Source: Nocardioides sp. cx-173 (GTDB lineage Bacteria > Actinomycetota > Actinomycetes > Propionibacteriales > Nocardioidaceae). Taken from it: DNA of 64,000 nucleotides. Location of the stretch: the NCBI RefSeq assembly GCF_021117365.1, contig NZ_CP088262.1, positions 930,001 to 994,000 on the forward strand, written 5' to 3'. The position numbers and the translations under genes were made by a program. Positions 1 to 64,000 of the stretch are shown in pieces (the first letter of the stretch is position 1; each line of letters begins with the position of its first letter). Under the pieces are notes generated by a model. The model was not told the DNA's origin. It saw nothing but the letters and a program-made list of their open reading frames with translations, and made no database searches.

Positions 1-823
1 CGGCCAGCCGGGCGCGCGGGGCGACGCCGCTGTAGCGCTCCAGGCGCAGGTCGTGGACGCGGACGTCGACGCCCGCGTTGCCGGCCGCGACCGCGGCCAT
101 CTGGGTGCCGTGGCCGTCGTCGTCGCGCGCCGAGAGATGGGAGGCGTCGCGGACCCGGCCGGCGCCGAACCCGTCGACGTACCAGCGTGCGGAGACCAGC
201 TTGCCGTTGCACACCGGGGCCGCCTCGCCGGACTCGCAGGCCCAGTCCTGGCCCACCCCCCGTCCCAGCTGCGGCACCCGCGCGAAGAGCGGGCCCTCGG
301 GGGCGATGCCGCTGTCGACCAGGCCGATGACCGCCCCCGCCCCGCCCGTCGTACGGCGTGAGGCTGCGGGCCAGGCCGCCGCCGGCCCGGCCGGTCGGGG
401 AGCGGACGCCGTCAGCCGGCGTACGGCGTTGCGCTCGATGAGGGCGACCCCGGGGTCGCCAGCGAGCGCGCCGGCCTGGGCCGCGGTCAGCGCGACCGCG
501 ACGCCGTTGAGGGCGGTGGTCCAGCGATACACCGGCTCGGCCGCGCCCACCTGCCGCAGGAGCCGGTCCTGGCGGGCGCGCATCGTGGCGGGGGTGAGCC
601 GGTCGGCATCCGGGTCGCCCGCGGTGCCCGGCCCCACCAGGGTCACCAGGTACAGCGCGGTGGCGGGCTCCGCGCTCTCCGGGGCGGCACGACCGGGGGC
701 CGAGAGGCCGGCGAGCGCGGTGGCGGCGAGCGCGAAGGACGGCCAGACGCGACGCGCGTCGGCCGTGGCGTCGTCCTGCTCGGCGCACGGTGCCCCCTGT
801 TCCAGCTCGGTGATGTCGTCCAT
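1..823 (-). CDS. S8 (subtilisin-like) serine peptidase, C-terminus cut by window edge
   Basis: Subtilase fragment of about 274 residues running off the left edge. An acidic N-terminus is followed by a hydrophobic stretch (residues 27-41) that could be a secretion signal. Residues 57-135 resemble an inhibitor-I9 propeptide. The catalytic Asp is D170 in VIGLVDSGI and the catalytic His is H238 in DDDGHGTQMA, followed by SGVAPRARLA, typical of S8 peptidases. The Ser of the triad lies outside the window. The start is the ATG at 823; it is divergent from the HAD gene. Likely exported and processed. A mycosin-type role is not supported because no type VII secretion genes are visible nearby. Confidence 0.82.
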   Translation of the reverse strand, partial: MDDITELEQGAPCAEQDDATADARRVWPSFALAATALAGLSAPGRAAPESAEPATALYLVTLVGPGTAGDPDADRLTPATMRARQDRLLRQVGAAEPVYRWTTALNGVAVALTAAQAGALAGDPGVALIERNAVRRLTASAPRPAGPAAAWPAASRRTTGGAGAVIGLVDSGIAPEGPLFARVPQLGRGVGQDWACESGEAAPVCNGKLVSARWYVDGFGAGRVRDASHLSARDDDGHGTQMAAVAAGNAGVDVRVHDLRLERYSGVAPRARLA

Positions 824-866
824 TCTGTCTCGCCCACCTCGGCAGTGACACCCTTTCCCACACCCC

Positions 867-872
867 TACGCT
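867..872 (+). promoter_or_regulatory. -10-like hexamer for leaderless HAD gene
   Basis: TACGCT ends exactly 6 nt before the GTG at 879, so transcription would begin at or next to the start codon. No ribosome binding site is visible. One of several identical arrangements in this window. Confidence 0.45.
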
Positions 873-878
873 GAGGGC

Positions 879-1493
879 GTGCCTGCGTCCCCCCTCGTGG
901 TCGGCTTCGACCTCGACATGACCCTCATCGACACGGTGCCCGGGTTCGGGGCCGTGCTCGAGGTCCTGGGCGCGGAGCTGGGCGTGGCGTTCCCGGTCGC
1001 GGAGATGTCGGCCCGCCTCGGGCCGCCGCTCGAGACTTTGCTCTCCGGGCACCTCGACGAGGAGGCGGTCGGGCCGGCGGGCGACCGCTTCCGCGAGCTG
1101 TACCCGGCCCACGCCATCGCGTCGGTGCCCGTCCTCAAGGGCGCCCACGAGGCCCTGGCCGCCGTACGCCGCCACGGCGGCCGGACGGTCGTGGTGACCG
1201 GCAAGTTCCCGGCCAACGCCCGCCTCCACCTCGACCACCTCGGCCTGGACGTGGACGTGCTGGAGGGATGGGTCTGGGGGGTCGGCAAGGCCGACGCCCT
1301 GCGCCGCGAGGGTGCGTCGGTCTACGTCGGGGACCACGTCCACGACGTCGAGGGCGCGCTCGCCGCGGGGGCGCTCAGCGTGTCCGTGCTGACCGGCGGC
1401 TGCACCCGCGAGGAGCTCCTGGCCGCAGGCACCCACGTGGTGCTCGACGACCTGCGAGATTTCCCGTCGTGGCTCGACGCCCACATGGCCTAG
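879..1493 (+). CDS. HAD-superfamily hydrolase (phosphatase-like)
   Basis: A 204-residue haloacid-dehalogenase-fold protein. The nucleophile motif is GFDLDMT with D11 and D13. Motif II/III lies in VVVTGKFPANA near residue 107, and the metal-binding acidic motif is GDHVHD near residue 151. An alpha-helical cap sits between motifs I and II. The family mostly hydrolyses phosphomonoesters such as phosphoglycolate; the substrate cannot be told from sequence. GTG start, with a -10-like hexamer 6 nt upstream and no Shine-Dalgarno, suggesting a leaderless mRNA. Confidence 0.85.
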   Translation: MPASPLVVGFDLDMTLIDTVPGFGAVLEVLGAELGVAFPVAEMSARLGPPLETLLSGHLDEEAVGPAGDRFRELYPAHAIASVPVLKGAHEALAAVRRHGGRTVVVTGKFPANARLHLDHLGLDVDVLEGWVWGVGKADALRREGASVYVGDHVHDVEGALAAGALSVSVLTGGCTREELLAAGTHVVLDDLRDFPSWLDAHMA

Positions 1494-1543
1494 TCTTCCC
1501 TGTCGTGCTCGGAAACGCCGGGCGGTGCTCGAGAGGTGGAGCC

Positions 1544-1939
1544 GTGCCTACAGGCAAGGTGAAGTGGTTCGACGCCGGCAAGGGCTTCGGATTCCTGTCC
1601 CAGGAGGACGGACCGGACGTGTACGTCCACTCCGACGCCCTCCCGGAGGGGACGACCAGCCTCAAGCCCGGCACCCGGGTGGAGTTCGGCATCGCCCAGG
1701 GCCGTCGCGGCGAGCAGGCCCTCCAGGTGCGGGTGCTCGACGCCCCCACCTCGGTCTCCCGCAACCAGCAGCACGCCAAGCGCCGTCCTCCCGAGGACAT
1801 GGTGACGATCGTCGAGGATCTGATCCGCCTGCTCGACGACCTCGGCGAGGGCTACCGCCACGGCCGTCACCCCGACGCCCGCACCGCCAAGCCCACCGCC
1901 AAGCTGCTGCGCGCGCTCGCCGCCGAGCTCGAGCTCTGA
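1544..1939 (+). CDS. Cold-shock-domain protein with C-terminal extension
   Basis: 131 residues, longer than the usual ~67-residue CspA type. The cold-shock OB fold fills residues 1-68 with RNP1 KGFGFL (13-18) and RNP2 VYVHS (26-30), so single-stranded RNA/DNA binding is expected. Residues 75-131 are a charged, probably helical extension seen in actinobacterial cold-shock proteins, of unknown role. The GTG at 1544 is preceded by a GAGAGGTGGAG ribosome binding site. Convergent with the MFS gene, whose stop is 7 bp away. Confidence 0.9.
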   Translation: MPTGKVKWFDAGKGFGFLSQEDGPDVYVHSDALPEGTTSLKPGTRVEFGIAQGRRGEQALQVRVLDAPTSVSRNQQHAKRRPPEDMVTIVEDLIRLLDDLGEGYRHGRHPDARTAKPTAKLLRALAAELEL

Positions 1940-1946
1940 GGACCCC

Positions 1947-3347
1947 TCAGACCGGCGCAGTCTGCGCCGCGGCGCGTCGGCTCCGCGGCCGGCTCGCGAG
2001 CACGAAGAAGGCCCACGCGGCGAGCACGACCGCGGCGACGCCCAGCCCCAGGCGCGGGTAGAGCGGCAGCGCGATGCCCACGAAGCCGCCGATCACCCAG
2101 GCGAGCTGCAGCGTGGTGTCGCTGCGGGCGAACGCACTGGCCTGCACCTGCGGGCGCACGCCGGACTGGATTGTCGCGTCCAGGGACACCTTGGCCAGCG
2201 ACTGCGCGAGGCCGGCGGTGAGGCCGATCAGGGCGAGCATCAGGATCCCGTAGAAGAGCCCCGCCAGCGCGATCACGATCGCGTCGGCCAGCAGCGCCAC
2301 CACGACGGTGATCGCGGGGTTGATCTTCTTCAGCAGCGAGGCGCACACGATGCCGAGGGTGTTGCCCAGCCCGGCGCCACCCACCACGACGGCGAGCAGC
2401 AGCTCGGGGGCGTAGTCGCCGATCGGGTTGTCGCGGAACAGGAACGCCATGAACATCGTGAGGAACCCCGACAGCCACCGGGGGCCGCAGTTGGCGCGCA
2501 GGGCGAAGGACACCTCGGGCGGGATCCGGGTGCCCCGGCGCCCGGCGCTGTCGCCCCGCCGCAGGGTCATCTCCTGCTCGCCGGCGCTGGAGTCGACCTT
2601 GGCCGGTAGCCGGATGGCGGCGATGGTGCCCAGCACGAACACCAGGAACGCGAAGCGCAGCGACCACTCGGCGCCGAAGGTCGCGGCCAGTCCCGCGAAC
2701 GGGGCCGCCACCCCCGCGCCCACCACGCCCGCGAGCGAGACCCGGCCGTTGGCCTTGACGAGGGTGACCTCGTCGGGCAGCAGCCGGGGTACGGCGGCCG
2801 CACGCGTCACGCCGTACGCCTTGGAGGAGACCAGCACCCCCAGCGTGGCGGGGAACAGCCAGATGGAGTCGTTGGCGACGGCGTCGGCCAGCACCCAGCA
2901 CAGGAAGCCGCGCAGCGCGAAGGTGCCGCCCATGGCCCACCGGCGACCGTGGCTGAAGCGGTCCAGGAACGGGCCGATCAGCGGGGCCACGATGGCGAAC
3001 GGCAGCATCGTCAGTCCCAGGAACAGCGCCACCTGCCCGCGCGCGTCGCTGGTCGCGCCGGCGAAGAACAGGGTCCCCGCCAGCGAGATCACCACGGCGG
3101 CGTCGGCCGCGGCGTTGCACGCGTGCAGCTCGATCAGCCGCGAGAGGCCGGACTTGTCGGCCCCCTGGGCGTCGGCGGCGCGGCGTGCCTGGCGCACCGT
3201 GAAGGAGCCGGCACGGCCGGTGACCCGGGCGGCCACCCGCACACCGCGGCCCGTGACCCGCGCGCTCGCTCCGAGGCCGCGGCCGACCGCCCGCGCCCGG
3301 CCGCCGGCACCCGGCGTCGGAGGGGGCTCCGGGGGCGGCGTCGTCAT
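1947..3347 (-). CDS. MFS-type multi-pass transporter
   Basis: 466 residues. A proline/glycine/arginine-rich cytoplasmic N-terminus (1-70) precedes about 12 hydrophobic helices, with a charged central loop (PPEVSFALRANCG region) between the two halves. GPFLDRFSHGRRW between early helices resembles the MFS motif A loop (D-R-x-G-R-R). The family exports or imports small solutes by proton coupling; the substrate is unknown. The ATG at 3347 is preferred over longer in-frame starts because those would overlap DUF3027 on the other strand, and a -10-like CAGGAT sits 6 nt upstream. Confidence 0.8.
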   Translation of the reverse strand: MTTPPPEPPPTPGAGGRARAVGRGLGASARVTGRGVRVAARVTGRAGSFTVRQARRAADAQGADKSGLSRLIELHACNAAADAAVVISLAGTLFFAGATSDARGQVALFLGLTMLPFAIVAPLIGPFLDRFSHGRRWAMGGTFALRGFLCWVLADAVANDSIWLFPATLGVLVSSKAYGVTRAAAVPRLLPDEVTLVKANGRVSLAGVVGAGVAAPFAGLAATFGAEWSLRFAFLVFVLGTIAAIRLPAKVDSSAGEQEMTLRRGDSAGRRGTRIPPEVSFALRANCGPRWLSGFLTMFMAFLFRDNPIGDYAPELLLAVVVGGAGLGNTLGIVCASLLKKINPAITVVVALLADAIVIALAGLFYGILMLALIGLTAGLAQSLAKVSLDATIQSGVRPQVQASAFARSDTTLQLAWVIGGFVGIALPLYPRLGLGVAAVVLAAWAFFVLASRPRSRRAAAQTAPV

Positions 3348-3353
3348 GGGCCC

Positions 3354-3359
3354 ATCCTG
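3354..3359 (-). promoter_or_regulatory. -10-like hexamer for MFS gene
   Basis: CAGGAT on the minus strand ends 6 nt before the ATG at 3347, the same spacing as other putative leaderless promoters here. A weaker match than the TAnnnT copies. Confidence 0.3.
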
Positions 3360-3425
3360 CCCGTTCACGCCCGCGGGTGTGGTGGACACCCCGGCCCGAC
3401 CTGACAGCCGAGGTGGGAATGAGTC

Positions 3426-4214
3426 ATGCTGTCGCTCGTGGCGATCATCGTGCGCAGCAAACCGGACCCCGTGAGCGCGGCGGCCGTCGACGAGGCCCGC
3501 TCGGCCCTCCTCGAGGACGTGCCCGCCTCCGACGTGGGGGAGCACCTCGGCTCCCAGGCGGAGGGCGAGCGCGTCGTCACGCACCTCTTCGCGTGCAACC
3601 GCAAGGGCTACGTCGGCTGGCGCTGGTCGGTGACCGTCGCCAGGGCGTCGCGTCAGAAGACCGTCACCATCGACGAGATCGTGCTGATCCCCGGCGACGA
3701 CGCCATCGTCGCGCCCGAGTGGGTGCCCTACCGCGAGCGGCTGCAGCCCGGTGACCTCTCGCCGGGCGACCTGCTGCCGGTCACCGACGAGGACCCGCGG
3801 CTGGTGCCGACGTACTCGTTCGGCGACGACCCGCTGGACGCCGACGACAAGGCCCAGATCCGCATGGTCGCCAAGGACCTCGGGCTCGGCCGGGTGCGCA
3901 CGCTCTCGCCCGAGGGTCGCGACCTCGCGGCGCAGCGGTGGTACGACGGCGACGCCGGCCCGGGCTCGCCGATCGCCCAGGCAGCGCCCGACCACTGTCA
4001 CAGCTGCGGATTCCTCGTGCGCCTCGCGGGCCCGCTGTCGGAGACCTTCGGGGTCTGCGCCAACGGTGACGCCAACGACGACGGCCGCGTGGTCTCCTTC
4101 GACCACGGCTGCGGCGCCCACTCCGAGGTGCGCCTGGCCAAGAAGCACGAGCGCGAGCCGATGCCCGAGCACGTCTTCGACACGCTCACCACCGACGACT
4201 ACGAGCTCATCTGA
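3426..4214 (+). CDS. DUF3027 family protein
   Basis: 262 residues matching the actinobacterial DUF3027 family: a Trp-rich middle (KGYVGWRWSVTV), VAPEWVPYRERLQPGDL, and a C-terminal zinc-finger-like part with CHSCGF, FGVCAN and DHGCGAHSEV (Cys/His spaced as a possible metal site). Function is unknown; cytosolic. It ends at a perfect bidirectional terminator shared with dps. A start further in, at the GTG of the ninth codon, is possible. Confidence 0.82.
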   Translation: MLSLVAIIVRSKPDPVSAAAVDEARSALLEDVPASDVGEHLGSQAEGERVVTHLFACNRKGYVGWRWSVTVARASRQKTVTIDEIVLIPGDDAIVAPEWVPYRERLQPGDLSPGDLLPVTDEDPRLVPTYSFGDDPLDADDKAQIRMVAKDLGLGRVRTLSPEGRDLAAQRWYDGDAGPGSPIAQAAPDHCHSCGFLVRLAGPLSETFGVCANGDANDDGRVVSFDHGCGAHSEVRLAKKHEREPMPEHVFDTLTTDDYELI

Positions 4215-4226
4215 GCGCGGCACGAA

Positions 4227-4264
4227 AGCAGGGGCCCGACCGGTGATCCGGTCGGGCCCCTGCT
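4227..4264. terminator. Bidirectional hairpin terminator between DUF3027 and dps
   Basis: Perfect inverted repeat with 17-bp arms (AGCAGGGGCCCGACCGG and its complement) around a TGAT loop. It lies between convergent genes and has no clear T-tract on either side. Confidence 0.8.
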
Positions 4265-4280
4265 GCGAGTGAGGGGAGTA

Positions 4281-4832
4281 CTACTTCGCGGCTGCCGCGG
4301 CGGCGTCGGCCTCGGTGTCGGCGCCCTCGGTCGCGAGGTGGCCGCCCTTGTCCTCGAGGTGGGCACGGACGAACCAGTGGAACAGCTCCAGCTGCTCGGT
4401 CTGCCCGATGAACATGTCCTCGGTGACCGGGTCCAGCTCGCCGAGCTCCTTGATGCCCTCGCGGTAGCTGCCGATGACGCCCTGGTAGACGAGGTCGAGC
4501 GCGCCCAGGTGCTCCTGGGTGGTGGCCCGGCCGATCGAGTACTCGTCCCAGTCGCGGGCCTTGACGAGGGCGCCGGGGGTGCCGACGGGGGAGCCGCCCA
4601 GGGTGGCGATGCGCTCGGCCAGGTCGTCGGCGAAGCCACGGACGGCCTCGACCTGCGGGTCGATCATCTCGTGGACCGCGATGAAGTGCGGGCCCACGAC
4701 GTTCCAGTGCACGTGCTTGAGGGTCAGGTGCAGGTCGTTGCAGGCGTGCAGGCGGCTCTGGAGGAGAGCGACGACCCGCTTGGCATCGGTCTGGCTCATG
4801 CCGGGGACGGTGTAGTGCAGCTTCGAAGTCAT
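4281..4832 (-). CDS. dps: Dps-family ferritin-like DNA-protection protein
   Basis: 183 residues of Dps type. The ferroxidase ligands are present: H in HVHWNVVG, H and D in AVHEMID, D and E in GFADDLAERI. Dps dodecamers oxidise and store iron and protect DNA in stress. The C-terminus (about residue 165 on) is an acidic, alanine-rich tail. The ATG at 4832 lies 9 nt after a GGGTAA element that fits a general-stress sigma promoter, so the mRNA is nearly leaderless. Transcribed independently of the upstream DUF2530 gene, 56 bp away. Confidence 0.92.
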   Translation of the reverse strand: MTSKLHYTVPGMSQTDAKRVVALLQSRLHACNDLHLTLKHVHWNVVGPHFIAVHEMIDPQVEAVRGFADDLAERIATLGGSPVGTPGALVKARDWDEYSIGRATTQEHLGALDLVYQGVIGSYREGIKELGELDPVTEDMFIGQTEQLELFHWFVRAHLEDKGGHLATEGADTEADAAAAAAK

Positions 4833-4841
4833 ACTCGCCGG

Positions 4842-4867
4842 TTACCCGCCAGATACGGCGTCAAACC
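4842..4867 (-). promoter_or_regulatory. SigB/SigF-like stress promoter of dps
   Basis: On the minus strand GGTTT, a 15-nt spacer and GGGTAA stand 9 nt before the dps ATG. This matches the actinobacterial SigB/SigF consensus (GGTTT, N14-17, GGGTA). The position is right for stress control of a Dps gene. Confidence 0.65.
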
Positions 4868-4888
4868 ATGGGCGTGCGACTCACACCG

Positions 4889-5188
4889 TCAGGGCGTGGG
4901 CGCGTCGTCCGGTCGGCCGGCCGGCTCGTCGAGCACCTCGCGCTCGGTGCGGATCGCGCGCCGGCGCTTGCAGTACTCGAGCCCGAAGAGGCCCAGCGCC
5001 ACCCCGCACAGGCACATCCACAGCCACCAGGTGCGGTCGTCCTCGGCCAGCCGGCCGTAGAACGGGAGCAGGGCCACGAAGGCCAGGAGGAACAGCGCCG
5101 TGCCTACCTGGACGGTGCGGACGCCGTCGACGTCGAGCGGCTCCACGTCGGCCAGGAGGTAGGTGCGGCGCCTGAACTCGTGTGCCAT
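4889..5188 (-). CDS. DUF2530 small membrane protein
   Basis: 99 residues. DVEPLDVDGVRTVQVGT is typical of the DUF2530 family, followed by two hydrophobic helices (FLLAFVALLPFYG and WLWMCLCGVALGLFGL) separated by a short polar turn, and a basic then acidic C-terminus. Function unknown; inner membrane. The ATG at 5188 is chosen because the family motif follows closely; a longer in-frame start at 5296 would overlap the divergent permease gene. Confidence 0.78.
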   Translation of the reverse strand: MAHEFRRRTYLLADVEPLDVDGVRTVQVGTALFLLAFVALLPFYGRLAEDDRTWWLWMCLCGVALGLFGLEYCKRRRAIRTEREVLDEPAGRPDDAPTP

Positions 5189-5271
5189 GGGTTGGTCGTC
5201 GCGCAGCTCCACGGTCTCACGGTAGTCGATCGGGTGACGGCCCTCGCGGATGTCTGGAATGCTCAGCCGCT

Positions 5272-6729
5272 GTGACGACCAGCACTCATGCCCCACGCGG
5301 CGCGATCGACGGCTACTTCAAGATCAGCGAGCGCGGCTCGACCGTGGCCCGGGAGGTGCGCGGCGGCGTCGTCACCTTCTTCACGATGGCCTACATCGTG
5401 GTCCTCAACCCGCTCATCCTCGGCTACGCGAAGGACATCGACGGCAACTACCTGGGTGGCGGCAGCGAGCCGAACCTGGCGGTGATCGCGGCCGGTACGG
5501 CGCTCGTGGCGGGCGTGCTCACGATCCTGATGGGCGCGGTCGCCAACTTCCCCCTCGCGATCGCGACCGGGCTGGGGCTCAACGCCTTCCTGGCCGTGGC
5601 CGTCGCCTCGCAGATGACGTGGGCCGACGCCATGGGCCTGGTCGTCCTGGAGGGGCTGCTGATCCTGGTGCTGGTCCTGACCGGCTTCCGCAAGGCGGTC
5701 TTCCACGCCGTGCCGGCGCAGCTCAAGGTCGCGATCTCGGTGGGCATCGGGCTCTTCATCGCGCTGATCGGCTTCGTCGACGCCGGCTTCGTACGCCGGA
5801 TCCCCGACGCCGCGAACACGACGGTCCCGGTGCAGCTCGGCCAGACCGGCCAGCTGGCCGGGTGGCCGGTGCTCGTGTTCGTCCTCGGACTGCTGCTCCT
5901 GATCGGGCTGTGGGTGCGTCAGGTCCGTGGGGCCATCCTGATCTCGATCGTGGTCATGACGGTGGTGGCCATCGTCGTGGAGACGATCGGCGACCTGGGC
6001 GCGGCCGACAAGAGCCCGACGGGCTGGGCGCTGACCGTGCCGTCGTGGCCGGGGGACGTCTTCGACCTGCCCGACCTCGCGACGCTCGGCGAGTTCTCGC
6101 TGCTCGGCTCCTTCGAGTCCGTGGGGATCGTCTCGGCCATCCTGCTGATCTTCACGCTGATGCTCGCGGACTTCTTCGACACCATGGGCACGATGACCGC
6201 CATCGGCGCTGAGGCGGGCCTGAACGACGAGGACGGCACCCCGCCGCACGCGCAGCGCATCCTCATCGTGGACTCCCTGGCCGCAGTGGCCGGCGGCGCG
6301 GCCGGCGTCTCGTCCAACACGTCGTACATCGAGTCCGCCTCGGGCGTGGGCGAGGGCGCCCGCACCGGGCTCGCGTCGGTCGTGACCGGCGTGCTGTTCC
6401 TGCTCACCGTCTTCTTCGCCCCGCTGGTCGCGATCATCCCCTCGGAGGCCGCGGTCCCCGCGCTGGTGCTCGTGGGCTTCCTGATGATGCAGCAGGTCCT
6501 CGGCATCCAGTGGGCCGACGTCGAGATCGCCATCCCGGCCTTCCTCACGATCGTGCTGATGCCGTTCACCTACTCGATCTCGGCGGGCATCGGCGCCGGC
6601 TTCGTCTCCTTCGTGCTGATCAAGCTCGTCGTCGGCAAGGCCCGCCAGGTCCACCCACTGCTGTACGGCGTCGCGGCGCTGTTCGTCGTCTACTTCGCGA
6701 TCCAGCCCCTCACCGCCTGGCTCACCTGA
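5272..6729 (+). CDS. AzgA-type purine (adenine/guanine/hypoxanthine) permease
   Basis: 485 residues, nucleobase-cation symporter-2 superfamily, AzgA/PbuG branch. N-terminal IDGYFKISERGSTVAREVRGG and TFFTMAYIVVLNP are hallmarks, as are ATGLGLNAF, ADFFDTMGT and SSNTSYIES. About 12-14 membrane segments. The family imports purine bases with protons; which base is not resolvable. GTG start at 5272, divergent from DUF2530. The first copy of the palindromic repeat follows its stop. Confidence 0.9.
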   Translation: MTTSTHAPRGAIDGYFKISERGSTVAREVRGGVVTFFTMAYIVVLNPLILGYAKDIDGNYLGGGSEPNLAVIAAGTALVAGVLTILMGAVANFPLAIATGLGLNAFLAVAVASQMTWADAMGLVVLEGLLILVLVLTGFRKAVFHAVPAQLKVAISVGIGLFIALIGFVDAGFVRRIPDAANTTVPVQLGQTGQLAGWPVLVFVLGLLLLIGLWVRQVRGAILISIVVMTVVAIVVETIGDLGAADKSPTGWALTVPSWPGDVFDLPDLATLGEFSLLGSFESVGIVSAILLIFTLMLADFFDTMGTMTAIGAEAGLNDEDGTPPHAQRILIVDSLAAVAGGAAGVSSNTSYIESASGVGEGARTGLASVVTGVLFLLTVFFAPLVAIIPSEAAVPALVLVGFLMMQQVLGIQWADVEIAIPAFLTIVLMPFTYSISAGIGAGFVSFVLIKLVVGKARQVHPLLYGVAALFVVYFAIQPLTAWLT

Positions 6730-6742
6730 TCGTCCAGCTCAC

Positions 6743-6777
6743 CGCTGACCCGTCAGAAACTTTCTGACGGGTCAGCG
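6743..6777. repeat. Palindromic intergenic repeat, copy 1 (35 bp)
   Basis: Perfect 17-bp arms (CGCTGACCCGTCAGAAA and complement) around one C. It stands 13 bp after the permease stop and 105 bp before the MarR gene. No extra half-site is seen beside this copy, and there is no T-tract. Confidence 0.9.
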
Positions 6778-6816
6778 TGATCGAGGCCTCACCGCGCTCG
6801 GGGCGAGCCCGGAATA

Positions 6817-6844
6817 GTTAGCATGGGTAATGACTTATGCTAAC
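6817..6844. promoter_or_regulatory. MarR operator overlapping promoter and start
   Basis: Perfect inverted repeat GTTAGCAT - 12 bp - ATGCTAAC. Its right arm overlaps a -10-like TATGCT (6836-6841), which ends 6 nt before the ATG at 6848. A bound dimer here would block transcription, so autorepression is likely. Confidence 0.72.
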
Positions 6845-6847
6845 GAT

Positions 6848-7294
6848 ATGCCTACCGTTGAGAAGGCCGCGCGCACCGACGCCGGACTCGCCTCCGAGCT
6901 CCGGCTGTCGGTCATGCGCCTGCGCCGGCGACTCGCCACCGAGCGCCACCCCGACAACGAGCTGAGCATGAACACCATGGCCGTGCTCGGCGCGCTGCAC
7001 CGCCACGGCGACCTGACGGTCGGCGAGCTGGCCCGCATCGAGATGGTGCAGCCCCCGAGCATGACCCGCACCGTCAACTTCCTGGTCGACGGCGGCTTCG
7101 CGAGCCGGCACCCCCACGAGACCGACGGCCGCCAGGTGCTCGTGGCCCTGACCGAACGCGGTCGCGAGACGCTCCTGGCCGACCGGGCCCGCCGCGACGA
7201 GTGGCTGGCGACCCGGCTCGGCACCCTGACCTCCGACGAACGCGCCGTGCTCCGCAGTGCGGCCCCCATCCTCGAAAGGCTGGCATCTGGTTGA
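6848..7294 (+). CDS. MarR-family transcriptional regulator
   Basis: 148 residues from the ATG at 6848 (154 from the ATG at 6830, which lies inside the operator). Winged-helix fold: [19 protein letters not shown] is the recognition region, [19 protein letters not shown] the wing. It probably represses itself and the following exporter-like gene, whose TTG start overlaps its stop by 4 bp (TTGA). MarR regulators usually respond to small phenolic or toxic ligands; the ligand is unknown. Confidence 0.9.
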
Positions 7295-8544
7295 GCCCCA
7301 CCTTCCGCTCGCTGCGCAACCCCAACTACCGGCTGTACGCCGCCGGCAACCTGGTGTCCAACGTCGGCACCTGGATGCAGCGCGTCGCCCAGGACTGGCT
7401 GGTCCTGCTGCTGACCGCCAACAGCGCGGCCGCGATCGGCATCACCACCGGTCTGCAGTTCCTGCCCTTCCTCCTGCTCTCGCCGGTGGCGGGCCTGGTC
7501 GCCGACCGGATCCCCAAGCGCCGGCTGCTCCAGATGACCAACATCGGCATGGCCGCTCCCGCGCTCGTGCTCGGTGTGCTCGCCATCACCGGCACGGTCC
7601 AGATCTGGCACGTCTATGTGCTGGCGCTGGTGCTCGGAGTGGCCTCGGCCTTCGACGCCCCCGCGCGCCAGTCGTTCGTCTCCGAGATCGTCGACGCCGA
7701 CGACCTCACCAACGCGGTGGGCCTCAACTCCGCCGGCTTCAACTCCGCGCGTCTGCTCGGCCCCGCGCTCGCCGGCGTCTCGATCGCCCTGCTCGGCTCC
7801 GGCGTCGTCGCCACCGGCTGGGTCATCCTCCTCAACGCGTTCACCTACATCGGCCCGATCGTCGCCCTCGCCCGCCTCGACGCCAGCACGCTCCATGTCG
7901 CCGACCTCGTACGCCGCCAGCCCGGTCAGATCCGCGCCGGCGTGTCGTACGTGCGCCAGCGCCCGGACCTGATGCTGATCCTCGGCATCGTGTTCTTCGC
8001 CGGCACCTTCGGCCTGAACTTCCAGATGACCTCGGCGCTCATGGCCACGCAGGTCTTCGACAAGGGCTCCGCGGAGTTCGGGATGCTCGGGACGTTCCTC
8101 GCGGTCGGGTCACTGACCGGCTCGCTGCTGGCCGCCAGCCGGACGCGGGTCCGCCACCGCCTGGTGGTGGGCGCCGCGGTGGTGTTCGGCCTCGTCGAGA
8201 TCGTGGCCGGGCTCGCGCCGTCGTACCTCACCTTCGCGCTCCTGTGCCCGGTCCTCGGCTTCCTCGCCCTGACCATGATCACCAGCGCCAACGCCTTCAT
8301 GCAGCTCAACACCGACGCGGGAATGCGCGGGCGGGTGATGGCGCTGTACATGATGATCTTCATCGGGGGGACGCCGCTGGGCGCGCCCGTGCTCGGGTGG
8401 GTCGGAGAGGTGTTCGGGGCCCGATGGACGCTCATCGGCGGTGGCGCCATGACCGTGGCCGGTGTCTTGTTCGCGAGCGCCGTGTACCTCCGGGCCAAGG
8501 CCCAACGCGAGGGACGCCCGGCCCGGGACCTGGTCCACGCCTGA
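7291..8544 (+). CDS. MFS transporter (DHA3/EntS-like exporter)
   Basis: 417 residues, about 12 membrane helices. [24 protein letters not shown] at the N-terminus (first helix) and [12 protein letters not shown] after helix 2 are typical of the MFS_3/EntS-like exporter group. TTG start at 7291 overlaps the MarR stop; GAAAGG 11 nt upstream can serve as ribosome binding site. Coupling to MarR and the shared operator suggest an inducible drug or metabolite exporter. Substrate unknown. Confidence 0.87.
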
Positions 8545-8573
8545 GACCCGGACCGCCCCGCCCCGACGGCGTT

Positions 8574-8602
8574 TTGACCGCGTTCGGGGCGCCCGGTAAT
8601 CT
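8574..8602 (+). promoter_or_regulatory. str operon promoter
   Basis: TTGACC (8574-8579), a 17-bp spacer, and TAATCT (8597-8602): a near-consensus housekeeping-sigma promoter about 140 nt before rpsL. Confidence 0.75.
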
Positions 8603-8741
8603 CGGTACTTGTGTCTGGCACGACCAGACCGTTGCGCGTGCCCAAATCCGGGCGCACTCACCACAGGCACACAGAACCATTGCAACACGCGTGCCCGGCA
8701 AGGCGCCGAGCACTGAGAGCTACATGAAAGGGAACCACCAG

Positions 8742-9116
8742 GTGCCCACGATTAACCAGCTGGTCCGCAAGGGCCGACAGGACAAGGTGTCCAAGAGCAA
8801 GACGCCTGCCCTGAAGGGTTCGCCCCAGCGCCGCGGTGTCTGCACCCGCGTCTACACGACCACGCCCAAGAAGCCGAACTCCGCCCTTCGCAAGGTCGCC
8901 CGCGTGCGCCTGTCGAGCGGCGTCGAGGTCACCGCCTACATCCCGGGCGTCGGTCACAACCTCCAGGAGCACTCCATCGTGCTCGTGCGCGGCGGCCGGG
9001 TGAAGGACCTCCCCGGTGTGCGCTACAAGATCATCCGCGGCACCCTCGACACCCAGGGTGTCAAGAACCGCAAGCAGGCCCGCAGCCGCTACGGCGCGAA
9101 GAAGGAGAAGAGCTAA
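8742..9116 (+). CDS. rpsL: 30S ribosomal protein S12
   Basis: 124 residues, full length. [12 protein letters not shown] and [11 protein letters not shown], the decoding-centre loops, are intact and carry the lysines whose mutation gives streptomycin resistance in other bacteria, so the allele looks wild type. GTG start at 8742 just after ACCAGG; the ATG 18 nt earlier gives a non-family extension. First gene of the str operon; its TAA shares one base with the rpsG ATG. Confidence 0.98.
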
Positions 9117-9586
9117 TGCCCCGCAAGGGTCCGGCCCCGAAGCGGCCGATCGACATCGACCCGGTCTACGGCTCGCAGCTGGTCTCCCAGCTCGTCTCCA
9201 AGGTCCTGCAGGACGGCAAGAAGCAGGTCGCGCAGCGCATCGTCTACGGCGCCCTCGAGGGCTGCCGCGAGAAGAACGGCACCGACCCGGTCGTGACGCT
9301 GAAGCGCGCGATGGACAACGTCAAGCCGTCCATCGAGGTGAAGTCCCGCCGCGTCGGTGGCGCCACCTACCAGGTCCCGATCGAGGTCAAGGGCACGCGC
9401 GGCACCACGCTCGCGCTGCGCTGGCTCGTCGGCTACGCCGCCGACCGTCGCGAGAAGACGATGTCCGAGCGGCTCATGAACGAGATCCTCGACGCCTCCA
9501 ACGGCCTCGGTGCCGCGGTGAAGAAGCGCGAGGACACCCACAAGATGGCCGAGTCCAACAAGGCCTTCGCCCACTACCGCTGGTGA
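9116..9586 (+). CDS. rpsG: 30S ribosomal protein S7
   Basis: 156 residues, standard length. [12 protein letters not shown] start, [20 protein letters not shown] and the C-terminal [21 protein letters not shown] are conserved S7 segments. Nucleates 30S head assembly on 16S rRNA. Translationally coupled to rpsL by a 1-base overlap. Confidence 0.98.
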
Positions 9587-9591
9587 CCTGT

Positions 9592-9620
9592 GCGTGAGGG
9601 GTACGCCGTACCCCTCACGC
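9592..9620 (+). promoter_or_regulatory. Intra-operon hairpin between rpsG and fusA
   Basis: Perfect 13-bp arms (GCGTGAGGGGTAC and complement) with a 3-nt loop, 6 nt after the rpsG stop and 40 nt before fusA. No T-tract. It may be a partial terminator, RNA-processing or stability element setting expression within the str operon. Confidence 0.6.
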
Positions 9621-9660
9621 CACCAGCACCCCAACAACTTCCGAGGGACTGAGACTTTCA

Positions 9661-11772
<2,112 letters not shown>

Positions 11773-11851
11773 CCCCCGCACGGGCCACACGCACCACGCA
11801 CCACCACGTCAAGTACGAGTCAAGTAACAACCACACCAGGAGGAGCCCACA

Positions 11852-13045
11852 GTGGCTAAGGCGAAGTTCGAGCGGACCAAGCCGCACGTCAACATCGGAA
11901 CCATCGGTCACATCGACCACGGGAAGACGACGCTGACCGCAGCAATCACCAAGGTGCTGCACGACAAGCACCCGGACCTCAACGCTGCTTCGGCGTTCGA
12001 GGACATCGACAAGGCTCCCGAGGAGCGTCAGCGCGGCATCACGATCTCGATCGCGCACGTCGAGTACCAGACCGAGGCGCGTCACTACGCGCACGTCGAC
12101 TGCCCGGGTCACGCCGACTACATCAAGAACATGATCACCGGTGCGGCTCAGATGGACGGCGCGATCCTCGTGGTTGCCGCCACCGACGGCCCCATGCCGC
12201 AGACGCGTGAGCACGTGCTGCTCGCCCGCCAGGTCGGCGTGCCGGCCCTGGTCGTGGCGCTCAACAAGTGCGACATGGTCGACGACGAGGAGCTCATCGA
12301 GCTCGTCGAGATGGAGGTGCGCGAGCTCCTCTCCGAGTACGAGTTCCCGGGCGACGACGTCCCCGTGGTCCGCGTCGCTGCCTTCCCGGCCCTCCAGGGT
12401 GACGAGAAGTGGGGCGAGTCGATCGTCGAGCTCATGAACGCGGTCGACGAGTACATCCCGACCCCCGAGCGTGAGACCGACAAGCCGTTCCTCATGCCCG
12501 TCGAGGACGTCTTCACGATCACCGGTCGCGGCACGGTCATCACCGGTCGCATCGAGCGGGGCATCATCAAGGTGAACGAGGAGGTCGAGATCATCGGCAT
12601 CCGCGAGAAGTCGCAGAAGTCGACGGTCACCGGCGTCGAGATGTTCCGCAAGCTGCTCGACGAGGGCGAGGCCGGTGAGAACGTCGGTCTGCTGCTTCGT
12701 GGCACCAAGCGCGAGGACATCGAGCGCGGCATGGTCGTCATCAAGCCGGGCACGTCCACCCCGCACACCAACTTCGAGGCCTCGGTCTACATCCTCTCGA
12801 AGGAGGAGGGCGGCCGTCACACGCCGTTCTTCAACAACTACCGCCCGCAGTTCTACTTCCGTACCACGGACGTGACGGGCGTTGTGACCCTTCCCGAGGG
12901 CGTCGAGATGGTCATGCCGGGTGACAACACCGAGATGTCGGTCGAGCTCATCCAGCCGATCGCCATGGACGACGGTCTGAAGTTCGCGATCCGCGAGGGT
13001 GGCCGCACCGTCGGTGCCGGCCGCGTCACCAAGATCACGAAGTAA
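11852..13045 (+). CDS. tuf: Elongation factor Tu
   Basis: 397 residues. [26 protein letters not shown] and NKCDMVD are the GTPase motifs; domains II and III are complete to RVTKITK. Brings aminoacyl-tRNA to the ribosome. GTG start behind a strong AGGAGG. A repeat copy lies 40 bp after the stop, and the next ribosomal gene (rpsJ) is 8.5 kb away. Confidence 0.98.
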
Positions 13046-13084
13046 GTCCGTGATCGCCGCCGGTCACTGACCGGCTCGATCCAC

Positions 13085-13147
13085 CGCTGACCCGTCAGAA
13101 ACTTTCTGACGGGTCAGCGTCATTTGCGGGGAGTTTCTGACGGGTCA
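13085..13147. repeat. Palindromic intergenic repeat, copy 2, with extra half-site
   Basis: Core 13085-13119 with perfect 17-bp arms around one C, then a 12-bp linker and a third half-site AGTTTCTGACGGGTCA (13132-13147). GACGGGTCA recurs 30 bp apart. Lies between tuf and trmB. Confidence 0.9.
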
Positions 13148-13181
13148 CCTCGGGCAGGACCGAGGGTAGGGAGCAGCGAGA

Positions 13182-13913
13182 ATGACGGGCATGAGCGAGC
13201 AGGCGACGGCGCGACCGCACATGAAGCTGACCGAGGACGGTCGGCGGCTGCGCCAGGTGCTGAGCTACTCGCGGCGGGGGAGTCGGTTCACCCCGAGCCA
13301 GCAGGAGGCGTGGGACGCACACCACCGCGACTGGGTCATCCCGGACGAGGCCGTGGACGAGCCCGGGTTCAGCTGGGCCGAGGTGTTCGGACGTGAGGCA
13401 CCGCTGGTGATCGAGATCGGCCCCGGCGTGGGCGAAGCGACCGGTGTGCTGGCGGCGGCGCGGCCGGACTGCAACGTGGTCGCGTTCGAGGTCTGGCTGC
13501 CGGGCGTCGCGGCGGGTCTCGCGGAGGTCGCGGCGGCGGGTGCCGACAACGTGCGGTTCTGCTCCGTGGACGCCGCGTGGTCCCTCGAGCACCTGGTGGC
13601 GCCGTCCTCGGTCCGCGAGCTGTGGACGTTCTTCCCCGACCCCTGGCCCAAGACCAAGCATCACAAGCGCCGGCTCGTGACGCCGGAGTTCGCCCGGCTG
13701 GTGGCCTCGCGCCTGGAGCCGGGCGGTGTCTGGCGCCTCGCGACCGACTGGGCGGCGTACGCCGTGCAGATGCGCCAGGTCCTCGACGCCGAGCCGGGTC
13801 TCGAGGGTGGGCAGGTGCCGCGCTGGGCGGAGCGACCCGTGACCAAGTTCGAGCGCAAGGGCGTCGCCGTCGGGCGCGAGATCGTGGACCTCGCCTACCG
13901 GCGCGTCGGGTAG
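13182..13913 (+). CDS. trmB: tRNA (guanine-N7)-methyltransferase
   Basis: 243 residues. SAM-binding EIGPGVGEATGVLA and the TrmB signature FFPDPWPKTKHHKRRL are present. Makes m7G46 in tRNA variable loops using SAM. ATG at 13182 is 8 nt after AGGGAG; a second ATG three codons on is possible. First gene after the str operon, separated from tuf by a repeat. Confidence 0.94.
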   Translation: MTGMSEQATARPHMKLTEDGRRLRQVLSYSRRGSRFTPSQQEAWDAHHRDWVIPDEAVDEPGFSWAEVFGREAPLVIEIGPGVGEATGVLAAARPDCNVVAFEVWLPGVAAGLAEVAAAGADNVRFCSVDAAWSLEHLVAPSSVRELWTFFPDPWPKTKHHKRRLVTPEFARLVASRLEPGGVWRLATDWAAYAVQMRQVLDAEPGLEGGQVPRWAERPVTKFERKGVAVGREIVDLAYRRVG

Positions 13914-13924
13914 TCAGGGGCGGG

Positions 13925-14731
13925 TCAGCGGCGCGACGTGAGCCGGTGGCGCAGCTGCGCCTCGCGACGCAGCCGGGCCTGGTCCCGCTCCCGCCGCGAG
14001 GCCACCACCGCGGCCAGGAAGTCCTCGGGCGGCGTGCCCGCGGGCGGCGCGGGCGCCACGTAGCGACGTACCTCGGTCGCGAGCTGGGTCGCCACCGCGG
14101 TGCGCGACTGCGGGTCGAAGGCGTGGTAGCGACCGAGGAACTGGCGCACCGCCAGGGCCAAGCCCGTCGGCAGCGTGGTGATGTCCGCCGTCCGCGCCCA
14201 GCCGGCGAGGTGCTGGGGCATCTGCGAGGGCACGGTGAGCCGGAGGGGCACCCGATCGCGGACGACGTAGGTGCCGGCGGCGAAGTCGCCCAGCCGCTTG
14301 CCGCGGGAGCTGACCAGCGCTGAGAAGAACGCCGGCGCCCCGCCGAAGGCGTAGATCTCGACGAAGCCGACGAGGGCGCGGGTGAACGCGTGCTGGAAGG
14401 AGATCGGACCGCCGTCGTCCCGCACGGTGCGCAGCCCCATCGCGAGCTTGCCGAGCGAGCGCCCGCGGGTCAGCGTCTCGAGGGTTGTGGGGATGACCAG
14501 GAACACCGTGATCAGGGAGCCGACCAGTGCGACGTGGTTGAGCGCGGCGTCGGCGTTGACGGCCGCGAGCAGGAACAGCATGAAGACGGCCACCAGCGAC
14601 AGCACCGTCGCGAGCACGTCGATCAGCCCCGACCCGATGCGCGCGGCCAGGCTGGCCGGCGGCAGGTCGAGCGCGACCGCCTCGCCGGTGACGAGGTCGT
14701 CGGTGGTGAGGGTGGCGAACTCCGGGGTCAT
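13925..14731 (-). CDS. RDD-family membrane protein
   Basis: 268 residues. SLAARIGSGLIDVLATVLSLV contains the R-D pair of the first RDD helix, and GRSLGKLAMGLRTV is the family's second signature; four to five hydrophobic segments, then a charged C-terminus after residue 190. Often found with SpoIIM-like, DUF58 and MoxR genes in actinobacteria, as here. Transport and envelope roles have been proposed for RDD proteins; its job here is unknown. Convergent with trmB, divergent from the SpoIIM-like gene. Confidence 0.85.
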   Translation of the reverse strand: MTPEFATLTTDDLVTGEAVALDLPPASLAARIGSGLIDVLATVLSLVAVFMLFLLAAVNADAALNHVALVGSLITVFLVIPTTLETLTRGRSLGKLAMGLRTVRDDGGPISFQHAFTRALVGFVEIYAFGGAPAFFSALVSSRGKRLGDFAAGTYVVRDRVPLRLTVPSQMPQHLAGWARTADITTLPTGLALAVRQFLGRYHAFDPQSRTAVATQLATEVRRYVAPAPPAGTPPEDFLAAVVASRRERDQARLRREAQLRHRLTSRR

Positions 14732-14755
14732 CGCGGTCAGTGTAGGTGCGAGTCT

Positions 14756-14782
14756 CGTCCGGATCGTCCGGATCGTCCGGCT
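14756..14782. repeat. Three 9-bp direct repeats
   Basis: CGTCCGGAT, CGTCCGGAT, CGTCCGGCT in tandem in the short divergent region between the RDD and SpoIIM-like genes, just upstream of the latter's -10-like hexamer. Possible binding-site array or simple slippage. Confidence 0.5.
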
Positions 14783-14792
14783 CGCCCCCGCC

Positions 14793-14798
14793 TAGAGT
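14793..14798 (+). promoter_or_regulatory. -10-like hexamer for leaderless SpoIIM-like gene
   Basis: TAGAGT ends exactly 6 nt before the GTG at 14805. This supports that GTG over the one at 14799. Confidence 0.45.
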
Positions 14799-14804
14799 GT
14801 GCGC

Positions 14805-15800
14805 GTGGACCTGGACGCGTACGTGCTCGCGCACGCCCACGAGTGGCAGCGGCTGGACCAGCTGGTCCGCACCCGCCGGCTCACCGGGGCGGAGAGCGAC
14901 GAGCTCGTGGAGCGTTACCAGCAGGTGGCCACGCACCTGTCCGTCGTACGCACCTCGGCGCCGGACGCCTCCCTCGTCGGTCACCTGTCCTCGCTGCTCT
15001 CGCACGCGCGCAACAAGGCGGTCGGCACCCGCGTCGGCTCCTGGCGTGGTGTGCGAACCTTCTTCCTCGAGCGGTTCCCCGCAGCGCTGTACCGGTTGCG
15101 CTGGTGGTGGCTGGGATGCCTGGCGGTCAACGTCATCGTCATCGCGGTGATGATGTGGTGGTTGCTGGACCATCCCCAGGTGGAGCAGTCGCTGATCCCG
15201 CCCTCGGAGGTCGACCAGCTCGTCAACGAGGACTTCGAGGGCTACTACAGCGAGTACGCCGCCAGCCACTTCGCGGCGCAGGTCTGGGTCAACAACGCCT
15301 GGGTGGCCGCGCAGTGCGTCGCCCTCGGCATCCTGGGCTTCCCGGTGGTGGTGCTGCTCTTCCACAACATCCTCAACCTCGCGGTGCTGGGCTCGGTGAT
15401 GACCCGTCATGACCGGGGCGAGCTGTTCTGGGGGCTCATCCTCCCGCACGGCCTGCTGGAGCTGACCGCGGTCTTCGTGGCCGGCGGCGTGGGCCTGCGG
15501 CTCTTCTGGTCGTGGGTCGAGCCCGGCCGCCTCACCCGGACCCAGTCGATCGCCCGCGAGGGCCGCACGGCCGCCACCGTCTCGCTCGGCCTGGTGGCCG
15601 TGCTCGCCGTCAGCGGGGTGATCGAGGCCTTCGTGACCCCCTCCGGCCTCCCCACCGCGGCCCGGATCGGGATCGGCATCCTCGCCGAGCTGGTCTTCTT
15701 CGCCTACGTGTTCGTGCTCGGCCGCAACGCGGCGCGCCGCGGCTTCACCGGCGACGTCGACGCCGCGCTGCTCGAGGACCGGGTGGCCACCCAGGTCTAG
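14805..15800 (+). CDS. Stage II sporulation protein M-like membrane protein
   Basis: 331 residues. An N-terminal soluble helical part (1-85, LDQLVRTRRLTGAE, LSVVRTSAP) precedes about six membrane segments. GSVMTRHDRGELFWGLILPHGLLEL with its PHG motif is typical of SpoIIM/DUF95 proteins. No sporulation genes are near; in non-sporulating actinobacteria these occur with RDD, DUF58 and MoxR genes, as here. Role unknown. Start chosen from the upstream -10 spacing. Confidence 0.82.
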   Translation: MDLDAYVLAHAHEWQRLDQLVRTRRLTGAESDELVERYQQVATHLSVVRTSAPDASLVGHLSSLLSHARNKAVGTRVGSWRGVRTFFLERFPAALYRLRWWWLGCLAVNVIVIAVMMWWLLDHPQVEQSLIPPSEVDQLVNEDFEGYYSEYAASHFAAQVWVNNAWVAAQCVALGILGFPVVVLLFHNILNLAVLGSVMTRHDRGELFWGLILPHGLLELTAVFVAGGVGLRLFWSWVEPGRLTRTQSIAREGRTAATVSLGLVAVLAVSGVIEAFVTPSGLPTAARIGIGILAELVFFAYVFVLGRNAARRGFTGDVDAALLEDRVATQV

Positions 15801-15840
15801 CGGCGCCGCGCGGGGTGACGCACCCAGCTGCCGGGCGTTT

Positions 15841-15905
15841 CCCTGACGTTCTGGGCCAGAACTCCGGCCCAGAACGTCAGGGTTATCAGCAGATGCTGAT
15901 AACCC
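15841..15905. terminator. Double hairpin between convergent genes
   Basis: Hairpin 1: 17-bp arms (CCCTGACGTTCTGGGCC and complement, 15841-15882) with an 8-nt loop. Hairpin 2: 11-bp arms (GGGTTATCAGC and complement, 15880-15905) with an AGAT loop. The two share the GGG at 15880-15882, so they compete for it. Lies between the SpoIIM-like and DUF58 genes. Confidence 0.75.
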
Positions 15906-15909
15906 TGCC

Positions 15910-17202
15910 CTACAGCAACCCCCGCGCCTTCAACTGCAGATAGTGGTCGGCGAGGGCGGGCGGGAGACGCTCGGCGTCGGAGTCGACGACGTCGATGCCG
16001 AGGGCGTGCAGCAGGTGGGCGGTACGGCGGCGTCGGGCCAGGACCTGCTCGGCGGCGGCGGCGTCGTACACGTCGTCGATCGTGGCCCGGGCGGCGGCGA
16101 GGCGGTCCAGGGCGGGGTCGCGGACGGAGGCGAGCACGACCCGGTGATGGCGGGTGAGCGCGGGCAGCACGGTGAGCAGCCCTTCCTCGATCGCGGACGG
16201 CTCGAGCGGGGTGAGCAGCACGACCAGGGCCCGCTGTCGGCCCATGCCCTGGACGGCGCCCACGAGGGCGTCCCAGTCGGCCTCCGCGATGACCGGCTCC
16301 AGGTCCGCCATCGCCTCCTGAAGGCGGGCGGCGACGTCGCGGGAGCCGGCGGAGCGCAGCCGCGTGCGCACCCGCCGGTCGCCGGCGACGAAGTCGATCC
16401 GGTCGCCGGCGCGGGCGGCGAGGGCGGCGAGCAGCAGCGCGGCGTCCATCGCGGAGTCGAGGCGGGGTACGTCCTCGACCCGGCCCGCGGACGTGCGCGA
16501 GGTGTCCAGGACGAGCACGACGCGCCGGTCTCGCTCGGGCTGCCAGGTGCGGACCACCACGTTGCGGTTGCGGGCGGAGGCCCGCCAGTCGATCGAGCGC
16601 ACGTCGTCGCCGCGGACGTACTCGCGCAGCGAGTCGAACTCGGTGCCCTGCCCACGCACGCGAACGGCGGCTCGGCCGTCGAGATCGCGGAGCCGGACCA
16701 GCCGTGAGGGCAGGTGCTTGCGGGACTCGAACGGCGGGAGGCTGCGGACGGCCCCGTCGACCTGCACGGTCCGCTGACGGGAGGCGAGGCCGAGCGGCCC
16801 CCGCGTGCGGACGGTGACGCCCACCGCGCGGAGGTCACCGCGCCGGCGCGGCCGCAGGGGAGTACGCAGCAGCGCACGGTGGCCGGGGTCGAGACGCACG
16901 CGGTGGCGGTTGTCGCTCGCGCCTGCGCTCGGCTGCCACGCGTCGCGCACCAGCGCGCGGACGCGGCGGCGCGAGGCGTTGGAGGCGACGAGCGTGGTCT
17001 CGGTGGGGTGGCCCATCCGCACCGCCCCGACCGGCCGGCGCTCCCACGACAGCACGCTCGTCCGCGGCGCCGCCAGCCAGTCGGCCGCCGCGAGCAGGGC
17101 GACCACCAGCAGCCACAGGAACACGGTCCCGACGGTCGGCCGGAGCACCACCGGGACGAGTCCCAGCAGGAGGAGCAGCGGCACCCGCCCCGAGATCGCC
17201 AT
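15910..17202 (-). CDS. DUF58 protein (vWA-like, MoxR partner)
   Basis: 430 residues. Two N-terminal hydrophobic helices (about 5-42), then a soluble part with the DUF58 core RSIDWRASARNRNVVVRTW near residue 220 and LVLDTSRTSAG, a degenerate MIDAS-like motif of a von Willebrand A-type fold. Such proteins pair with MoxR AAA ATPases; 27 bp downstream of moxR here and last in the five-gene operon. Envelope or chaperone-like function inferred only. Confidence 0.87.
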   Translation of the reverse strand: MAISGRVPLLLLLGLVPVVLRPTVGTVFLWLLVVALLAAADWLAAPRTSVLSWERRPVGAVRMGHPTETTLVASNASRRRVRALVRDAWQPSAGASDNRHRVRLDPGHRALLRTPLRPRRRGDLRAVGVTVRTRGPLGLASRQRTVQVDGAVRSLPPFESRKHLPSRLVRLRDLDGRAAVRVRGQGTEFDSLREYVRGDDVRSIDWRASARNRNVVVRTWQPERDRRVVLVLDTSRTSAGRVEDVPRLDSAMDAALLLAALAARAGDRIDFVAGDRRVRTRLRSAGSRDVAARLQEAMADLEPVIAEADWDALVGAVQGMGRQRALVVLLTPLEPSAIEEGLLTVLPALTRHHRVVLASVRDPALDRLAAARATIDDVYDAAAAEQVLARRRRTAHLLHALGIDVVDSDAERLPPALADHYLQLKARGLL

Positions 17203-17229
17203 CAGCAGGTCACCATCGGCGCGTCCGGC

Positions 17230-18222
17230 TCACCGGGGGACCGGCACCGAGCCGAGCGCCGAGGCCAGCACCTGGGCGACGTCGACGCCCTCGAGCTCGG
17301 CCTCGGGACGCAGGCCCAGGCGGTGGACCAGGGTGGCGTGGGCGAGCGACTTGACGTCGTCCGGGGTCACGAAGTCGCGGCCGACCAGCCAGGCCCAGGC
17401 GCGGGACGCGCGCAGCAGCGCGGTCGCGCCGCGTGGGCTGACGCCCAGGCTGAGTGACGGCGACTCCCGTGTGGCCCGCGCGATGTCGACGATGTAGCCG
17501 GCCACCTCGGGGGAGACCTGCACCTTCGTGACGGCCGCCTGGCCGGCGGCGATGTCGCTGGCGCCGGCGACCGCGGTGACCCCGGCGCCGGAGACGTCGC
17601 GCGGGTCGAAACCCGAGGCGTGCCGGCGCAGGATCTCCAGCTCCTGCTCCCGCTGGGGGATCGGCAGCACCACCTTGATCAGGAAGCGGTCCAGCTGGGC
17701 CTCGGGCAGGGGGTAGGTGCCTTCGTACTCGACGGGGTTCTGCGTCGCGGCCACCAGAAACGGCCGAGGCAGTGCGCGCGAGACGCCGTCCACCGACACC
17801 TGGCCCTCCTCCATCGCCTCGAGCAGCGCCGACTGCGTCTTGGGCGGCGTCCGGTTGATCTCATCGGCGAGCAGCAGGTTGGTGAACACCGGCCCCTCAC
17901 GGAAGCTCAGCTGGCCCTGGTGGCTGTCGATCACCATGGACCCGGTGATGTCGCCGGGCATCAGGTCGGGGGTGAACTGCACCCGCCGGGTCTCGACGGA
18001 CAGCGCCGCGGCGAGCGTGCGCACCAGCAGGGTCTTCGCGGTCCCGGGCACGCCCTCCATGAGCACGTGACCGCCGCACAGCAGGGCGACCAGGAGGCCG
18101 GAGACCGCGGCGTCCTGGCCGACGACGGCCTTCGCCACCTCGGTGCGTACGGCGGACAGCCGCTCGCGTGCCCGTTCGTCGTCGACGCGCGGGACCGCGT
18201 CCTCGCTGGTCGTCTCGGTCAT
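17230..18222 (-). CDS. MoxR-family AAA+ ATPase
   Basis: 330 residues. Walker A GVPGTAKTLLV (about 60-68), Walker B LLLADEINRTPPKTQSALLEAM, and sensor ATQNPVEYEGTYPLPEAQLDR are all intact. MoxR ATPases act as chaperones that activate partner proteins with vWA-like domains; the adjacent DUF58 protein is the likely client. Overlaps the DUF4350 gene by 4 bp, so translation is coupled. Confidence 0.93.
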   Translation of the reverse strand: MTETTSEDAVPRVDDERARERLSAVRTEVAKAVVGQDAAVSGLLVALLCGGHVLMEGVPGTAKTLLVRTLAAALSVETRRVQFTPDLMPGDITGSMVIDSHQGQLSFREGPVFTNLLLADEINRTPPKTQSALLEAMEEGQVSVDGVSRALPRPFLVAATQNPVEYEGTYPLPEAQLDRFLIKVVLPIPQREQELEILRRHASGFDPRDVSGAGVTAVAGASDIAAGQAAVTKVQVSPEVAGYIVDIARATRESPSLSLGVSPRGATALLRASRAWAWLVGRDFVTPDDVKSLAHATLVHRLGLRPEAELEGVDVAQVLASALGSVPVPR

Positions 18223-19370
18223 GTGCGGCGTACCTCTCTGTCGAGCTCGGCCAAGCGGGTGGCCAGAGCGATCAGGGCTGTGTCGGTGGCGGGGGCAGGG
18301 GCGTGCGGGCCGATCAGGGCGTCGACCTCGGCCTCGGTGCGCCCGACGTGGCGGGCGACGTCACGCACCAGCGTCCGGGGGTCGGTCGAGGCGCCCAGGC
18401 GCAGGCGTTCGGCGGCGCGGTCGCGCGCGGCCCGGCGCAGGGCCTGGGCGGCGTGCTCCCGGTCGCCGGCACGGCGGTAGAGGCGACCGCGGCTGAGGGT
18501 GGTCTCGATCGCCTTGACCACCACCGGCATCGGCTCGGTAGCGAGCGGGCCGAGGCGCCGCCCGCGCCACAGGACCAGCCCGAGGACGGTGAGCGCGAGC
18601 AGCCAGATCGCCGGAGCGATCCAGTCGGGGACCAGGCTGCCGAGGCTGACCTCGTCCTGTGCCACCAGGTCCTCCACCGCAGGCACGTACCAGACCAGCC
18701 GCTGGTCCTGGCCGAGCAGCCGCAGCGCCACCGCCGCGTTGTCGGCGCGCAGCACCTGGTCGTTGGCGAGTGCGTCGCCGGCGCCGAAGAGGAGCACGTC
18801 GTCGTGCGCGACCAGCAGGGCCCGGCCGTCCCCGTCGCCGAAGCAGCCGCTGCCGGGGTACGAGAGGCCGCTGTCCGCCTCGATCGTGAGCCCGTCGAAC
18901 AGCGGGTCGTCGCAGTCGGCCTCGCGGCCGCTGCCCAGGGGGTCGGTGGACCCGCCAGCGCCCAGCCCCAGCTCGTCGGTCACGGCTACGCCCGGGTCGA
19001 CGAGGACCAGCCGGGCGCTGCCGGCGTGGTCGAGGAGCCGGTCGAGGGTGCTGCGGCCGAGGCTCTGCGTCGAGGTGACGACGACGGTCGTGCCGGCGCC
19101 GGCCTCCGTGCGCTCGAGCTCGGCGGCGCCTCGGGCGACGCTGAGGTCGACTCCCTGGTCCTCCAGCACCCGTGCGACGGCGCGCGCCCCGTCGGCGTCG
19201 GGGTTGGCCGGGTCGAGGCGCGCGTGCGTCCGCTCCTCGCCGCTGGTCCACAGGACCACGCCCACGGCCGCGACCAGCGCCACCGCGATCAGCAGCGCGC
19301 CACGGTGACGCCTAAGCCGGCCGGCTCGGCCGCTCCTGCCCGGCGCGGGAGGTGCCTGCGTCGCGCTCAT
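18219..19370 (-). CDS. DUF4350 membrane protein
   Basis: 383 residues. A basic N-terminus, one membrane helix (about 27-44), then an external-like domain with NPDADGARAVARVLEDQGV and VVVTSTQSLGRSTLDRLL typical of DUF4350, a second helix (WIAPAIWLLALTVLGLVLW, about 265-283) and a helical cytosolic tail. Topology resembles a sensor or adaptor between outside and the MoxR ATPase. Overlaps both neighbours by 4 bp. Confidence 0.85.
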   Translation of the reverse strand: MSATQAPPAPGRSGRAGRLRRHRGALLIAVALVAAVGVVLWTSGEERTHARLDPANPDADGARAVARVLEDQGVDLSVARGAAELERTEAGAGTTVVVTSTQSLGRSTLDRLLDHAGSARLVLVDPGVAVTDELGLGAGGSTDPLGSGREADCDDPLFDGLTIEADSGLSYPGSGCFGDGDGRALLVAHDDVLLFGAGDALANDQVLRADNAAVALRLLGQDQRLVWYVPAVEDLVAQDEVSLGSLVPDWIAPAIWLLALTVLGLVLWRGRRLGPLATEPMPVVVKAIETTLSRGRLYRRAGDREHAAQALRRAARDRAAERLRLGASTDPRTLVRDVARHVGRTEAEVDALIGPHAPAPATDTALIALATRLAELDREVRRT

Positions 19371-20005
19371 CGCACGCCCGCCAGCTCGTCGTCGAGCGCG
19401 AGGACGCCGGCGGCCTGCTCCTCGGTGGCCGGCCGGTCGCCGTACCGGACGGCGTCGAAGAGCCGGGCGCCCAGGTCGACACGGTCGCGCTGGTGGGGGT
19501 ACTCCACGGCCAGGGCCAGCGCGACCTCGTGGGCGGTGGCCCCGGGAGCGTCATCGAGCCGGCCCCGCTCCACCTGGCGCAGGGCCAGGGCGCGGAACCC
19601 GTCGACGAGCGCGTCCTCGTAGCGCTGCTCGGCCATCGCGGTCACGGCGCGAGCGCGCAGCGCGGCCGCGGTGACGTCCTCGCCGGTGAGGACCGGCTGG
19701 TCCTCGTCGTCGCCGCGGGCGGTACGCCGAGCGCGCGAGAGCAGCAGCGCCAGCCCGCCGAGGAGCAGCACCGCGACCAGCATCACCGCCAGGGTCTGCA
19801 ACGGCGGTGCGTCGCTCGCGCTGCTGACCCCGCCGTCGATGCGGCGAGTCAGCCAGTCGACGAGGCGCTGGAGCAGGTTCTGCTCGTGGTACTCCGGCGC
19901 GAGCAGCTCGCGGCGCAGCCGGGAGCGCGCCTCGTCGGGGGTCGGGTCCAGCGGCGGGTCCGCCAGGCGGCCGACGAGCGCGGCAGGCTGAGAGGCGAGC
20001 CTCAC
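19367..20005 (-). CDS. DUF4129 domain protein
   Basis: 212 residues. One membrane helix (LQTLAVMLVAVLLLGGLALLL, roughly 70-90), flanked by a helical N-terminal part rich in Arg/Leu and a C-terminal DUF4129 domain with EDALVDGFRALALRQVERG and ATAHEVALALA. DUF4129 is often found next to transglutaminase or MoxR/DUF58 genes. GTG start at 20005 overlaps the upstream stop (GTGA). Confidence 0.83.
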   Translation of the reverse strand: MRLASQPAALVGRLADPPLDPTPDEARSRLRRELLAPEYHEQNLLQRLVDWLTRRIDGGVSSASDAPPLQTLAVMLVAVLLLGGLALLLSRARRTARGDDEDQPVLTGEDVTAAALRARAVTAMAEQRYEDALVDGFRALALRQVERGRLDDAPGATAHEVALALAVEYPHQRDRVDLGARLFDAVRYGDRPATEEQAAGVLALDDELAGVR

Positions 20006-21099
20006 GACTCGAGGACCCCGGCACGCGACATCAGCTCGACGTCGTAGCCCTCCTTGCGCATGCGCAGGTCGACGTACTGGAGCGAGGCGACGGCGGCGCT
20101 GAACGGCGCGACGAACGCCGCGGAGACCACCGTCGACACCGCCTGCCCCAGCACCAGGCCGAGCGCGGCGTACTCCGGCCACGCCAGCCCGACGCCCTGG
20201 CCGAGCAGTCCGACCGGGACCGAGAGCACGGAGCCCGCGATGGAGGCGATGAGCAGGGTCAGCAGCGCGATGCCCAGGGTGCGCCAGAAGTGACCGCTGG
20301 TCAGGCGGTAGCCCCGCCCGATCGCGCCCAGGACGCCGACGTCCTCGAGCATCAGGGCCGGGGCCGGCAGGTAGTAGAGGCGGGTCCAGAGCCACAGTGC
20401 GCCGGCGCCGAACGCGACGGTGCCGAAGCTGGCCCACAGCACGATCACGACCACGCTGTCGCTCACGAGGACGACGACGAACCACAGCGTCACGTACGCG
20501 CCGGTGTAGAGCAGCATGCCGAGGTTGACCAGGACGGTCAGTCCGACGAGCCGCCAGCGCTTGCCCAGCGTGGCGGCCCACGCCTGCCCCAGGCTGAGGC
20601 GCCGCCCCTCGGCGGCGGCGCGCACCACCAGCGAGACCAGCCCGTTGACCATGCCCAGGGCCACGACGAGGAGGACCAGGCCGCCCAGCATCGAGCCGAA
20701 GGCACCGACGACCCCGAGCACCTCCTCGGTGCCGGTGACGTCCTGCGACTCGTCGATGACGACGCCGGTGGTGAACGTCAGCAGCGTCGTCACGAGGACC
20801 GGCAGTGCCATGGTGAGCGCGGTGACCAGCACCGCGGCCCCCACGGTCGCCTGGGGGTTGAACCGGATGATCCGGAAGGCCGCGTCGTACATGTCCCCGA
20901 GAGCGAGCGGGCGCAGGGGGATCGCGCCGGGCTTGTGGGCGGCACCGAGCATCCCGCGAGGCGCTGCCCAGGCGTGCGGCGGGGCGTGCGGGGGGGCGTA
21001 CGGCGCGGGCGGTGGCGGTGCTGCCCAGCCAGGCGGGGGAGGGGTCGCCGGCTCCCCAGCCGGTGCTCCCGGCGGCGGAAAGTGTTCGTAGCCCGACAT
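20002..21099 (-). CDS. Proline-rich multi-pass membrane protein, GDPD-membrane-domain-like
   Basis: 365 residues. The first 55 residues are proline/alanine rich and disordered (PPPPGWAAPPPPAPYAPP region). Then IPLRPLALGDMYDAAFRIIRFNP, which begins the membrane region of glycerophosphodiester-phosphodiesterase membrane-domain proteins, and about six helices. No catalytic GDPD domain is present. First gene of the operon with DUF4129-DUF4350-MoxR-DUF58; AGGGGG precedes the ATG at 21099. Likely the membrane base of that system; function unknown. Confidence 0.78.
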   Translation of the reverse strand: MSGYEHFPPPGAPAGEPATPPPPGWAAPPPPAPYAPPHAPPHAWAAPRGMLGAAHKPGAIPLRPLALGDMYDAAFRIIRFNPQATVGAAVLVTALTMALPVLVTTLLTFTTGVVIDESQDVTGTEEVLGVVGAFGSMLGGLVLLVVALGMVNGLVSLVVRAAAEGRRLSLGQAWAATLGKRWRLVGLTVLVNLGMLLYTGAYVTLWFVVVLVSDSVVVIVLWASFGTVAFGAGALWLWTRLYYLPAPALMLEDVGVLGAIGRGYRLTSGHFWRTLGIALLTLLIASIAGSVLSVPVGLLGQGVGLAWPEYAALGLVLGQAVSTVVSAAFVAPFSAAVASLQYVDLRMRKEGYDVELMSRAGVLES

Positions 21100-21564
21100 C
21101 GCACCCCCTTGGTCCGGCACATCCTGTCAGGTGCTCGTCGGGCCGCCGGACGATCGGGGACATCGGCGTCGTCAGGGGCCGGGCCGCTCCGCGAGCAGGG
21201 GCGCTCGCCGGCGCTCGATCCGATTTGGCGCACCGGCACAGATCTGCCAAGATAGTCCGGTTGCTCCGGCGGGTCGCCGGGGTGCGGCATATCTTGACTA
21301 CTGAATCGCGTCTCCCAGCTCCTCGCGGAGCGATGTTTCGGTAGCAGGCCTGTGTCAGCACCGCACCTGGAGACCCGATCAGCCCGACAAACCGTCGGGC
21401 ACCACAACACTGCAGATCGATCCTGGTCTCGTGTTGCGAGGAAATCTCGCGACACGCCCGACCGCGGGGGTCGACCGGGGGAGTGGTGAGCACAGGGCGG
21501 AGCGGATTCGACCTGAAGACGTTCCGGACAGCGACGTGGACCAGTAGAAGGTAGAGAGAGACCT
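21100..21564. other. 465-bp region upstream of rpsJ
   Basis: Divergent spacer between the membrane-cluster operon and the S10 operon. It holds a possible promoter near 21225-21254, and otherwise about 300 nt of leader up to the rpsJ ribosome binding site. No open frame with recognisable coding sense, tRNA or strong terminator is seen. The long leader would allow r-protein feedback on the S10 operon, but no L4-type structure can be assigned by eye. Confidence 0.6.
21225..21254 (+). promoter_or_regulatory. Possible S10 operon promoter
   Basis: TTGGCG (21225-21230), 18-bp spacer, AAGATA (21249-21254). Moderate match only. A TTGACT further on (about 21294) has no convincing -10. Confidence 0.35.
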
Positions 21565-21873
21565 ATGGCGGGACAGAAGATCCGCATCAGGCTCAAGGCC
21601 TATGACCACGAGGTGATCGACACCTCGGCGCGCAAGATCGTGGACACCGTCACCCGTACGGGTGCCAGGGTCGCCGGCCCGGTGCCGCTGCCGACCGAGA
21701 AGAACGTCTACTGCGTGATTCGCTCGCCCCACAAGTACAAGGACTCCCGCGAGCACTTCGAGATGCGCACGCACAAGCGACTCATCGACATCATCGACCC
21801 GACCCCGAAGACCGTCGACTCCCTCATGCGACTCGACCTGCCGGCCGGTGTCGACATCGAGATCAAGCTCTGA
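21565..21873 (+). CDS. rpsJ: 30S ribosomal protein S10
   Basis: 102 residues, standard. [18 protein letters not shown] and [20 protein letters not shown] (the protruding loop) are conserved. Part of the 30S head, and NusE in antitermination. ATG after GTAGAGAGAGA. First gene of the S10 operon. Confidence 0.98.
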
Positions 21874-21883
21874 GGTCCAAGCC

Positions 21884-22543
21884 ATGACTGTTGAGAAGAA
21901 CGTGAAGGGGCTGCTGGGCACCAAGCTCGGCATGACCCAGCTCTGGGACGAGAACAACCGCATCGTCCCCGTCACCGTGATCGCCGCGTCGACCAACGTG
22001 ATCACCCAGGTCCGCCACCCCGAGATCGACGGCTACAACGCCATCCAGGTCGGGTTCGGCGAGATCGAGGGTCGCAAGGTCAACAAGCCGCAGGCCGGTC
22101 ACTTCGCCAAGGCCGGCACCACGCCGCGCCGCCACGTGGTCGAGATCCGCACCTCCGACGCCGCGTCCTACACCGTCGGTCAGGAGCTCCCGGTCGAGAC
22201 CTTCGCCGCGGGCGACGTCATCGACGTGACCGGCACCAGCAAGGGCAAGGGCTTCGCCGGTGTCATGAAGCGCCACGGCTTCCACGGCGTGGGCGCGTCC
22301 CACGGTGCCCACCGCAACCACCGCAAGCCCGGTTCGATCGGCGCCTGCGCCACGCCGGGCCGCGTGTTCAAGGGCGTCCGCATGGCCGGCCGGATGGGTA
22401 GCGACACCGTCACCACCCAGAACGTCACCGTGCACGCCGTCGACGCCGAGAAGGGCCTGATCCTCGTGAAGGGCGCCGTTCCCGGTCCCAAGGGCGGGGT
22501 CATCGTGCTGCGCTCGGCTGCGAAGAAGAGCCAGGAGGCCTGA
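21884..22543 (+). CDS. rplC: 50S ribosomal protein L3
   Basis: 219 residues. [11 protein letters not shown] at the N-terminus and the long central loop with [18 protein letters not shown] and [14 protein letters not shown] reaching the peptidyl-transferase centre are conserved. ATG at 21884 is 10 nt after rpsJ. Early 50S assembly protein. Confidence 0.98.
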
Positions 22544-22547
22544 TCCA

Positions 22548-23270
22548 ATGGCGACCGAAAGCACGACCAAGAAGGCTGCCGCCAAGAAGGCGCCCGCCAA
22601 GAAGGCTGCCTCGAGCAAGAAGGCCGACTCGAGCGCCCCCAAGACCGTCAAGGTCGACCTGCCCGCCGAGATCTTCGACGCCAAGGTCAACATCCCGTTG
22701 ATCCACCAGGTCGTCGTGGCCCAGCAGGCTGCGGCCCGCCAGGGCACGCACTCGACCAAGCGTCGGGGCGAGGTCCGCGGTGGTGGACGCAAGCCGTACA
22801 AGCAGAAGGGCACCGGCCGCGCCCGTCAGGGCTCGACCCGCGCCCCGCAGTTCGCCGGCGGTGGCGTCGTCCACGGCCCCAAGCCGCGCGACTACGACCA
22901 GCGGACCCCCAAGAAGATGAAGGCCGCCGCCCTGCGCGGTGCCCTCTCGGACCGGGCCCACAACGAGCGCATCCACGTCGTGGAGTCGCTCGTGTCCGGA
23001 GACGCGCCGTCGACCCGCGCGGCGATCGCCGCCCTGGCGTCGCTGACCTCGCGGACCCGCGTGCTCGTGGTGCTCGAGCGCACCGACACCCTCACCTGGC
23101 TCTCGCTGCGCAACGCGCCGCAGGTCCACCTGGTGGCCGTCGACCAGCTCAACACCTACGACGTGCTGGCCTCCGACGACGTGGTCTTCACCAAGGGCGC
23201 CTACGACGCCCTCGTGGGCGCCGCCTCGGCGACCGAGACGGACCAGAACGCCGAGGAGGGCGACAAGTGA
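22548..23270 (+). CDS. rplD: 50S ribosomal protein L4 with Lys/Ala-rich N-terminal tail
   Basis: 240 residues, about 35 longer than usual. Residues 7-29 are a histone-H1-like Lys/Ala repeat ([18 protein letters not shown]). The L4 core starts at [11 protein letters not shown] and has the exit-tunnel loop with [20 protein letters not shown]. In other bacteria L4 also represses the S10 operon. Ends with an acidic tail; overlaps rplW by 4 bp. Confidence 0.96.
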
Positions 23271-23572
23271 GCACGCTGCACAAGGACCACCGCGACGTTC
23301 TGATCGCGCCCGTGGTGTCGGAGAAGAGCTACAGCCTCCTCGACGCCAACAAGTACACGTTCCTGGTCCGCCCCGACTCCAACAAGACCGAGATCAAGAT
23401 CGCGGTCGAGAAGATCTTCGGAGTCAAGGTCACGTCGGTCAACACGATCAACCGTGCCGGCAAGACGCGGCGTACCCGCAACGGTCTGGGCAAGCGCAAG
23501 GACACCAAGCGCGCCATCGTCAGCCTCGCCGAGGGCCACCGCATCGACATCTTCGGGGGTCCGGTCTCCTGA
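23267..23572 (+). CDS. rplW: 50S ribosomal protein L23
   Basis: 101 residues. [15 protein letters not shown] and the extended loop [20 protein letters not shown] are typical. Sits at the tunnel exit and docks trigger factor and SRP. GTG start overlapping the L4 stop. Confidence 0.97.
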
Positions 23573-23596
23573 CCGGATCTCTGACTAGGAACTGAT

Positions 23597-24433
<837 letters not shown>

Positions 24434-24438
24434 CTGAC

Positions 24439-24720
24439 ATGCCTCGTAGCCTGAAGAAGGGCCCCTTCGTCGACGACCACCTTCAGAAGAAGGTGGACGC
24501 CGAGAACGCCAAGGGCAGCCACAACGTGATCAAGACCTGGTCGCGCCGCTCGATGATCGTGCCCGACATGATCGGCCACACCATCGCCGTGCACGACGGG
24601 CGCAAGCACGTCCCGGTGTTCGTGACCGACGCGATGGTCGGCCACAAGCTGGGCGAGTTCGCCCCGACCCGCACCTACCGCGGGCACGTCAAGGACGACC
24701 GGAAGGGACGCCGCCGATGA
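24439..24720 (+). CDS. rpsS: 30S ribosomal protein S19
   Basis: 93 residues. [15 protein letters not shown] and [16 protein letters not shown] are hallmarks. 30S head, near S13. Overlaps rplV by 4 bp. Confidence 0.98.
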
Positions 24721-25163
24721 GCACCACCGAACGCCACCGCGTCAGCGCGCGGCGCGAGTCGCTGCTCGGCGACCAGCCCGGTGCCTTCGCCAGCGCCCGC
24801 TTCGTGCGGATCACGCCGATGAAGGCCCGCCGAGTCGTGGACCTGGTCCGCGGCATGCCGGTCGACGACGCGCTCTCGCTGCTGCAGTTCGCGCCGCAGG
24901 CCGCCTCGGAGACCGTCTACAAGGTGCTCGAGAGCGCCGTCGCCAACGCCGGCACCACCGAGGGCCTGGACACCCACGACCTGGTCGTGTCGGTCGCACA
25001 GGTCGACGAGGGCCCGACGATGAAGCGCTGGCGCCCCCGCGCCCAGGGCCGCGCGACGCGGATCAACAAGCGCACCAGCCACATCACCCTGGCGGTCCAG
25101 CCCGCCGAGGTCGTCGCGGCCGGCAAGAAGAAGCGGACCCAGAAGAACGGAAAGGGCGCCTGA
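24717..25163 (+). CDS. rplV: 50S ribosomal protein L22
   Basis: 148 residues, longer than the ~110 of E. coli at both ends. [17 protein letters not shown] and the tunnel beta-hairpin region [20 protein letters not shown] are intact; the macrolide-related loop has no deletion visible. Basic C-terminal tail [13 protein letters not shown]. Shares one base with rpsC. Confidence 0.97.
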
Positions 25164-26008
25164 TGGGCCAGAAAATCAACCCGAACGGCTTCCGGCTCGG
25201 TATCTCCACGGACCACAAGTCCCGTTGGTACGCCGACAAGCTGTACAAGGCCTACGTCGGCGAGGACGTCGCGATCCGCAAGCTGCTCTCCAAGGGCATG
25301 GAGCGGGCCGGCATCTCCAAGGTCGAGATCGAGCGCACCCGTGACCGCGTCCGCGTGGACATCCACACGGCCCGCCCGGGCATCGTCATCGGTCGCCGCG
25401 GCGCCGAGGCCGACCGCATCCGCGGCGAGCTCGAGAAGCTCACCGGCAAGCAGGTCCAGCTGAACATCCTCGAGGTGAAGAACCCCGAGGTCGACGCTCA
25501 GCTGGTCGCGCAGGGTGTGGCCGAGCAGCTCTCCGGCCGCGTGCAGTTCCGCCGCGCCATGAAGAAGGCGATGCAGACCTCGATGCGCTCCGGTGCCAAG
25601 GGCATCCGGATCCAGTGCTCGGGCCGTCTCAACGGCGCGGAGATGTCGCGCACGGAGTTCTACCGCGAGGGTCGCGTCCCGCTGCACACGCTGCGTGCCG
25701 ACATCGACTACGGCTTCTACGAGGCCAAGACCACCTTCGGCCGCATCGGCGTGAAGGTCTGGATCTACAAGGGCGAGGTCGCCGGCACCCGTGCCGAGCG
25801 TCAGGCCCAGGCCGCCGCCCGCGCCGGTGTCCCCGGTCGCGGTGGCGCCGGTGGCCGTCCCACCCGTGGTGGCGAGCGCCCGAGCCGTGGCACGCGTCCG
25901 ACCCGCTCGGACCGCGAGTCCGCGCCGGCCGCGACCGAGGCCCCGGCCGAGGCCGCTGCGTCCGCCGCTCCCGCCGAGGGCGCTGCCGCGCCCGGAACGG
26001 AGTCCTGA
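25163..26008 (+). CDS. rpsC: 30S ribosomal protein S3 with Ala/Gly/Arg-rich tail
   Basis: 281 residues; the S3 core (KH domain [19 protein letters not shown], then [12 protein letters not shown]) ends near residue 212. The last ~65 residues are low-complexity: first Gly/Arg/Pro, then Ala/Glu/Pro. Part of the mRNA entry site and helicase. Such tails are common in actinobacterial S3 and are of unknown role. Confidence 0.97.
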
Positions 26009-26011
26009 GCC

Positions 26012-26431
26012 ATGTTGATGCCCCGTCGTGTCAAGCACCGCAAGCAGCACCACCCCAACCGGCGTGGTGCGGCCAAGGGCGGCACCACCCTCGCGTTCGG
26101 CGAGTTCGGGATCCAGGCGATCGAGGGTCACTACGTGACCAACCGGCAGATCGAGTCGGCTCGTATCGCGATGACCCGTCACATCAAGCGAGGCGGCAAG
26201 GTGTGGATCAACATCTACCCCGACCGCCCGCTGACCAAGAAGCCGGCCGAGACCCGCATGGGCTCCGGTAAGGGCTCCCCGGAGTGGTGGATCGCCAACG
26301 TGAAGCCCGGCCGTGTCATGTTCGAACTTTCCGGCGTCGATGAGGTGACCGCTCGCGAGGCCATGCGCCGCGCGATGCACAAGCTGCCGATGAAGTGCCG
26401 GTTCATCTCGCGAGAGGCGGGTGAATTCTGA
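26012..26431 (+). CDS. rplP: 50S ribosomal protein L16
   Basis: 139 residues. [30 protein letters not shown] and the Arg-containing [12 protein letters not shown] loop (site of the known L16 arginine hydroxylation in some bacteria) are conserved. Near the A-site tRNA. Last base shared with the rpmC ATG. Confidence 0.98.
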
Positions 26432-26676
26432 TGGCTCAGGGACTGAAGGCCCACGAGCTCGACGAGCTCAACGCGGTCGACCTCGAGGCGAGGCTCCGCG
26501 AGTGCAAGGAAGAGCTGTTCAACCTGCGCTTCCAGGCGGCCACCGGCCAGCTGGAGAGCCACGGCCGGCTCAACACGGTCAAGAAGGACATCGCCCGGAT
26601 CTACACCGTGGTGCGCGAGCGCGAGCTCGGCATCCGGTCCACCCCGGGATCTGACAAGGAAGAGGCGTCCGCATGA
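26431..26676 (+). CDS. rpmC: 50S ribosomal protein L29
   Basis: 81 residues, two-helix hairpin: [20 protein letters not shown] and [15 protein letters not shown], then [18 protein letters not shown]. At the tunnel exit beside L23. Short charged tail; overlaps rpsQ by 4 bp. Confidence 0.97.
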
Positions 26677-26957
26677 GCGAGCAGCCCACGACCGCCACGA
26701 CGGCGGAGCGCAACGCGCGCAAGACCCGTGAGGGCCTGGTCGTCAGCGACAAGATGGACAAGACCGTGGTCGTGTCCGTCGAGGACCGCGTCAAGCACGC
26801 GCTGTACGGCAAGGTCCTGCGCCGTACGAGCAAGCTCAAGGCGCACGACGAGGCCAACGAGTGCGGCATCGGCGACCGCGTCCTCATCATGGAGACGCGC
26901 CCGCTGTCGGCCACCAAGCGCTGGCGCGTCGTCAAGATCCTCGAGAAGGCCAAGTAA
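26673..26957 (+). CDS. rpsQ: 30S ribosomal protein S17
   Basis: 94 residues. [19 protein letters not shown] and [24 protein letters not shown] are the S17 OB-fold signatures; an extra ~15-residue Thr/Ala N-terminus precedes them. Last gene of the S10 block before an 88-nt gap. Confidence 0.97.
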
Positions 26958-27001
26958 CCCTCCGGGCCCTCTGGCCCGCAACTGACAACCGTTCGGCAAG
27001 G

Positions 27002-27021
27002 CTCGCCGCCCAGGCGGCGAG
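27002..27021 (+). promoter_or_regulatory. Hairpin at the S10/spc boundary
   Basis: CTCGCCGCC and its complement separated by 2 nt, in the gap between rpsQ and rplN. No T-tract; a processing or attenuation site is possible. Confidence 0.5.
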
Positions 27022-27045
27022 AACCGGCTCGACAAGGAGAGACTG

Positions 27046-27414
27046 ATGATCCAGCAGGAGTCGCGACTCAAGGTCGCCGACAACACCGGTGCGAAGGAGA
27101 TCCTTTGCATCCGTGTGCTCGGAGGCTCGGGTCGACGCTACGCGGGTATCGGCGACGTCATCGTCGCCACCGTGAAGGACGCGATCCCCGGTGGCAACGT
27201 GAAGAAGGGTGACGTCGTCAAGGCAGTCATCGTTCGCACCGTCAAGGAGCGCCGTCGTCCCGACGGTTCCTACATCCGCTTCGACGAGAACGCCGCCGTC
27301 ATCCTCAAGGCCGACGGCGAGCCCCGCGGCACCCGCATCTTCGGCCCCGTGGGCCGCGAGCTGCGCGACAAGAAGTTCATGAAGATCATCTCGCTGGCGC
27401 CGGAGGTGCTCTGA
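27046..27414 (+). CDS. rplN: 50S ribosomal protein L14
   Basis: 122 residues, standard. [18 protein letters not shown] and [18 protein letters not shown] are signatures. Bridges subunits and binds RsfS. AAGGAGAG ribosome binding site. First gene of the spc block. Confidence 0.98.
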
Positions 27415-27417
27415 GTC

Positions 27418-27789
27418 ATGGCCAAGGACAAGAAGACCGTGAACCTGAAGAAGGGCGACACCGTCAAGGTGATCGCCGGCAAGGACAAGGGCGCCGAGGG
27501 CAAGATCATCAAGGTGCTCCGTGAGGAGCAGCGGGTGATCGTCGAGGGTGTCAACCGGATCAAGAAGCACACCAAGGTCGTCAACCAAGGCGGTCGCGCC
27601 GGCACCACCGGCGGGATCATCACGACCGAGGCCCCGATCCACGTCTCCAACGTCATGCTCGTCGAGGGCGACGGCGTGACCCGGATCGGCTTCCGCCGCG
27701 ACGAGGTCACCAAGCGCCGCCCGGACGGGTCGACGTACTCCTCGACGCGCAGCGTCCGCATCTCGCGCAAGACCGGCAAGGAAATCTGA
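27418..27789 (+). CDS. rplX: 50S ribosomal protein L24
   Basis: 123 residues. KOW motif at [20 protein letters not shown]; then [18 protein letters not shown]. An early 50S assembly initiator. Shares one base with rplE. Confidence 0.97.
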
Positions 27790-28367
27790 TGAGCACCGAA
27801 ACGACCGAGGCGACCGAGAAGGTCACGCCCCGTCTCAAGACCCGCTACCGCGAGGAGATCCTTCCCGCGCTGCAGTCGGAGTTCGAGATCAAGAACGTCA
27901 TGCAGGTGCCCGGCCTGACCAAGATCGTGGTCAACATGGGTGTCGGCGAGGCGGCTCGCGACTCGAAGCTGATCGAAGGCGCCGTCAAGGACCTCACCGC
28001 GATCACCGGCCAGAAGCCGCTGGTGACCAAGGCCCGCAAGTCCATCGCGCAGTTCAAGCTCCGCGAGGGCATGCCGATCGGTGCGCACACCACGCTGCGC
28101 GGCGACCGGATGTGGGAGTTCCTGGACCGCCTCCTGTCGCTGGCGCTCCCGCGCATCCGTGACTTCCGCGGCCTGTCGCCCAAGCAGTTCGACGGCAAGG
28201 GCAACTACACGTTCGGCCTGACCGAGCAGGTCATGTTCCACGAGATCGACCAGGACAAGGTCGACCGTCAGCGGGGCATGGACATCACGATCGTCACCAC
28301 CGCCACCAACGACGAGGAAGGCCGCGCGCTGCTCAAGCAGCTCGGCTTCCCCTTCAAGGAGAACTGA
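27789..28367 (+). CDS. rplE: 50S ribosomal protein L5
   Basis: 192 residues. [39 protein letters not shown] and [20 protein letters not shown] are conserved. Binds 5S rRNA in the central protuberance. Short Thr/Glu N-terminal extension. Confidence 0.98.
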
Positions 28368-28368
28368 C

Positions 28369-28554
28369 ATGGCAAAGACCGCGCTCAAGGTCAAGGCCGC
28401 CCGCAAGCCGAAGTTCGCGGTGCGGGGCTACACCCGCTGCCAGCGCTGTGGCCGCCCCAAGGCCGTCTACCGCAAGTTCGGCCTGTGCCGGATCTGCCTG
28501 CGCGAGATGGCGCACCGCGGCGAGCTGCCCGGCGTCACCAAGTCCTCCTGGTAA
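28369..28554 (+). CDS. rpsN: 30S ribosomal protein S14, zinc-binding type
   Basis: 61 residues, the short C+ paralogue (also called rpsZ/rpsN1). Four cysteines at 24, 27, 40 and 43 (CQRC and CRIC) form the zinc site. Zinc-independent copies, used in zinc starvation, are not in this window. One base after rplE. Confidence 0.98.
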
Positions 28555-28627
28555 CACCACCCACAACCGCTGAAGGTCCTGCCGAAGATGTCGGTGGGAA
28601 ACCACAGGAAGAAAGGGCCATCCGGCC

Positions 28628-29035
28628 ATGACGATGACTGACCCGATCGCAGACATGCTGACCCGTCTGCGCAACGCCAACCAGGCGTACCACGACGCGG
28701 TGACCATGCCCTACAGCAAGCTCAAGCAGGGCGTCGCCGAGATCCTCAAGCAGGAGGGCTACATCACGTCGTTCGACGTGAAGGAGCCCGCCGAGGGGGA
28801 GGTCGGCCGCACGCTCACCATCACGCTCAAGTACGGCCGCAACCGCGAGCGCTCGATCGCCGGCGTCCGCCGCATCAGCAAGCCCGGTCTGCGGGTCTAC
28901 GCCAAGCACACGGGCCTCCCGAAGGTGCTCGGCGGCCTGGGCGTCGCGATCATCTCGACCAGCCAGGGCCTGCTGACCGACCGCCAGGCAAACCAGAAGG
29001 GCGTGGGTGGGGAAGTCCTCGCCTACGTCTGGTAA
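28628..29035 (+). CDS. rpsH: 30S ribosomal protein S8
   Basis: 135 residues (133 from the second ATG). [17 protein letters not shown] and [22 protein letters not shown] are hallmarks. Central-domain 16S binder and, in E. coli, spc-operon repressor. 73-nt gap after rpsN holds only leader sequence with AGGAAGAAAGG. Confidence 0.98.
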
Positions 29036-29063
29036 CGACGAGACCGAGAAGGAGTACAACAGC

Positions 29064-29603
29064 ATGTCGCGCATTGGCAAGCTCCCCATCCCGGTCCCGT
29101 CCGGCGTGGACGTGGCCATCAACGACTCCCTGGTGACCGTCAAGGGCCCGAAGGGCACCCTGTCGCACACCGTCGCCGCGCCGATCACGGTCGAGCGCAA
29201 CGACGGCGTCCTGGACGTCAAGCGCCCCAACGACGAGCGTGAGAGCCGTTCTCTGCACGGCCTGACGCGCACCCTGATCGCCAACATGGTCCAGGGCGTC
29301 ACCGAGGGCTACGAGAAGAAGCTCGAGATCGTGGGCGTGGGTTACCGCGTCCTGTCGAAGGGCCCCACGCAGCTGGAGTTCCAGCTCGGCTACTCGCACG
29401 TGATCGTGTTCGATGCCCCCGCGGGCATCACGTTCAACGTCGAGAGCCAGACCAAGCTGGGCGTGGCCGGAATCGACAAGCAGCTCGTCGGAGAGGTCGC
29501 GGCCAACATCCGCAAGCTCCGCAAGCCCGAGCCCTACAAGGGCAAGGGTGTTCGTTACGCCGGCGAGCAGATCCGCCGCAAGGTCGGAAAGGCTGGTAAG
29601 TGA
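29064..29603 (+). CDS. rplF: 50S ribosomal protein L6
   Basis: 179 residues. [17 protein letters not shown] start and C-terminal [21 protein letters not shown] are signatures; two repeated L6 domains. Factor-binding region. ATG at 29064 after GAGAAGGAG. Confidence 0.98.
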
Positions 29604-29604
29604 C

Positions 29605-29988
29605 ATGGCGATCTCCCTGAAGCACAACAAGCACACCGCCACGCGCACCAAGTCGCGGCTGCGTCGGCAGGTCCGGGGGCGCAAGCGCATCTCCGGTACC
29701 GCCGAGCGCCCGCGCCTGGTCGTCACGCGTTCGTCGAAGCACATCACCGTGCAGGTCGTGGACGACCTGGTCGGCAAGACGCTGGCGTACGCCTCCACCA
29801 TGGAGGGCGACCTGCGCTCGTTCGACGGTGACAAGACTGCCAAGGCCAAGAAGGTGGGCGAGCTCGTTGCCGAGCGCGCCAAGGCTGCCGGTGTCGACGG
29901 AGTGGTCTTCGACCGCGCCGGGAACAAGTACCACGGACGCATCGCGGCCCTCGCCGACGGTGCTCGCGCTGGAGGCTTGACCTTCTGA
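29605..29988 (+). CDS. rplR: 50S ribosomal protein L18
   Basis: 127 residues. [20 protein letters not shown] and the C-terminal [20 protein letters not shown] are conserved. Binds 5S rRNA with L5. ATG one base after rplF stop. Confidence 0.98.
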
Positions 29989-30022
29989 TGGCCAGCTACA
30001 AGCAAGAGAAGAGGAAAGACTC

Positions 30023-30661
30023 ATGAGCGGAGCCCAGCGCGGACAGCGCGGCGGCGAGCGCCAGGGCGGTGGCCGAGGCGGACGCGACGGTGGTCGTGGC
30101 CAGGGTGCCGACAAGAACACCTACATCGAGCGCGTCGTCGCGATCAACCGTGTCGCCAAGGTCGTGAAGGGTGGTCGTCGCTTCAGCTTCACCGCCCTCG
30201 TGATCGTCGGCGACGGTGACGGCATGGTCGGCGTCGGCTACGGCAAGGCCAAGGAGGTCCCCGCGGCGATCGCGAAGGGCGTCGAGGAGGCCAAGAAGGC
30301 CTTCTTCCGCGTCCCCCGCATCCAGGGGACGATCCCGCACCCGGTCCAGGGCGAGAAGGCGGCCGGTGTGGTCTTCTTGCGCCCCGCCTCTCCCGGTACC
30401 GGCGTCATCGCCGGTGGCCCGGTGCGTGCGGTGCTCGAGTGCGCCGGCATCCACGACGTGCTCAGCAAGTCGCTGGGGTCGTCGAACCAGATCAACATCG
30501 TGCACGCGACGGTCGAGGCCCTGCGGATGCTCGAGGAGCCCGAGGCCGTGGCCGCACGTCGTGGCCTCGCGGTCGAGGACGTCGCTCCGGCGGCCCTGCT
30601 GCGCGCCAAGGCCGAGGGCATCGCCCAGGCGGCCGACGTCGCGGCGGCGGGGAGGTCCTGA
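30023..30661 (+). CDS. rpsE: 30S ribosomal protein S5 with RGG-rich N-terminus
   Basis: 212 residues. The first ~30 residues are Gly/Arg/Gln repeats ([18 protein letters not shown]), unlike E. coli S5. The S5 core follows: [34 protein letters not shown] and [20 protein letters not shown]. Accuracy and mRNA entry. Shares one base with rpmD. Confidence 0.97.
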
Positions 30662-30852
30662 TGGCACAGCTCAAGGTCCAGCAGAAGAAGTCCACGATCG
30701 GCTGCAAGGCGAACCAGCGCGAGACCCTGCGTACCCTCGGTCTCAAGCGGATCGGCGACACGGTCGTCAAGGAAGACCGCCCGGAGATCCGGGGCATGGT
30801 CCACACCGTCCGTCACCTGGTGACGGTCGAGCGAATCGACGGAGGCGAGTGA
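30661..30852 (+). CDS. rpmD: 50S ribosomal protein L30
   Basis: 63 residues. [20 protein letters not shown] and [14 protein letters not shown] are L30 signatures. 4 nt before rplO. Confidence 0.97.
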
Positions 30853-30856
30853 CGCT

Positions 30857-31297
30857 ATGACGCTCAAGCTTCATCACCTGCGCCCGGCCCCCGGCGCCAA
30901 GAAGGCCAAGACCCGTGTGGGTCGCGGTGAGGGCTCCAAGGGCAAGACCTCGGGTCGTGGCACCAAGGGCACCAAGGCCCGCTACCAGGTCCCGGCCGCC
31001 TTCGAGGGTGGCCAGATGCCGATCCACATGCGGCTCCCCAAGCTGAAGGGGTTCAAGAACCCGTTCAAGGTGGAGTTCCAGGTCGTCAACCTCGACCGGA
31101 TCAACGAGCTCTTCCCCGAGGGTGGCACCGTCACCGTCGACCAGCTCGTCGACCGCGGCGCGGTCCGCAAGGGCCAGCCGGTCAAGGTCCTCGGCCAGGG
31201 CGACATCTCGGTCAAGGTCGAGGTGAGCGCCAACGCCTTCTCCGCCTCGGCCAAGGACAAGATCGAGGCCGCGGGCGGCACTGCCACCCTGGTCTGA
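30857..31297 (+). CDS. rplO: 50S ribosomal protein L15
   Basis: 146 residues. [20 protein letters not shown] and the flexible [14 protein letters not shown] segment are typical; [12 protein letters not shown] end. Late assembly protein. Followed by a hairpin that separates it from secY. Confidence 0.98.
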
Positions 31298-31319
31298 CCC
31301 GCTCCACCTCGCGACACGC

Positions 31320-31364
31320 AGGGGCGCCTCCCTCCACTCCTCCGGGAGCCGGGGTGGCGCCCCT
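31320..31364 (+). terminator. Hairpin after rplO
   Basis: AGGGGCGCC (31320-31328) pairs with GGCGCCCCT (31356-31364); an inner CTCC/GGAG stem is possible. No T-tract. Suggests the spc block ends before secY, at least in part. Confidence 0.6.
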
Positions 31365-31397
31365 CGTGCGCGGAGCAGGACCCACCGGGGTGCCTGT

Positions 31398-31403
31398 TAG
31401 GCT
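31398..31403 (+). promoter_or_regulatory. Possible secY promoter -10
   Basis: TAGGCT after a hairpin and about 80 nt before secY. No good -35 is visible at 17 bp. Confidence 0.25.
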
Positions 31404-31483
31404 TCCACGGGCCCTGGCACACCTCACACGGTGCGCCGGTCGAGGACACGGGGGCCGCCACCAGCTTGGAGAAAGAGGATGTC

Positions 31484-32782
31484 GTGCTCAGCGCGTTCGT
31501 GAACGCTTTCCGAACCCCCGACCTGCGGCGCAAGCTGCTGTTCGTCCTGCTGGTCATCGTGATCTTCCGGGCCGGTTCCCAGATCCCCGCCCCCGGCGTC
31601 GACTTCGGCAACGTTCAGGACTGCCTCGGCAACGACGAGAACAGCCAGGGCGTCTACAACCTGATCAACCTGTTCTCCGGTGGCGCGCTCCTGCAGCTGA
31701 CGATCTTCGCGCTGGGGATCATGCCGTACATCACCGCCAGCATCATCCTCCAGCTGCTCGTCGTGGTCATCCCACGGCTCGAGGCGCTGAAGAAGGAGGG
31801 GCAGTCGGGTCAGACGAAGATCACGCAGTACACGCGCTACCTGACCCTCGGTCTCGCGCTGCTCCAGGCGACCGGCATCGTGGCCCTGGCCCGCTCGCGC
31901 AACCTGCTCCAGGGCTGCCCCGAACCGCTGCTGCACAATGAGGACACCCAGACCTTCCTGGTCATGGTCATCACCATGACCGCCGGCACGGCCGTCATCA
32001 TGTGGCTCGGCGAGCTCATCACCGACCGCGGCGTCGGCAACGGCATGTCCATCCTGATCTTCTGCCAGGTCGTGGCGACCTTCCCGGCCGCCCTGTGGCA
32101 GGTCAAGATCAGCCAGGGCTGGTGGATCTTCGGGATCGTGATCGCCGTCGGGCTCGTGGTGGTGGCCGCGGTTATCTTCATCGAGCAGGCACAACGCCGG
32201 ATCCCGGTCCAGTACGCACGCCGCATGGTGGGCCGCAAGATGTTCGGCGGCAGCTCGACCTACATCCCGCTCAAGGTGAACCAGGCCGGCATCATCCCGG
32301 TCATCTTCGCCTCGTCGCTGCTCTACCTGCCCGCGATGGCTGTGCAGTTCAACCAGAACAGCCAGTCCGAGTGGGTCAAGTTCGTCAGCAAGTACTTCGT
32401 CACGGGCGGTCACCCGCTCTACATGGCGACGTTCTTCGCGCTCATCGTCTTCTTCACCTACTTCTACGTGTCGATCACCTTCAACCCCACCGAGGTGGCC
32501 GACAACATGAAGAAGTACGGCGGCTTCATCCCGGGCATCCGTGCCGGGAAGCCGACCGAGGACTACCTGTCCTACGTCCTGGCCCGCATCACCCTGCCGG
32601 GCGCCCTCTACCTGGGCCTGATCTCGTTGATCCCGCTCATCGCACTGGTACTCATCGACGCCAGCCAGAACTTCCCGTTCGGCGGCACGTCGATCCTGAT
32701 CATGGTCGGGGTCGCCCTCGACACCGTGAAGCAGATCGAGAGCCAGCTGCAGCAGCGCAACTACGAGGGATTCCTGCGGTAG
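31484..32782 (+). CDS. secY: Protein translocase subunit SecY
   Basis: 432 residues, ten membrane helices. N-terminal FVNAFRTPDLRRKLLFVL, plug-region IPAPGVD, and NPTEVADNMKKYGGFIPGIR of cytoplasmic loop C5 are hallmarks. Channel of the Sec secretion system. GTG at 31484 follows GAGGA by 4 nt; an ATG-like start 18 nt upstream gives a non-family extension. Starts the secY-adk-map unit. Confidence 0.97.
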   Translation: MLSAFVNAFRTPDLRRKLLFVLLVIVIFRAGSQIPAPGVDFGNVQDCLGNDENSQGVYNLINLFSGGALLQLTIFALGIMPYITASIILQLLVVVIPRLEALKKEGQSGQTKITQYTRYLTLGLALLQATGIVALARSRNLLQGCPEPLLHNEDTQTFLVMVITMTAGTAVIMWLGELITDRGVGNGMSILIFCQVVATFPAALWQVKISQGWWIFGIVIAVGLVVVAAVIFIEQAQRRIPVQYARRMVGRKMFGGSSTYIPLKVNQAGIIPVIFASSLLYLPAMAVQFNQNSQSEWVKFVSKYFVTGGHPLYMATFFALIVFFTYFYVSITFNPTEVADNMKKYGGFIPGIRAGKPTEDYLSYVLARITLPGALYLGLISLIPLIALVLIDASQNFPFGGTSILIMVGVALDTVKQIESQLQQRNYEGFLR

Positions 32783-32881
32783 GGGCCCGCCTCGGGGCAT
32801 CCGCACCGACGCGCCGCGCACCTGCACCCTGCGGCATGAGAAAATGCCAGCACCAGGCCACGACAAGGAGATCCGCCGGTT

Positions 32882-33457
32882 ATGCGACTCATCATGATGG
32901 GCCCCCCGGGCGCCGGCAAGGGCACCCAGGCGAAGTTCGTCGCCGACCACTTCAAGATCCCCGCCATCTCCACGGGTGACATCTTCCGGGCCAACGTCAG
33001 CCAGGGCACCGAGCTGGGCCTGAAGGCCAAGCAGTACATGGATGCCGGGGACTACGTCCCTGACGAGGTCACCAACCTGATGGTTCGCAACCGGATCGAC
33101 GAGGCGGACGCGGTGTCCGGCTTCTTGCTGGACGGCTACCCGCGCACGCTCTCGCAGGTCGAGGAGCTCGACGGGATGATCAAGTTCACCGGCCATGAGC
33201 TCGACGCCGTCGTCGTGCTGACCGTGGACCAGGACGAGATCGTGCAGCGGCTGCTGCAGCGCGCCAAGGTCGAGGGCCGCGCGGACGACACCGAGGACGT
33301 CATCCGCAAGCGCCAGGAGCTCTACGTCGAGCAGACCGAGCCGCTGATCGAGGTCTACCGCGGCCGCGGCATCCTGATCGAGCTCAACGGCATGGGTGAG
33401 GTCAGCGAGGTCACGCAGCGGATCTTCGACGCCCTGGACGAGATCCCCCAGAGCTGA
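32882..33457 (+). CDS. adk: Adenylate kinase (short, LID-less)
   Basis: 191 residues. P-loop GPPGAGKGT (7-15), AMP site TGDIFR, and LLDGYPRTLSQ. The zinc/LID insertion of long adenylate kinases is absent, as in mycobacterial Adk. Interconverts 2 ADP with ATP and AMP. AAGGAGA lies upstream. Confidence 0.97.
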   Translation: MRLIMMGPPGAGKGTQAKFVADHFKIPAISTGDIFRANVSQGTELGLKAKQYMDAGDYVPDEVTNLMVRNRIDEADAVSGFLLDGYPRTLSQVEELDGMIKFTGHELDAVVVLTVDQDEIVQRLLQRAKVEGRADDTEDVIRKRQELYVEQTEPLIEVYRGRGILIELNGMGEVSEVTQRIFDALDEIPQS

Positions 33458-33465
33458 CCACGCTC

Positions 33466-34284
33466 GTGGGACTGTTCGACCGCGGCATCGAGATCAAGTC
33501 GCCGGACCAGATCGACGCGATGCGTCGTGCCGGCCTCGTGGTGGGCGCCACGCTCGAGCTGATGCGCGCCAGCGTCCGCGCCGGTATCACCACCGCGGAG
33601 CTGGACGCGATCGCGGAGGACCACATCCGCTCCTCCGGCGCCGTGCCGTCCTTCCAGGGCTACCAGGGCTTCCCGGCGAGCATCTGCGCCTCCGTGAACG
33701 ACGAGGTCGTCCACGGCATCCCGGGGCCACGGGTGCTCGCCGAGGGCGACCTGGTCTCCATCGACTGCGGCGCCATCGTCGACGGGTGGCACGGTGACGC
33801 CGCCGTCACCGTCGCCGTCGGCCCGGTCACCGACGACCTCAGCGCGCTCATGCGGGTGACCGAGGAGGCGATGTGGCGCGGGATCGCGGCCGCGCGCCCG
33901 GGCGGCCGCGTCACCGACATCTCCCACGCCGTCGAGCAGCACATCCGCTCCGCCGGCGCCTACGGCATCCTCGAGGACTACACCGGCCACGGGATCGGCA
34001 GCCAGATGCACCAGCCCCCCGACGTACCCAACTACGGTCGGGCCGGCCGGGGCGCCAAGCTGGTCGAGGGCCTCGCGCTCGCAGTCGAGCCCATGGTGAC
34101 CCTCGGGACCAAGGAGAGCGTGCTGCTCGACGACGACTGGACCGTCGTGACGGCCGACGGCAGCTGGGCCGCCCACTTCGAGCACACCTTCACCCTGACC
34201 GACCGCGGCACCTGGGTCCTGACCGCCCTCGACGGCGGCGAGGAGATGCTGCGCCAGCTCGGTGTCCCCTTCGGCGGTCGCTGA
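33466..34284 (+). CDS. map: Methionine aminopeptidase, type I
   Basis: 272 residues. Metal ligands are recognisable: D in VSIDCGAIVDGWHGD (two Asp), H in GHGIGSQMHQPPDV, and E in LAVEPMV and EHTFTL. Removes initiator Met. GTG start 8 nt after adk. Its TGA stop is formed by the first half-site of repeat copy 3. Confidence 0.96.
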   Translation: MGLFDRGIEIKSPDQIDAMRRAGLVVGATLELMRASVRAGITTAELDAIAEDHIRSSGAVPSFQGYQGFPASICASVNDEVVHGIPGPRVLAEGDLVSIDCGAIVDGWHGDAAVTVAVGPVTDDLSALMRVTEEAMWRGIAAARPGGRVTDISHAVEQHIRSAGAYGILEDYTGHGIGSQMHQPPDVPNYGRAGRGAKLVEGLALAVEPMVTLGTKESVLLDDDWTVVTADGSWAAHFEHTFTLTDRGTWVLTALDGGEEMLRQLGVPFGGR

Positions 34285-34372
34285 CCCGTCACCAACTGCA
34301 CGCAATCACCGCTGACCCGTCAGAAAGTTTGTGACGGGTCAGCGGGCGTTGGCGTGAGTCGGCGACGGGTCA
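34280..34372. repeat. Palindromic intergenic repeat, copy 3, with two extra half-sites
   Basis: The fullest copy. Core 34310-34344 (one mismatched pair near the centre: GAAAG/TTTGTG). An upstream half-site CGCTGACCCGTCACCAACT begins at 34280 and contains the map stop codon; a downstream half-site AGTCGGCGACGGGTCA covers 34357-34372. Neighbouring half-sites in the same orientation are 31 bp apart on both sides. Confidence 0.88.
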
Positions 34373-34448
34373 TCAGTCGGAGACTCCCCGGTCCGTGGTG
34401 GCGGGCGGGTTCGCGGGGTTGTCTGTGGCGTGGGAGGATGGGGTACGT

Positions 34449-34570
34449 AGGAGGGGAGTATTCCTTTCGCTGCGGTGTCGTCAGCACGACCTGCGTCTCG
34501 GCGCGGTCCGGGGCCGTGGGTCGCTTGCGAGCGGCGGAAGAGACCTCTGGGCTTTCCCTGTCCCCTCATC
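34449..34570 (+). ncRNA. yybP-ykoY manganese riboswitch (likely)
   Basis: Upstream of terC. Conserved parts are in order: GGAGG-GGAGTA (34451-34460), a GTCGTCAGCACGAC hairpin region (34477-34490), and GGAAGAGACCTCT (34536-34547). GGAGG pairs with CCTCT to close P1 (one G-U), and TTCC after GGAGTA pairs with GGAA before GAGACC. This matches the yybP-ykoY class, which senses Mn2+ and commonly controls TerC-type genes. Promoter uncertain (TTGTCT/TACGTA with 19-bp spacing). Confidence 0.75.
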
Positions 34571-34583
34571 CCTGGAGCCACCT

Positions 34584-35576
34584 GTGGACGTTTCCACCCT
34601 CGAATGGACCATCACGATCGGTGTCACGGTCGCCGTGCTCCTGTTCGACGTCGTCGTGATCGCCCGTCATCCGCACGAGCCCACGATGCGCGAGTGCGCG
34701 GTGGCCCTGACCTTCTACCTCGGCGCGGCCGTCGCGTTCGGGGTGTGGACGCTGTTCTTCCACGGTCACGACTACGGGGTGGAGTTCTTCGCCGGCTGGC
34801 TGACCGAGTACAGCCTGTCGATGGACAACCTGTTCGTGTTCATCATCTTGATGGCGGCGCTGAAGGTCCCGCGGGAGCTGCAGCAGGAAGCCCTGATGGT
34901 GGGCATCATCCTGGCCCTGATCTTCCGGGCGATCTTCATCGCGCTGGGCTACCAGCTCATCGAGAACTTCTCGTTCGTCTTCTACGTGTTCGGCGCCTTC
35001 CTCGTCTACACCGCCTACACGCTGGTGAAGAGCTATCGCTCCCATGAGGACGAGCACCCGGAGGAGAACGCCCTGGTGAAGTTCGCGCAGAGTCACCTCA
35101 ACGTCGGCGACCAGTGGCACGGCCTGAAGCTCTGGTACCGCGAGAACGGCGCGCGCGTCGTGTCCCCGATGCTGATCGTCATCATCGCGCTCGGCAGCAC
35201 CGACATCCTGTTCGCCCTGGACTCGATCCCGGCGATCTTCGGCATCACCCAGGAGCCGTACCTGGTCTTCGCCGCCAACGTCTTCGCGCTGATGGGCCTT
35301 CGCCAGCTGTACTTCCTGCTCGGCGGGCTGCTCCAGCGCCTGGTCTACCTGTCGCTGGGCCTGTCCTTCATCCTCGCGTTCATCGGCGTCAAGCTCGTGC
35401 TGCACGCCCTGCACGAGAACGAGCTGCCGTTCATCAACGGCGGCGAGCACGTCTCCGTCCCGGAGATCTCGTCCCTGCTGAGCCTCGGGGTGATCCTGGT
35501 GACGCTGGTGCTCACCGCGGTGGCCAGCCTGGTCAAGGACAAGCGCAACGCGGAGGCCGAGCGCCGCACCGCCTGA
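34584..35576 (+). CDS. TerC/Alx-family membrane protein (metal exporter)
   Basis: 330 residues, about nine helices. Acidic membrane motifs LSMDNLFVFIIL and STDILFALDSIPAIFGI, typical of TerC/Alx/MeeF proteins. Recent work on the family indicates Mn2+ export, including metalation of secreted proteins; the manganese riboswitch upstream agrees. GTG at 34584, with GGAG about 7 nt before it, is preferred because upstream in-frame codons lie in the riboswitch. Confidence 0.88.
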   Translation: MDVSTLEWTITIGVTVAVLLFDVVVIARHPHEPTMRECAVALTFYLGAAVAFGVWTLFFHGHDYGVEFFAGWLTEYSLSMDNLFVFIILMAALKVPRELQQEALMVGIILALIFRAIFIALGYQLIENFSFVFYVFGAFLVYTAYTLVKSYRSHEDEHPEENALVKFAQSHLNVGDQWHGLKLWYRENGARVVSPMLIVIIALGSTDILFALDSIPAIFGITQEPYLVFAANVFALMGLRQLYFLLGGLLQRLVYLSLGLSFILAFIGVKLVLHALHENELPFINGGEHVSVPEISSLLSLGVILVTLVLTAVASLVKDKRNAEAERRTA

Positions 35577-35636
35577 CCTCCGGACGGCGGCGGGCAGGGC
35601 GGAATGATCCGCCGTGCCCGCACGTTGACCAGGGTG

Positions 35637-36683
35637 ATGTCGACCAACATGCCTGCCCTGTCCGTGCTCGACCTGGTGCCGGTGCGCAGCGACCAGACGA
35701 CCGGGGACGCGATCGCTGCGACCCTGGCCCTGGCGCGCGTCGCCGACGAGTCGGGCTACCGCCGCTTCTGGCTCGCCGAGCACCACAACATGCCCGCCGT
35801 CGCCGCGACGAACCCACCGGTGCTGATCTCGATGGTCGCCTCGGCCACCTCGCGGATCAAGGTCGGCTCCGGAGGGGTGATGCTGCCCAACCACGCGCCG
35901 CTGGTGGTCGCCGAGCAGTTCGCGCTCCTCGAGGCGGCGTTCCCCGGTCGGATCGACCTGGGCATCGGCCGGGCGCCCGGGACCGACCCGGTGACCTCCT
36001 GGGCGCTGCGACACGGCGCCGGGGGAGTGAGCGACGAGGCGGTGTCGCTCTTCCCCGAGTACGTCGACAACGTGCTGGCCATGATGGAGCCCGGCGGGGT
36101 CGGGCTGGCCGTGCAGGGCCGCAGGCACGTGCTGCGCGCGACGCCCACCGCGACGTCCGTGCCCCAGATCTGGCTGCTCGGCTCTTCGGACTACTCCGCC
36201 CGGCTGGCGGCGGAGAAGGGGATGCCGTACGTGTTCGCGCACCACTTCTCCGGCGAGGGCACCCGCGAGGCGATCGCGCTGTACCGCTCCCGCTTCGTCC
36301 CCTCGCCCGAGCTGGCCGAGCCGCGCACCTTCCTGACGGTCAACGCTGCCGTGGCCGAGACCGAAGAGGAGGCCCGGCGACTCGCCCTGCCCCAGCTGCT
36401 GCAGATGGTCGCCCTGCGCACCGGCCAGCCGCTGACCCCCCAGCGCACGGTCGAGGAGGCCGAGCGCGACGGGGTGCCCGAGGCCCACCGCGCCCTGGTG
36501 GAGGCCATGGCAGCGCGCTGGGTCATCGGGGCAGCCGCGGAGGCCCGCGCCCGGGTGACGGAGCTCGCGCAGACCTACGACGTCGACGAGGTCATGGTCA
36601 ACCCCGTGGCGGGTGCCGTCGCCGGCACCGACTCCGCCTCGAGCCCTGCCCGCGAGGAGACGCTCCGGTTGCTGGCGAAGTAG
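35637..36683 (+). CDS. LLM-class flavin-dependent oxidoreductase
   Basis: 348 residues of luciferase-like monooxygenase fold. LSVLDLVPVRSDQTTGDA, RFWLAEHHNMPAVA, IKVGSGGVMLPNHAPLVVAEQ, and GRIDLGIGRAPGTDP are typical of the MsnO8/alkanal-monooxygenase-like group. Uses reduced flavin; substrate unknown. ATG at 35637 follows AGGGTG; an earlier ATG at 35604 is possible. Confidence 0.88.
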   Translation: MSTNMPALSVLDLVPVRSDQTTGDAIAATLALARVADESGYRRFWLAEHHNMPAVAATNPPVLISMVASATSRIKVGSGGVMLPNHAPLVVAEQFALLEAAFPGRIDLGIGRAPGTDPVTSWALRHGAGGVSDEAVSLFPEYVDNVLAMMEPGGVGLAVQGRRHVLRATPTATSVPQIWLLGSSDYSARLAAEKGMPYVFAHHFSGEGTREAIALYRSRFVPSPELAEPRTFLTVNAAVAETEEEARRLALPQLLQMVALRTGQPLTPQRTVEEAERDGVPEAHRALVEAMAARWVIGAAAEARARVTELAQTYDVDEVMVNPVAGAVAGTDSASSPAREETLRLLAK

Positions 36684-36717
36684 ACCGCCGGATTCGTGTT
36701 TCCACGTGGTTATCTCG

Positions 36718-36723
36718 TAAACT
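36718..36723 (+). promoter_or_regulatory. Candidate promoter -10 for infA operon
   Basis: TAAACT in a locally AT-richer stretch 212 nt before infA; -35 unclear. The leader between (36724-36929) has GC-rich hairpin potential around 36857-36888 but no gene. Confidence 0.35.
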
Positions 36724-36929
36724 GGCGTGTCGGCCCAACGTGGGTCTGTGCTGCGGTGCCTCGCGGCTGCCCGGAACGTGTCAGTGACTCTCGCAAGAGG
36801 GGCTCGGACGTGCCCCGGTCTGAGGCTCCGAGGCACGATCCTACGAGGTCCACCGGTCACCCGACCGGAGGTTCCCGGGCCGGACGGTAGAGACACGAAG
36901 CGACATCCAGACAACAGATTGTGGAGGAC

Positions 36930-37151
36930 ATGCCGAAGAAAGAAGGCGTGATCGAGCTCGAGGGAACCATTACGGAGGCCCTCCCCAACGCCATGTTCCG
37001 CGTCGAGCTGAGCAACGGCCACAAGGTGCTCGCCCACATCAGCGGCAAGATGCGCCAGCACTACATCCGGATCCTCCCCGAGGACCGCGTGGTGGTGGAG
37101 CTCTCGCCGTACGACCTCACCCGGGGTCGCATCGTCTACCGCTACAAGTAA
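36930..37151 (+). CDS. infA: Translation initiation factor IF-1
   Basis: 73 residues. [17 protein letters not shown] and [20 protein letters not shown] are diagnostic of the S1-type OB fold. ATG at 36930 with GGAGG 3-8 nt upstream. Leads the infA-rpmJ-rpsM-rpsK-rpsD-rpoA-rplQ unit. Confidence 0.98.
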
Positions 37152-37183
37152 GCAAGCAGCCGACCGAGCGAGAAAGGGCTGAC

Positions 37184-37297
37184 ATGAAGGTCAACCCGAG
37201 CGTCAAGCCGATCTGTGACAAGTGCAAGGTGATCCGTCGCCACGGACGCGTCATGGTGATCTGCGCGAACCCGCGCCACAAGCAGCGCCAGGGCTGA
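37184..37297 (+). CDS. rpmJ: 50S ribosomal protein L36, zinc-binding
   Basis: 37 residues, [19 protein letters not shown] with Cys 11, 14 and 27 and His 32 as zinc ligands. The zinc-containing form. GAAAGGG upstream. Confidence 0.97.
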
Positions 37298-37495
37298 GCC
37301 TCGGCTCACCCCCGCTGGACAACTGAAGAACCCATCAACGTGAACGCTTAGCCCAGCACCACAGCACCATCGTGGGAGGTGGCGAACCACCTCCGGAGCA
37401 GAAGGCCGGGGCCCCGTCGAGAGGCGGGGGCGCGTCACGATCGAAACCTCTGTGAATCACCGAAGGGCACTCGTCCTTCAAGAAAGGGCCATCAC

Positions 37496-37870
37496 ATGGC
37501 ACGCCTTGTTGGTGTCGACCTCCCGCGCGACAAGCGCATCGAGATCGCACTCACCTACATCTACGGCATCGGCCGTACCCGTTCCCAGCAGCTGCTCGCA
37601 CTCACCGGGGTCGACCCCAACCTGCGCGTGCACCAGATGGGTGACGAAGAGCTGGTCAAGCTCCGCGACGCGATCGAGGGCAACTTCAAGATCGAGGGCG
37701 ACCTCCGTCGAGAGGTCCAGGCCGACATCCGTCGCAAGATCGAGATCGGCAGCTACCAGGGTCGCCGCCACCGTCAGGGCCTCCCGGTCCGCGGTCAGCG
37801 CACCAAGACCAACGCCCGCACCCGCAAGGGTCCGAAGCGCACGGTTGCCGGCAAGAAGAAGGCCAAGTGA
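37496..37870 (+). CDS. rpsM: 30S ribosomal protein S13
   Basis: 124 residues. [34 protein letters not shown] and [14 protein letters not shown] are hallmarks; basic tail contacts P-site tRNA. AGAAAGGG ribosome binding site. The ~200-nt gap after rpmJ has a GGAGGTGG/CCACCTCC hairpin (37375-37395) but no gene. Confidence 0.98.
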
Positions 37871-37935
37871 CCGGTCGCGTCCGCGCGCCTCGCTGCCTTC
37901 CCAACTCACAGACCAGCTAACACAGGAGTAACTGC

Positions 37936-38340
37936 ATGCCTCCCAAGGCTCGTGCGGCCGGGGCCAAGAAGGTCCGCCGCAAGGAGAAGAAGAACATCGC
38001 TCAGGGCGAAGCCCACATCAAGAGCACGTTCAACAACACGATCGTCACGATCACCGACCCCACGGGTGCGGTCATCTCGTGGGCCTCTGCCGGCACCGTC
38101 GGCTTCAAGGGCTCGCGCAAGTCCACGCCGTACGCCGCGCAGATGGCCGCGGAGGCCGCTGGCCGTCGCGCGATGGACCACGGCATGAAGAAGATCGACG
38201 TCTTCGTCAAGGGCCCGGGCTCGGGTCGCGAGACGGCGATCCGGTCGCTGGGTGCCATCGGCCTCGAGGTCGGCACCATCCAGGACGTCACGCCCACCCC
38301 CCACAACGGTTGCCGCCCGCCCAAGCGCCGGCGCGTCTGA
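37936..38340 (+). CDS. rpsK: 30S ribosomal protein S11
   Basis: 134 residues. [20 protein letters not shown] and C-terminal [17 protein letters not shown] are conserved. Platform protein near the mRNA E site. CAGGAG ribosome binding site. Confidence 0.98.
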
Positions 38341-38368
38341 CCCGAGACTGAGAAAGAGAGACTGACCC

Positions 38369-38977
38369 ATGGCCCGTTACACCGGACCCATGACCCGGAA
38401 GTCGCGCCGTCTCGGTGTCGACCTCGTCGGCGGCGACGCAGCGTTCGAGAAGCGTCCCTACCCTCCGGGCCAGCACGGCCGCGCCCGGATCAAGGAGAGC
38501 GAGTACCGCTCCCAGCTGCAGGAGAAGCAGAAGGCTCGCTTCACCTACGGCGTGATGGAGAAGCAGTTCCTGAACTACTACAAGGAGGCCTCGCGCCGCT
38601 CCGGCAAGACCGGTGACAACCTCCTGCAGCTCCTCGAGTGCCGCCTGGACAACGTGATCTACCGTGGTGGGTTCGCCCGCACGCGTCGTCACGCCCGCCA
38701 GCTGGTGTCGCACGGACACTTCCTGGTCAACGGCAAGAAGGTCGACATCCCGTCCTTCCAGGTCTCGGCCTACGACATCATCGACGTGCGCGAGAAGTCG
38801 CTCGAGATGACGCCGTTCATCGTGGCCCGCGAGACCTTCGGCGAGCGGATCGTGCCGGCCTGGCTGCAGACGCTGCCCGACCGCATGCGGATCCTGGTCC
38901 ACCAGGTCCCCGTGCGCGCGCAGATCGACATGCCGATCCAGGAGCAGCTCATCGTGGAGTACTACTCCAAGAAGTGA
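38369..38977 (+). CDS. rpsD: 30S ribosomal protein S4
   Basis: 202 residues. ARYTGPMTRKSRRLGVDL and S4 RNA-binding domain LDNVIYRGGFARTRRHARQL plus GHFLVNGKKVDIPS. No zinc-finger cysteines in the N-terminus (C- type). Primary 16S binder. A strong hairpin follows it. Confidence 0.97.
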   Translation: MARYTGPMTRKSRRLGVDLVGGDAAFEKRPYPPGQHGRARIKESEYRSQLQEKQKARFTYGVMEKQFLNYYKEASRRSGKTGDNLLQLLECRLDNVIYRGGFARTRRHARQLVSHGHFLVNGKKVDIPSFQVSAYDIIDVREKSLEMTPFIVARETFGERIVPAWLQTLPDRMRILVHQVPVRAQIDMPIQEQLIVEYYSKK

Positions 38978-38981
38978 ACGC

Positions 38982-39012
38982 ATCGGTGGCCGGGCTCAGC
39001 CCGGCCACCGAT
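38982..39012 (+). promoter_or_regulatory. Strong hairpin between rpsD and rpoA
   Basis: ATCGGTGGCCGGG (38982-38994) and its perfect complement (39000-39012) around CTCAG, 4 nt after the rpsD stop. No T-tract. Could attenuate or process between ribosomal and polymerase genes. Confidence 0.65.
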
Positions 39013-39090
39013 CGCACGTACGTCGCCGCCGTCAACACGCAAATGTTCGGGTCCGTCATATAGCGGGTGGGTCCGGAAAGGAAAGAAACA

Positions 39091-40104
39091 GTGCTCATCG
39101 CACAGCGTCCCTCACTGTCGGAAGAGTCCGTCGACGAGTTCCGTTCGCGGTTCGTCATCGAGCCGCTGGAGCCGGGCTTCGGCTACACGCTCGGCAACTC
39201 GCTCCGGCGCACTCTCCTGTCCTCGATCCCCGGTGCCTCGGTCACGAGCATCAAGGTCGACACCGTCCTGCACGAGTTCTCGACGATCGAGGGCGTCAAG
39301 GAGGACGTCACCGAGATCATCTTGAACCTGAAGGGCCTGGTCGTCTCCTCGGAGCACGACGAGCCCGTCACCATGTACCTGCGCAAGTCGGGCGCCGGTG
39401 CCGTCACCGCCGCCGACATCGCGCCCCCGGCCGGCGTCGAGGTGCACAACCCCGACCTGGTCATCGCCACCCTGTCCGACAAGGGCAAGCTGGAGATGGA
39501 GCTGGTCGTCGAGCGCGGCCGCGGCTACGTCTCGGCGGTCCAGAACAAGGGCGCCGACAACGAGATCGGCCGCATGCCGGTCGACTCGATCTACAGCCCC
39601 GTGCTGAAGGTGACCTACAAGGTCGAGGCCACCCGTGTCGAGCAGCGCACCGACTTCGACAAGCTGGTCATCGACGTCGAGACCAAGCCCTCGATCCTGC
39701 CCCGCGACGCCATCGCGTCGGCCGGCAAGACCCTGGTCGAGCTGTTCGGCCTGGCGCGTGAGCTCAACGTCGAGGCCGAGGGCATCGACATCGGCCCGTC
39801 GCCCGTCGACGAGCAGCTGGCCGCCGACCTCGCCCTCCCGGTCGAGGACCTGCAGCTGACCGTCCGCTCGTACAACTGCCTCAAGCGCGAGGGCATCCAC
39901 ACCGTGGGCGAGCTCATCTCGCGCTCGGAGCAGGACCTGCTCGACATCCGCAACTTCGGCGCCAAGTCCATCGACGAGGTCAAGGCCAAGCTGGTCGAGA
40001 TGGGTCTGTCCCTCAAGGACAGCGCGCCCGGCTTCGACCCGCACGCTGCCCTGGCGGCGTACGGCGACGACGACGACGCCTTCGTCGAGGACGAGCAGTA
40101 CTGA
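39091..40104 (+). CDS. rpoA: RNA polymerase alpha subunit
   Basis: 337 residues. N-terminal domain with [20 protein letters not shown] (dimer and beta contact), then C-terminal domain with LELSVRSxN-type [13 protein letters not shown] equivalents ([17 protein letters not shown]) and [14 protein letters not shown] for UP-element and activator binding; acidic C-terminal tail. GTG at 39091 after GGAAAGGAAAG. Confidence 0.98.
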
Positions 40105-40109
40105 CCCAC

Positions 40110-40144
40110 CGCTGACCCGTCAGAAACTTTCTGACGGGTCGGCG
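40110..40144. repeat. Palindromic intergenic repeat, copy 4
   Basis: 35-bp core between rpoA and rplQ, 6 nt after the rpoA stop; one base differs in the right arm (GGTCGGCG for GGTCAGCG). Lies inside an operon that must be co-transcribed, so a full terminator is unlikely. Confidence 0.9.
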
Positions 40145-40209
40145 TCTCAGCAGCACCCGCCCTCTATCCCGGTACCTGACACGGCCGGGGAGAATCGAGA
40201 AGAAGAGCA

Positions 40210-40785
40210 ATGCCCAAGCCCACCAAGGGACCCCGCCTCGGCGGCAGCCCGGCCCACCAGCGCCTGATCCTGGCGAACCTCGCGACCCAGCTGTTCCAGC
40301 ACGGCCGCATCACCACGACCGAGGCCAAGGCCCGCGCGCTGCGCCCGCACGCGGAGAAGCTGATCACCAAGGCGAAGAAGGGCGACCTCCACAACCGCCG
40401 CATGGTCCTCAAGACCATCCGCGACAAGGGCGTCGTGCACACCCTCTTCACCGAGATCGCGCCGACCTTCGCCGAGCGTCCGGGCGGCTACACCCGGATC
40501 ACCAAGCTCAACCCCCGCAAGGGCGACAACGCCCCCATGGCGGTCATCGAGCTCGTGACCGAGGCGTACTCGCCCACCGCGCCGAAGGCGACGAAGTCCG
40601 CCCCGGCGAAGTCGGCCACCCCCGTCGGGGAGGCCCCGGTCGAGGAGACCGAGACCACCACCGACGAGGGCACCGACGAGGCTGGCACCGACGAGGCGCC
40701 CACCGAGCTCGCCGAGGAGGCGTCGCCCGAGGAGAGCGTCGTCGCCGAGGAGGAGCCCACCGAGGACGAGGCCCCCAAGGCCTGA
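40210..40785 (+). CDS. rplQ: 50S ribosomal protein L17 with acidic tail
   Basis: 191 residues. L17 core (1-117): [40 protein letters not shown] and [20 protein letters not shown]. Residues 120-191 are a low-complexity tail, first Ala/Lys/Ser then strongly acidic (Glu/Asp/Thr). Last gene of the operon, followed by repeat copy 5. Confidence 0.97.
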
Positions 40786-40799
40786 TCCCACCGCTTCAC

Positions 40800-40862
40800 C
40801 GCTGACCCGTCAGAAACTTTCTGACGGGTCAGCGTCATTTCCGTGCAGTTGGTGACGGGTCG
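40800..40862. repeat. Palindromic intergenic repeat, copy 5, with extra half-site
   Basis: Perfect core 40800-40834, then linker and half-site AGTTGGTGACGGGTCG (40847-40862); GACGGGTC recurs 31 bp apart. Between convergent rplQ and the ketopantoate-reductase-like gene. Confidence 0.9.
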
Positions 40863-40875
40863 GCGGTGGTGGGGC

Positions 40876-41829
40876 TCAGGTGGGGAGGACGGTGGCGGGG
40901 TCGACGCTGCGGGGAGCGCCACCGGAGCGGACCAGGTCGTGGGTGGCGCGCTGGATCGCCTCGTTGACCGGTGTCGGTACGCCGTGCAGCCGGCCGAGCA
41001 GCACGATCTCGCCGGCGAGATAGTCGATCTCCACGCCGCGGCCGCCGCGCACGACGCTCTGCCAGGTGGAGCCCCCCTCGCCGACGGGCAGCTGCTGGCG
41101 ACGCGCCAGCAGGTCGCCGCGGCGCTCGCGGTCCTCCTCGTCGGTGACCACGGGGACGCCGGCGAGCCGCAGCACCTGCTCGCCCTCCTCGCGGGCGCGG
41201 CGCGCCAGGTCGTCGGCGGCCGGGCCCGGCGTGCACACCGCGCCGACGCCATTGCCGAGGTTCATCAGCAGCTTGCGGTGCTTCCAGGCCATGATGTCGG
41301 GCCGGGGGACCGACTCGAAGCCGCCGCGGCGCAGGTCGGCGGCGATCGCCTCGGCGCGGGCGTCCACCCCACCGGCCGCCAGGCCCAGGTCGAGGATCCC
41401 GGGGCGGTAGCACTTCTGCACCACGACGCCCGGCTCCAGGTGGGTCGCGGGCAGCATCACGCACACGCCGTACGTCGCCGCGTAGCGGCGCAGCACGGTG
41501 AGCTCGTTGGCCACCCCGTTCTGGACGCACGCGATGGTCACGACGGCCGGCGCGTGGGCCCTCAGGTCGTCCAGGGCGGACTGCGTCTGGTGCCCCTTCA
41601 CGCACAGGAGCACGACGGTGTCGTCGGTCCAGGCGACATTGGCGGCGGTCTCGGCCGTGGGTGCGTCGACGCGGTGGCGGCCGTCGGCACGGTCCAGCAC
41701 CAGCCCGGCGGCCCGGATCCGCGCGAGGTGCTCCCCGCGGGCCACCAGCGTGACCGGGACCCCCGCCAGGTGCAGGTTCCCTCCGATGACCCCACCCACG
41801 GCACCTGTTCCGTACACGACGTAGCGCAT
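40876..41829 (-). CDS. Ketopantoate reductase-like (ApbA/PanE family) oxidoreductase
   Basis: 317 residues. N-terminal Rossmann motif YGTGAVGGVIGG binds NADP(H). Catalytic-region WKHRKLLMNLGN (Lys and Asn) and C-terminal GRGVEIDYLAGEIVLLGR with the family Glu are present. PanE makes pantoate for coenzyme A, but many paralogues act on other 2-oxo acids; no pan genes are adjacent, so the substrate is open. ATG at 41829 has GAAGG 7 nt upstream; an in-frame ATG at 41841 is possible. Confidence 0.86.
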   Translation of the reverse strand: MRYVVYGTGAVGGVIGGNLHLAGVPVTLVARGEHLARIRAAGLVLDRADGRHRVDAPTAETAANVAWTDDTVVLLCVKGHQTQSALDDLRAHAPAVVTIACVQNGVANELTVLRRYAATYGVCVMLPATHLEPGVVVQKCYRPGILDLGLAAGGVDARAEAIAADLRRGGFESVPRPDIMAWKHRKLLMNLGNGVGAVCTPGPAADDLARRAREEGEQVLRLAGVPVVTDEEDRERRGDLLARRQQLPVGEGGSTWQSVVRGGRGVEIDYLAGEIVLLGRLHGVPTPVNEAIQRATHDLVRSGGAPRSVDPATVLPT

Positions 41830-41847
41830 GTCGACCTTCATACCGGA

Positions 41848-41876
41848 GGCAACCTTTGGCAGGGTCCACCGGGTAG
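41848..41876 (+). promoter_or_regulatory. Candidate ECF-type promoter of sigma gene
   Basis: GGCAAC (41848-41853), 17-nt spacer, GGGTAG (41871-41876), 8 nt before the sigma-factor ATG. AAC-containing -35 elements are usual for ECF sigma factors, so autoregulation is possible. Weak evidence. Confidence 0.3.
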
Positions 41877-41884
41877 GACAGGAC

Positions 41885-42439
41885 ATGAGAGCAACGAAGG
41901 CTGAGTCTCACGACCTGGGGCCGCGGGGGGAACGGGGTGGTGGGGTGGCCGCGGCCGACTTCGACGAGTTCGTCGTCGCGCGCTCCACGAGCCTGCTCCG
42001 TACGGCGTACCTCCTCACCCACGACCACGCGCTGGCCGAGGACCTCCTGCAGACGGCGCTGAGCAAGGCCTGGTTCTCGTGGAGCCGCATCGACGGCAAT
42101 CCCGAGCCCTACGTGCGCCGGATCCTGGTCAACACCTACGCGACGTGGTGGCGGCGCAAGTGGAACGGCGAGCTCGCCACCGACGAGCTGCCCGAGCGAG
42201 GGCACGCCGACGCGAGCGACGCGGTCAGCGCGGGCCACGACCTGTGGCAGGCGATGGAGCGGCTGCCGCGCCGACAGCGCGTCGTGGTCGTGCTGCGCTA
42301 TTTCGAGGACCTCACGGAGGCGCAGACCGCCGAGCAGATGGACTGCTCGGTCGGCACGGTCAAGAGCCAGCTGAGCAAGGCCCTCGCGAAGCTGCGGATC
42401 GATCCCGCGCTCGCCACCACCGACGGGAAGGCGCTGTGA
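41885..42439 (+). CDS. SigE-family ECF RNA polymerase sigma factor
   Basis: 184 residues from ATG 41885 (164 from an in-frame GTG at 41945). Sigma-2 region FDEFVVARSTSLLRTAYLL and AEDLLQTALSKAWFSW; sigma-4 region LPRRQRVVVVLRYFEDLTEA with helix-turn-helix AEQMDCSVGTVKSQLSKALAKL. SigE-family ECF factors answer envelope or other external signals. Its stop overlaps the ATG of the next gene, a membrane protein that may restrain it. Confidence 0.9.
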   Translation: MRATKAESHDLGPRGERGGGVAAADFDEFVVARSTSLLRTAYLLTHDHALAEDLLQTALSKAWFSWSRIDGNPEPYVRRILVNTYATWWRRKWNGELATDELPERGHADASDAVSAGHDLWQAMERLPRRQRVVVVLRYFEDLTEAQTAEQMDCSVGTVKSQLSKALAKLRIDPALATTDGKAL

Positions 42440-43713
42440 TGAACGGCATCGACGAACTCCGCTCGACCCTCGACCGGCACGCCGTCGAGCTCGTGGACCA
42501 CGACCTCGACGGACGGCTCGGCTCCGTGCGCCGCCGCATCGGCGCGGCGCGCCGGCAGCGGCGCGCCGCGGCCGCCGGAGGGGTGGCGCTCACCCTCGCG
42601 GCGGCAGGCGCCGTGGCGCTGCTGCCCGAGTGGGGCGCGCCGACCACCCCGGGACCGGCGTCCGTCGCCGGCGTCGACGTGCCGACCACGATGAGGGCGC
42701 TCGGCTACACCTTCGAGTACCGCGAGGGCGTCGACGGTGACGAGACGGCGACCATCGACCTCGCGCCCTCGGACCTGCCGCGGCTGGTCTCCTGGGGCAC
42801 CTCCGACAGCAACGACCACGTCGAGATCACGGAGGGACGGCAGGTCACGAGCTACACCGTGCCCGACTTCTCCGACTACGTGTGGGTCGACCCCGGCGAG
42901 GAGGTCTTGCTGACCGTGGCCGGGACCGGCTCCGACGAGGTCGGCCTGGCGGTCTACGAGCTCACCAACGACGAGCCGGACGGTGTGTCGGGTGACGGGG
43001 TCACCTTCCGCAAGCAGGTCGCAGGCAACCTCCTCCTGGGCGCCACGATCGGGGAGCCGGGGGAGTCCGAGGTGTCGGTCGGCCTGCAGGCTGTCGAAGG
43101 GAAGGCGGTCGACTACCGATACTTCTGCGCCCGCGGGCCCCAGGACGCCACGCTGCACGTCGACGACGGCAGCGGCGAGGTGACCCGGGGCCGCTGTGGG
43201 GACGAGGCGCCCTTCGATCCCGCCGGCGGGGGCGGCATCAGCATCGTCAACGACCGCGACGAGGTGACAGTGCGCCTGTGGGTGACCGACGGCCCGGACG
43301 GCCCGCGACTCGACACCGACGAGGTGGTGCTCGGGCTGGGGGTCTACGACCGGGGGGTCTCGCAGCGGGTCACCGGCCTGCCCGTCCCCGAGCTCATCGA
43401 GTACGACGGGCACCTCTGGCAGGCGTCCGAGCACGTCCCGTCGGACCTGGGCGGCCGGTCGGTGAGCGTGGCCGGCGACGACGACCCGGCCCGCCCGGTG
43501 CTGGCGGTGGGCTACCACGCCGCGGGTGGGGCGACCGTGGTGACGGAGCACAGCGTCACCGGGGAGGGCCTCCGCTCCCAGGGGATCGGCGAGGTGAGCG
43601 AGGCGGTGATCGGTCTGCTGTCTGCCCGCAGCGACACGGCGACGATGCGGGTGGAGGGCGACGTCCCGGACGACGCCCGCCTGCTGATCGTCCTGTTCGA
43701 GCAGGTCGACTAG
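42439..43713 (+). CDS. Membrane-anchored protein overlapping the ECF sigma gene (possible anti-sigma)
   Basis: 424 residues, no family recognised with confidence. Residues 1-42 are cytosolic and helical (ELRSTLDRHAVELVDHDL, then basic RRRIGAARRQRR); one membrane helix covers about 46-63; the rest (65-424) should be outside and looks beta-rich, with many Asp, Gly and Val. Coupled translation (TGATG) with the sigma gene and this topology fit an anti-sigma or sensor. No zinc HxxxCxxC anti-sigma motif is present. Confidence 0.7.
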   Translation: MNGIDELRSTLDRHAVELVDHDLDGRLGSVRRRIGAARRQRRAAAAGGVALTLAAAGAVALLPEWGAPTTPGPASVAGVDVPTTMRALGYTFEYREGVDGDETATIDLAPSDLPRLVSWGTSDSNDHVEITEGRQVTSYTVPDFSDYVWVDPGEEVLLTVAGTGSDEVGLAVYELTNDEPDGVSGDGVTFRKQVAGNLLLGATIGEPGESEVSVGLQAVEGKAVDYRYFCARGPQDATLHVDDGSGEVTRGRCGDEAPFDPAGGGGISIVNDRDEVTVRLWVTDGPDGPRLDTDEVVLGLGVYDRGVSQRVTGLPVPELIEYDGHLWQASEHVPSDLGGRSVSVAGDDDPARPVLAVGYHAAGGATVVTEHSVTGEGLRSQGIGEVSEAVIGLLSARSDTATMRVEGDVPDDARLLIVLFEQVD

Positions 43714-44066
43714 TCCGAGGACCAGGCGTCGGCGAGGAGCCGCTGCGCCTGGGCGAGCGTGACGCCGGCGCGACGGGCGGCCGCGGCCAGTGCGGCCGCG
43801 GCCGCCCCGACGTCGGCCGGCGCCGCCGGGGCGGCGATGAACGTGCCGCGCCGGCCCTCGGTGACGATGACGCCGTCGGCCTCGAGCTCGCGGTAGGCGC
43901 GGGCGACGGTGTTGACCGCGATCCCGAGCTCGGCGGCCAGCGCGCGGACCGTGGGCAGGCGAGTGCCGGCCGGCAGGTCCCCGGACGCGGCGCGCGCGGC
44001 CACCTGGCTGCGCAGCTGCTCGAACGGCGGCTCGGGCAGTGACGGGTCGAGGGCGAGGTCCGGCAT
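43710..44066 (-). CDS. GntR-family regulator, short YtrA-like
   Basis: 118 residues. PPFEQLRSQVAARAASGDLP, GTRLPTVRALAAELGIAVNT and YRELEADGVIVTEGRRGTFI form the GntR winged helix; only one or two helices follow, so there is no large effector domain. YtrA-type proteins usually control ABC exporters; none is adjacent. Its stop overlaps the previous gene's stop (CTAG). Confidence 0.88.
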   Translation of the reverse strand: MPDLALDPSLPEPPFEQLRSQVAARAASGDLPAGTRLPTVRALAAELGIAVNTVARAYRELEADGVIVTEGRRGTFIAAPAAPADVGAAAAALAAAARRAGVTLAQAQRLLADAWSSD

Positions 44067-44116
44067 GCGGGGAAGGTATCGCAGGAGATGGTGGGCGGGG
44101 TGGTAGGCATGAGCGC

Positions 44117-44980
44117 GTGAGCCCCTACGCCCTGGTGGTCGGCGAGTCCCTGGTCGACGTGGTCCTCGAGCCGGACGGGAGCCGGACCGAGCGGCCCGGC
44201 GGCAGCGCCGCCAACGTGGCCGTGGCGCTGGCCCGGCTGGGACGGCCGGTGCGGTTGGCGACCAGCTTCGCCGACGACGAGCGCGGGCGGGCGGTCGCCG
44301 CGCACCTCGAGCGGGACGGCGTCGTCCTCGCCACCGACCCGTACGCCGTCACGCGGACGTCGTCGGCGCAGGCGACGATCGCAGCGGACGGCTCGGCGTC
44401 CTACGTCTTCGATCTCGACTGGCGGCTGAACCCGGTGGGCGAGGAGCACCCCCGGTTCGTGCACGTGTGCTCGATCGGTGCCGTGCTGGAGCCCGGGGCG
44501 GACGACGTGCTCGACCTGCTGGGCCGGCTGAGGGGTCCGACCGTCACCTACGACATCAACGCCCGACCCGCCATCACCGGCACCGGTCCGAAGGTCGTCG
44601 ACCGCGTGGAGCGGGTGGTGGCGGCGTCCCACCTGGTCAAGGCCAGCGACGAGGACCTCGAGGCGCTGTATCCCCGCCGCTCGCTACGGGACGCGGCCGC
44701 ACACCTGCTCGCGCTCGGTCCGCGCGCCGTCGCCGTCACCCGGGGCGGCGACGGCGCGACCTGGGTCGACGCGGACGGCGTCCACGAGGTGGCGGCCCCG
44801 CGGGTCGAGGTCGCCGACACCATCGCAGCCGGGGACACCTTCTCCGCCGCGATCCTCGACGCGCTCTGGGACGACGCCGACCGCGACCCGGCCGAGGTGC
44901 TCGCCCACGCGGTGCGCGCCGCCGCCGTCACCGTGTCGCGCCCCGGCGCCGACCCGCCGTACCGCCACGAGCTGGGCTGA
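44117..44980 (+). CDS. PfkB-family carbohydrate kinase
   Basis: 287 residues. N-terminal VVGESLVDVVL and RPGGSAANVAVALARLG (family signature 1), and C-terminal VEVADTIAAGDTFSAAILDAL with the catalytic Asp in AAGD (signature 2, DTxGAGD-like with A for G). Ribokinase/fructokinase-like sugar phosphorylation; substrate unknown. GTG at 44117, divergent from the GntR gene, which may regulate it. Confidence 0.9.
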   Translation: MSPYALVVGESLVDVVLEPDGSRTERPGGSAANVAVALARLGRPVRLATSFADDERGRAVAAHLERDGVVLATDPYAVTRTSSAQATIAADGSASYVFDLDWRLNPVGEEHPRFVHVCSIGAVLEPGADDVLDLLGRLRGPTVTYDINARPAITGTGPKVVDRVERVVAASHLVKASDEDLEALYPRRSLRDAAAHLLALGPRAVAVTRGGDGATWVDADGVHEVAAPRVEVADTIAAGDTFSAAILDALWDDADRDPAEVLAHAVRAAAVTVSRPGADPPYRHELG

Positions 44981-44993
44981 GCGTCCGCCCGGC

Positions 44994-46652
44994 TCAGTCG
45001 CCGGGCGCCAGGTAGGCGTGCACCAGCGGGACCACCGACGAGCCCTCTCCGGCGGCGGCCGCGACCCGCTTCATGGATCCCGCGCGGATGTCGCCGGCGG
45101 CGAAGATGCCGGGGACCGTGGTCGCGAGGTTGGCGGGCGGGAGCTCGCTGGCCCAGCGGTCGGTGGGGATGTCGCGACCGGTGAGGACGAAGCCGCGGTG
45201 GTCGCGCGCGACCTGGGGCGGCAGCCAGTCGCAGTGCGGGTCCGCGCCGAGCAGCAGGAACAGGCCCTGGGTGGCCTCCCGGGTGACCTGGCCGGTGGTC
45301 GTGTCCCGGACGTCGATCCACTCCAGGTGGCCCTCGCCGCCGCCGTCGACGACCTCCGAGCACGGCTGCACGGTGATGCGGGGGTTGTAGGCGATCTCGC
45401 CGATCAGGTACTGCGACATCGTCGCGGTGAGGTCGGTTCGTCGCACCAGGATCGTGACCGACTGGGCGAAGCGGGCGAGGTGGATCGCGGCCTGGCCGGC
45501 CGAGTTGCCGCCCCCCACGACGACGGCCCGCCCGCCCTCCATCTCGCGCGAGGCGCTCATCGCGCTGCCGTAGAACACGCCGAGGCCCTCGTGCTCCTCG
45601 ATCGAGGGGATGCCGAGCTTGCGGTAGGCCACGCCGGTCGCGACGACGACCGTACGCGCCTCGACGTCGCCGCCGCCGGTGCTGAGCACGTGGATGCCGT
45701 CGTCGCGGGACTCGAGCATGGTGACGTCCCAGCCGGTGTAGAACTGCGTGCCGAAGCGCAGCGCCTGGTTGCGCGCGCGCTGGGCCAGTCGCATGCCGGA
45801 GATGCCGCGAGGGAAGCCGAGGTAGTTGCGGATCATCGTGCTGGTACCGGCCTGGCCGCCGATCGCCTCCGACTCGAGCACCACCGTGGTGAGCCCCTCG
45901 GACGCGGCGTACACCGCGGCGGCGAGACCGGCCGGCCCGGCGCCGACGATCGCGACGTCGACGACGCCCTCGACCCGCACGTCGCCCGGGGCGCCGAACA
46001 TCGAGATCGCCACGTCGCGCACCGACGTCGCGACGAACGGCGGGCGCCCCGGCGTCGACACGACCGGGTAGGCCGGCCCGCCCGGCGTGGCGCACTGCGC
46101 GACCGCCTCCCGCCCGATGTCGGTGTCCGGGGTGTAGAAGCCCGAGGGCATCCCCAGGCGGTCGGCGTAGTCGCGGATCGCCGCGGTCAGCTGGTCCTGC
46201 GCCGGGGCCACGACCCGCACGCTCTCGACCTCGGGCTTGGCGACCGTCGAGCCCCAGTCGGACAGCAGCTCGGTCACGGCGTTGTGGAACTCCTCGTCGC
46301 GGGCGCCGCGCGGCATCAGCAGGTAGGCGTCGTACTTGCCCTTGGCCATGGCGGACCGCAGCGCGGGCGCGCGCTCCAGGAAGTGGTCCCAGTGGGCCGC
46401 GATGATCCGCCGGGAGGTGGGTACGACGGTCCGCCACGCGTGGAAGGCCTCCAGCACATGGGCGTCGGGGAGCTCGGTGTCGGTGACGAAGAGGGCGACC
46501 TGACCGCCTGCGTCACGGACGGTCCGGGTGACCTCCAGCGCCTGTGCGCAGGAGCGCGCGGTGTGGAGGTCGTAGTCGCGGGCGTAGCGGCCGAACTCGT
46601 CGAGGAGGAAGTCGGCGTGCTCGTGGGAGACCAGGATGATGGCGGGCTGCAC
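44994..46652 (-). CDS. Receiver-like domain fused to thioredoxin-reductase-like FAD enzyme, CXXC absent
   Basis: 552 residues. N-terminal 1-130 resembles a response-regulator receiver: VALFVTDTELPD puts a possible phospho-Asp at D58 with Pro four residues on, but the usual Lys-Pro after strand 5 reads LLMPRG. Then FAD site VAIVGAGPAGLAAA (~234), NADPH site VVVGGGNSAGQAA (~378) and GIFAAGDIRAG. Where thioredoxin reductases have CATC, this has YGSAMSAS (~362-369), so no dithiol chemistry. GTG at 46652 follows a GATACT hexamer by 7 nt; a GTG at 46670 is possible. Family members are annotated as fused response regulator/thioredoxin reductase. Confidence 0.87.
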   Translation of the reverse strand: MQPAIILVSHEHADFLLDEFGRYARDYDLHTARSCAQALEVTRTVRDAGGQVALFVTDTELPDAHVLEAFHAWRTVVPTSRRIIAAHWDHFLERAPALRSAMAKGKYDAYLLMPRGARDEEFHNAVTELLSDWGSTVAKPEVESVRVVAPAQDQLTAAIRDYADRLGMPSGFYTPDTDIGREAVAQCATPGGPAYPVVSTPGRPPFVATSVRDVAISMFGAPGDVRVEGVVDVAIVGAGPAGLAAAVYAASEGLTTVVLESEAIGGQAGTSTMIRNYLGFPRGISGMRLAQRARNQALRFGTQFYTGWDVTMLESRDDGIHVLSTGGGDVEARTVVVATGVAYRKLGIPSIEEHEGLGVFYGSAMSASREMEGGRAVVVGGGNSAGQAAIHLARFAQSVTILVRRTDLTATMSQYLIGEIAYNPRITVQPCSEVVDGGGEGHLEWIDVRDTTTGQVTREATQGLFLLLGADPHCDWLPPQVARDHRGFVLTGRDIPTDRWASELPPANLATTVPGIFAAGDIRAGSMKRVAAAAGEGSSVVPLVHAYLAPGD

Positions 46653-46686
46653 GCCTTCCAGTATCACCACCTGCGAAACTGGGCGG

Positions 46687-47475
46687 GTGCGGTTGCGGAT
46701 CGAGTGTGCCTACGACGGCACGGACTTCCATGGCTGGGCGACCCAGCCGGGGCTGCGCACGGTCCAGGAGGTGCTCGACCACGCGCTGGCCACGGTGCTG
46801 CGCGTCGACTCCGTGGCCACCGTCTGCGCGGGCCGTACCGATGCCGGGGTGCACGCGAGAGGACAGGTCGTGCACGTCGACGTCGAGCAGGTGGTGCCGA
46901 ACCTGCTGCGCCGGCTCAACGGCGTGCTCCCGCCCGACGTGCGGGTGCGCACGGTCGCGGAGGCGGCGCCCGGGTTCGACGCCCGCTTCTCGGCGCTGTG
47001 GCGCCGCTACGCCTACCGCATCGCCGACGACGCCGCCCTCGTCGACCCGCTCACCCGGAACCACGTCCTCGTCTGGTCCCGCCCGCTCGACCTGGACGCG
47101 ATGAACGAGGCCTCGGCGGCCCTGGTGGGGCGCCACGACTTCGCGTCCTTCTGCAAGCGCCGCGAGGGGGCCACGACGATCCGGACGCTGCTCGACCTGA
47201 GCTGGTCGCGCTCGCCCGAGGGGCTCGCGGTGGCGACCGTGCGGGCCGACGCGTTCTGCCACAGCATGGTGCGCGCCCTGGTCGGCTGCCTCCTCGCGGT
47301 GGGCGACGGTCGCCGCCCGCCGTCCTGGGCCGGTGACATCCTGCGGGCCGAGGCCCGTGACCCGTCGGTCGCGGTCGCGCACGCGCACGGACTGACCCTC
47401 GAGGAGGTCGCCTACCCACCCGACAGCGAGCTGGCGGCGCGGGCCACCACGACGAGGGCGAGACGCGATGGATGA
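46687..47475 (+). CDS. truA: tRNA pseudouridine(38-40) synthase
   Basis: 262 residues. Catalytic D52 in CAGRTDAGVHARGQV; YDGTDFHGWATQPG at the start; RADAFCHSMVRALVG near the C-terminus. Makes pseudouridine at tRNA positions 38-40. GTG start, 34 nt from the divergent FAD gene. Overlaps the methyltransferase gene by 8 bp. Not beside rplQ, where truA often lies. Confidence 0.94.
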   Translation: MRLRIECAYDGTDFHGWATQPGLRTVQEVLDHALATVLRVDSVATVCAGRTDAGVHARGQVVHVDVEQVVPNLLRRLNGVLPPDVRVRTVAEAAPGFDARFSALWRRYAYRIADDAALVDPLTRNHVLVWSRPLDLDAMNEASAALVGRHDFASFCKRREGATTIRTLLDLSWSRSPEGLAVATVRADAFCHSMVRALVGCLLAVGDGRRPPSWAGDILRAEARDPSVAVAHAHGLTLEEVAYPPDSELAARATTTRARRDG

Positions 47476-48100
47476 GCACTACTTCTCCGCCGACCCGACG
47501 GTCGCCTTCAAGCGCTCGCCGGTCGTAGCGTCGGTGTGGGGTCACGAGCTCCACCTGACCAGCGGGTCGGGCGTCTTCGCCAACGGGCGCGTCGACATCG
47601 GCACGGCGATCCTGTTCCGCGAGACCACGCCCCCCGCCGGCGGCCGGATCCTCGACCTCGGCTGCGGGTTCGGCGTGATCGGGCTCGCCATCGCGGTTGC
47701 GTCGCCCGGGTGCGACGTGACGGCGGTCGACGTCAACGAGCGCGCGGTGCTGCTCGCCCAGGAGAACGCCACCGCGCTCGGCGTGGCGGACCGGTTCATC
47801 GCGGTCACCCCGGAGGGGGTCGACCCCGCCGCGACGTACGACGAGATCTGGTCGAACCCGCCGATCCGCATCGGCAAGCAGGCGCTGCACGAGCTGCTGC
47901 TCACCTGGCTGCCACGGCTGGCCCCCGGCGGGCGAGCCGTGCTGGTCGTCGGCAAGAACCTCGGCGCCGACTCGCTCCAGCGGTGGCTGGGGGAGCAGGG
48001 CTACCCGACCACCCGGCTCGCCAGCGCCAAGGGCTTCCGCGTGCTGGAGACGCGCGCCTACTCGGGCACGCCGCTCTCGGGCGGAGCGTCCTCGGCCTGA
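47468..48100 (+). CDS. Class I SAM methyltransferase (RsmC/RlmG-like)
   Basis: 210 residues. SAM motif I LDLGCGFGVIGLAIA, motif II AVDVNERAVLLAQEN, and catalytic-type NPPIRIGK. Corresponds to the methyltransferase half of RsmC/RlmG, which modify guanine in rRNA; the substrate here is inferred only. Its last 43 bp overlap the convergent ABC substrate-binding gene. No terminator is seen at that junction. Confidence 0.87.
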   Translation: MDEHYFSADPTVAFKRSPVVASVWGHELHLTSGSGVFANGRVDIGTAILFRETTPPAGGRILDLGCGFGVIGLAIAVASPGCDVTAVDVNERAVLLAQENATALGVADRFIAVTPEGVDPAATYDEIWSNPPIRIGKQALHELLLTWLPRLAPGGRAVLVVGKNLGADSLQRWLGEQGYPTTRLASAKGFRVLETRAYSGTPLSGGASSA

Positions 48101-49398
48101 CCCGAGGTGTCCTCCTCGATCGGGGCGTCCCCGATGTCGGAGACGAGCACGGGGGTCAGGGGCTCGGCCGCGCCGCCGCCCTTGATCTCGACCACGCGCA
48201 GTCCGGAGATGCCCAGGTGCGAGTCGGCGTTGAACCGGAACGGCGCGAGCTGCGGCCCCTCGAGGTCCTGGCCGCCCTCCTCGAGGGCCTCGACCAGCCC
48301 TTCGCGGGTCAGGTCCTCGCCGGCGGCCTGCAGCGCCTGGACGAACGCGTAGGCGTGGGACATGCCGTAGACCCGGTAGTTGGTCAGCTCGCCCTCCGTG
48401 CCGTGCTCGTCCCAGACCTTCTGCCACAGCTGCACCCACGGGTCGTCGGCCTGGTCGATGCCGGGGATGTACTCCGTGGTCAGCACGCCGTCGAGCGAGC
48501 TCGCGCCGCCCTCGACCGCACCCTCGGAGAACTCCGCGAGCAGCGACCCGACGAGGTCGGGGTCGGCGCCGACGTTGCTGTAGAACCACTGCGGCTGGTA
48601 GCCCAGCTTGAGCGACACCAGCTGGCTCAGGGCCGTGTACGACGGCGTGTTGAACGACAGCACGACGTCGGCGCCGGAGGCCTGCAGCCCCGCGATCTGC
48701 GGGCCGACGTCGGTGTTGCCCGAGGTGTAGCGCTCCACGCCGACGATCTGGTCGTCGAGGAACTGCCGCACGCCCTTCTCCGCGTCCTCCCCGAAGTCGT
48801 CGTCCTGCAGGAAGAGCCCCACCTTCGCGTCGGGCAGGTTCTCGGCGACGTACTGGCCGATGATCTTGCCCTCGATCTCGTAGTCCGGCTGCCAGCCGAA
48901 GGTCATGGGGCTCGTCTCGACGTCGTCGCCCCACTGCAGCGACCCCGACGAGACGAACAGGTCCGGCACGCCCTCCTCGTTGAGGAAGTCCACCACCGCG
49001 CTGTGCGTCGGCGTGCCCAGCCCGCCCACCATCGCGAAGATCTGGTCCTTCAGCACCAGCTCGTTGGTGACGGTGTTGGTGTTGGTCGGGTTGTAGGCGT
49101 CGTCCCTGACCAGGTACTCGATCTCCCGGCCGTGGACCCCGCCCTGGGCGTTGACGTAGTCGAAGTAGGCCTGCACGCCGGTCGGGATCTCGCTGTAGCC
49201 CGGGGCCGCCACGCCCGTCAGGGGGAAGTGGGCGCCGACGGTGATGGTGTCGTCGGTGACCCCGACGTCGCTGGCGCTGCCTGCGCCGCCTCCGCCGTCT
49301 TCGTCGGATCGGTCGTCACCTGCGCCGCAGGCGGCGAGCAGCACGAGTGCGGCCAGGGCGCCGGCGAGCGGCCCCGGCCTGGAGAGGCGTCGGTTCAT
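48058..49398 (-). CDS. Branched-chain-amino-acid-type ABC transporter binding lipoprotein (LivJ/K-like)
   Basis: 446 residues. Lipoprotein signal with LVLLAACGAG (Cys24), then a low-complexity linker and a type I periplasmic-binding fold: GAHFPLTGVAAPGYSEIPTG, EYLVRDDAYNPTNT, VGLFLQDDDFGEDAEKGV. Ligands of this family include amino acids, amides, urea and aromatic acids. Last gene of the liv operon, overlapping the permease by 4 bp; usually this gene comes first. Confidence 0.9.
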   Translation of the reverse strand: MNRRLSRPGPLAGALAALVLLAACGAGDDRSDEDGGGGAGSASDVGVTDDTITVGAHFPLTGVAAPGYSEIPTGVQAYFDYVNAQGGVHGREIEYLVRDDAYNPTNTNTVTNELVLKDQIFAMVGGLGTPTHSAVVDFLNEEGVPDLFVSSGSLQWGDDVETSPMTFGWQPDYEIEGKIIGQYVAENLPDAKVGLFLQDDDFGEDAEKGVRQFLDDQIVGVERYTSGNTDVGPQIAGLQASGADVVLSFNTPSYTALSQLVSLKLGYQPQWFYSNVGADPDLVGSLLAEFSEGAVEGGASSLDGVLTTEYIPGIDQADDPWVQLWQKVWDEHGTEGELTNYRVYGMSHAYAFVQALQAAGEDLTREGLVEALEEGGQDLEGPQLAPFRFNADSHLGISGLRVVEIKGGGAAEPLTPVLVSDIGDAPIEEDTSGQAEDAPPESGVPE

Positions 49399-50531
49399 GT
49401 GGGTGTTCCCTTCGAGGTGGTGGTGACGGGCTCGCTGGTGCTCGAGATGGGGTGCTCCGGGGGCAGGTCGGTCGCGGGCTCCGCGGTCGGTCGAGGGCCG
49501 GTACGCCGGTGGGCCAGCGCGCGCAGGGTCCCGACGACGCCACGGGGGGCGAGCAGGACGACCAGGACCATGACCAGCCCGTAGACGAGCGGCGCCAGCT
49601 CGGCGGCGCGGATGTCGGTGAGTCCGGCGGAGGTGCCCCAGTCGGTGACCACCTGCGGCAGGAACGTCAGCAGCGCGGCGCCGATCAACGCACCGGCCAG
49701 GCTGCCGAGGCCGCCCAGGACCACGGCGGTCAGCAGGGTCAGGCTCAGCGTCAGCGTGAACCCGCTGGGTGCCGCCAGCCGCACGGTGATCGCCATCATC
49801 GCGCCGGCGGCGCCCGCGGCGGCGGCGCTGACGACGAACGCCGACACCCTGGCCCGGGCCAGGTCGATCCCGGCCAGCTCGGCGGCGACCTCGCCGTCGC
49901 GCACGGCGCGCCACCGGCGCCCGACCCGGCTGCGCGACAGGTTGGCGAGCAGGACGAAGGTGACGACGAGGGTCAGCCAGGCGACGTACGCGACGTAGCG
50001 GCTGCGGGTGAGCTCCTGGCCGGTGACGAAGAACGCCAGGTCCAGCACCCACGCGGGGATCTCGGGCAGCACCACCCGCAGGCCCTGCTCGCCGCCCAGC
50101 TCCTGCTTGAAGAACAGCGCCACGCCGGGCACCGCGACGGCGAGCGCGAGCGTGGCGCCAGCGAGGTAGGGGCCGTGCAGCCGGGCGGCCGCGTAGCCGA
50201 CCGCGATCCCGACCACGAGGGTGACCGCGACGGCGGCGAGCACGGCCAGCGGCAGCGGCGTCGCGGCGTCCCGGTCAGGCAGGAGCAACGCCGTCGTGTA
50301 GGCGCCGATCGCCATCAGGGCACCGTGGCCCAGCGAGATCTGGCCGTTGACGCCGGTGAGGACGGTGAGGCCGCCGGCGGCGATGCCGAGGTAGGCCATG
50401 GACGCGAGCTGCAGGTTGCGGAAGTCGCTCGAGGTCTCCAGCACCAGGACCACGACCACGAGCCCGAGCACCGCGCCCACCAGGTGGCGCACCAGCGTGG
50501 CCTCCCGCCAGACCTCGCGCAGCCGGGGCAT
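49395..50531 (-). CDS. LivM-type ABC permease
   Basis: 378 residues, about nine to ten helices. GGLTVLTGVNGQISLGHGALMAIGAY is the LivM signature; GRRWRAVRDGEVAAELAGI is the cytoplasmic EAA-like loop contacting the ATPases. Long Thr/Pro/Ser C-terminus. ATG shares one base with the LivH stop. Pairs with LivH in the membrane. Confidence 0.93.
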   Translation of the reverse strand: MPRLREVWREATLVRHLVGAVLGLVVVVLVLETSSDFRNLQLASMAYLGIAAGGLTVLTGVNGQISLGHGALMAIGAYTTALLLPDRDAATPLPLAVLAAVAVTLVVGIAVGYAAARLHGPYLAGATLALAVAVPGVALFFKQELGGEQGLRVVLPEIPAWVLDLAFFVTGQELTRSRYVAYVAWLTLVVTFVLLANLSRSRVGRRWRAVRDGEVAAELAGIDLARARVSAFVVSAAAAGAAGAMMAITVRLAAPSGFTLTLSLTLLTAVVLGGLGSLAGALIGAALLTFLPQVVTDWGTSAGLTDIRAAELAPLVYGLVMVLVVLLAPRGVVGTLRALAHRRTGPRPTAEPATDLPPEHPISSTSEPVTTTSKGTPT

Positions 50532-51409
50532 CAGACCCGCCGCTGCGCGGCCGGGGCGAACAGGCCGCCCGGACGCAGGATCAGGACCAGCATCAAGATG
50601 GACAGTGCGGTCAGCGCGACGAGCTGCGAGCCGACGTACCCGCTCACGAAGCTCAGGGACAACCCCAGCAGCAGCCCGCCCAGGACGGCCCCGAGAGGGC
50701 TGTCCAGGCCGCCGAGCACGGCGGCCACGAAGCCGAACACCACGATCGAGTCCATGAACCCGGGGTGCACCAGGCTGCCGCCGGCGATCAGCAGCCCGGC
50801 CAGCGACCCCACGAGCGAGGCCAGGGCCCACCCCAGCGTCAGCATGCGGCCGACCCGGACGCCCAGGAGCCTCGCGACCTCCTGGTTGAACGCGGCCGCC
50901 CGCATCCTCAGCCCCACGTCGGTGTAGCGGAACAGCGCCACGAGGAAGGCCATCACAACGAGCACGGCGGCGATGGAGAAGAGGCCGAAGCCGGTGATGC
51001 CCAGCGTCGTGTCGCCGACCTCGATCCCGCGCACGCCGAACGGCGCGGGGAAGGAGCGGTAGCGGTTGCCGAAGACCACCGAGGCGAGGGCGTGCAGGAC
51101 GATGAAGAGTCCGAGGGTGAGGATGACCGAGTTGATCTCCGGCTTGCCCTCCACCGGCCGGATCACCACCCGCTCGGTCACCGCCCCCAGCACCAGCCCG
51201 CTGAGCAGGGCGAGGGCGAACCCCAGCCAGTAGGAGTAGCCGGCGTCGATCACCGCCAGGGCCACGAACGTCGTGATCATCGCCATCGGCGCCTGGGCGA
51301 AGTTCACGATCCTGGTCGAGCGCCAGATCATCACCAGCGCAAGGGCGAACGCCGCGTAGACCATGCCGAGGGTGAGGCCGCTGAGCGCGGTGTTGACGAA
51401 CTGCTGCAC
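50531..51409 (-). CDS. LivH-type ABC permease
   Basis: 292 residues, about eight helices. GLTLGMVYAAFALALVMIW and TRIVNFAQAPMAMITTFVAL at the N-terminus and MRAAAFNQEVARLLGV as the EAA loop are typical of LivH. 17 nt after livF. Confidence 0.93.
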   Translation of the reverse strand: MQQFVNTALSGLTLGMVYAAFALALVMIWRSTRIVNFAQAPMAMITTFVALAVIDAGYSYWLGFALALLSGLVLGAVTERVVIRPVEGKPEINSVILTLGLFIVLHALASVVFGNRYRSFPAPFGVRGIEVGDTTLGITGFGLFSIAAVLVVMAFLVALFRYTDVGLRMRAAAFNQEVARLLGVRVGRMLTLGWALASLVGSLAGLLIAGGSLVHPGFMDSIVVFGFVAAVLGGLDSPLGAVLGGLLLGLSLSFVSGYVGSQLVALTALSILMLVLILRPGGLFAPAAQRRV

Positions 51410-51426
51410 GAGATCTCCTGTCCTGC

Positions 51427-52128
51427 TCAGAAGCCGAGGTAGGCGTGGCGGAGCTGGTCGTCGTCGGCGAGGACCGCCGCGTCGGCGCTCGCGACGACGC
51501 GCCCGAGGTTGAGCACGACGCCGTGGTGGGCGATGGAGAGCGCGCTGCGGGCGTTCTGCTCGACGAGGAGCACGCTGAGCCCGTCGCTCTCCACCAGCGA
51601 GCGCAGGAGGTCGAAGATCTGGGTGACGATGCGCGGCGCCAGCCCGAGCGAGGGCTCGTCGAGCAGCAGCATCCGGGGTCTCGACATCAGCGCGCGACCG
51701 ATGACGAGCATCTGGCGCTCGCCCCCGGAGAGCACGTGGGCCACCGCCGCACGCCGGTCCGCCAGGGCGGGGAAGAGGTCGTAGACCCGCTCCAGCTCCG
51801 CGGCTCGCACGCGGCCGCGCACGAGCGCGCCCAGGCGCAGGTTCTCGTCGACGGTGAGCTCGGTGATGACGCCGCGGCCCTCGGGCACCTGCGCCAGGCC
51901 CAGGGCGGGCATCATCTCGGCCGGGAGCCGGTCGACCCGGGTCCCGTCCAGCTCGATCCTGCCGCTGTGGCTGCGGACCAGGCCCGAGATGGTGCGCAGC
52001 AAGGTGGTCTTCCCGGCGCCGTTGGCGCCGAGCACCGCGGTGATCCGCCCCCGCTCGGCGCTCAGCGAGACGCCGTGCAGGGCCCGCACCGGCCCGTAGC
52101 TCGTCGACAGATCCTTCACGACCAGCAC
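51427..52128 (-). CDS. LivF-type ABC ATPase
   Basis: 233 residues. Walker A GANGAGKTTLL, signature LSGGERQMLVIGRALM, Walker B MLLLDEPSLGLAP, and H-loop region VEQNARSALSIAHHG. Energises uptake with LivG. One base from livG. Confidence 0.94.
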   Translation of the reverse strand: MLVVKDLSTSYGPVRALHGVSLSAERGRITAVLGANGAGKTTLLRTISGLVRSHSGRIELDGTRVDRLPAEMMPALGLAQVPEGRGVITELTVDENLRLGALVRGRVRAAELERVYDLFPALADRRAAVAHVLSGGERQMLVIGRALMSRPRMLLLDEPSLGLAPRIVTQIFDLLRSLVESDGLSVLLVEQNARSALSIAHHGVVLNLGRVVASADAAVLADDDQLRHAYLGF

Positions 52129-52129
52129 C

Positions 52130-52945
52130 TCAGGCCTCCCCGCCGCCGACGGCCTCGCCGAGGTACGCCGCCAGGACGGCCGGGTCGTCGCGCACCTGAT
52201 CGGGGGAGCCCTGCGCGATCACCCGGCCGAAGTCGAGGACCGTGATCTCGTCGCAGACGCGCATCACCAGGTCCATGTGGTGCTCGACCAGCATCACCGC
52301 CATCCGGGTGGTCAGGCCGCGCACCAGCTCCCCGAGGTCGTCCATCTCGCCGGTCGACAGTCCGCTCGCGGGCTCGTCGAGCAGCAGCAGGTCGGGCTCC
52401 CCGGCCAGCGCACGAGCGAGCGCGACCCGCTTCCGCACCGCGTAGGGCAGGCTCGCGGGGTAGCTGGCGGCGTACTGGGAGATGCCGAGGTCGGCGAGGA
52501 CCCCGCGGGCGCGCTCCCGGATCTCACGCTCCTCGCGCGAGGCGCGGGGGAGCGCGAGGAGCGAGGAGAGGAACCCCGAGCGCGCGTGGTGGTCGGCGCC
52601 CACCATGACGTTCTCCAGCACCGTCACGCGGTCGAACAGACCGAGTCCTTGGAGGGTGCGGGCGATCCCGAGGCCGGCGAGCTCACGTGGGCGCAGCCCG
52701 CCGAGCTCCTGGCCCCGCCAGCAGATCCGGCCACGGTCGGGGACCACGAACCCACAGGCGACGTTGAACAGGGTGGTCTTGCCGGCGCCGTTGGGCCCGA
52801 TCACGCCGAGCACCTGGTGCGGGCGAGCCGTCAGCGCGACGTCGCTCAGTGCGGTGATGCCGCCGAAGGTGACCGTCACGTCCGTGACCTCGAGCTGCGG
52901 ACCGAGTGCCCCCGGCCGGGCGACGCCCGCCAGCGTGTGGCTCAT
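52130..52945 (-). CDS. LivG-type ABC ATPase
   Basis: 271 residues. Walker A GPNGAGKTTLFNV, Walker B LLLLDEPASGLS, and VEHHMDLVMRVCDEITVL. The signature loop SLPYAVRKRVALARAL reads PYAVRK in place of LSGGQ, as often seen in LivG (LPYGxQR). First gene of the operon; divergent from the PucR-type gene with two palindromes between. Confidence 0.93.
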   Translation of the reverse strand: MSHTLAGVARPGALGPQLEVTDVTVTFGGITALSDVALTARPHQVLGVIGPNGAGKTTLFNVACGFVVPDRGRICWRGQELGGLRPRELAGLGIARTLQGLGLFDRVTVLENVMVGADHHARSGFLSSLLALPRASREEREIRERARGVLADLGISQYAASYPASLPYAVRKRVALARALAGEPDLLLLDEPASGLSTGEMDDLGELVRGLTTRMAVMLVEHHMDLVMRVCDEITVLDFGRVIAQGSPDQVRDDPAVLAAYLGEAVGGGEA

Positions 52946-52972
52946 GCGCTACCTCCGCAGGTGTGCTGTGAC

Positions 52973-52991
52973 GCGCACCACTGTGGTGCGC
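52973..52991. promoter_or_regulatory. Palindrome 1 in livG/pucR intergenic region
   Basis: GCGCACCA - CTG - TGGTGCGC. Candidate operator 28 bp from the livG start. Confidence 0.5.
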
Positions 52992-53008
52992 AGCGCACAG
53001 GTTGCGCA

Positions 53009-53025
53009 TTGGGCGCAGCGCCCAA
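53009..53025. promoter_or_regulatory. Palindrome 2 in livG/pucR intergenic region
   Basis: TTGGGCGC - A - GCGCCCAA, 36 bp (centre to centre about 35) from palindrome 1. Candidate second operator, sequence different from the first. Confidence 0.5.
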
Positions 53026-53086
53026 CGATCGCTGTCTCAATGCCGCCTCTCGCGAAGGACCCTGGTCAGAACTGTGCGGAGAGTGC

Positions 53087-53092
53087 GAATCT
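53087..53092 (+). promoter_or_regulatory. -10-like hexamer for leaderless PucR-type gene
   Basis: GAATCT ends 6 nt before the ATG at 53099. No ribosome binding site. Confidence 0.35.
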
Positions 53093-53098
53093 CTCCTC

Positions 53099-54343
53099 AT
53101 GCCAGCTCGCAGCGCAGGCTCGGCCTTCCCGCGGCCCGCCGGTTCCCAGCCGGACGACGCGGCGGTGCTCCACGACGTCGAGGCCGCCTGGGCGGCGCTG
53201 CGTCCCCGGGCCGACGAGATCGCGGACACGATCACGCTGACCCTGCTCGTGCGGGACTCGGAGGTCTACGAGCGGGTGGGGCCCGAGCTGCGCGTCGACG
53301 TGCGCGACAGCACCCGCGAGCACATCCGGCGCGGGATCGAGGTCCTGGCCGGCACCAGCGACGCGCCGTCCTCGGCGATCGAGCTGTGGCGTGAGACGGG
53401 CCGTCGCCGGGCGCGCCAGCTGGTCCCGCTCGAGACGGTCCTCAACGCCTACACGCTCGGCACCCGGGTGCTGTGGGAGGCGCTGGTCGACTCGGGCCGC
53501 ACCACGGGGGCGGTCACCGACGAGCACGTGCTGCTCGTGGCGGGCCAGCGGGTCTGGTCCGCCCTGGACGTGCAGAACGGCGTCCTGGTGGAGGCCTACC
53601 GGCGCGAGAGCACCCGCATGCAGCGCCAGGACCTGCAGCGCCAGCAGAGCGCCCTGGACGCGCTGGCCGAGGGGCGGGGTGCGGACCCGCAGTTCGCGGA
53701 GGAGGCGCGCGACCTGCTGGGCATCGCCGCCGACGCCCGGGTCGCCTGCGTGGTGGCGCTGTTCGACGGCTCCCTCGACGAGCCGCTCGGCGCGCTCGAG
53801 GACCGGCTGGAGCGCGTGGAGGTCAGCTGTCACTGGCACGTGCGCACGGGTCGCTACTTCGGGCTGCTCTCCGGGCCGATCCCCGACGACGGCGAGCTGG
53901 TGGCGCTGATCGAGCCCCATGCCACGGGGAGGGTGGGGATCGCCGCCTCGCCGGAGGGGGTGGCCGGTTTCGCGACGGCGTTCCAGCTGGCCACGCGGGC
54001 CGCCGAGACGCTCGCGCGGGGAGAGGCACGGGTCGTCTCGGTCACCGATCGGCTCCCCGAGGTCCTGCTGGCGGGCAGCCCCCAGGTCACGCCGCTGCTG
54101 ATGCGCGAGACGCTCGGCCCGCTCCTGGCCCAGCCCGAGCCCCTCGGGTCCACCCTGCTCGAGACCCTGGCGGCGCTGCTGCGCCACGACGGCTCGCCCA
54201 CGCACGCGGCCGAGGAGCTCTTCTGCCATCGCAACACCGTGATCTACCGGGCCCGCCAGATCGAGGAGATCACCGGGCGCACCCTGACCTCGCCGCGCGA
54301 CAAGATGCTGCTCTCGCTGGCGCTGATGGCGCGCGGGCGCTGA
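53099..54343 (+). CDS. PucR/CdaR-type transcriptional regulator
   Basis: 414 residues. N-terminal helical sensor-like domain (about 20-190, with ARQLVPLETVLNAYTLGTRV as in RsbR-like/CdaR proteins), a middle GGDEF-like CdaR region, and a C-terminal PucR helix-turn-helix: HAAEELFCHRNTVIYRARQI (about 374-393). Such regulators often activate a neighbouring catabolic or uptake operon; the divergent liv-type operon is the obvious target. Ligand unknown. Confidence 0.87.
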   Translation: MPARSAGSAFPRPAGSQPDDAAVLHDVEAAWAALRPRADEIADTITLTLLVRDSEVYERVGPELRVDVRDSTREHIRRGIEVLAGTSDAPSSAIELWRETGRRRARQLVPLETVLNAYTLGTRVLWEALVDSGRTTGAVTDEHVLLVAGQRVWSALDVQNGVLVEAYRRESTRMQRQDLQRQQSALDALAEGRGADPQFAEEARDLLGIAADARVACVVALFDGSLDEPLGALEDRLERVEVSCHWHVRTGRYFGLLSGPIPDDGELVALIEPHATGRVGIAASPEGVAGFATAFQLATRAAETLARGEARVVSVTDRLPEVLLAGSPQVTPLLMRETLGPLLAQPEPLGSTLLETLAALLRHDGSPTHAAEELFCHRNTVIYRARQIEEITGRTLTSPRDKMLLSLALMARGR

Positions 54344-54351
54344 CGCCGGAC

Positions 54352-55284
54352 TCAGTCGGCGAGACGACCGTCGACGAACATCGTCAGCCGGGTGATCGTC
54401 TGCCGGTCGTCGCCCGCGATGTGGCCGTTGACGGCGCGGCACGCCCAGCCGAGACGGGTCGCGACCCGCGCGGCTTCGGCGAGGTCGGCGGCGGTGAGCC
54501 GCGGGTAGGCGTCGGCGTACGGCGCGAGGTAGGCCTCGCGGAACGGCGTGACGTCGACGGAGCCCGCCACGTCGTCGAGGCCCCACGCGAGCACGCCCTC
54601 GAGCGTGACCGAGAGCGTGAAGAACGGGTGGGACACGCAGGCGTCGCCCCAGTCCATGACCCAGTGCCGTCCGTCGCGGACGAACACCTGACCGTCATGG
54701 AGGTCGTCGTGCTGCACCGTCTCCCGGATGCCGTACGGCGCGAGGTCGCGGGCGAGCGACCGGACCCTCGCGCCGGCCTCCCGGAAGCGCGGCTCGGCAC
54801 CGATCTGGTCCATGAGCGCGTCGTACCTCTGGGGCAGCGTCTCGAGGCGCAGGTCCGGGACGCCGAGGGCGAGCAGGGCCTCGATGTCGTCCTCGAGCGC
54901 GAGCTGGATCCGGGCGGTGCCGGCGAGCACGTCGACCCACCGCTCGAGGCTCTCTTCGACCTGTACCAGCTCGCGCAGCCGGTGCCCGGCGTCGCTCATC
55001 AGCAGCCAGCCGCGCTCAGTGTCGGAGGCGAGGAGCGCCTGCACAAGGTCCGGCACCCTGTCCGCGAGCAGGTCGACCAGGGCCGCCTCGTGCATGAGCG
55101 GCCCGTGGTTGGCCTTGAACCACACCGGCCCGCCCTGCGTGGGCACCCGCAGCACCGTCGACCACACCTCCGCGTGCGGCTGCTCGATGTCACCGGTGCG
55201 GATCAGCCCCAGCGCCCCCAGCCGGTCGTCGATCCAGGCATGCGCCCCCGCCAGCCATGCGGGGTCGGTCCACAGATGCGCCAC
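54352..55284 (-). CDS. Aminoglycoside-phosphotransferase-fold (APH-like) protein
   Basis: 310 residues. Kinase-like: catalytic loop VQHDDLHDGQVFV (Brenner motif, HxDLHxxQ) and metal-binding VMDWGDACVSHPF; an N-lobe Lys in VWFKANHGPL. The fold covers antibiotic, choline, maltose and other kinases; resistance should not be assumed. Convergent with the PucR-type gene (8 nt). Confidence 0.82.
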   Translation of the reverse strand: MAHLWTDPAWLAGAHAWIDDRLGALGLIRTGDIEQPHAEVWSTVLRVPTQGGPVWFKANHGPLMHEAALVDLLADRVPDLVQALLASDTERGWLLMSDAGHRLRELVQVEESLERWVDVLAGTARIQLALEDDIEALLALGVPDLRLETLPQRYDALMDQIGAEPRFREAGARVRSLARDLAPYGIRETVQHDDLHDGQVFVRDGRHWVMDWGDACVSHPFFTLSVTLEGVLAWGLDDVAGSVDVTPFREAYLAPYADAYPRLTAADLAEAARVATRLGWACRAVNGHIAGDDRQTITRLTMFVDGRLAD

Positions 55285-55330
55285 GCCCGAGTGTCTCGCG
55301 CCCCCGCAGCACCGCCACCACCCGTTTTTT

Positions 55331-55393
55331 CGCTGACCCGTCAGAAACTTTCTGACGGGTCAGCGGGAAGTGGCGCGAGTTGGTGACGGGTCA
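55331..55393. repeat. Palindromic intergenic repeat, copy 6, with extra half-site
   Basis: Perfect core 55331-55365, preceded by a TTTTTT run (55325-55330), then linker and half-site AGTTGGTGACGGGTCA (55378-55393); GACGGGTCA repeats 31 bp apart. The TGA stop of the acyl-CoA dehydrogenase (minus strand, 55393-55391) lies in the half-site. Confidence 0.9.
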
Positions 55394-56539
55394 GCGGTCG
55401 AGGGGGTCGAGGAGGTCGTAGTCGGCCACTGTTGCGGAGAGCTTGCGCACCTGGTGGTCGCCGTCGCCGAAGAGGTGGTCGAGGGCGGTGAGGTGGGCGA
55501 CGTACATGCCGACGTGGTACTCCGCGGTCATCGCGATGCCGCCGTGGAGCTGGATGGCCTCCTGGCCGACGTGACGGCCGCCGCGGCTGACCTGGAGCGA
55601 GACCCGTGCGGCGGCCGCGGCGACCTCCTCGGGGGTGCCCGCCGAGATGACCATGGTGGCCCAGTCGACGAGGCTGTGGGTCAGCTCCAGGGAGGTGTAC
55701 ATGTCGGCGGCCCGGAAGGTCAGCGCCTGGAAGTGGTTGAGCGTGACCCCGAACTGCTTGCGGCTCTTGAGGTAGTCGGTGGTCGCCCCGAGCAGCGTCT
55801 GCATCGCGCCCAGCGACTGGTTCGCGGCCATGATCCGGGTGATGTCCAGGACGGTGGCGATGGAGCCGGACAGGTCCAGGCCGGGGGCGCCGAGCGGGAC
55901 GGCCGGGGTCTGGTCGAGGGCCACGCGTGCGGCCCGGCCGCCGTCGTACGTCGGGTAGCCCGCGCGGCTCAGGCCCTCGGCGTCGCCGGCGACCAGGAAC
56001 GCGCCGGTGCCGCCCCCGGGCAGCGCCGCGCTGACGACCAGTACGTCGGCCCGCGCGCCGTGCAGAACCGGCTCCTTGACGCCGGTGAGCGTCCAGGAGC
56101 CGCCGTCCTGCGCGGCGGTGACCGACTCGGCGGCCGCCCCCCAGCGCCGGCCGGGCTCGTCGTGGGCGAAGGCCAGGACGCTGTCGCCGGCCGCGAGCGC
56201 GCCGAGCACCTCGGCGCGCTGCTCAGGGGTGCCGGCGGCGGCGACCAGCCCGCCGGCCAGCACGACCGAGGCGAGGAACGGCTCGGGGGCGATGGTGCGG
56301 CCGAGCTCCTGGCAGACGATGCCGATCTCCACCGGGCCGGCGCCGACCCCGCCGTCCTCCTCGGAGAAGGGCAGCCCGAGGATCCCCATCTCGGCCAGGC
56401 GCGACCACTGCTTCTCGTCGAAGCCCGGGTCCTCCTTGACCACCTGGCGCCGGCGCTCGTAGTCGCCGTAGGCCTTGCCCACGAGGCCGCGGACGGCGTC
56501 GCGGAGGGCGACCTGCTCGTCGTCGTACGTGAAGTCCAT
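55391..56539 (-). CDS. Acyl-CoA dehydrogenase family protein, subunit of a pair
   Basis: 382 residues. Acyl-CoA dehydrogenase fold: N-terminal helices, beta middle, C-terminal helices with LKSRKQFGVTLNHFQALTF (FAD contact) and AIQLHGGIAMTAEYHVG. The middle FAD/substrate motif SEPxAGS is not evident (reads FAHDEPGRRWGAA), as in the partner subunits of heteromeric FadE pairs. 15 bp after the other gene, suggesting an alpha2-beta2 enzyme as in mycobacterial steroid-side-chain FadE proteins. Confidence 0.87.
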   Translation of the reverse strand: MDFTYDDEQVALRDAVRGLVGKAYGDYERRRQVVKEDPGFDEKQWSRLAEMGILGLPFSEEDGGVGAGPVEIGIVCQELGRTIAPEPFLASVVLAGGLVAAAGTPEQRAEVLGALAAGDSVLAFAHDEPGRRWGAAAESVTAAQDGGSWTLTGVKEPVLHGARADVLVVSAALPGGGTGAFLVAGDAEGLSRAGYPTYDGGRAARVALDQTPAVPLGAPGLDLSGSIATVLDITRIMAANQSLGAMQTLLGATTDYLKSRKQFGVTLNHFQALTFRAADMYTSLELTHSLVDWATMVISAGTPEEVAAAAARVSLQVSRGGRHVGQEAIQLHGGIAMTAEYHVGMYVAHLTALDHLFGDGDHQVRKLSATVADYDLLDPLDR

Positions 56540-56554
56540 GTCAGTCCCTTCGGC

Positions 56555-57730
56555 TCAGAGCCCGAGGATCGTGCGGCTGATGATCTGCCGCTGGATCTCG
56601 TTGGAGCCGCCGTAGATGGAGGCCTTGCGGAGGTTGAGGTACGTCGGCGTGACGGTGCGCGCCCAGTCGGGCAGGTCGGAGTCGTCGCCGGCGCCGGACG
56701 CCACCGAGGCGGGACCGGCCAGGTCGACCATCAGCTCGCTGACGGCCTGCTGGAGCTCGGTGCCCTTGAGCTTGAGCACCGACGAGGCGGGGTGCGGCTC
56801 GCCGTCGCTGGAGTGGGCCACGACCCGCAGGGCGGTGAGCTCCAGTGCGAGCAGCTCGTTCTCGAGCTCGACGATCCGGGCCCGGACCAGCGGGTCGTCG
56901 AGCAGCGTGCCGCCCTCGCCGTCGGAGGTGTCCTTGGCCAGGTCCTTGGCCCGGGCCAGGATGCGCTTGGTCGCACCCACCGGGGCGACGCCGACGCGCT
57001 CGTTGCCGAGCAGGAACTTCGCGATCGTCCAGCCGCCGTTGAGCTCGCCGACCAGGTTGGCGGCGGGGACCCGGACGTCGGTGAACCACACCTCGTTGAC
57101 CTCGTGGCCGCCGTCGATCAGCTCGATCGGGCGCACCTCCAGGCCGGGTGAGGTCATGTCGATGAGGAGCATCGAGATGCCGGCCTGCTTCTTCACCTCC
57201 GGGTCGGTGCGGACCAGGGTGAAGATCCAGTCGCCGTACTGGCCGAGCGTGGTCCAGGTCTTCTGCCCGTTGACGACCCAGTGGTCGCCGTCCCTGACCG
57301 CGGTCGTGCGCAGGCTGGCCAGGTCGGAGCCCGCGTCGGGCTCGGAGAAGCCCTGGCTCCACCAGATGTCGAGGTTGGCGGTCTTGGGCAGGTACTCCTG
57401 CTTCTGCTCCTCGGTGCCGAACTGCGCGATCACCGGCCCGATCATCGAGGCGTTGAACGCCAGCGGCGTCGGTACGCCGGCGCGCTGCATCTCCTCGTGC
57501 CAGAGGTGGCGCCGCAGCTCGCTCCAGCCGCGCCCGCCGTACTCCTCCGGCCAGTGCGGTACGGCGAGCCCGGCGGCGTTGAGCGTCCGCTGGGCCTCGA
57601 CGATCTGGTCGTGGGTGAGCTCGCGACCCTCGATCACGGTGCGGCGGATCTCCTCGGAGACCTCGGTGGTGAAGAACTCGCGCATCTGCGCGCGGAACTC
57701 CTGGTCGTCCTCGGACAGCTCGAGCTGCAT
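56555..57730 (-). CDS. Acyl-CoA dehydrogenase family protein, partner
   Basis: 391 residues. Intact FAD/substrate motif QGFSEPDAGSDLASL and C-terminal IYGGSNEIQRQIISRTILG. EEYGGRGWS in the N-terminal domain. Closest in character to FadE17/FadE26/FadE34-like members. Oxidises an acyl-CoA to the enoyl-CoA; substrate unknown, no beta-oxidation genes next to it. Confidence 0.9.
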   Translation of the reverse strand: MQLELSEDDQEFRAQMREFFTTEVSEEIRRTVIEGRELTHDQIVEAQRTLNAAGLAVPHWPEEYGGRGWSELRRHLWHEEMQRAGVPTPLAFNASMIGPVIAQFGTEEQKQEYLPKTANLDIWWSQGFSEPDAGSDLASLRTTAVRDGDHWVVNGQKTWTTLGQYGDWIFTLVRTDPEVKKQAGISMLLIDMTSPGLEVRPIELIDGGHEVNEVWFTDVRVPAANLVGELNGGWTIAKFLLGNERVGVAPVGATKRILARAKDLAKDTSDGEGGTLLDDPLVRARIVELENELLALELTALRVVAHSSDGEPHPASSVLKLKGTELQQAVSELMVDLAGPASVASGAGDDSDLPDWARTVTPTYLNLRKASIYGGSNEIQRQIISRTILGL

Positions 57731-57790
57731 GCGGGGTCGCCCCTCTCCCTGGTCGGCTGCCCCGATGCTACTGAGAGGTAGAAGCCCGGC

Positions 57791-58762
57791 TCAGGCGCGG
57801 ACGTCCTCCGCGGTGGCGTGGACCTCCGCGCGCTCCTCGCGCCGCCGCTCCCAGCGGCGCGCCAGCACCATCACCAGACCCGCGAGCGCACCGCCGGCGA
57901 CCAGGTCGACCACGTAGTGCTCGCCGTAGTAGACCAGCGCCACGCCCATGACGGCGGGGTAGGCGAACAGCAGCCAGCGCCAGCTGCCTCGCAGGCGCCA
58001 CACGCCGTAGAGCGCCACCAGGAACGCGGTGCCGAAGTGCAGCGAGGGCATCGCGGCGGTCGGGTTGCCCACGCCGTTGAGGATCACGTCCACGCGCTGC
58101 AGGCCGATGTCGCGCCAGCCGCGCGAGGTGAGGCGCTCGACATGGCCCATGAAGCCCTCGTCCGAGGCCAGCCACGGCGGCGCCATCGGGTAGGACACGT
58201 AGATGACCAGGCCGCCGAAGTTGAGGCCGACGAAGCGGCGCATCCAGACCTGCCACTCGTCGTGGTTGCGCACCCACAGCACCACGGCGATGGTCAGCCC
58301 GACCAGGAAGTGGGTGGCGTAGGTGGTGGTGAACAGCACGTCGTACCAGCGCGGGTCGCTCGCCTTCAGGCACGGGTCCCCGCACCAGGCCGACTGCAGG
58401 AGCTCGGTGGGGGTCGTGCCGCCGCCCAGCCACCGGTCGGCGTCGATCGGCATCGTCCAGTGGACGGGGATCTGCAGCTCGTCGGTGAGCCCGCGGCTGA
58501 AGAAGTAGAACGTCAGCAAGGCTGCGGGGAGCCACCAGTCGCGCAGGAAGTTCAGGTGCTCGCGCGGGTGGGCCTCGATGTTCCAGGCGACCGTGCCCAG
58601 CCAGAGCGTGATCATCACGGTGATGGAGTCGTTGGGGATCCCGAAGCGCCACCACCAGACCGCGACGGCGGCCACCCAGACGGCCATGGCCCCGGCGCGG
58701 ACAGCGGGGCGACGGGTGCGAGTCTCGACGTCACTCGTCGTGACCTCCGCCTGTGCCGTCAT
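57791..58762 (-). CDS. PAP2/AUR1-like membrane phosphatase or transferase
   Basis: 323 residues, about six helices. PAP2 motifs: PSLHFGTAFLVALYGVW and YYGEHYVVDLVAG (catalytic His residues and Asp). The first PAP2 motif is degenerate, as in AUR1-like/inositolphosphotransferase members. May act on a lipid phosphate or transfer a head group. ATG at 58762, with TACGAT 8 nt upstream. Confidence 0.85.
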   Translation of the reverse strand: MTAQAEVTTSDVETRTRRPAVRAGAMAVWVAAVAVWWWRFGIPNDSITVMITLWLGTVAWNIEAHPREHLNFLRDWWLPAALLTFYFFSRGLTDELQIPVHWTMPIDADRWLGGGTTPTELLQSAWCGDPCLKASDPRWYDVLFTTTYATHFLVGLTIAVVLWVRNHDEWQVWMRRFVGLNFGGLVIYVSYPMAPPWLASDEGFMGHVERLTSRGWRDIGLQRVDVILNGVGNPTAAMPSLHFGTAFLVALYGVWRLRGSWRWLLFAYPAVMGVALVYYGEHYVVDLVAGGALAGLVMVLARRWERRREERAEVHATAEDVRA

Positions 58763-58872
58763 GGTGCGCAATCGTAAAACACCGTGCTTCACGCACGGCC
58801 ATCGGATCGCCCCAAGGGGTGAGCCGGAAACCGGTGTGCCGATCCGGCCGCGATGGCGGACAATCCTCCGAC

Positions 58873-60573
58873 GTGGGACATGTAGAGGTCAGTGGAGTGC
58901 GCTTCGAGCTGCCGGACGGGCGGGTGCTGCTCGACGAGGTCTCCTTCCGGGTCGGCGAGGGCGCCAAGGTGGCGCTGGTCGGCGCCAACGGCGCCGGGAA
59001 GACGACGTTGCTCAAGATCATCACCGGCGACCTGGTGCCGCACGCCGGCGCCGTGACCCGCAGCGGCGGCCTCGGCGTCATGCGGCAGATGGTGGGCGCC
59101 GGGCTGGGTGCCGAGCCCACGGTCGCGGACCTGCTCCTCTCCGTGGCCCCGCCCCGGGTGCGGTCGGCGGCGGCCGAGGTCGAGCGCTGCGAGCTGGCGC
59201 TGATGGAGACCGACGACGAGTCGACCCAGATGCGCTACGCCGAGGCGCTGGCGGAGTACGCCGACGCGGGCGGCTACGACGTGGAGGTGACCTGGGACGT
59301 GTGCACGGTCAAGGCCCTGGCCGTGCCCTATGACCGGGCCAAGTACCGCGAGCTCCGCACGCTCTCGGGTGGGGAGCAGAAGCGCCTGGTGCTGGAGTAC
59401 CTGCTGGCCGGCCCCGACGAGGTGCTGCTGCTCGACGAGCCGGACAACTTCCTGGACGTGCCCGGCAAGATCTGGCTGGAGCAGCGCATCCGCGAGTCCG
59501 ACAAGACCATCCTGTTCATCAGCCACGACCGTGAGCTCCTCGACAACACCGCCACCCGGGTCGTGACGGTGGAGCTGGGGCATGCGGGCAACCCCGTGTG
59601 GACCCACCCGGGCGGGTTCTCGAGCTACCACGAGGCGCGCAAGGACCGGTTCGCGCGCTTCGAGGAGATGCGCCGCCGCTGGGACGAGGAGCACGCCAAG
59701 ATCAAGGCGCTGGTGCTCCGGCTGAAGGTCAAGTCCGAGTACAACGACGGCATGTCGAGCCAGTACCGCGCCGCGCAGACCCGGCTGCGCAAGTTCGAGG
59801 AGGCCGGTCCGCCGACCGAGCAGCCGCGCGAGCAGCAGGTGACGATGCGGCTCAAGGGCGGACGCACCGGCAAGCGCGCGGTGGTCTGCGAGGGCCTGGA
59901 GCTGACCGGCCTGATGAGGCCCTTCGACCTCGAGGTCTGGTATGGCGAGCGGGTCGCCGTGCTGGGCTCCAACGGCTCGGGCAAGTCGCACTTCCTGCGC
60001 CTGCTCGCCGCGGGTGGCAGCGACCCCGACATCGAGCACCGGCCCGTGGGCGAGGTGGCGATCAAGCCGGTGCCCCACACGGGCAAGGCCAAGCTGGGCG
60101 CGCGCGTGCGGCCGGGCTGGTTCGTGCAGACCCACGAGCATCCCGAGCTGGTCGGGCGCACCCTCGTCGAGATCCTGCACCGTGGCGACGGCGAGGCCGA
60201 CGGCCGCGGCCGCTCGGGGATGGGGCGCGAGCAGGCGGCGCGGGTGCTGGACCGCTACGAGCTGGCACACGCCGCCGACCAGCGGTTCGAGTCGCTGTCG
60301 GGCGGCCAGCAGGCGCGCTTCCAGATCCTGCTCCTCGAGCTGTCCGGGGCCACGCTGCTGCTGCTGGACGAGCCGACCGACAACCTCGACGTGCAGTCCG
60401 CCGAGGCCCTCGAGGAGGGCCTGGAGGCCTTCGACGGGACGGTCGTCGCGGTCACCCACGACCGGTGGTTCGCCCGCGGCTTCGACCGGTTCCTGGTCTA
60501 CGGGGGCGACGGCGAGGTCTACGAGTCCGACGGTCCCGTGTGGGACGAGGGACGGGTGCAGCGCACGCGATGA
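58873..60573 (+). CDS. ABC-F family ATPase
   Basis: 566 residues, two ABC domains and no membrane part. Domain 1: GANGAGKTTLL, LSGGEQKRLVLEYLL, LLLDEPDNFLDVPG. Linker about 300-350 with EHAKIKALVLRLK and KSEYNDGMSSQYRAAQTRL. Domain 2: GSNGSGKSHFLRLL, LSGGQQARFQILLLEL, LLLDEPTDNLD. ABC-F proteins act on the ribosome, either as translation factors or antibiotic protectors; subgroup not decidable by eye. GTG start; overlaps the GNAT gene by 4 bp. Confidence 0.9.
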   Translation: MGHVEVSGVRFELPDGRVLLDEVSFRVGEGAKVALVGANGAGKTTLLKIITGDLVPHAGAVTRSGGLGVMRQMVGAGLGAEPTVADLLLSVAPPRVRSAAAEVERCELALMETDDESTQMRYAEALAEYADAGGYDVEVTWDVCTVKALAVPYDRAKYRELRTLSGGEQKRLVLEYLLAGPDEVLLLDEPDNFLDVPGKIWLEQRIRESDKTILFISHDRELLDNTATRVVTVELGHAGNPVWTHPGGFSSYHEARKDRFARFEEMRRRWDEEHAKIKALVLRLKVKSEYNDGMSSQYRAAQTRLRKFEEAGPPTEQPREQQVTMRLKGGRTGKRAVVCEGLELTGLMRPFDLEVWYGERVAVLGSNGSGKSHFLRLLAAGGSDPDIEHRPVGEVAIKPVPHTGKAKLGARVRPGWFVQTHEHPELVGRTLVEILHRGDGEADGRGRSGMGREQAARVLDRYELAHAADQRFESLSGGQQARFQILLLELSGATLLLLDEPTDNLDVQSAEALEEGLEAFDGTVVAVTHDRWFARGFDRFLVYGGDGEVYESDGPVWDEGRVQRTR

Positions 60574-61598
60574 GCGAGCTCGAGATCCGCCCCGTCGACC
60601 CGTTCGACGATGCCACGTTCGAGGCCTGGCACGACGTCTACGTGCGTGCGGAGCGGCACGGGCGCGAGGAGCTCGCGAGCCCGTGGGCGCTGGAGGAGCT
60701 GGGGGTGCAGCTGCAGCAGCCCACCCGGTCGCGCCGCAAGGTGCTGCTGCTCGGCACCGTCGGCGGCACGGCCGTGGTCGTCGGCAGCGTGCAGCTGAGG
60801 CTGCTCGACAACCTGAGCCACGCCGAGGTCGAGGTGCACACCGCGCCCGAGCATCGGCGCCGGGGGCACGGGTCGGCGATGCTGGCCCGGGTGGAGGACG
60901 TGGCGCGGGAGCACGGTCGCACGACGCTGGCCGCCGAGACCGCCTGGCCCTACGAGGTCGGGCCGACGGGGGCCGGCACGCCGGGTGTGGAGTTCGGCCG
61001 CGCGCACGGCTACGAGCTGGGCCTGGGCGACGTGATGCGGGCCCTCGCCCTGCCCGTCGAGCCGGAGCTGCTCGACACGCTGGCCGTCGAGGCCGCCGCC
61101 CACCACGCGGCGGCGTACACGCTGCGCTCCTGGGTCGGCCCGGTCCCCGACGACCTGGTCCGGAGCTGGGCCGAGCTCAGCACGACCCTGATGATCGAGG
61201 CGCCCACCGGGGAGATGGAGCGCGAGCCCGAGGCCGTGGACCTGGTCGCCCTGCGGGAGGGCGAGGAGGTCAGCCGCCGGCAGGGGCGCACGAAGTACAA
61301 CACCGTGGCGCTGGACGCCGACGGCACCGTGGTGGCCTACACCGACATCGTCACGACCGTCCACGAGCCGACCCTCGCCTACCAGTGGGGCACGCTGGTG
61401 CGCCGCGCCGACCGTGGGCACCGGCTGGGCCTGGCCGTCAAGGTCGCCAACCTGCGGCTGCTGCAGCGCGAGACCTCGGGGCTGGAACGCGTCGTGACCT
61501 GGAACGCCGAGGTCAACGACCACATGATCGGCGTCAACGAGCGCCTGGGCTTCGTGCCTGTCGAGCGCTTGGGGGAGCTGCAGAAGCGTTGGGCCTGA
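60570..61598 (+). CDS. Two-domain GNAT acetyltransferase-like protein
   Basis: 342 residues. Domain 1: VHTAPEHRRRGHGSAMLARV is the acetyl-CoA pyrophosphate loop (RRxGxG/S). Domain 2 is weaker: LVRRADRGHRLGLAVKVANL and NAEVNDHMIGVNERLGFVPV. Resembles mycothiol-synthase-like double GNATs in outline. Substrate unknown. Coupled to the ABC-F gene; its TGA lies inside the following terminator stem. Confidence 0.85.
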   Translation: MSELEIRPVDPFDDATFEAWHDVYVRAERHGREELASPWALEELGVQLQQPTRSRRKVLLLGTVGGTAVVVGSVQLRLLDNLSHAEVEVHTAPEHRRRGHGSAMLARVEDVAREHGRTTLAAETAWPYEVGPTGAGTPGVEFGRAHGYELGLGDVMRALALPVEPELLDTLAVEAAAHHAAAYTLRSWVGPVPDDLVRSWAELSTTLMIEAPTGEMEREPEAVDLVALREGEEVSRRQGRTKYNTVALDADGTVVAYTDIVTTVHEPTLAYQWGTLVRRADRGHRLGLAVKVANLRLLQRETSGLERVVTWNAEVNDHMIGVNERLGFVPVERLGELQKRWA

Positions 61599-61633
61599 CG
61601 GGCGGGCGGTCTCGGGCCCGCCCGCCCGTCAGG
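61594..61633. terminator. Terminator hairpin after GNAT gene
   Basis: 16-bp arms (CCTGACGGGCGGGCGG and complement) with an 8-nt loop, between convergent GNAT and HtrA-like genes. Confidence 0.8.
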
Positions 61634-61646
61634 GGTCAGGGGGAGC

Positions 61647-62918
61647 TCAGGAGGAGCTCTTCTCGGCGTCCGAGTCGAGGGTGACCTTGGTGGTCTCGCT
61701 CTCGCCGTCACGCACGTAGGTGAGCGTCACCTCGTCGCCGGGGCGGTAGGTGCGGATCGTGGCGACCAGGGAGTCGGCGCCGGTGATGTTGGCGTCGTCG
61801 ACCTTGGTGATGACGTCGCCTGGGCGCAGTCCGGCGGAGCCGGCGGGGGAGTCGTCACTGATGGTGCCGACCTGGGCGCCCTCGGTGACCTCCACGCCCG
61901 TGGCGTCGGCGACGTCCTGGACGCTGACGCCGAGCTTGGCGTGGGTCGGGGTCTCGCCGGCGGCCATCTGCTCGACGATCGGGAGCACCGCGTCGATCGG
62001 GATCGCGAAGCCGAGACCGATGGAGCCGGCCTCGCTGCCGGTGGAGGCGCTGCGGATCGAGGAGTTGATGCCGATGACGTTGCCGTCCATGTCGACCAGC
62101 GGTCCGCCGCTGTTGCCGGGGTTGATGGCGGCGTCGGTCTGGATGGCGGGGTACGTCGTCCGGTTGCCCTCGGCGTCCGCGCCCACGTCGACCGGACGGT
62201 TGAGGGCGCTGACGATGCCGCTGGTCACGGTCGACTCCAGGCCGAACGGGGACCCGATCGCCACGACCTCCTGGCCGACGTCGAGGCCCTCGGAGTCGCC
62301 GATGCTCGCCGCGGTGAGGCCGCTGACGTCCTCGGCCTGGATCACGGCGGTGTCGGTCAGCGGGTCGGTGCCCAGGATCCGCGCGGTGGCCTTGGAGCCG
62401 TCGTTGAACGACACGGTGATCTCGCCGCCCTCGCCGGCGACCTCGACGACGTGGTTGTTGGTGAGGATCTGTCCGTCGGAGCTCAGGATGATGCCGGAGC
62501 CGGAGCCGGAGCCCTGGACGCCGGAGACGTCGAGCTTCACGACCGAGGGCAGCACCGAGGAGGCGACGGCCTCGACGCGGCCGGTGGGAGCCTCGGAGTC
62601 CGGGCTGCTGGCCACCTGCGAGCTCCTCGGGCCGGCCGTGGCGGCCGGGGAGTCGGCGGGCTCGTCGTCCATGGCGTGCCAGGCGGCAGCTCCGCCGAGC
62701 CCGGCGGCACCGCCCACGAGGAGCGAGGTGCCGACGACGGCGGCCGCGAGCCCGAGCCGGCCGCGTCCGCGCTTGGGCGCAGCCGTGGAGGCAGCGGCCG
62801 GGGCCCCGAAGGGGGAGGAGGAAGGAGCCGCCGCCGGGGCACCGGGCAGCGGACGGGTGGTGTCAGGGGCCTCGTGGGGCCCGTGACTGGGCGGTGGGAA
62901 GGGAGGCATCTGGTTCAT
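61647..62918 (-). CDS. HtrA/DegP-like serine protease with PDZ domain (S1C)
   Basis: 423 residues. A Pro/Ala-rich cytosolic N-terminus, one membrane helix (about 55-79), then a trypsin-like domain with catalytic H156 (LTNNHVV), D189 (DPLTDTAV) and S270 (NPGNSGGPL), and a C-terminal PDZ domain (LGVSVQDV, GLRPGDVITKVDDANI). Outside-facing quality-control or signalling protease. An ATG at 62927 in frame is equally possible. Confidence 0.92.
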   Translation of the reverse strand: MNQMPPFPPPSHGPHEAPDTTRPLPGAPAAAPSSSPFGAPAAASTAAPKRGRGRLGLAAAVVGTSLLVGGAAGLGGAAAWHAMDDEPADSPAATAGPRSSQVASSPDSEAPTGRVEAVASSVLPSVVKLDVSGVQGSGSGSGIILSSDGQILTNNHVVEVAGEGGEITVSFNDGSKATARILGTDPLTDTAVIQAEDVSGLTAASIGDSEGLDVGQEVVAIGSPFGLESTVTSGIVSALNRPVDVGADAEGNRTTYPAIQTDAAINPGNSGGPLVDMDGNVIGINSSIRSASTGSEAGSIGLGFAIPIDAVLPIVEQMAAGETPTHAKLGVSVQDVADATGVEVTEGAQVGTISDDSPAGSAGLRPGDVITKVDDANITGADSLVATIRTYRPGDEVTLTYVRDGESETTKVTLDSDAEKSSS

Positions 62919-62996
62919 GACCACCATGGTGGCCGGGTCGCCTGTGAGCCGGCTGAGACGTGGCTGGGTGCTCGCGAAGAACTGTGCGCGCCCGCA

Positions 62997-63002
62997 TAGG
63001 GT
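62997..63002 (+). promoter_or_regulatory. -10-like hexamer for leaderless YihY gene
   Basis: TAGGGT ends 6 nt before the ATG at 63009; no ribosome binding site. Confidence 0.45.
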
Positions 63003-63008
63003 GCCCGG

Positions 63009-63974
63009 ATGACCACGGCGCGCACGGTCCCCGTCACCACCGAGATGGACGGTGACGAGCTCGATGCCGAGGACGCCTGGCACCTCGCGCGCCGCCACGG
63101 GCTGCTGCACATCGCGGTGAGCAGCTTCGTGCGGTTCCGCTACGGCGACGGGTTCACCAACAGCCGGGCCCTGGCGCTGCAGACCTGCCTGGCGGTCGTG
63201 CCGTTCCTGCTCGCCGTCACCGGTCTGGCCGCCGACCTCGACGAGGACCGGGCCGCGCAGGTGCTGGCCCGCACGATCAACGCCGTGTCGCCCGGCTCCA
63301 GCGGCGACGACGCCCTCGTCGGCGCCATCGCCTCCGGCTCCGAGGGCACCGGGGAGGTCGCGCTCGTCATCGGGCTGCTGCTCGCGCTGGTGTCGATGAC
63401 CACCGCCATGGCCCAGGTGGAGCGGGGCAGCAACCGCATCTACGGCATCCGCCGGGACCGGCCGGCGCTCGCGAAGTACGGGCGGGCCGCGGTCCTGACC
63501 GCCGTCCTGGCCGTGCCGGTGGGGCTCGGCTTCCTACTGCTCGTCGCCGGCGGCGCGTTCGGGGACGCGATGGTCGCGGAGTACGGCTGGTCCGAGGGGC
63601 TGCGGACCGCCTGGGAGGCCGGGCGCTGGCCGGTCGGACTCCTGATGCTCGTGCTGACCATCGCGGTCCTGCTCGACCATGCGCCGCGCCGCCGCCAGCC
63701 GGCCCTCACCTGGCTGGCGCTCGGCGCCGTCGTCGCCGTCGGGCTCAGCATGCTGGCGGCCGCCGGCCTGGCGCTCTACGTCAACCTGAGCGGCTCCTTC
63801 TCCAGCACCTACGGCCCCCTCGCGGGGATCGTCGCCCTGCTGCTGTGGAGCCTGCTGTCGTCGATCTCGCTCTTCTACGGCGTCGCGGTCTGCGCCCAGC
63901 TCGAGGCGCTGCGGGCCCACCAGGAGCAGCCCGCCTACGACGACCCGGGCCGGCCGAAGGAGCAGCAGGTCTAG
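63009..63974 (+). CDS. YihY/BrkB-family inner-membrane protein
   Basis: 321 residues, about six helices. RYGDGFTNSRALALQTCLAV resembles the YihY/UPF0761 helix-1 region, and LAGIVALLLWSLLSSISLFYGV with AQLEA near the end is the family's C-terminal motif. Function unsettled; an earlier RNase BN assignment is no longer held. Divergent from the HtrA-like gene. Confidence 0.87.
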   Translation: MTTARTVPVTTEMDGDELDAEDAWHLARRHGLLHIAVSSFVRFRYGDGFTNSRALALQTCLAVVPFLLAVTGLAADLDEDRAAQVLARTINAVSPGSSGDDALVGAIASGSEGTGEVALVIGLLLALVSMTTAMAQVERGSNRIYGIRRDRPALAKYGRAAVLTAVLAVPVGLGFLLLVAGGAFGDAMVAEYGWSEGLRTAWEAGRWPVGLLMLVLTIAVLLDHAPRRRQPALTWLALGAVVAVGLSMLAAAGLALYVNLSGSFSSTYGPLAGIVALLLWSLLSSISLFYGVAVCAQLEALRAHQEQPAYDDPGRPKEQQV

Positions 63975-64000
63975 CCGCGCCCCACCTCGCCACCCGCGCA

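Follow-up and report, generated by a model that had tools for sequence, protein, structure and literature searches.

The window analysed here is a stretch of 64,000 nucleotides of the Nocardioides chromosome under study (G000; 4,445,725 bp, about 4.45 Mb). It contains six copies of a 35-bp palindrome, all of which lie where a first, sequence-only reading had placed them (Table 1). As had been noted, four of them are perfect palindromes with 17-bp arms; the remaining two have one broken pair each. Four copies possess extra half-sites beyond the palindrome, and the distance to these, previously put at 30-31 bp, is exactly 31 bp throughout the window. The genes that flank copy 4 carry RpoA and L17 domains, which agrees with their earlier naming. 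An Rfam search returned only the L17 leader (RF03132, 40136-40193); this ribosomal-protein leader starts within copy 4's right arm and thus overlaps the palindrome. The statement that T tracts are missing except at copy 6 was too strong, as TTT begins 3 nt past the stem at copies 2 and 5. The tract beside copy 6, TTTTTT at 55325-55330, lies on the exit side of the minus-strand gene 55391-56539, the exit side being the side from which transcription leaves, and its position is that expected of a T tract serving leftward transcription.

Table 1. Palindromes and extra half-sites in the window (window positions).
Feature	Position	Strand	Remarks
Copy 1	6743..6777	.	perfect palindrome without extra half-site; between a permease gene, whose stop lies 13 nt before it, and a MarR-like gene
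Copy 2	13085..13119	.	perfect palindrome, 3' of the EF-Tu gene
Copy 2, extra half-site GACGGGTCA	13139..13147	+	at 31 bp from the inner half-site; G009 has GGCGGGTCA here, equally spaced
Copy 3, left extra half-site (TGACCCGTC on +)	34282..34290	-	31 bp; its TGA serves gene 33466-34284 (M24 peptidase) as stop codon
Copy 3, palindrome	34310..34344	.	one broken pair
Copy 3, right extra half-site	34364..34372	+	31 bp
Copy 4	40110..40144	.	between rpoA and rplQ; one broken pair; without extra half-site
Copy 5	40800..40834	.	perfect palindrome 3' of rplQ; convergent with 40876-41841 (-)
Copy 5, extra half-site GACGGGTC, then G	40854..40861	+	31 bp
Copy 6	55331..55365	.	perfect palindrome at the 3' end of gene 55391-56539 (acyl-CoA dehydrogenase, minus strand)
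Copy 6, extra half-site	55385..55393	+	31 bp; its TCA is the minus-strand stop codon of 55391-56539

In a pattern search of the whole chromosome, the palindrome TGACCCGTC-N11-GACGGGTCA has 70 exact matches and 77 with at most one mismatch, and the reversed control palindrome has none in either search. The word TGACGGGTCA occurs 100 + 95 times (control 0 + 1); at most 180 of these 195 words are attributable to the 70 exact palindromes and to 40 exact direct half-site pairs, and at least 15 lie elsewhere. Within the window, the 14-mer at up to two mismatches has 20 matches where 2.5 are expected, and none of 100 shuffles got to 20. The 40 direct pairs are those found genome-wide in the searched gap; their spacing is 31 bp in 39 cases and 30 bp in the remaining one. 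The sequence-only reading would have fallen had the genome held only these few copies or had the 31-bp spacing not been conserved elsewhere; with 77 near-exact copies and 62 extra half-sites at 31 bp, neither is so, and the family is real and chromosome-wide.

Gene context was assigned with a simple codon-usage gene caller for 69 of the 77 elements, which were fetched with 1.5-kb flanks (68 of the 70 exact and one of the seven one-mismatch copies). All but one (68/69) are intergenic, the exception being placed inside a called gene. The flanking genes are convergent for 32 elements, in tandem for 34 and divergent for two, so that 66 elements have a gene end beside them. Convergent junctions thus account for 32 of 68 elements, whereas of 75 pairs of neighbouring genes in the window only 10 are convergent. 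One element lies directly 3' of a tRNA-Leu gene. Where a side with an extra half-site (an armed side) faces a gene end, the TGA of that half-site is the stop codon of the gene in 29 of 49 cases; on unarmed sides the palindrome gives the stop in 4 of 49. These stops speak for a mobile element of the REP or MITE type that is moved by some other enzyme and lands at stop codons, the phasing of half-sites being the element's own layout. In the same direction points that the stops at 34284, 55391, L053, L055 and L119 have, as judged by eye, homologous stops in the related genome G163, where the family palindrome is missing.

As RNA, seven segments over the six window copies fold far better than shuffled sequences (z from -5.0 to -7.9). 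A run of at least three T after the stem is seen on 23 of 45 armed exit sides, compared with 2 of 19 armed sides of the other kind (p 0.002, in a test devised post hoc) and 3 of 53 unarmed exit sides; as 50 of the latter are without it, many copies look poor as intrinsic terminators. The sequence-only reading had held that the sites are something "rather than simple terminators", which is half right: in view of their terminator-like placement, hairpin folding and exit-side T runs, the sites are probably terminators and something more. It may be asked whether the RNA hairpin alone acts, as in ordinary intrinsic terminators, an efficient hairpin having been duplicated or converted over the chromosome, with the extra half-sites as by-products or alternative 3' arms. 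The strong hairpins and the exit-side T runs fit this explanation, as does the predicted RNA fold of copy 2, in which the left arm pairs with the outer half-site. The same holds for the rpoA-rplQ junction, where G112, G163 and G009 possess hairpins of different sequence with compensatory differences between species. For a stem, however, the fixed word, the fixed 31-bp spacing of drifting linkers and the all-or-none outer half-sites are unnecessary.

In the 69 fetched elements, extra half-sites accompany 64 of the 138 palindrome arms, 62 at 31 bp and two at 30 bp. Both sides carry one in 12 elements, the right side alone in 28 and the left side alone in 12, and 17 elements have none. All 62 at 31 bp match GACGGGTC in full (8/8 core bases), whereas the other 74 sides, scored at the same offset with the one element within a called gene omitted, show one mismatch in no case, two or three in seven and four to eight in 67. 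Further exact half-sites up to 393 bp away are restricted to two in the same orientation (at 37 and 173 bp) and two in the opposite one (at 251 and 344 bp). The intervening linker has kept its length and diverged in sequence, as had been described, but this drift is not wholly free, since AGTT is retained before the outer half-site and an ATT tendency is seen at +21 to +23. Elements with a single extra half-site are polar, the central base of the palindrome being C on the strand that reads toward it in 36 of 40. A tie between extra half-sites and gene ends was considered and rejected (49 of 98 sides facing a gene end are armed and 15 of 38 facing a gene start, p 0.34), and so was a replication polarity, as the orientation of extra half-sites has no pattern across the chromosome quarters. 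The TGA offsets 0, 31 and 50 do cover all three reading frames, but we give this no weight, because two spacings manage so by chance in two of nine cases.

Beyond this chromosome, the more general pattern GACCCGNC-N4-16-GNCGGGTC has 44 to 169 matches in 17 of 215 genomes of the genus, with 36 in the next highest and 0 to 10 for controls. In an order-wide scan of 391 genomes, all 271 outside the genus have at most 8 (controls up to 7); these per-genome counts were taken from lists by eye. A scan of named genomes gave at least 120 matching stretches; among those listed, several per genome were found mostly in Nocardioides and scattered ones in other bacteria. On an L17 tree of 29 relatives, the five high-copy rows need five changes, of which well-supported branches make at least three unavoidable, and the high-copy trait is therefore patchy. 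The inner word differs by carrier: it is GCTGATCAGC or AGTGATCACT in G086, GCCCATGGGC in G133, GCGTATACGC and variants in G138, and GACCCGCCCGAAASTTTCGGGCGGGTC in G009, which has it in common with the more distant G189. Several GACCCGGCAC...GTGCCGGGTC palindromes in G005 suggest another dialect. For N. dokdonensis FR1436, ten CRISPR-like repeats without cas genes have been described (PMC5526307), and these could be such palindrome arrays.

In G009, the 17 fetched loci contain eight extra half-sites with the 31-bp spacing, each of them on the C side, and three other matches at 17 and 21 bp; if the window-equivalent stretch is added and the old-dialect core is also allowed, 11 half-sites are found at 31 bp, the only distance considered, again all on the C side. 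By eye, six of the 17 G009 loci and three of five matched window sites have their gene end in common with a G000 element. Six cases have the third half-site in both genomes; in five of them it has changed along with the palindrome, the exception being L149/L201. Beside their new-dialect palindromes, the G009 loci L201 and L226 have kept GACGGGTC, the outer half-site of the old dialect, which looks as though a palindrome switched as one unit. Between G000 and G009, six orthologous linkers agree at 4 to 9 of 12 positions, on average 5.8, where all 682 pairs average 4.6; this is only suggestive of vertical descent. Of 17 matched G000 sites, six share their place with G163, as judged by eye, and 13 of 53 loci from other carriers share a gene end with G000, likewise by eye and without a computed chance level.

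In seven carriers the palindromes also stand in tandem, and their spacings below 90 bp fall at 40-45 bp (92 of 100), 51-55 bp (5), 62-63 bp (2) and 82 bp (1); seven other genomes with few loci have none in this range. Together with the 31 bp of G000 and G009, the spacings correspond to about 3, 4, 5, 6 and 8 helical turns. The phasing rests mainly on the one class of 92, many of the spacings stem from local tandem repeats, and periods anywhere between about 9.5 and 12 are compatible with them. In G215, where three spacing classes occur together (n=19), a period of 10.5 bp gives a coherence of 0.82 and periods of 10 to 12 do about equally well; spacings within one array are not independent. A protein that reads one face of the DNA, as the sequence-only reading had suggested, gains indirect support from these near-whole turns in sister genomes and from the all-or-none half-sites at 31 bp. 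Phased arrays would also suit sites that organise the chromosome by way of a nucleoid, supercoiling or insulator protein, are placed at gene ends where they do least harm, and affect termination only secondarily. Their dispersal over the whole chromosome, with an orientation of half-sites that does not vary by quarter, and the preference for convergent junctions could be explained in this way. The T runs, however, follow the direction of transcription, and relatives possess other hairpins at the same gene ends (L047, L056, 34284), so we regard such an organising role as very unlikely.

Whether RNA pairing is what preserves the palindrome can be judged from how often the inner positions of the two arms match, compared with the number expected if the two arms varied independently. 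Matches are as expected in G086 (10/24 against 11.8), G164 (28/42 against 27.6) and G133 (15/19 against 15.2). They exceed expectation in G138 (15/15 against 11.4) and G215 (18/31 against 9.3), and weakly in G000 (52/69 against 48.0) and G114 (5/6 against 2.8). G029 is mixed, with 29/29 against 27.0 at the outermost position and 5/29 against 6.4 at three positions, and one further genome with three palindromes is uninformative. Arm pairing is thus above chance in G138 and G215, and weakly in G000, G114 and the outermost position of G029, as an RNA stem would give. On the whole, these data favor a half-site reading in homogeneous families and are compatible with a role of the RNA. The arms of G086, G164 and G133 pair no more than chance, which likewise speaks against the hairpin alone, and we consider it unlikely that the hairpin alone accounts for the sites.

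The mobile REP-like unit that the sequence-only reading had offered as its other possibility finds no support in its known form. In a profile search of 215 genomes of the genus for the Y1/RAYT transposase family PF01797, whose positive controls matched in 5 of 14 known genomes, there was no match in G000 or in any of the 17 high-copy genomes; the single match came from G161, which is not high-copy. The REP/RAYT reading fails because PF01797 is absent from all 17 high-copy genomes, and we have rejected it. For an element moved by another enzyme, the patchiness of high copy number on the L17 tree can be added to its coincidence with stop codons. Against it stand the missing Y1 transposase, as far as the PF01797 search goes, and the sister genomes, which have other layouts at the same helical spacing. 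Also, the half-sites are invariant and the linkers diverged, which suggests old copies under selection and not a recent spread. We therefore think that mobility, too, is an unlikely explanation.

A candidate for a reader or driver of the family is an AbiEi-like gene, the nearest homologs of which are named very-short-patch-repair endonuclease. It lies between two elements in G000 (L053:1718-2545) and in G029 (L011, L012) and beside one in G138 (L191), whereas in G163 these neighbours are found without it. As the gene has 2121 homologs and most of the searched loci surround elements anyway, we treat it as a lead and no more.

As the data call for both a sequence-specific DNA reader and a function at gene ends, most simply termination, our preferred explanation is that the elements are bidirectional gene-end terminators that double as operator arrays for a putative sequence-specific DNA-binding protein reading one face of the helix. 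We put this forward tentatively, at somewhat less than an even chance. Against it speak the many unarmed exit sides without a T run, the above-chance arm pairing in some genomes, the dominance of one spacing class and L149/L201, where the outer half-site did not follow the palindrome. Such a protein would bind the phased half-sites on one helix face, and once bound it might form a roadblock at the hairpin, or a little past it, and in this way assist termination. A change in its specificity could then drive the concerted change of the half-sites, and the best reading of the dialects is that the putative reader coevolves fast with its half-sites. A bolder version, which we hold to be rather doubtful, would see in the elements a gene-end punctuation of Nocardioides, with a dedicated protein, a species-specific word, arrays at 3, 4, 5 or 6 turns and a bidirectional roadblock, where a drifting specificity drags along about 200 half-sites per genome and thereby gives rise to the species dialects. 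If true, bacteria would have their own equivalent of roadblock termination by a protein, and the joint evolution of a single reader with hundreds of dispersed sites could be followed as a natural experiment. It also becomes testable how dispersed palindromes remain homogeneous and change in concert between species without a Y1 transposase, and the comparison of the high-copy genomes G000 and G009 with their close low-copy relatives G112 and G163 offers a direct route to the missing factor.

In the literature searched, we found no description of this palindrome family. Among the closest known systems are the REP/BIME elements with their RAYT proteins. These elements are short palindromes outside genes, present tens to hundreds of times, arranged in arrays and in species-dependent families (PMC2817692, PMC3733652); the main text of the second paper contains neither of the word stems "Actinobacteri" and "Nocardi". 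The Nocardioides palindromes are likewise extragenic, high-copy, arrayed and different by species, and with 77 copies, 68 of 69 intergenic, they agree in size and placement with REPs as extragenic palindromes of 20-40 bp in high copy number. They differ in that they lack a Y1/RAYT gene and show a fixed helical phasing of half-sites. Nor was the unpaired GTAG or CGTC end tag of REPs found, as the inner palindrome has CGC...GCG as its flanks and CGTC occurs within the stem only.

Also close are the DNA uptake sequences of the Neisseriaceae, inverted pairs of which act as terminators. As in the Nocardioides family, these sequences form species-specific dialects of a short word (PMC3630211), and for Haemophilus, terminators made of inverted USS pairs and about 1300 USS copies in H. 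influenzae are described (PMC5217627). Uptake words are very many and mostly single, whereas the 195 TGACGGGTCA words found here genome-wide stand mostly in palindromes and extra half-sites. A third such system is the operators of the CIRCE/HrcA type, in which a spacer of about 9-11 bp separates two 9-bp arms of invariant sequence. The Nocardioides elements resemble them in their invariant 9-bp arms around a similar spacer, but lie at gene ends instead of promoters, in 77 copies and with phased extra half-sites.
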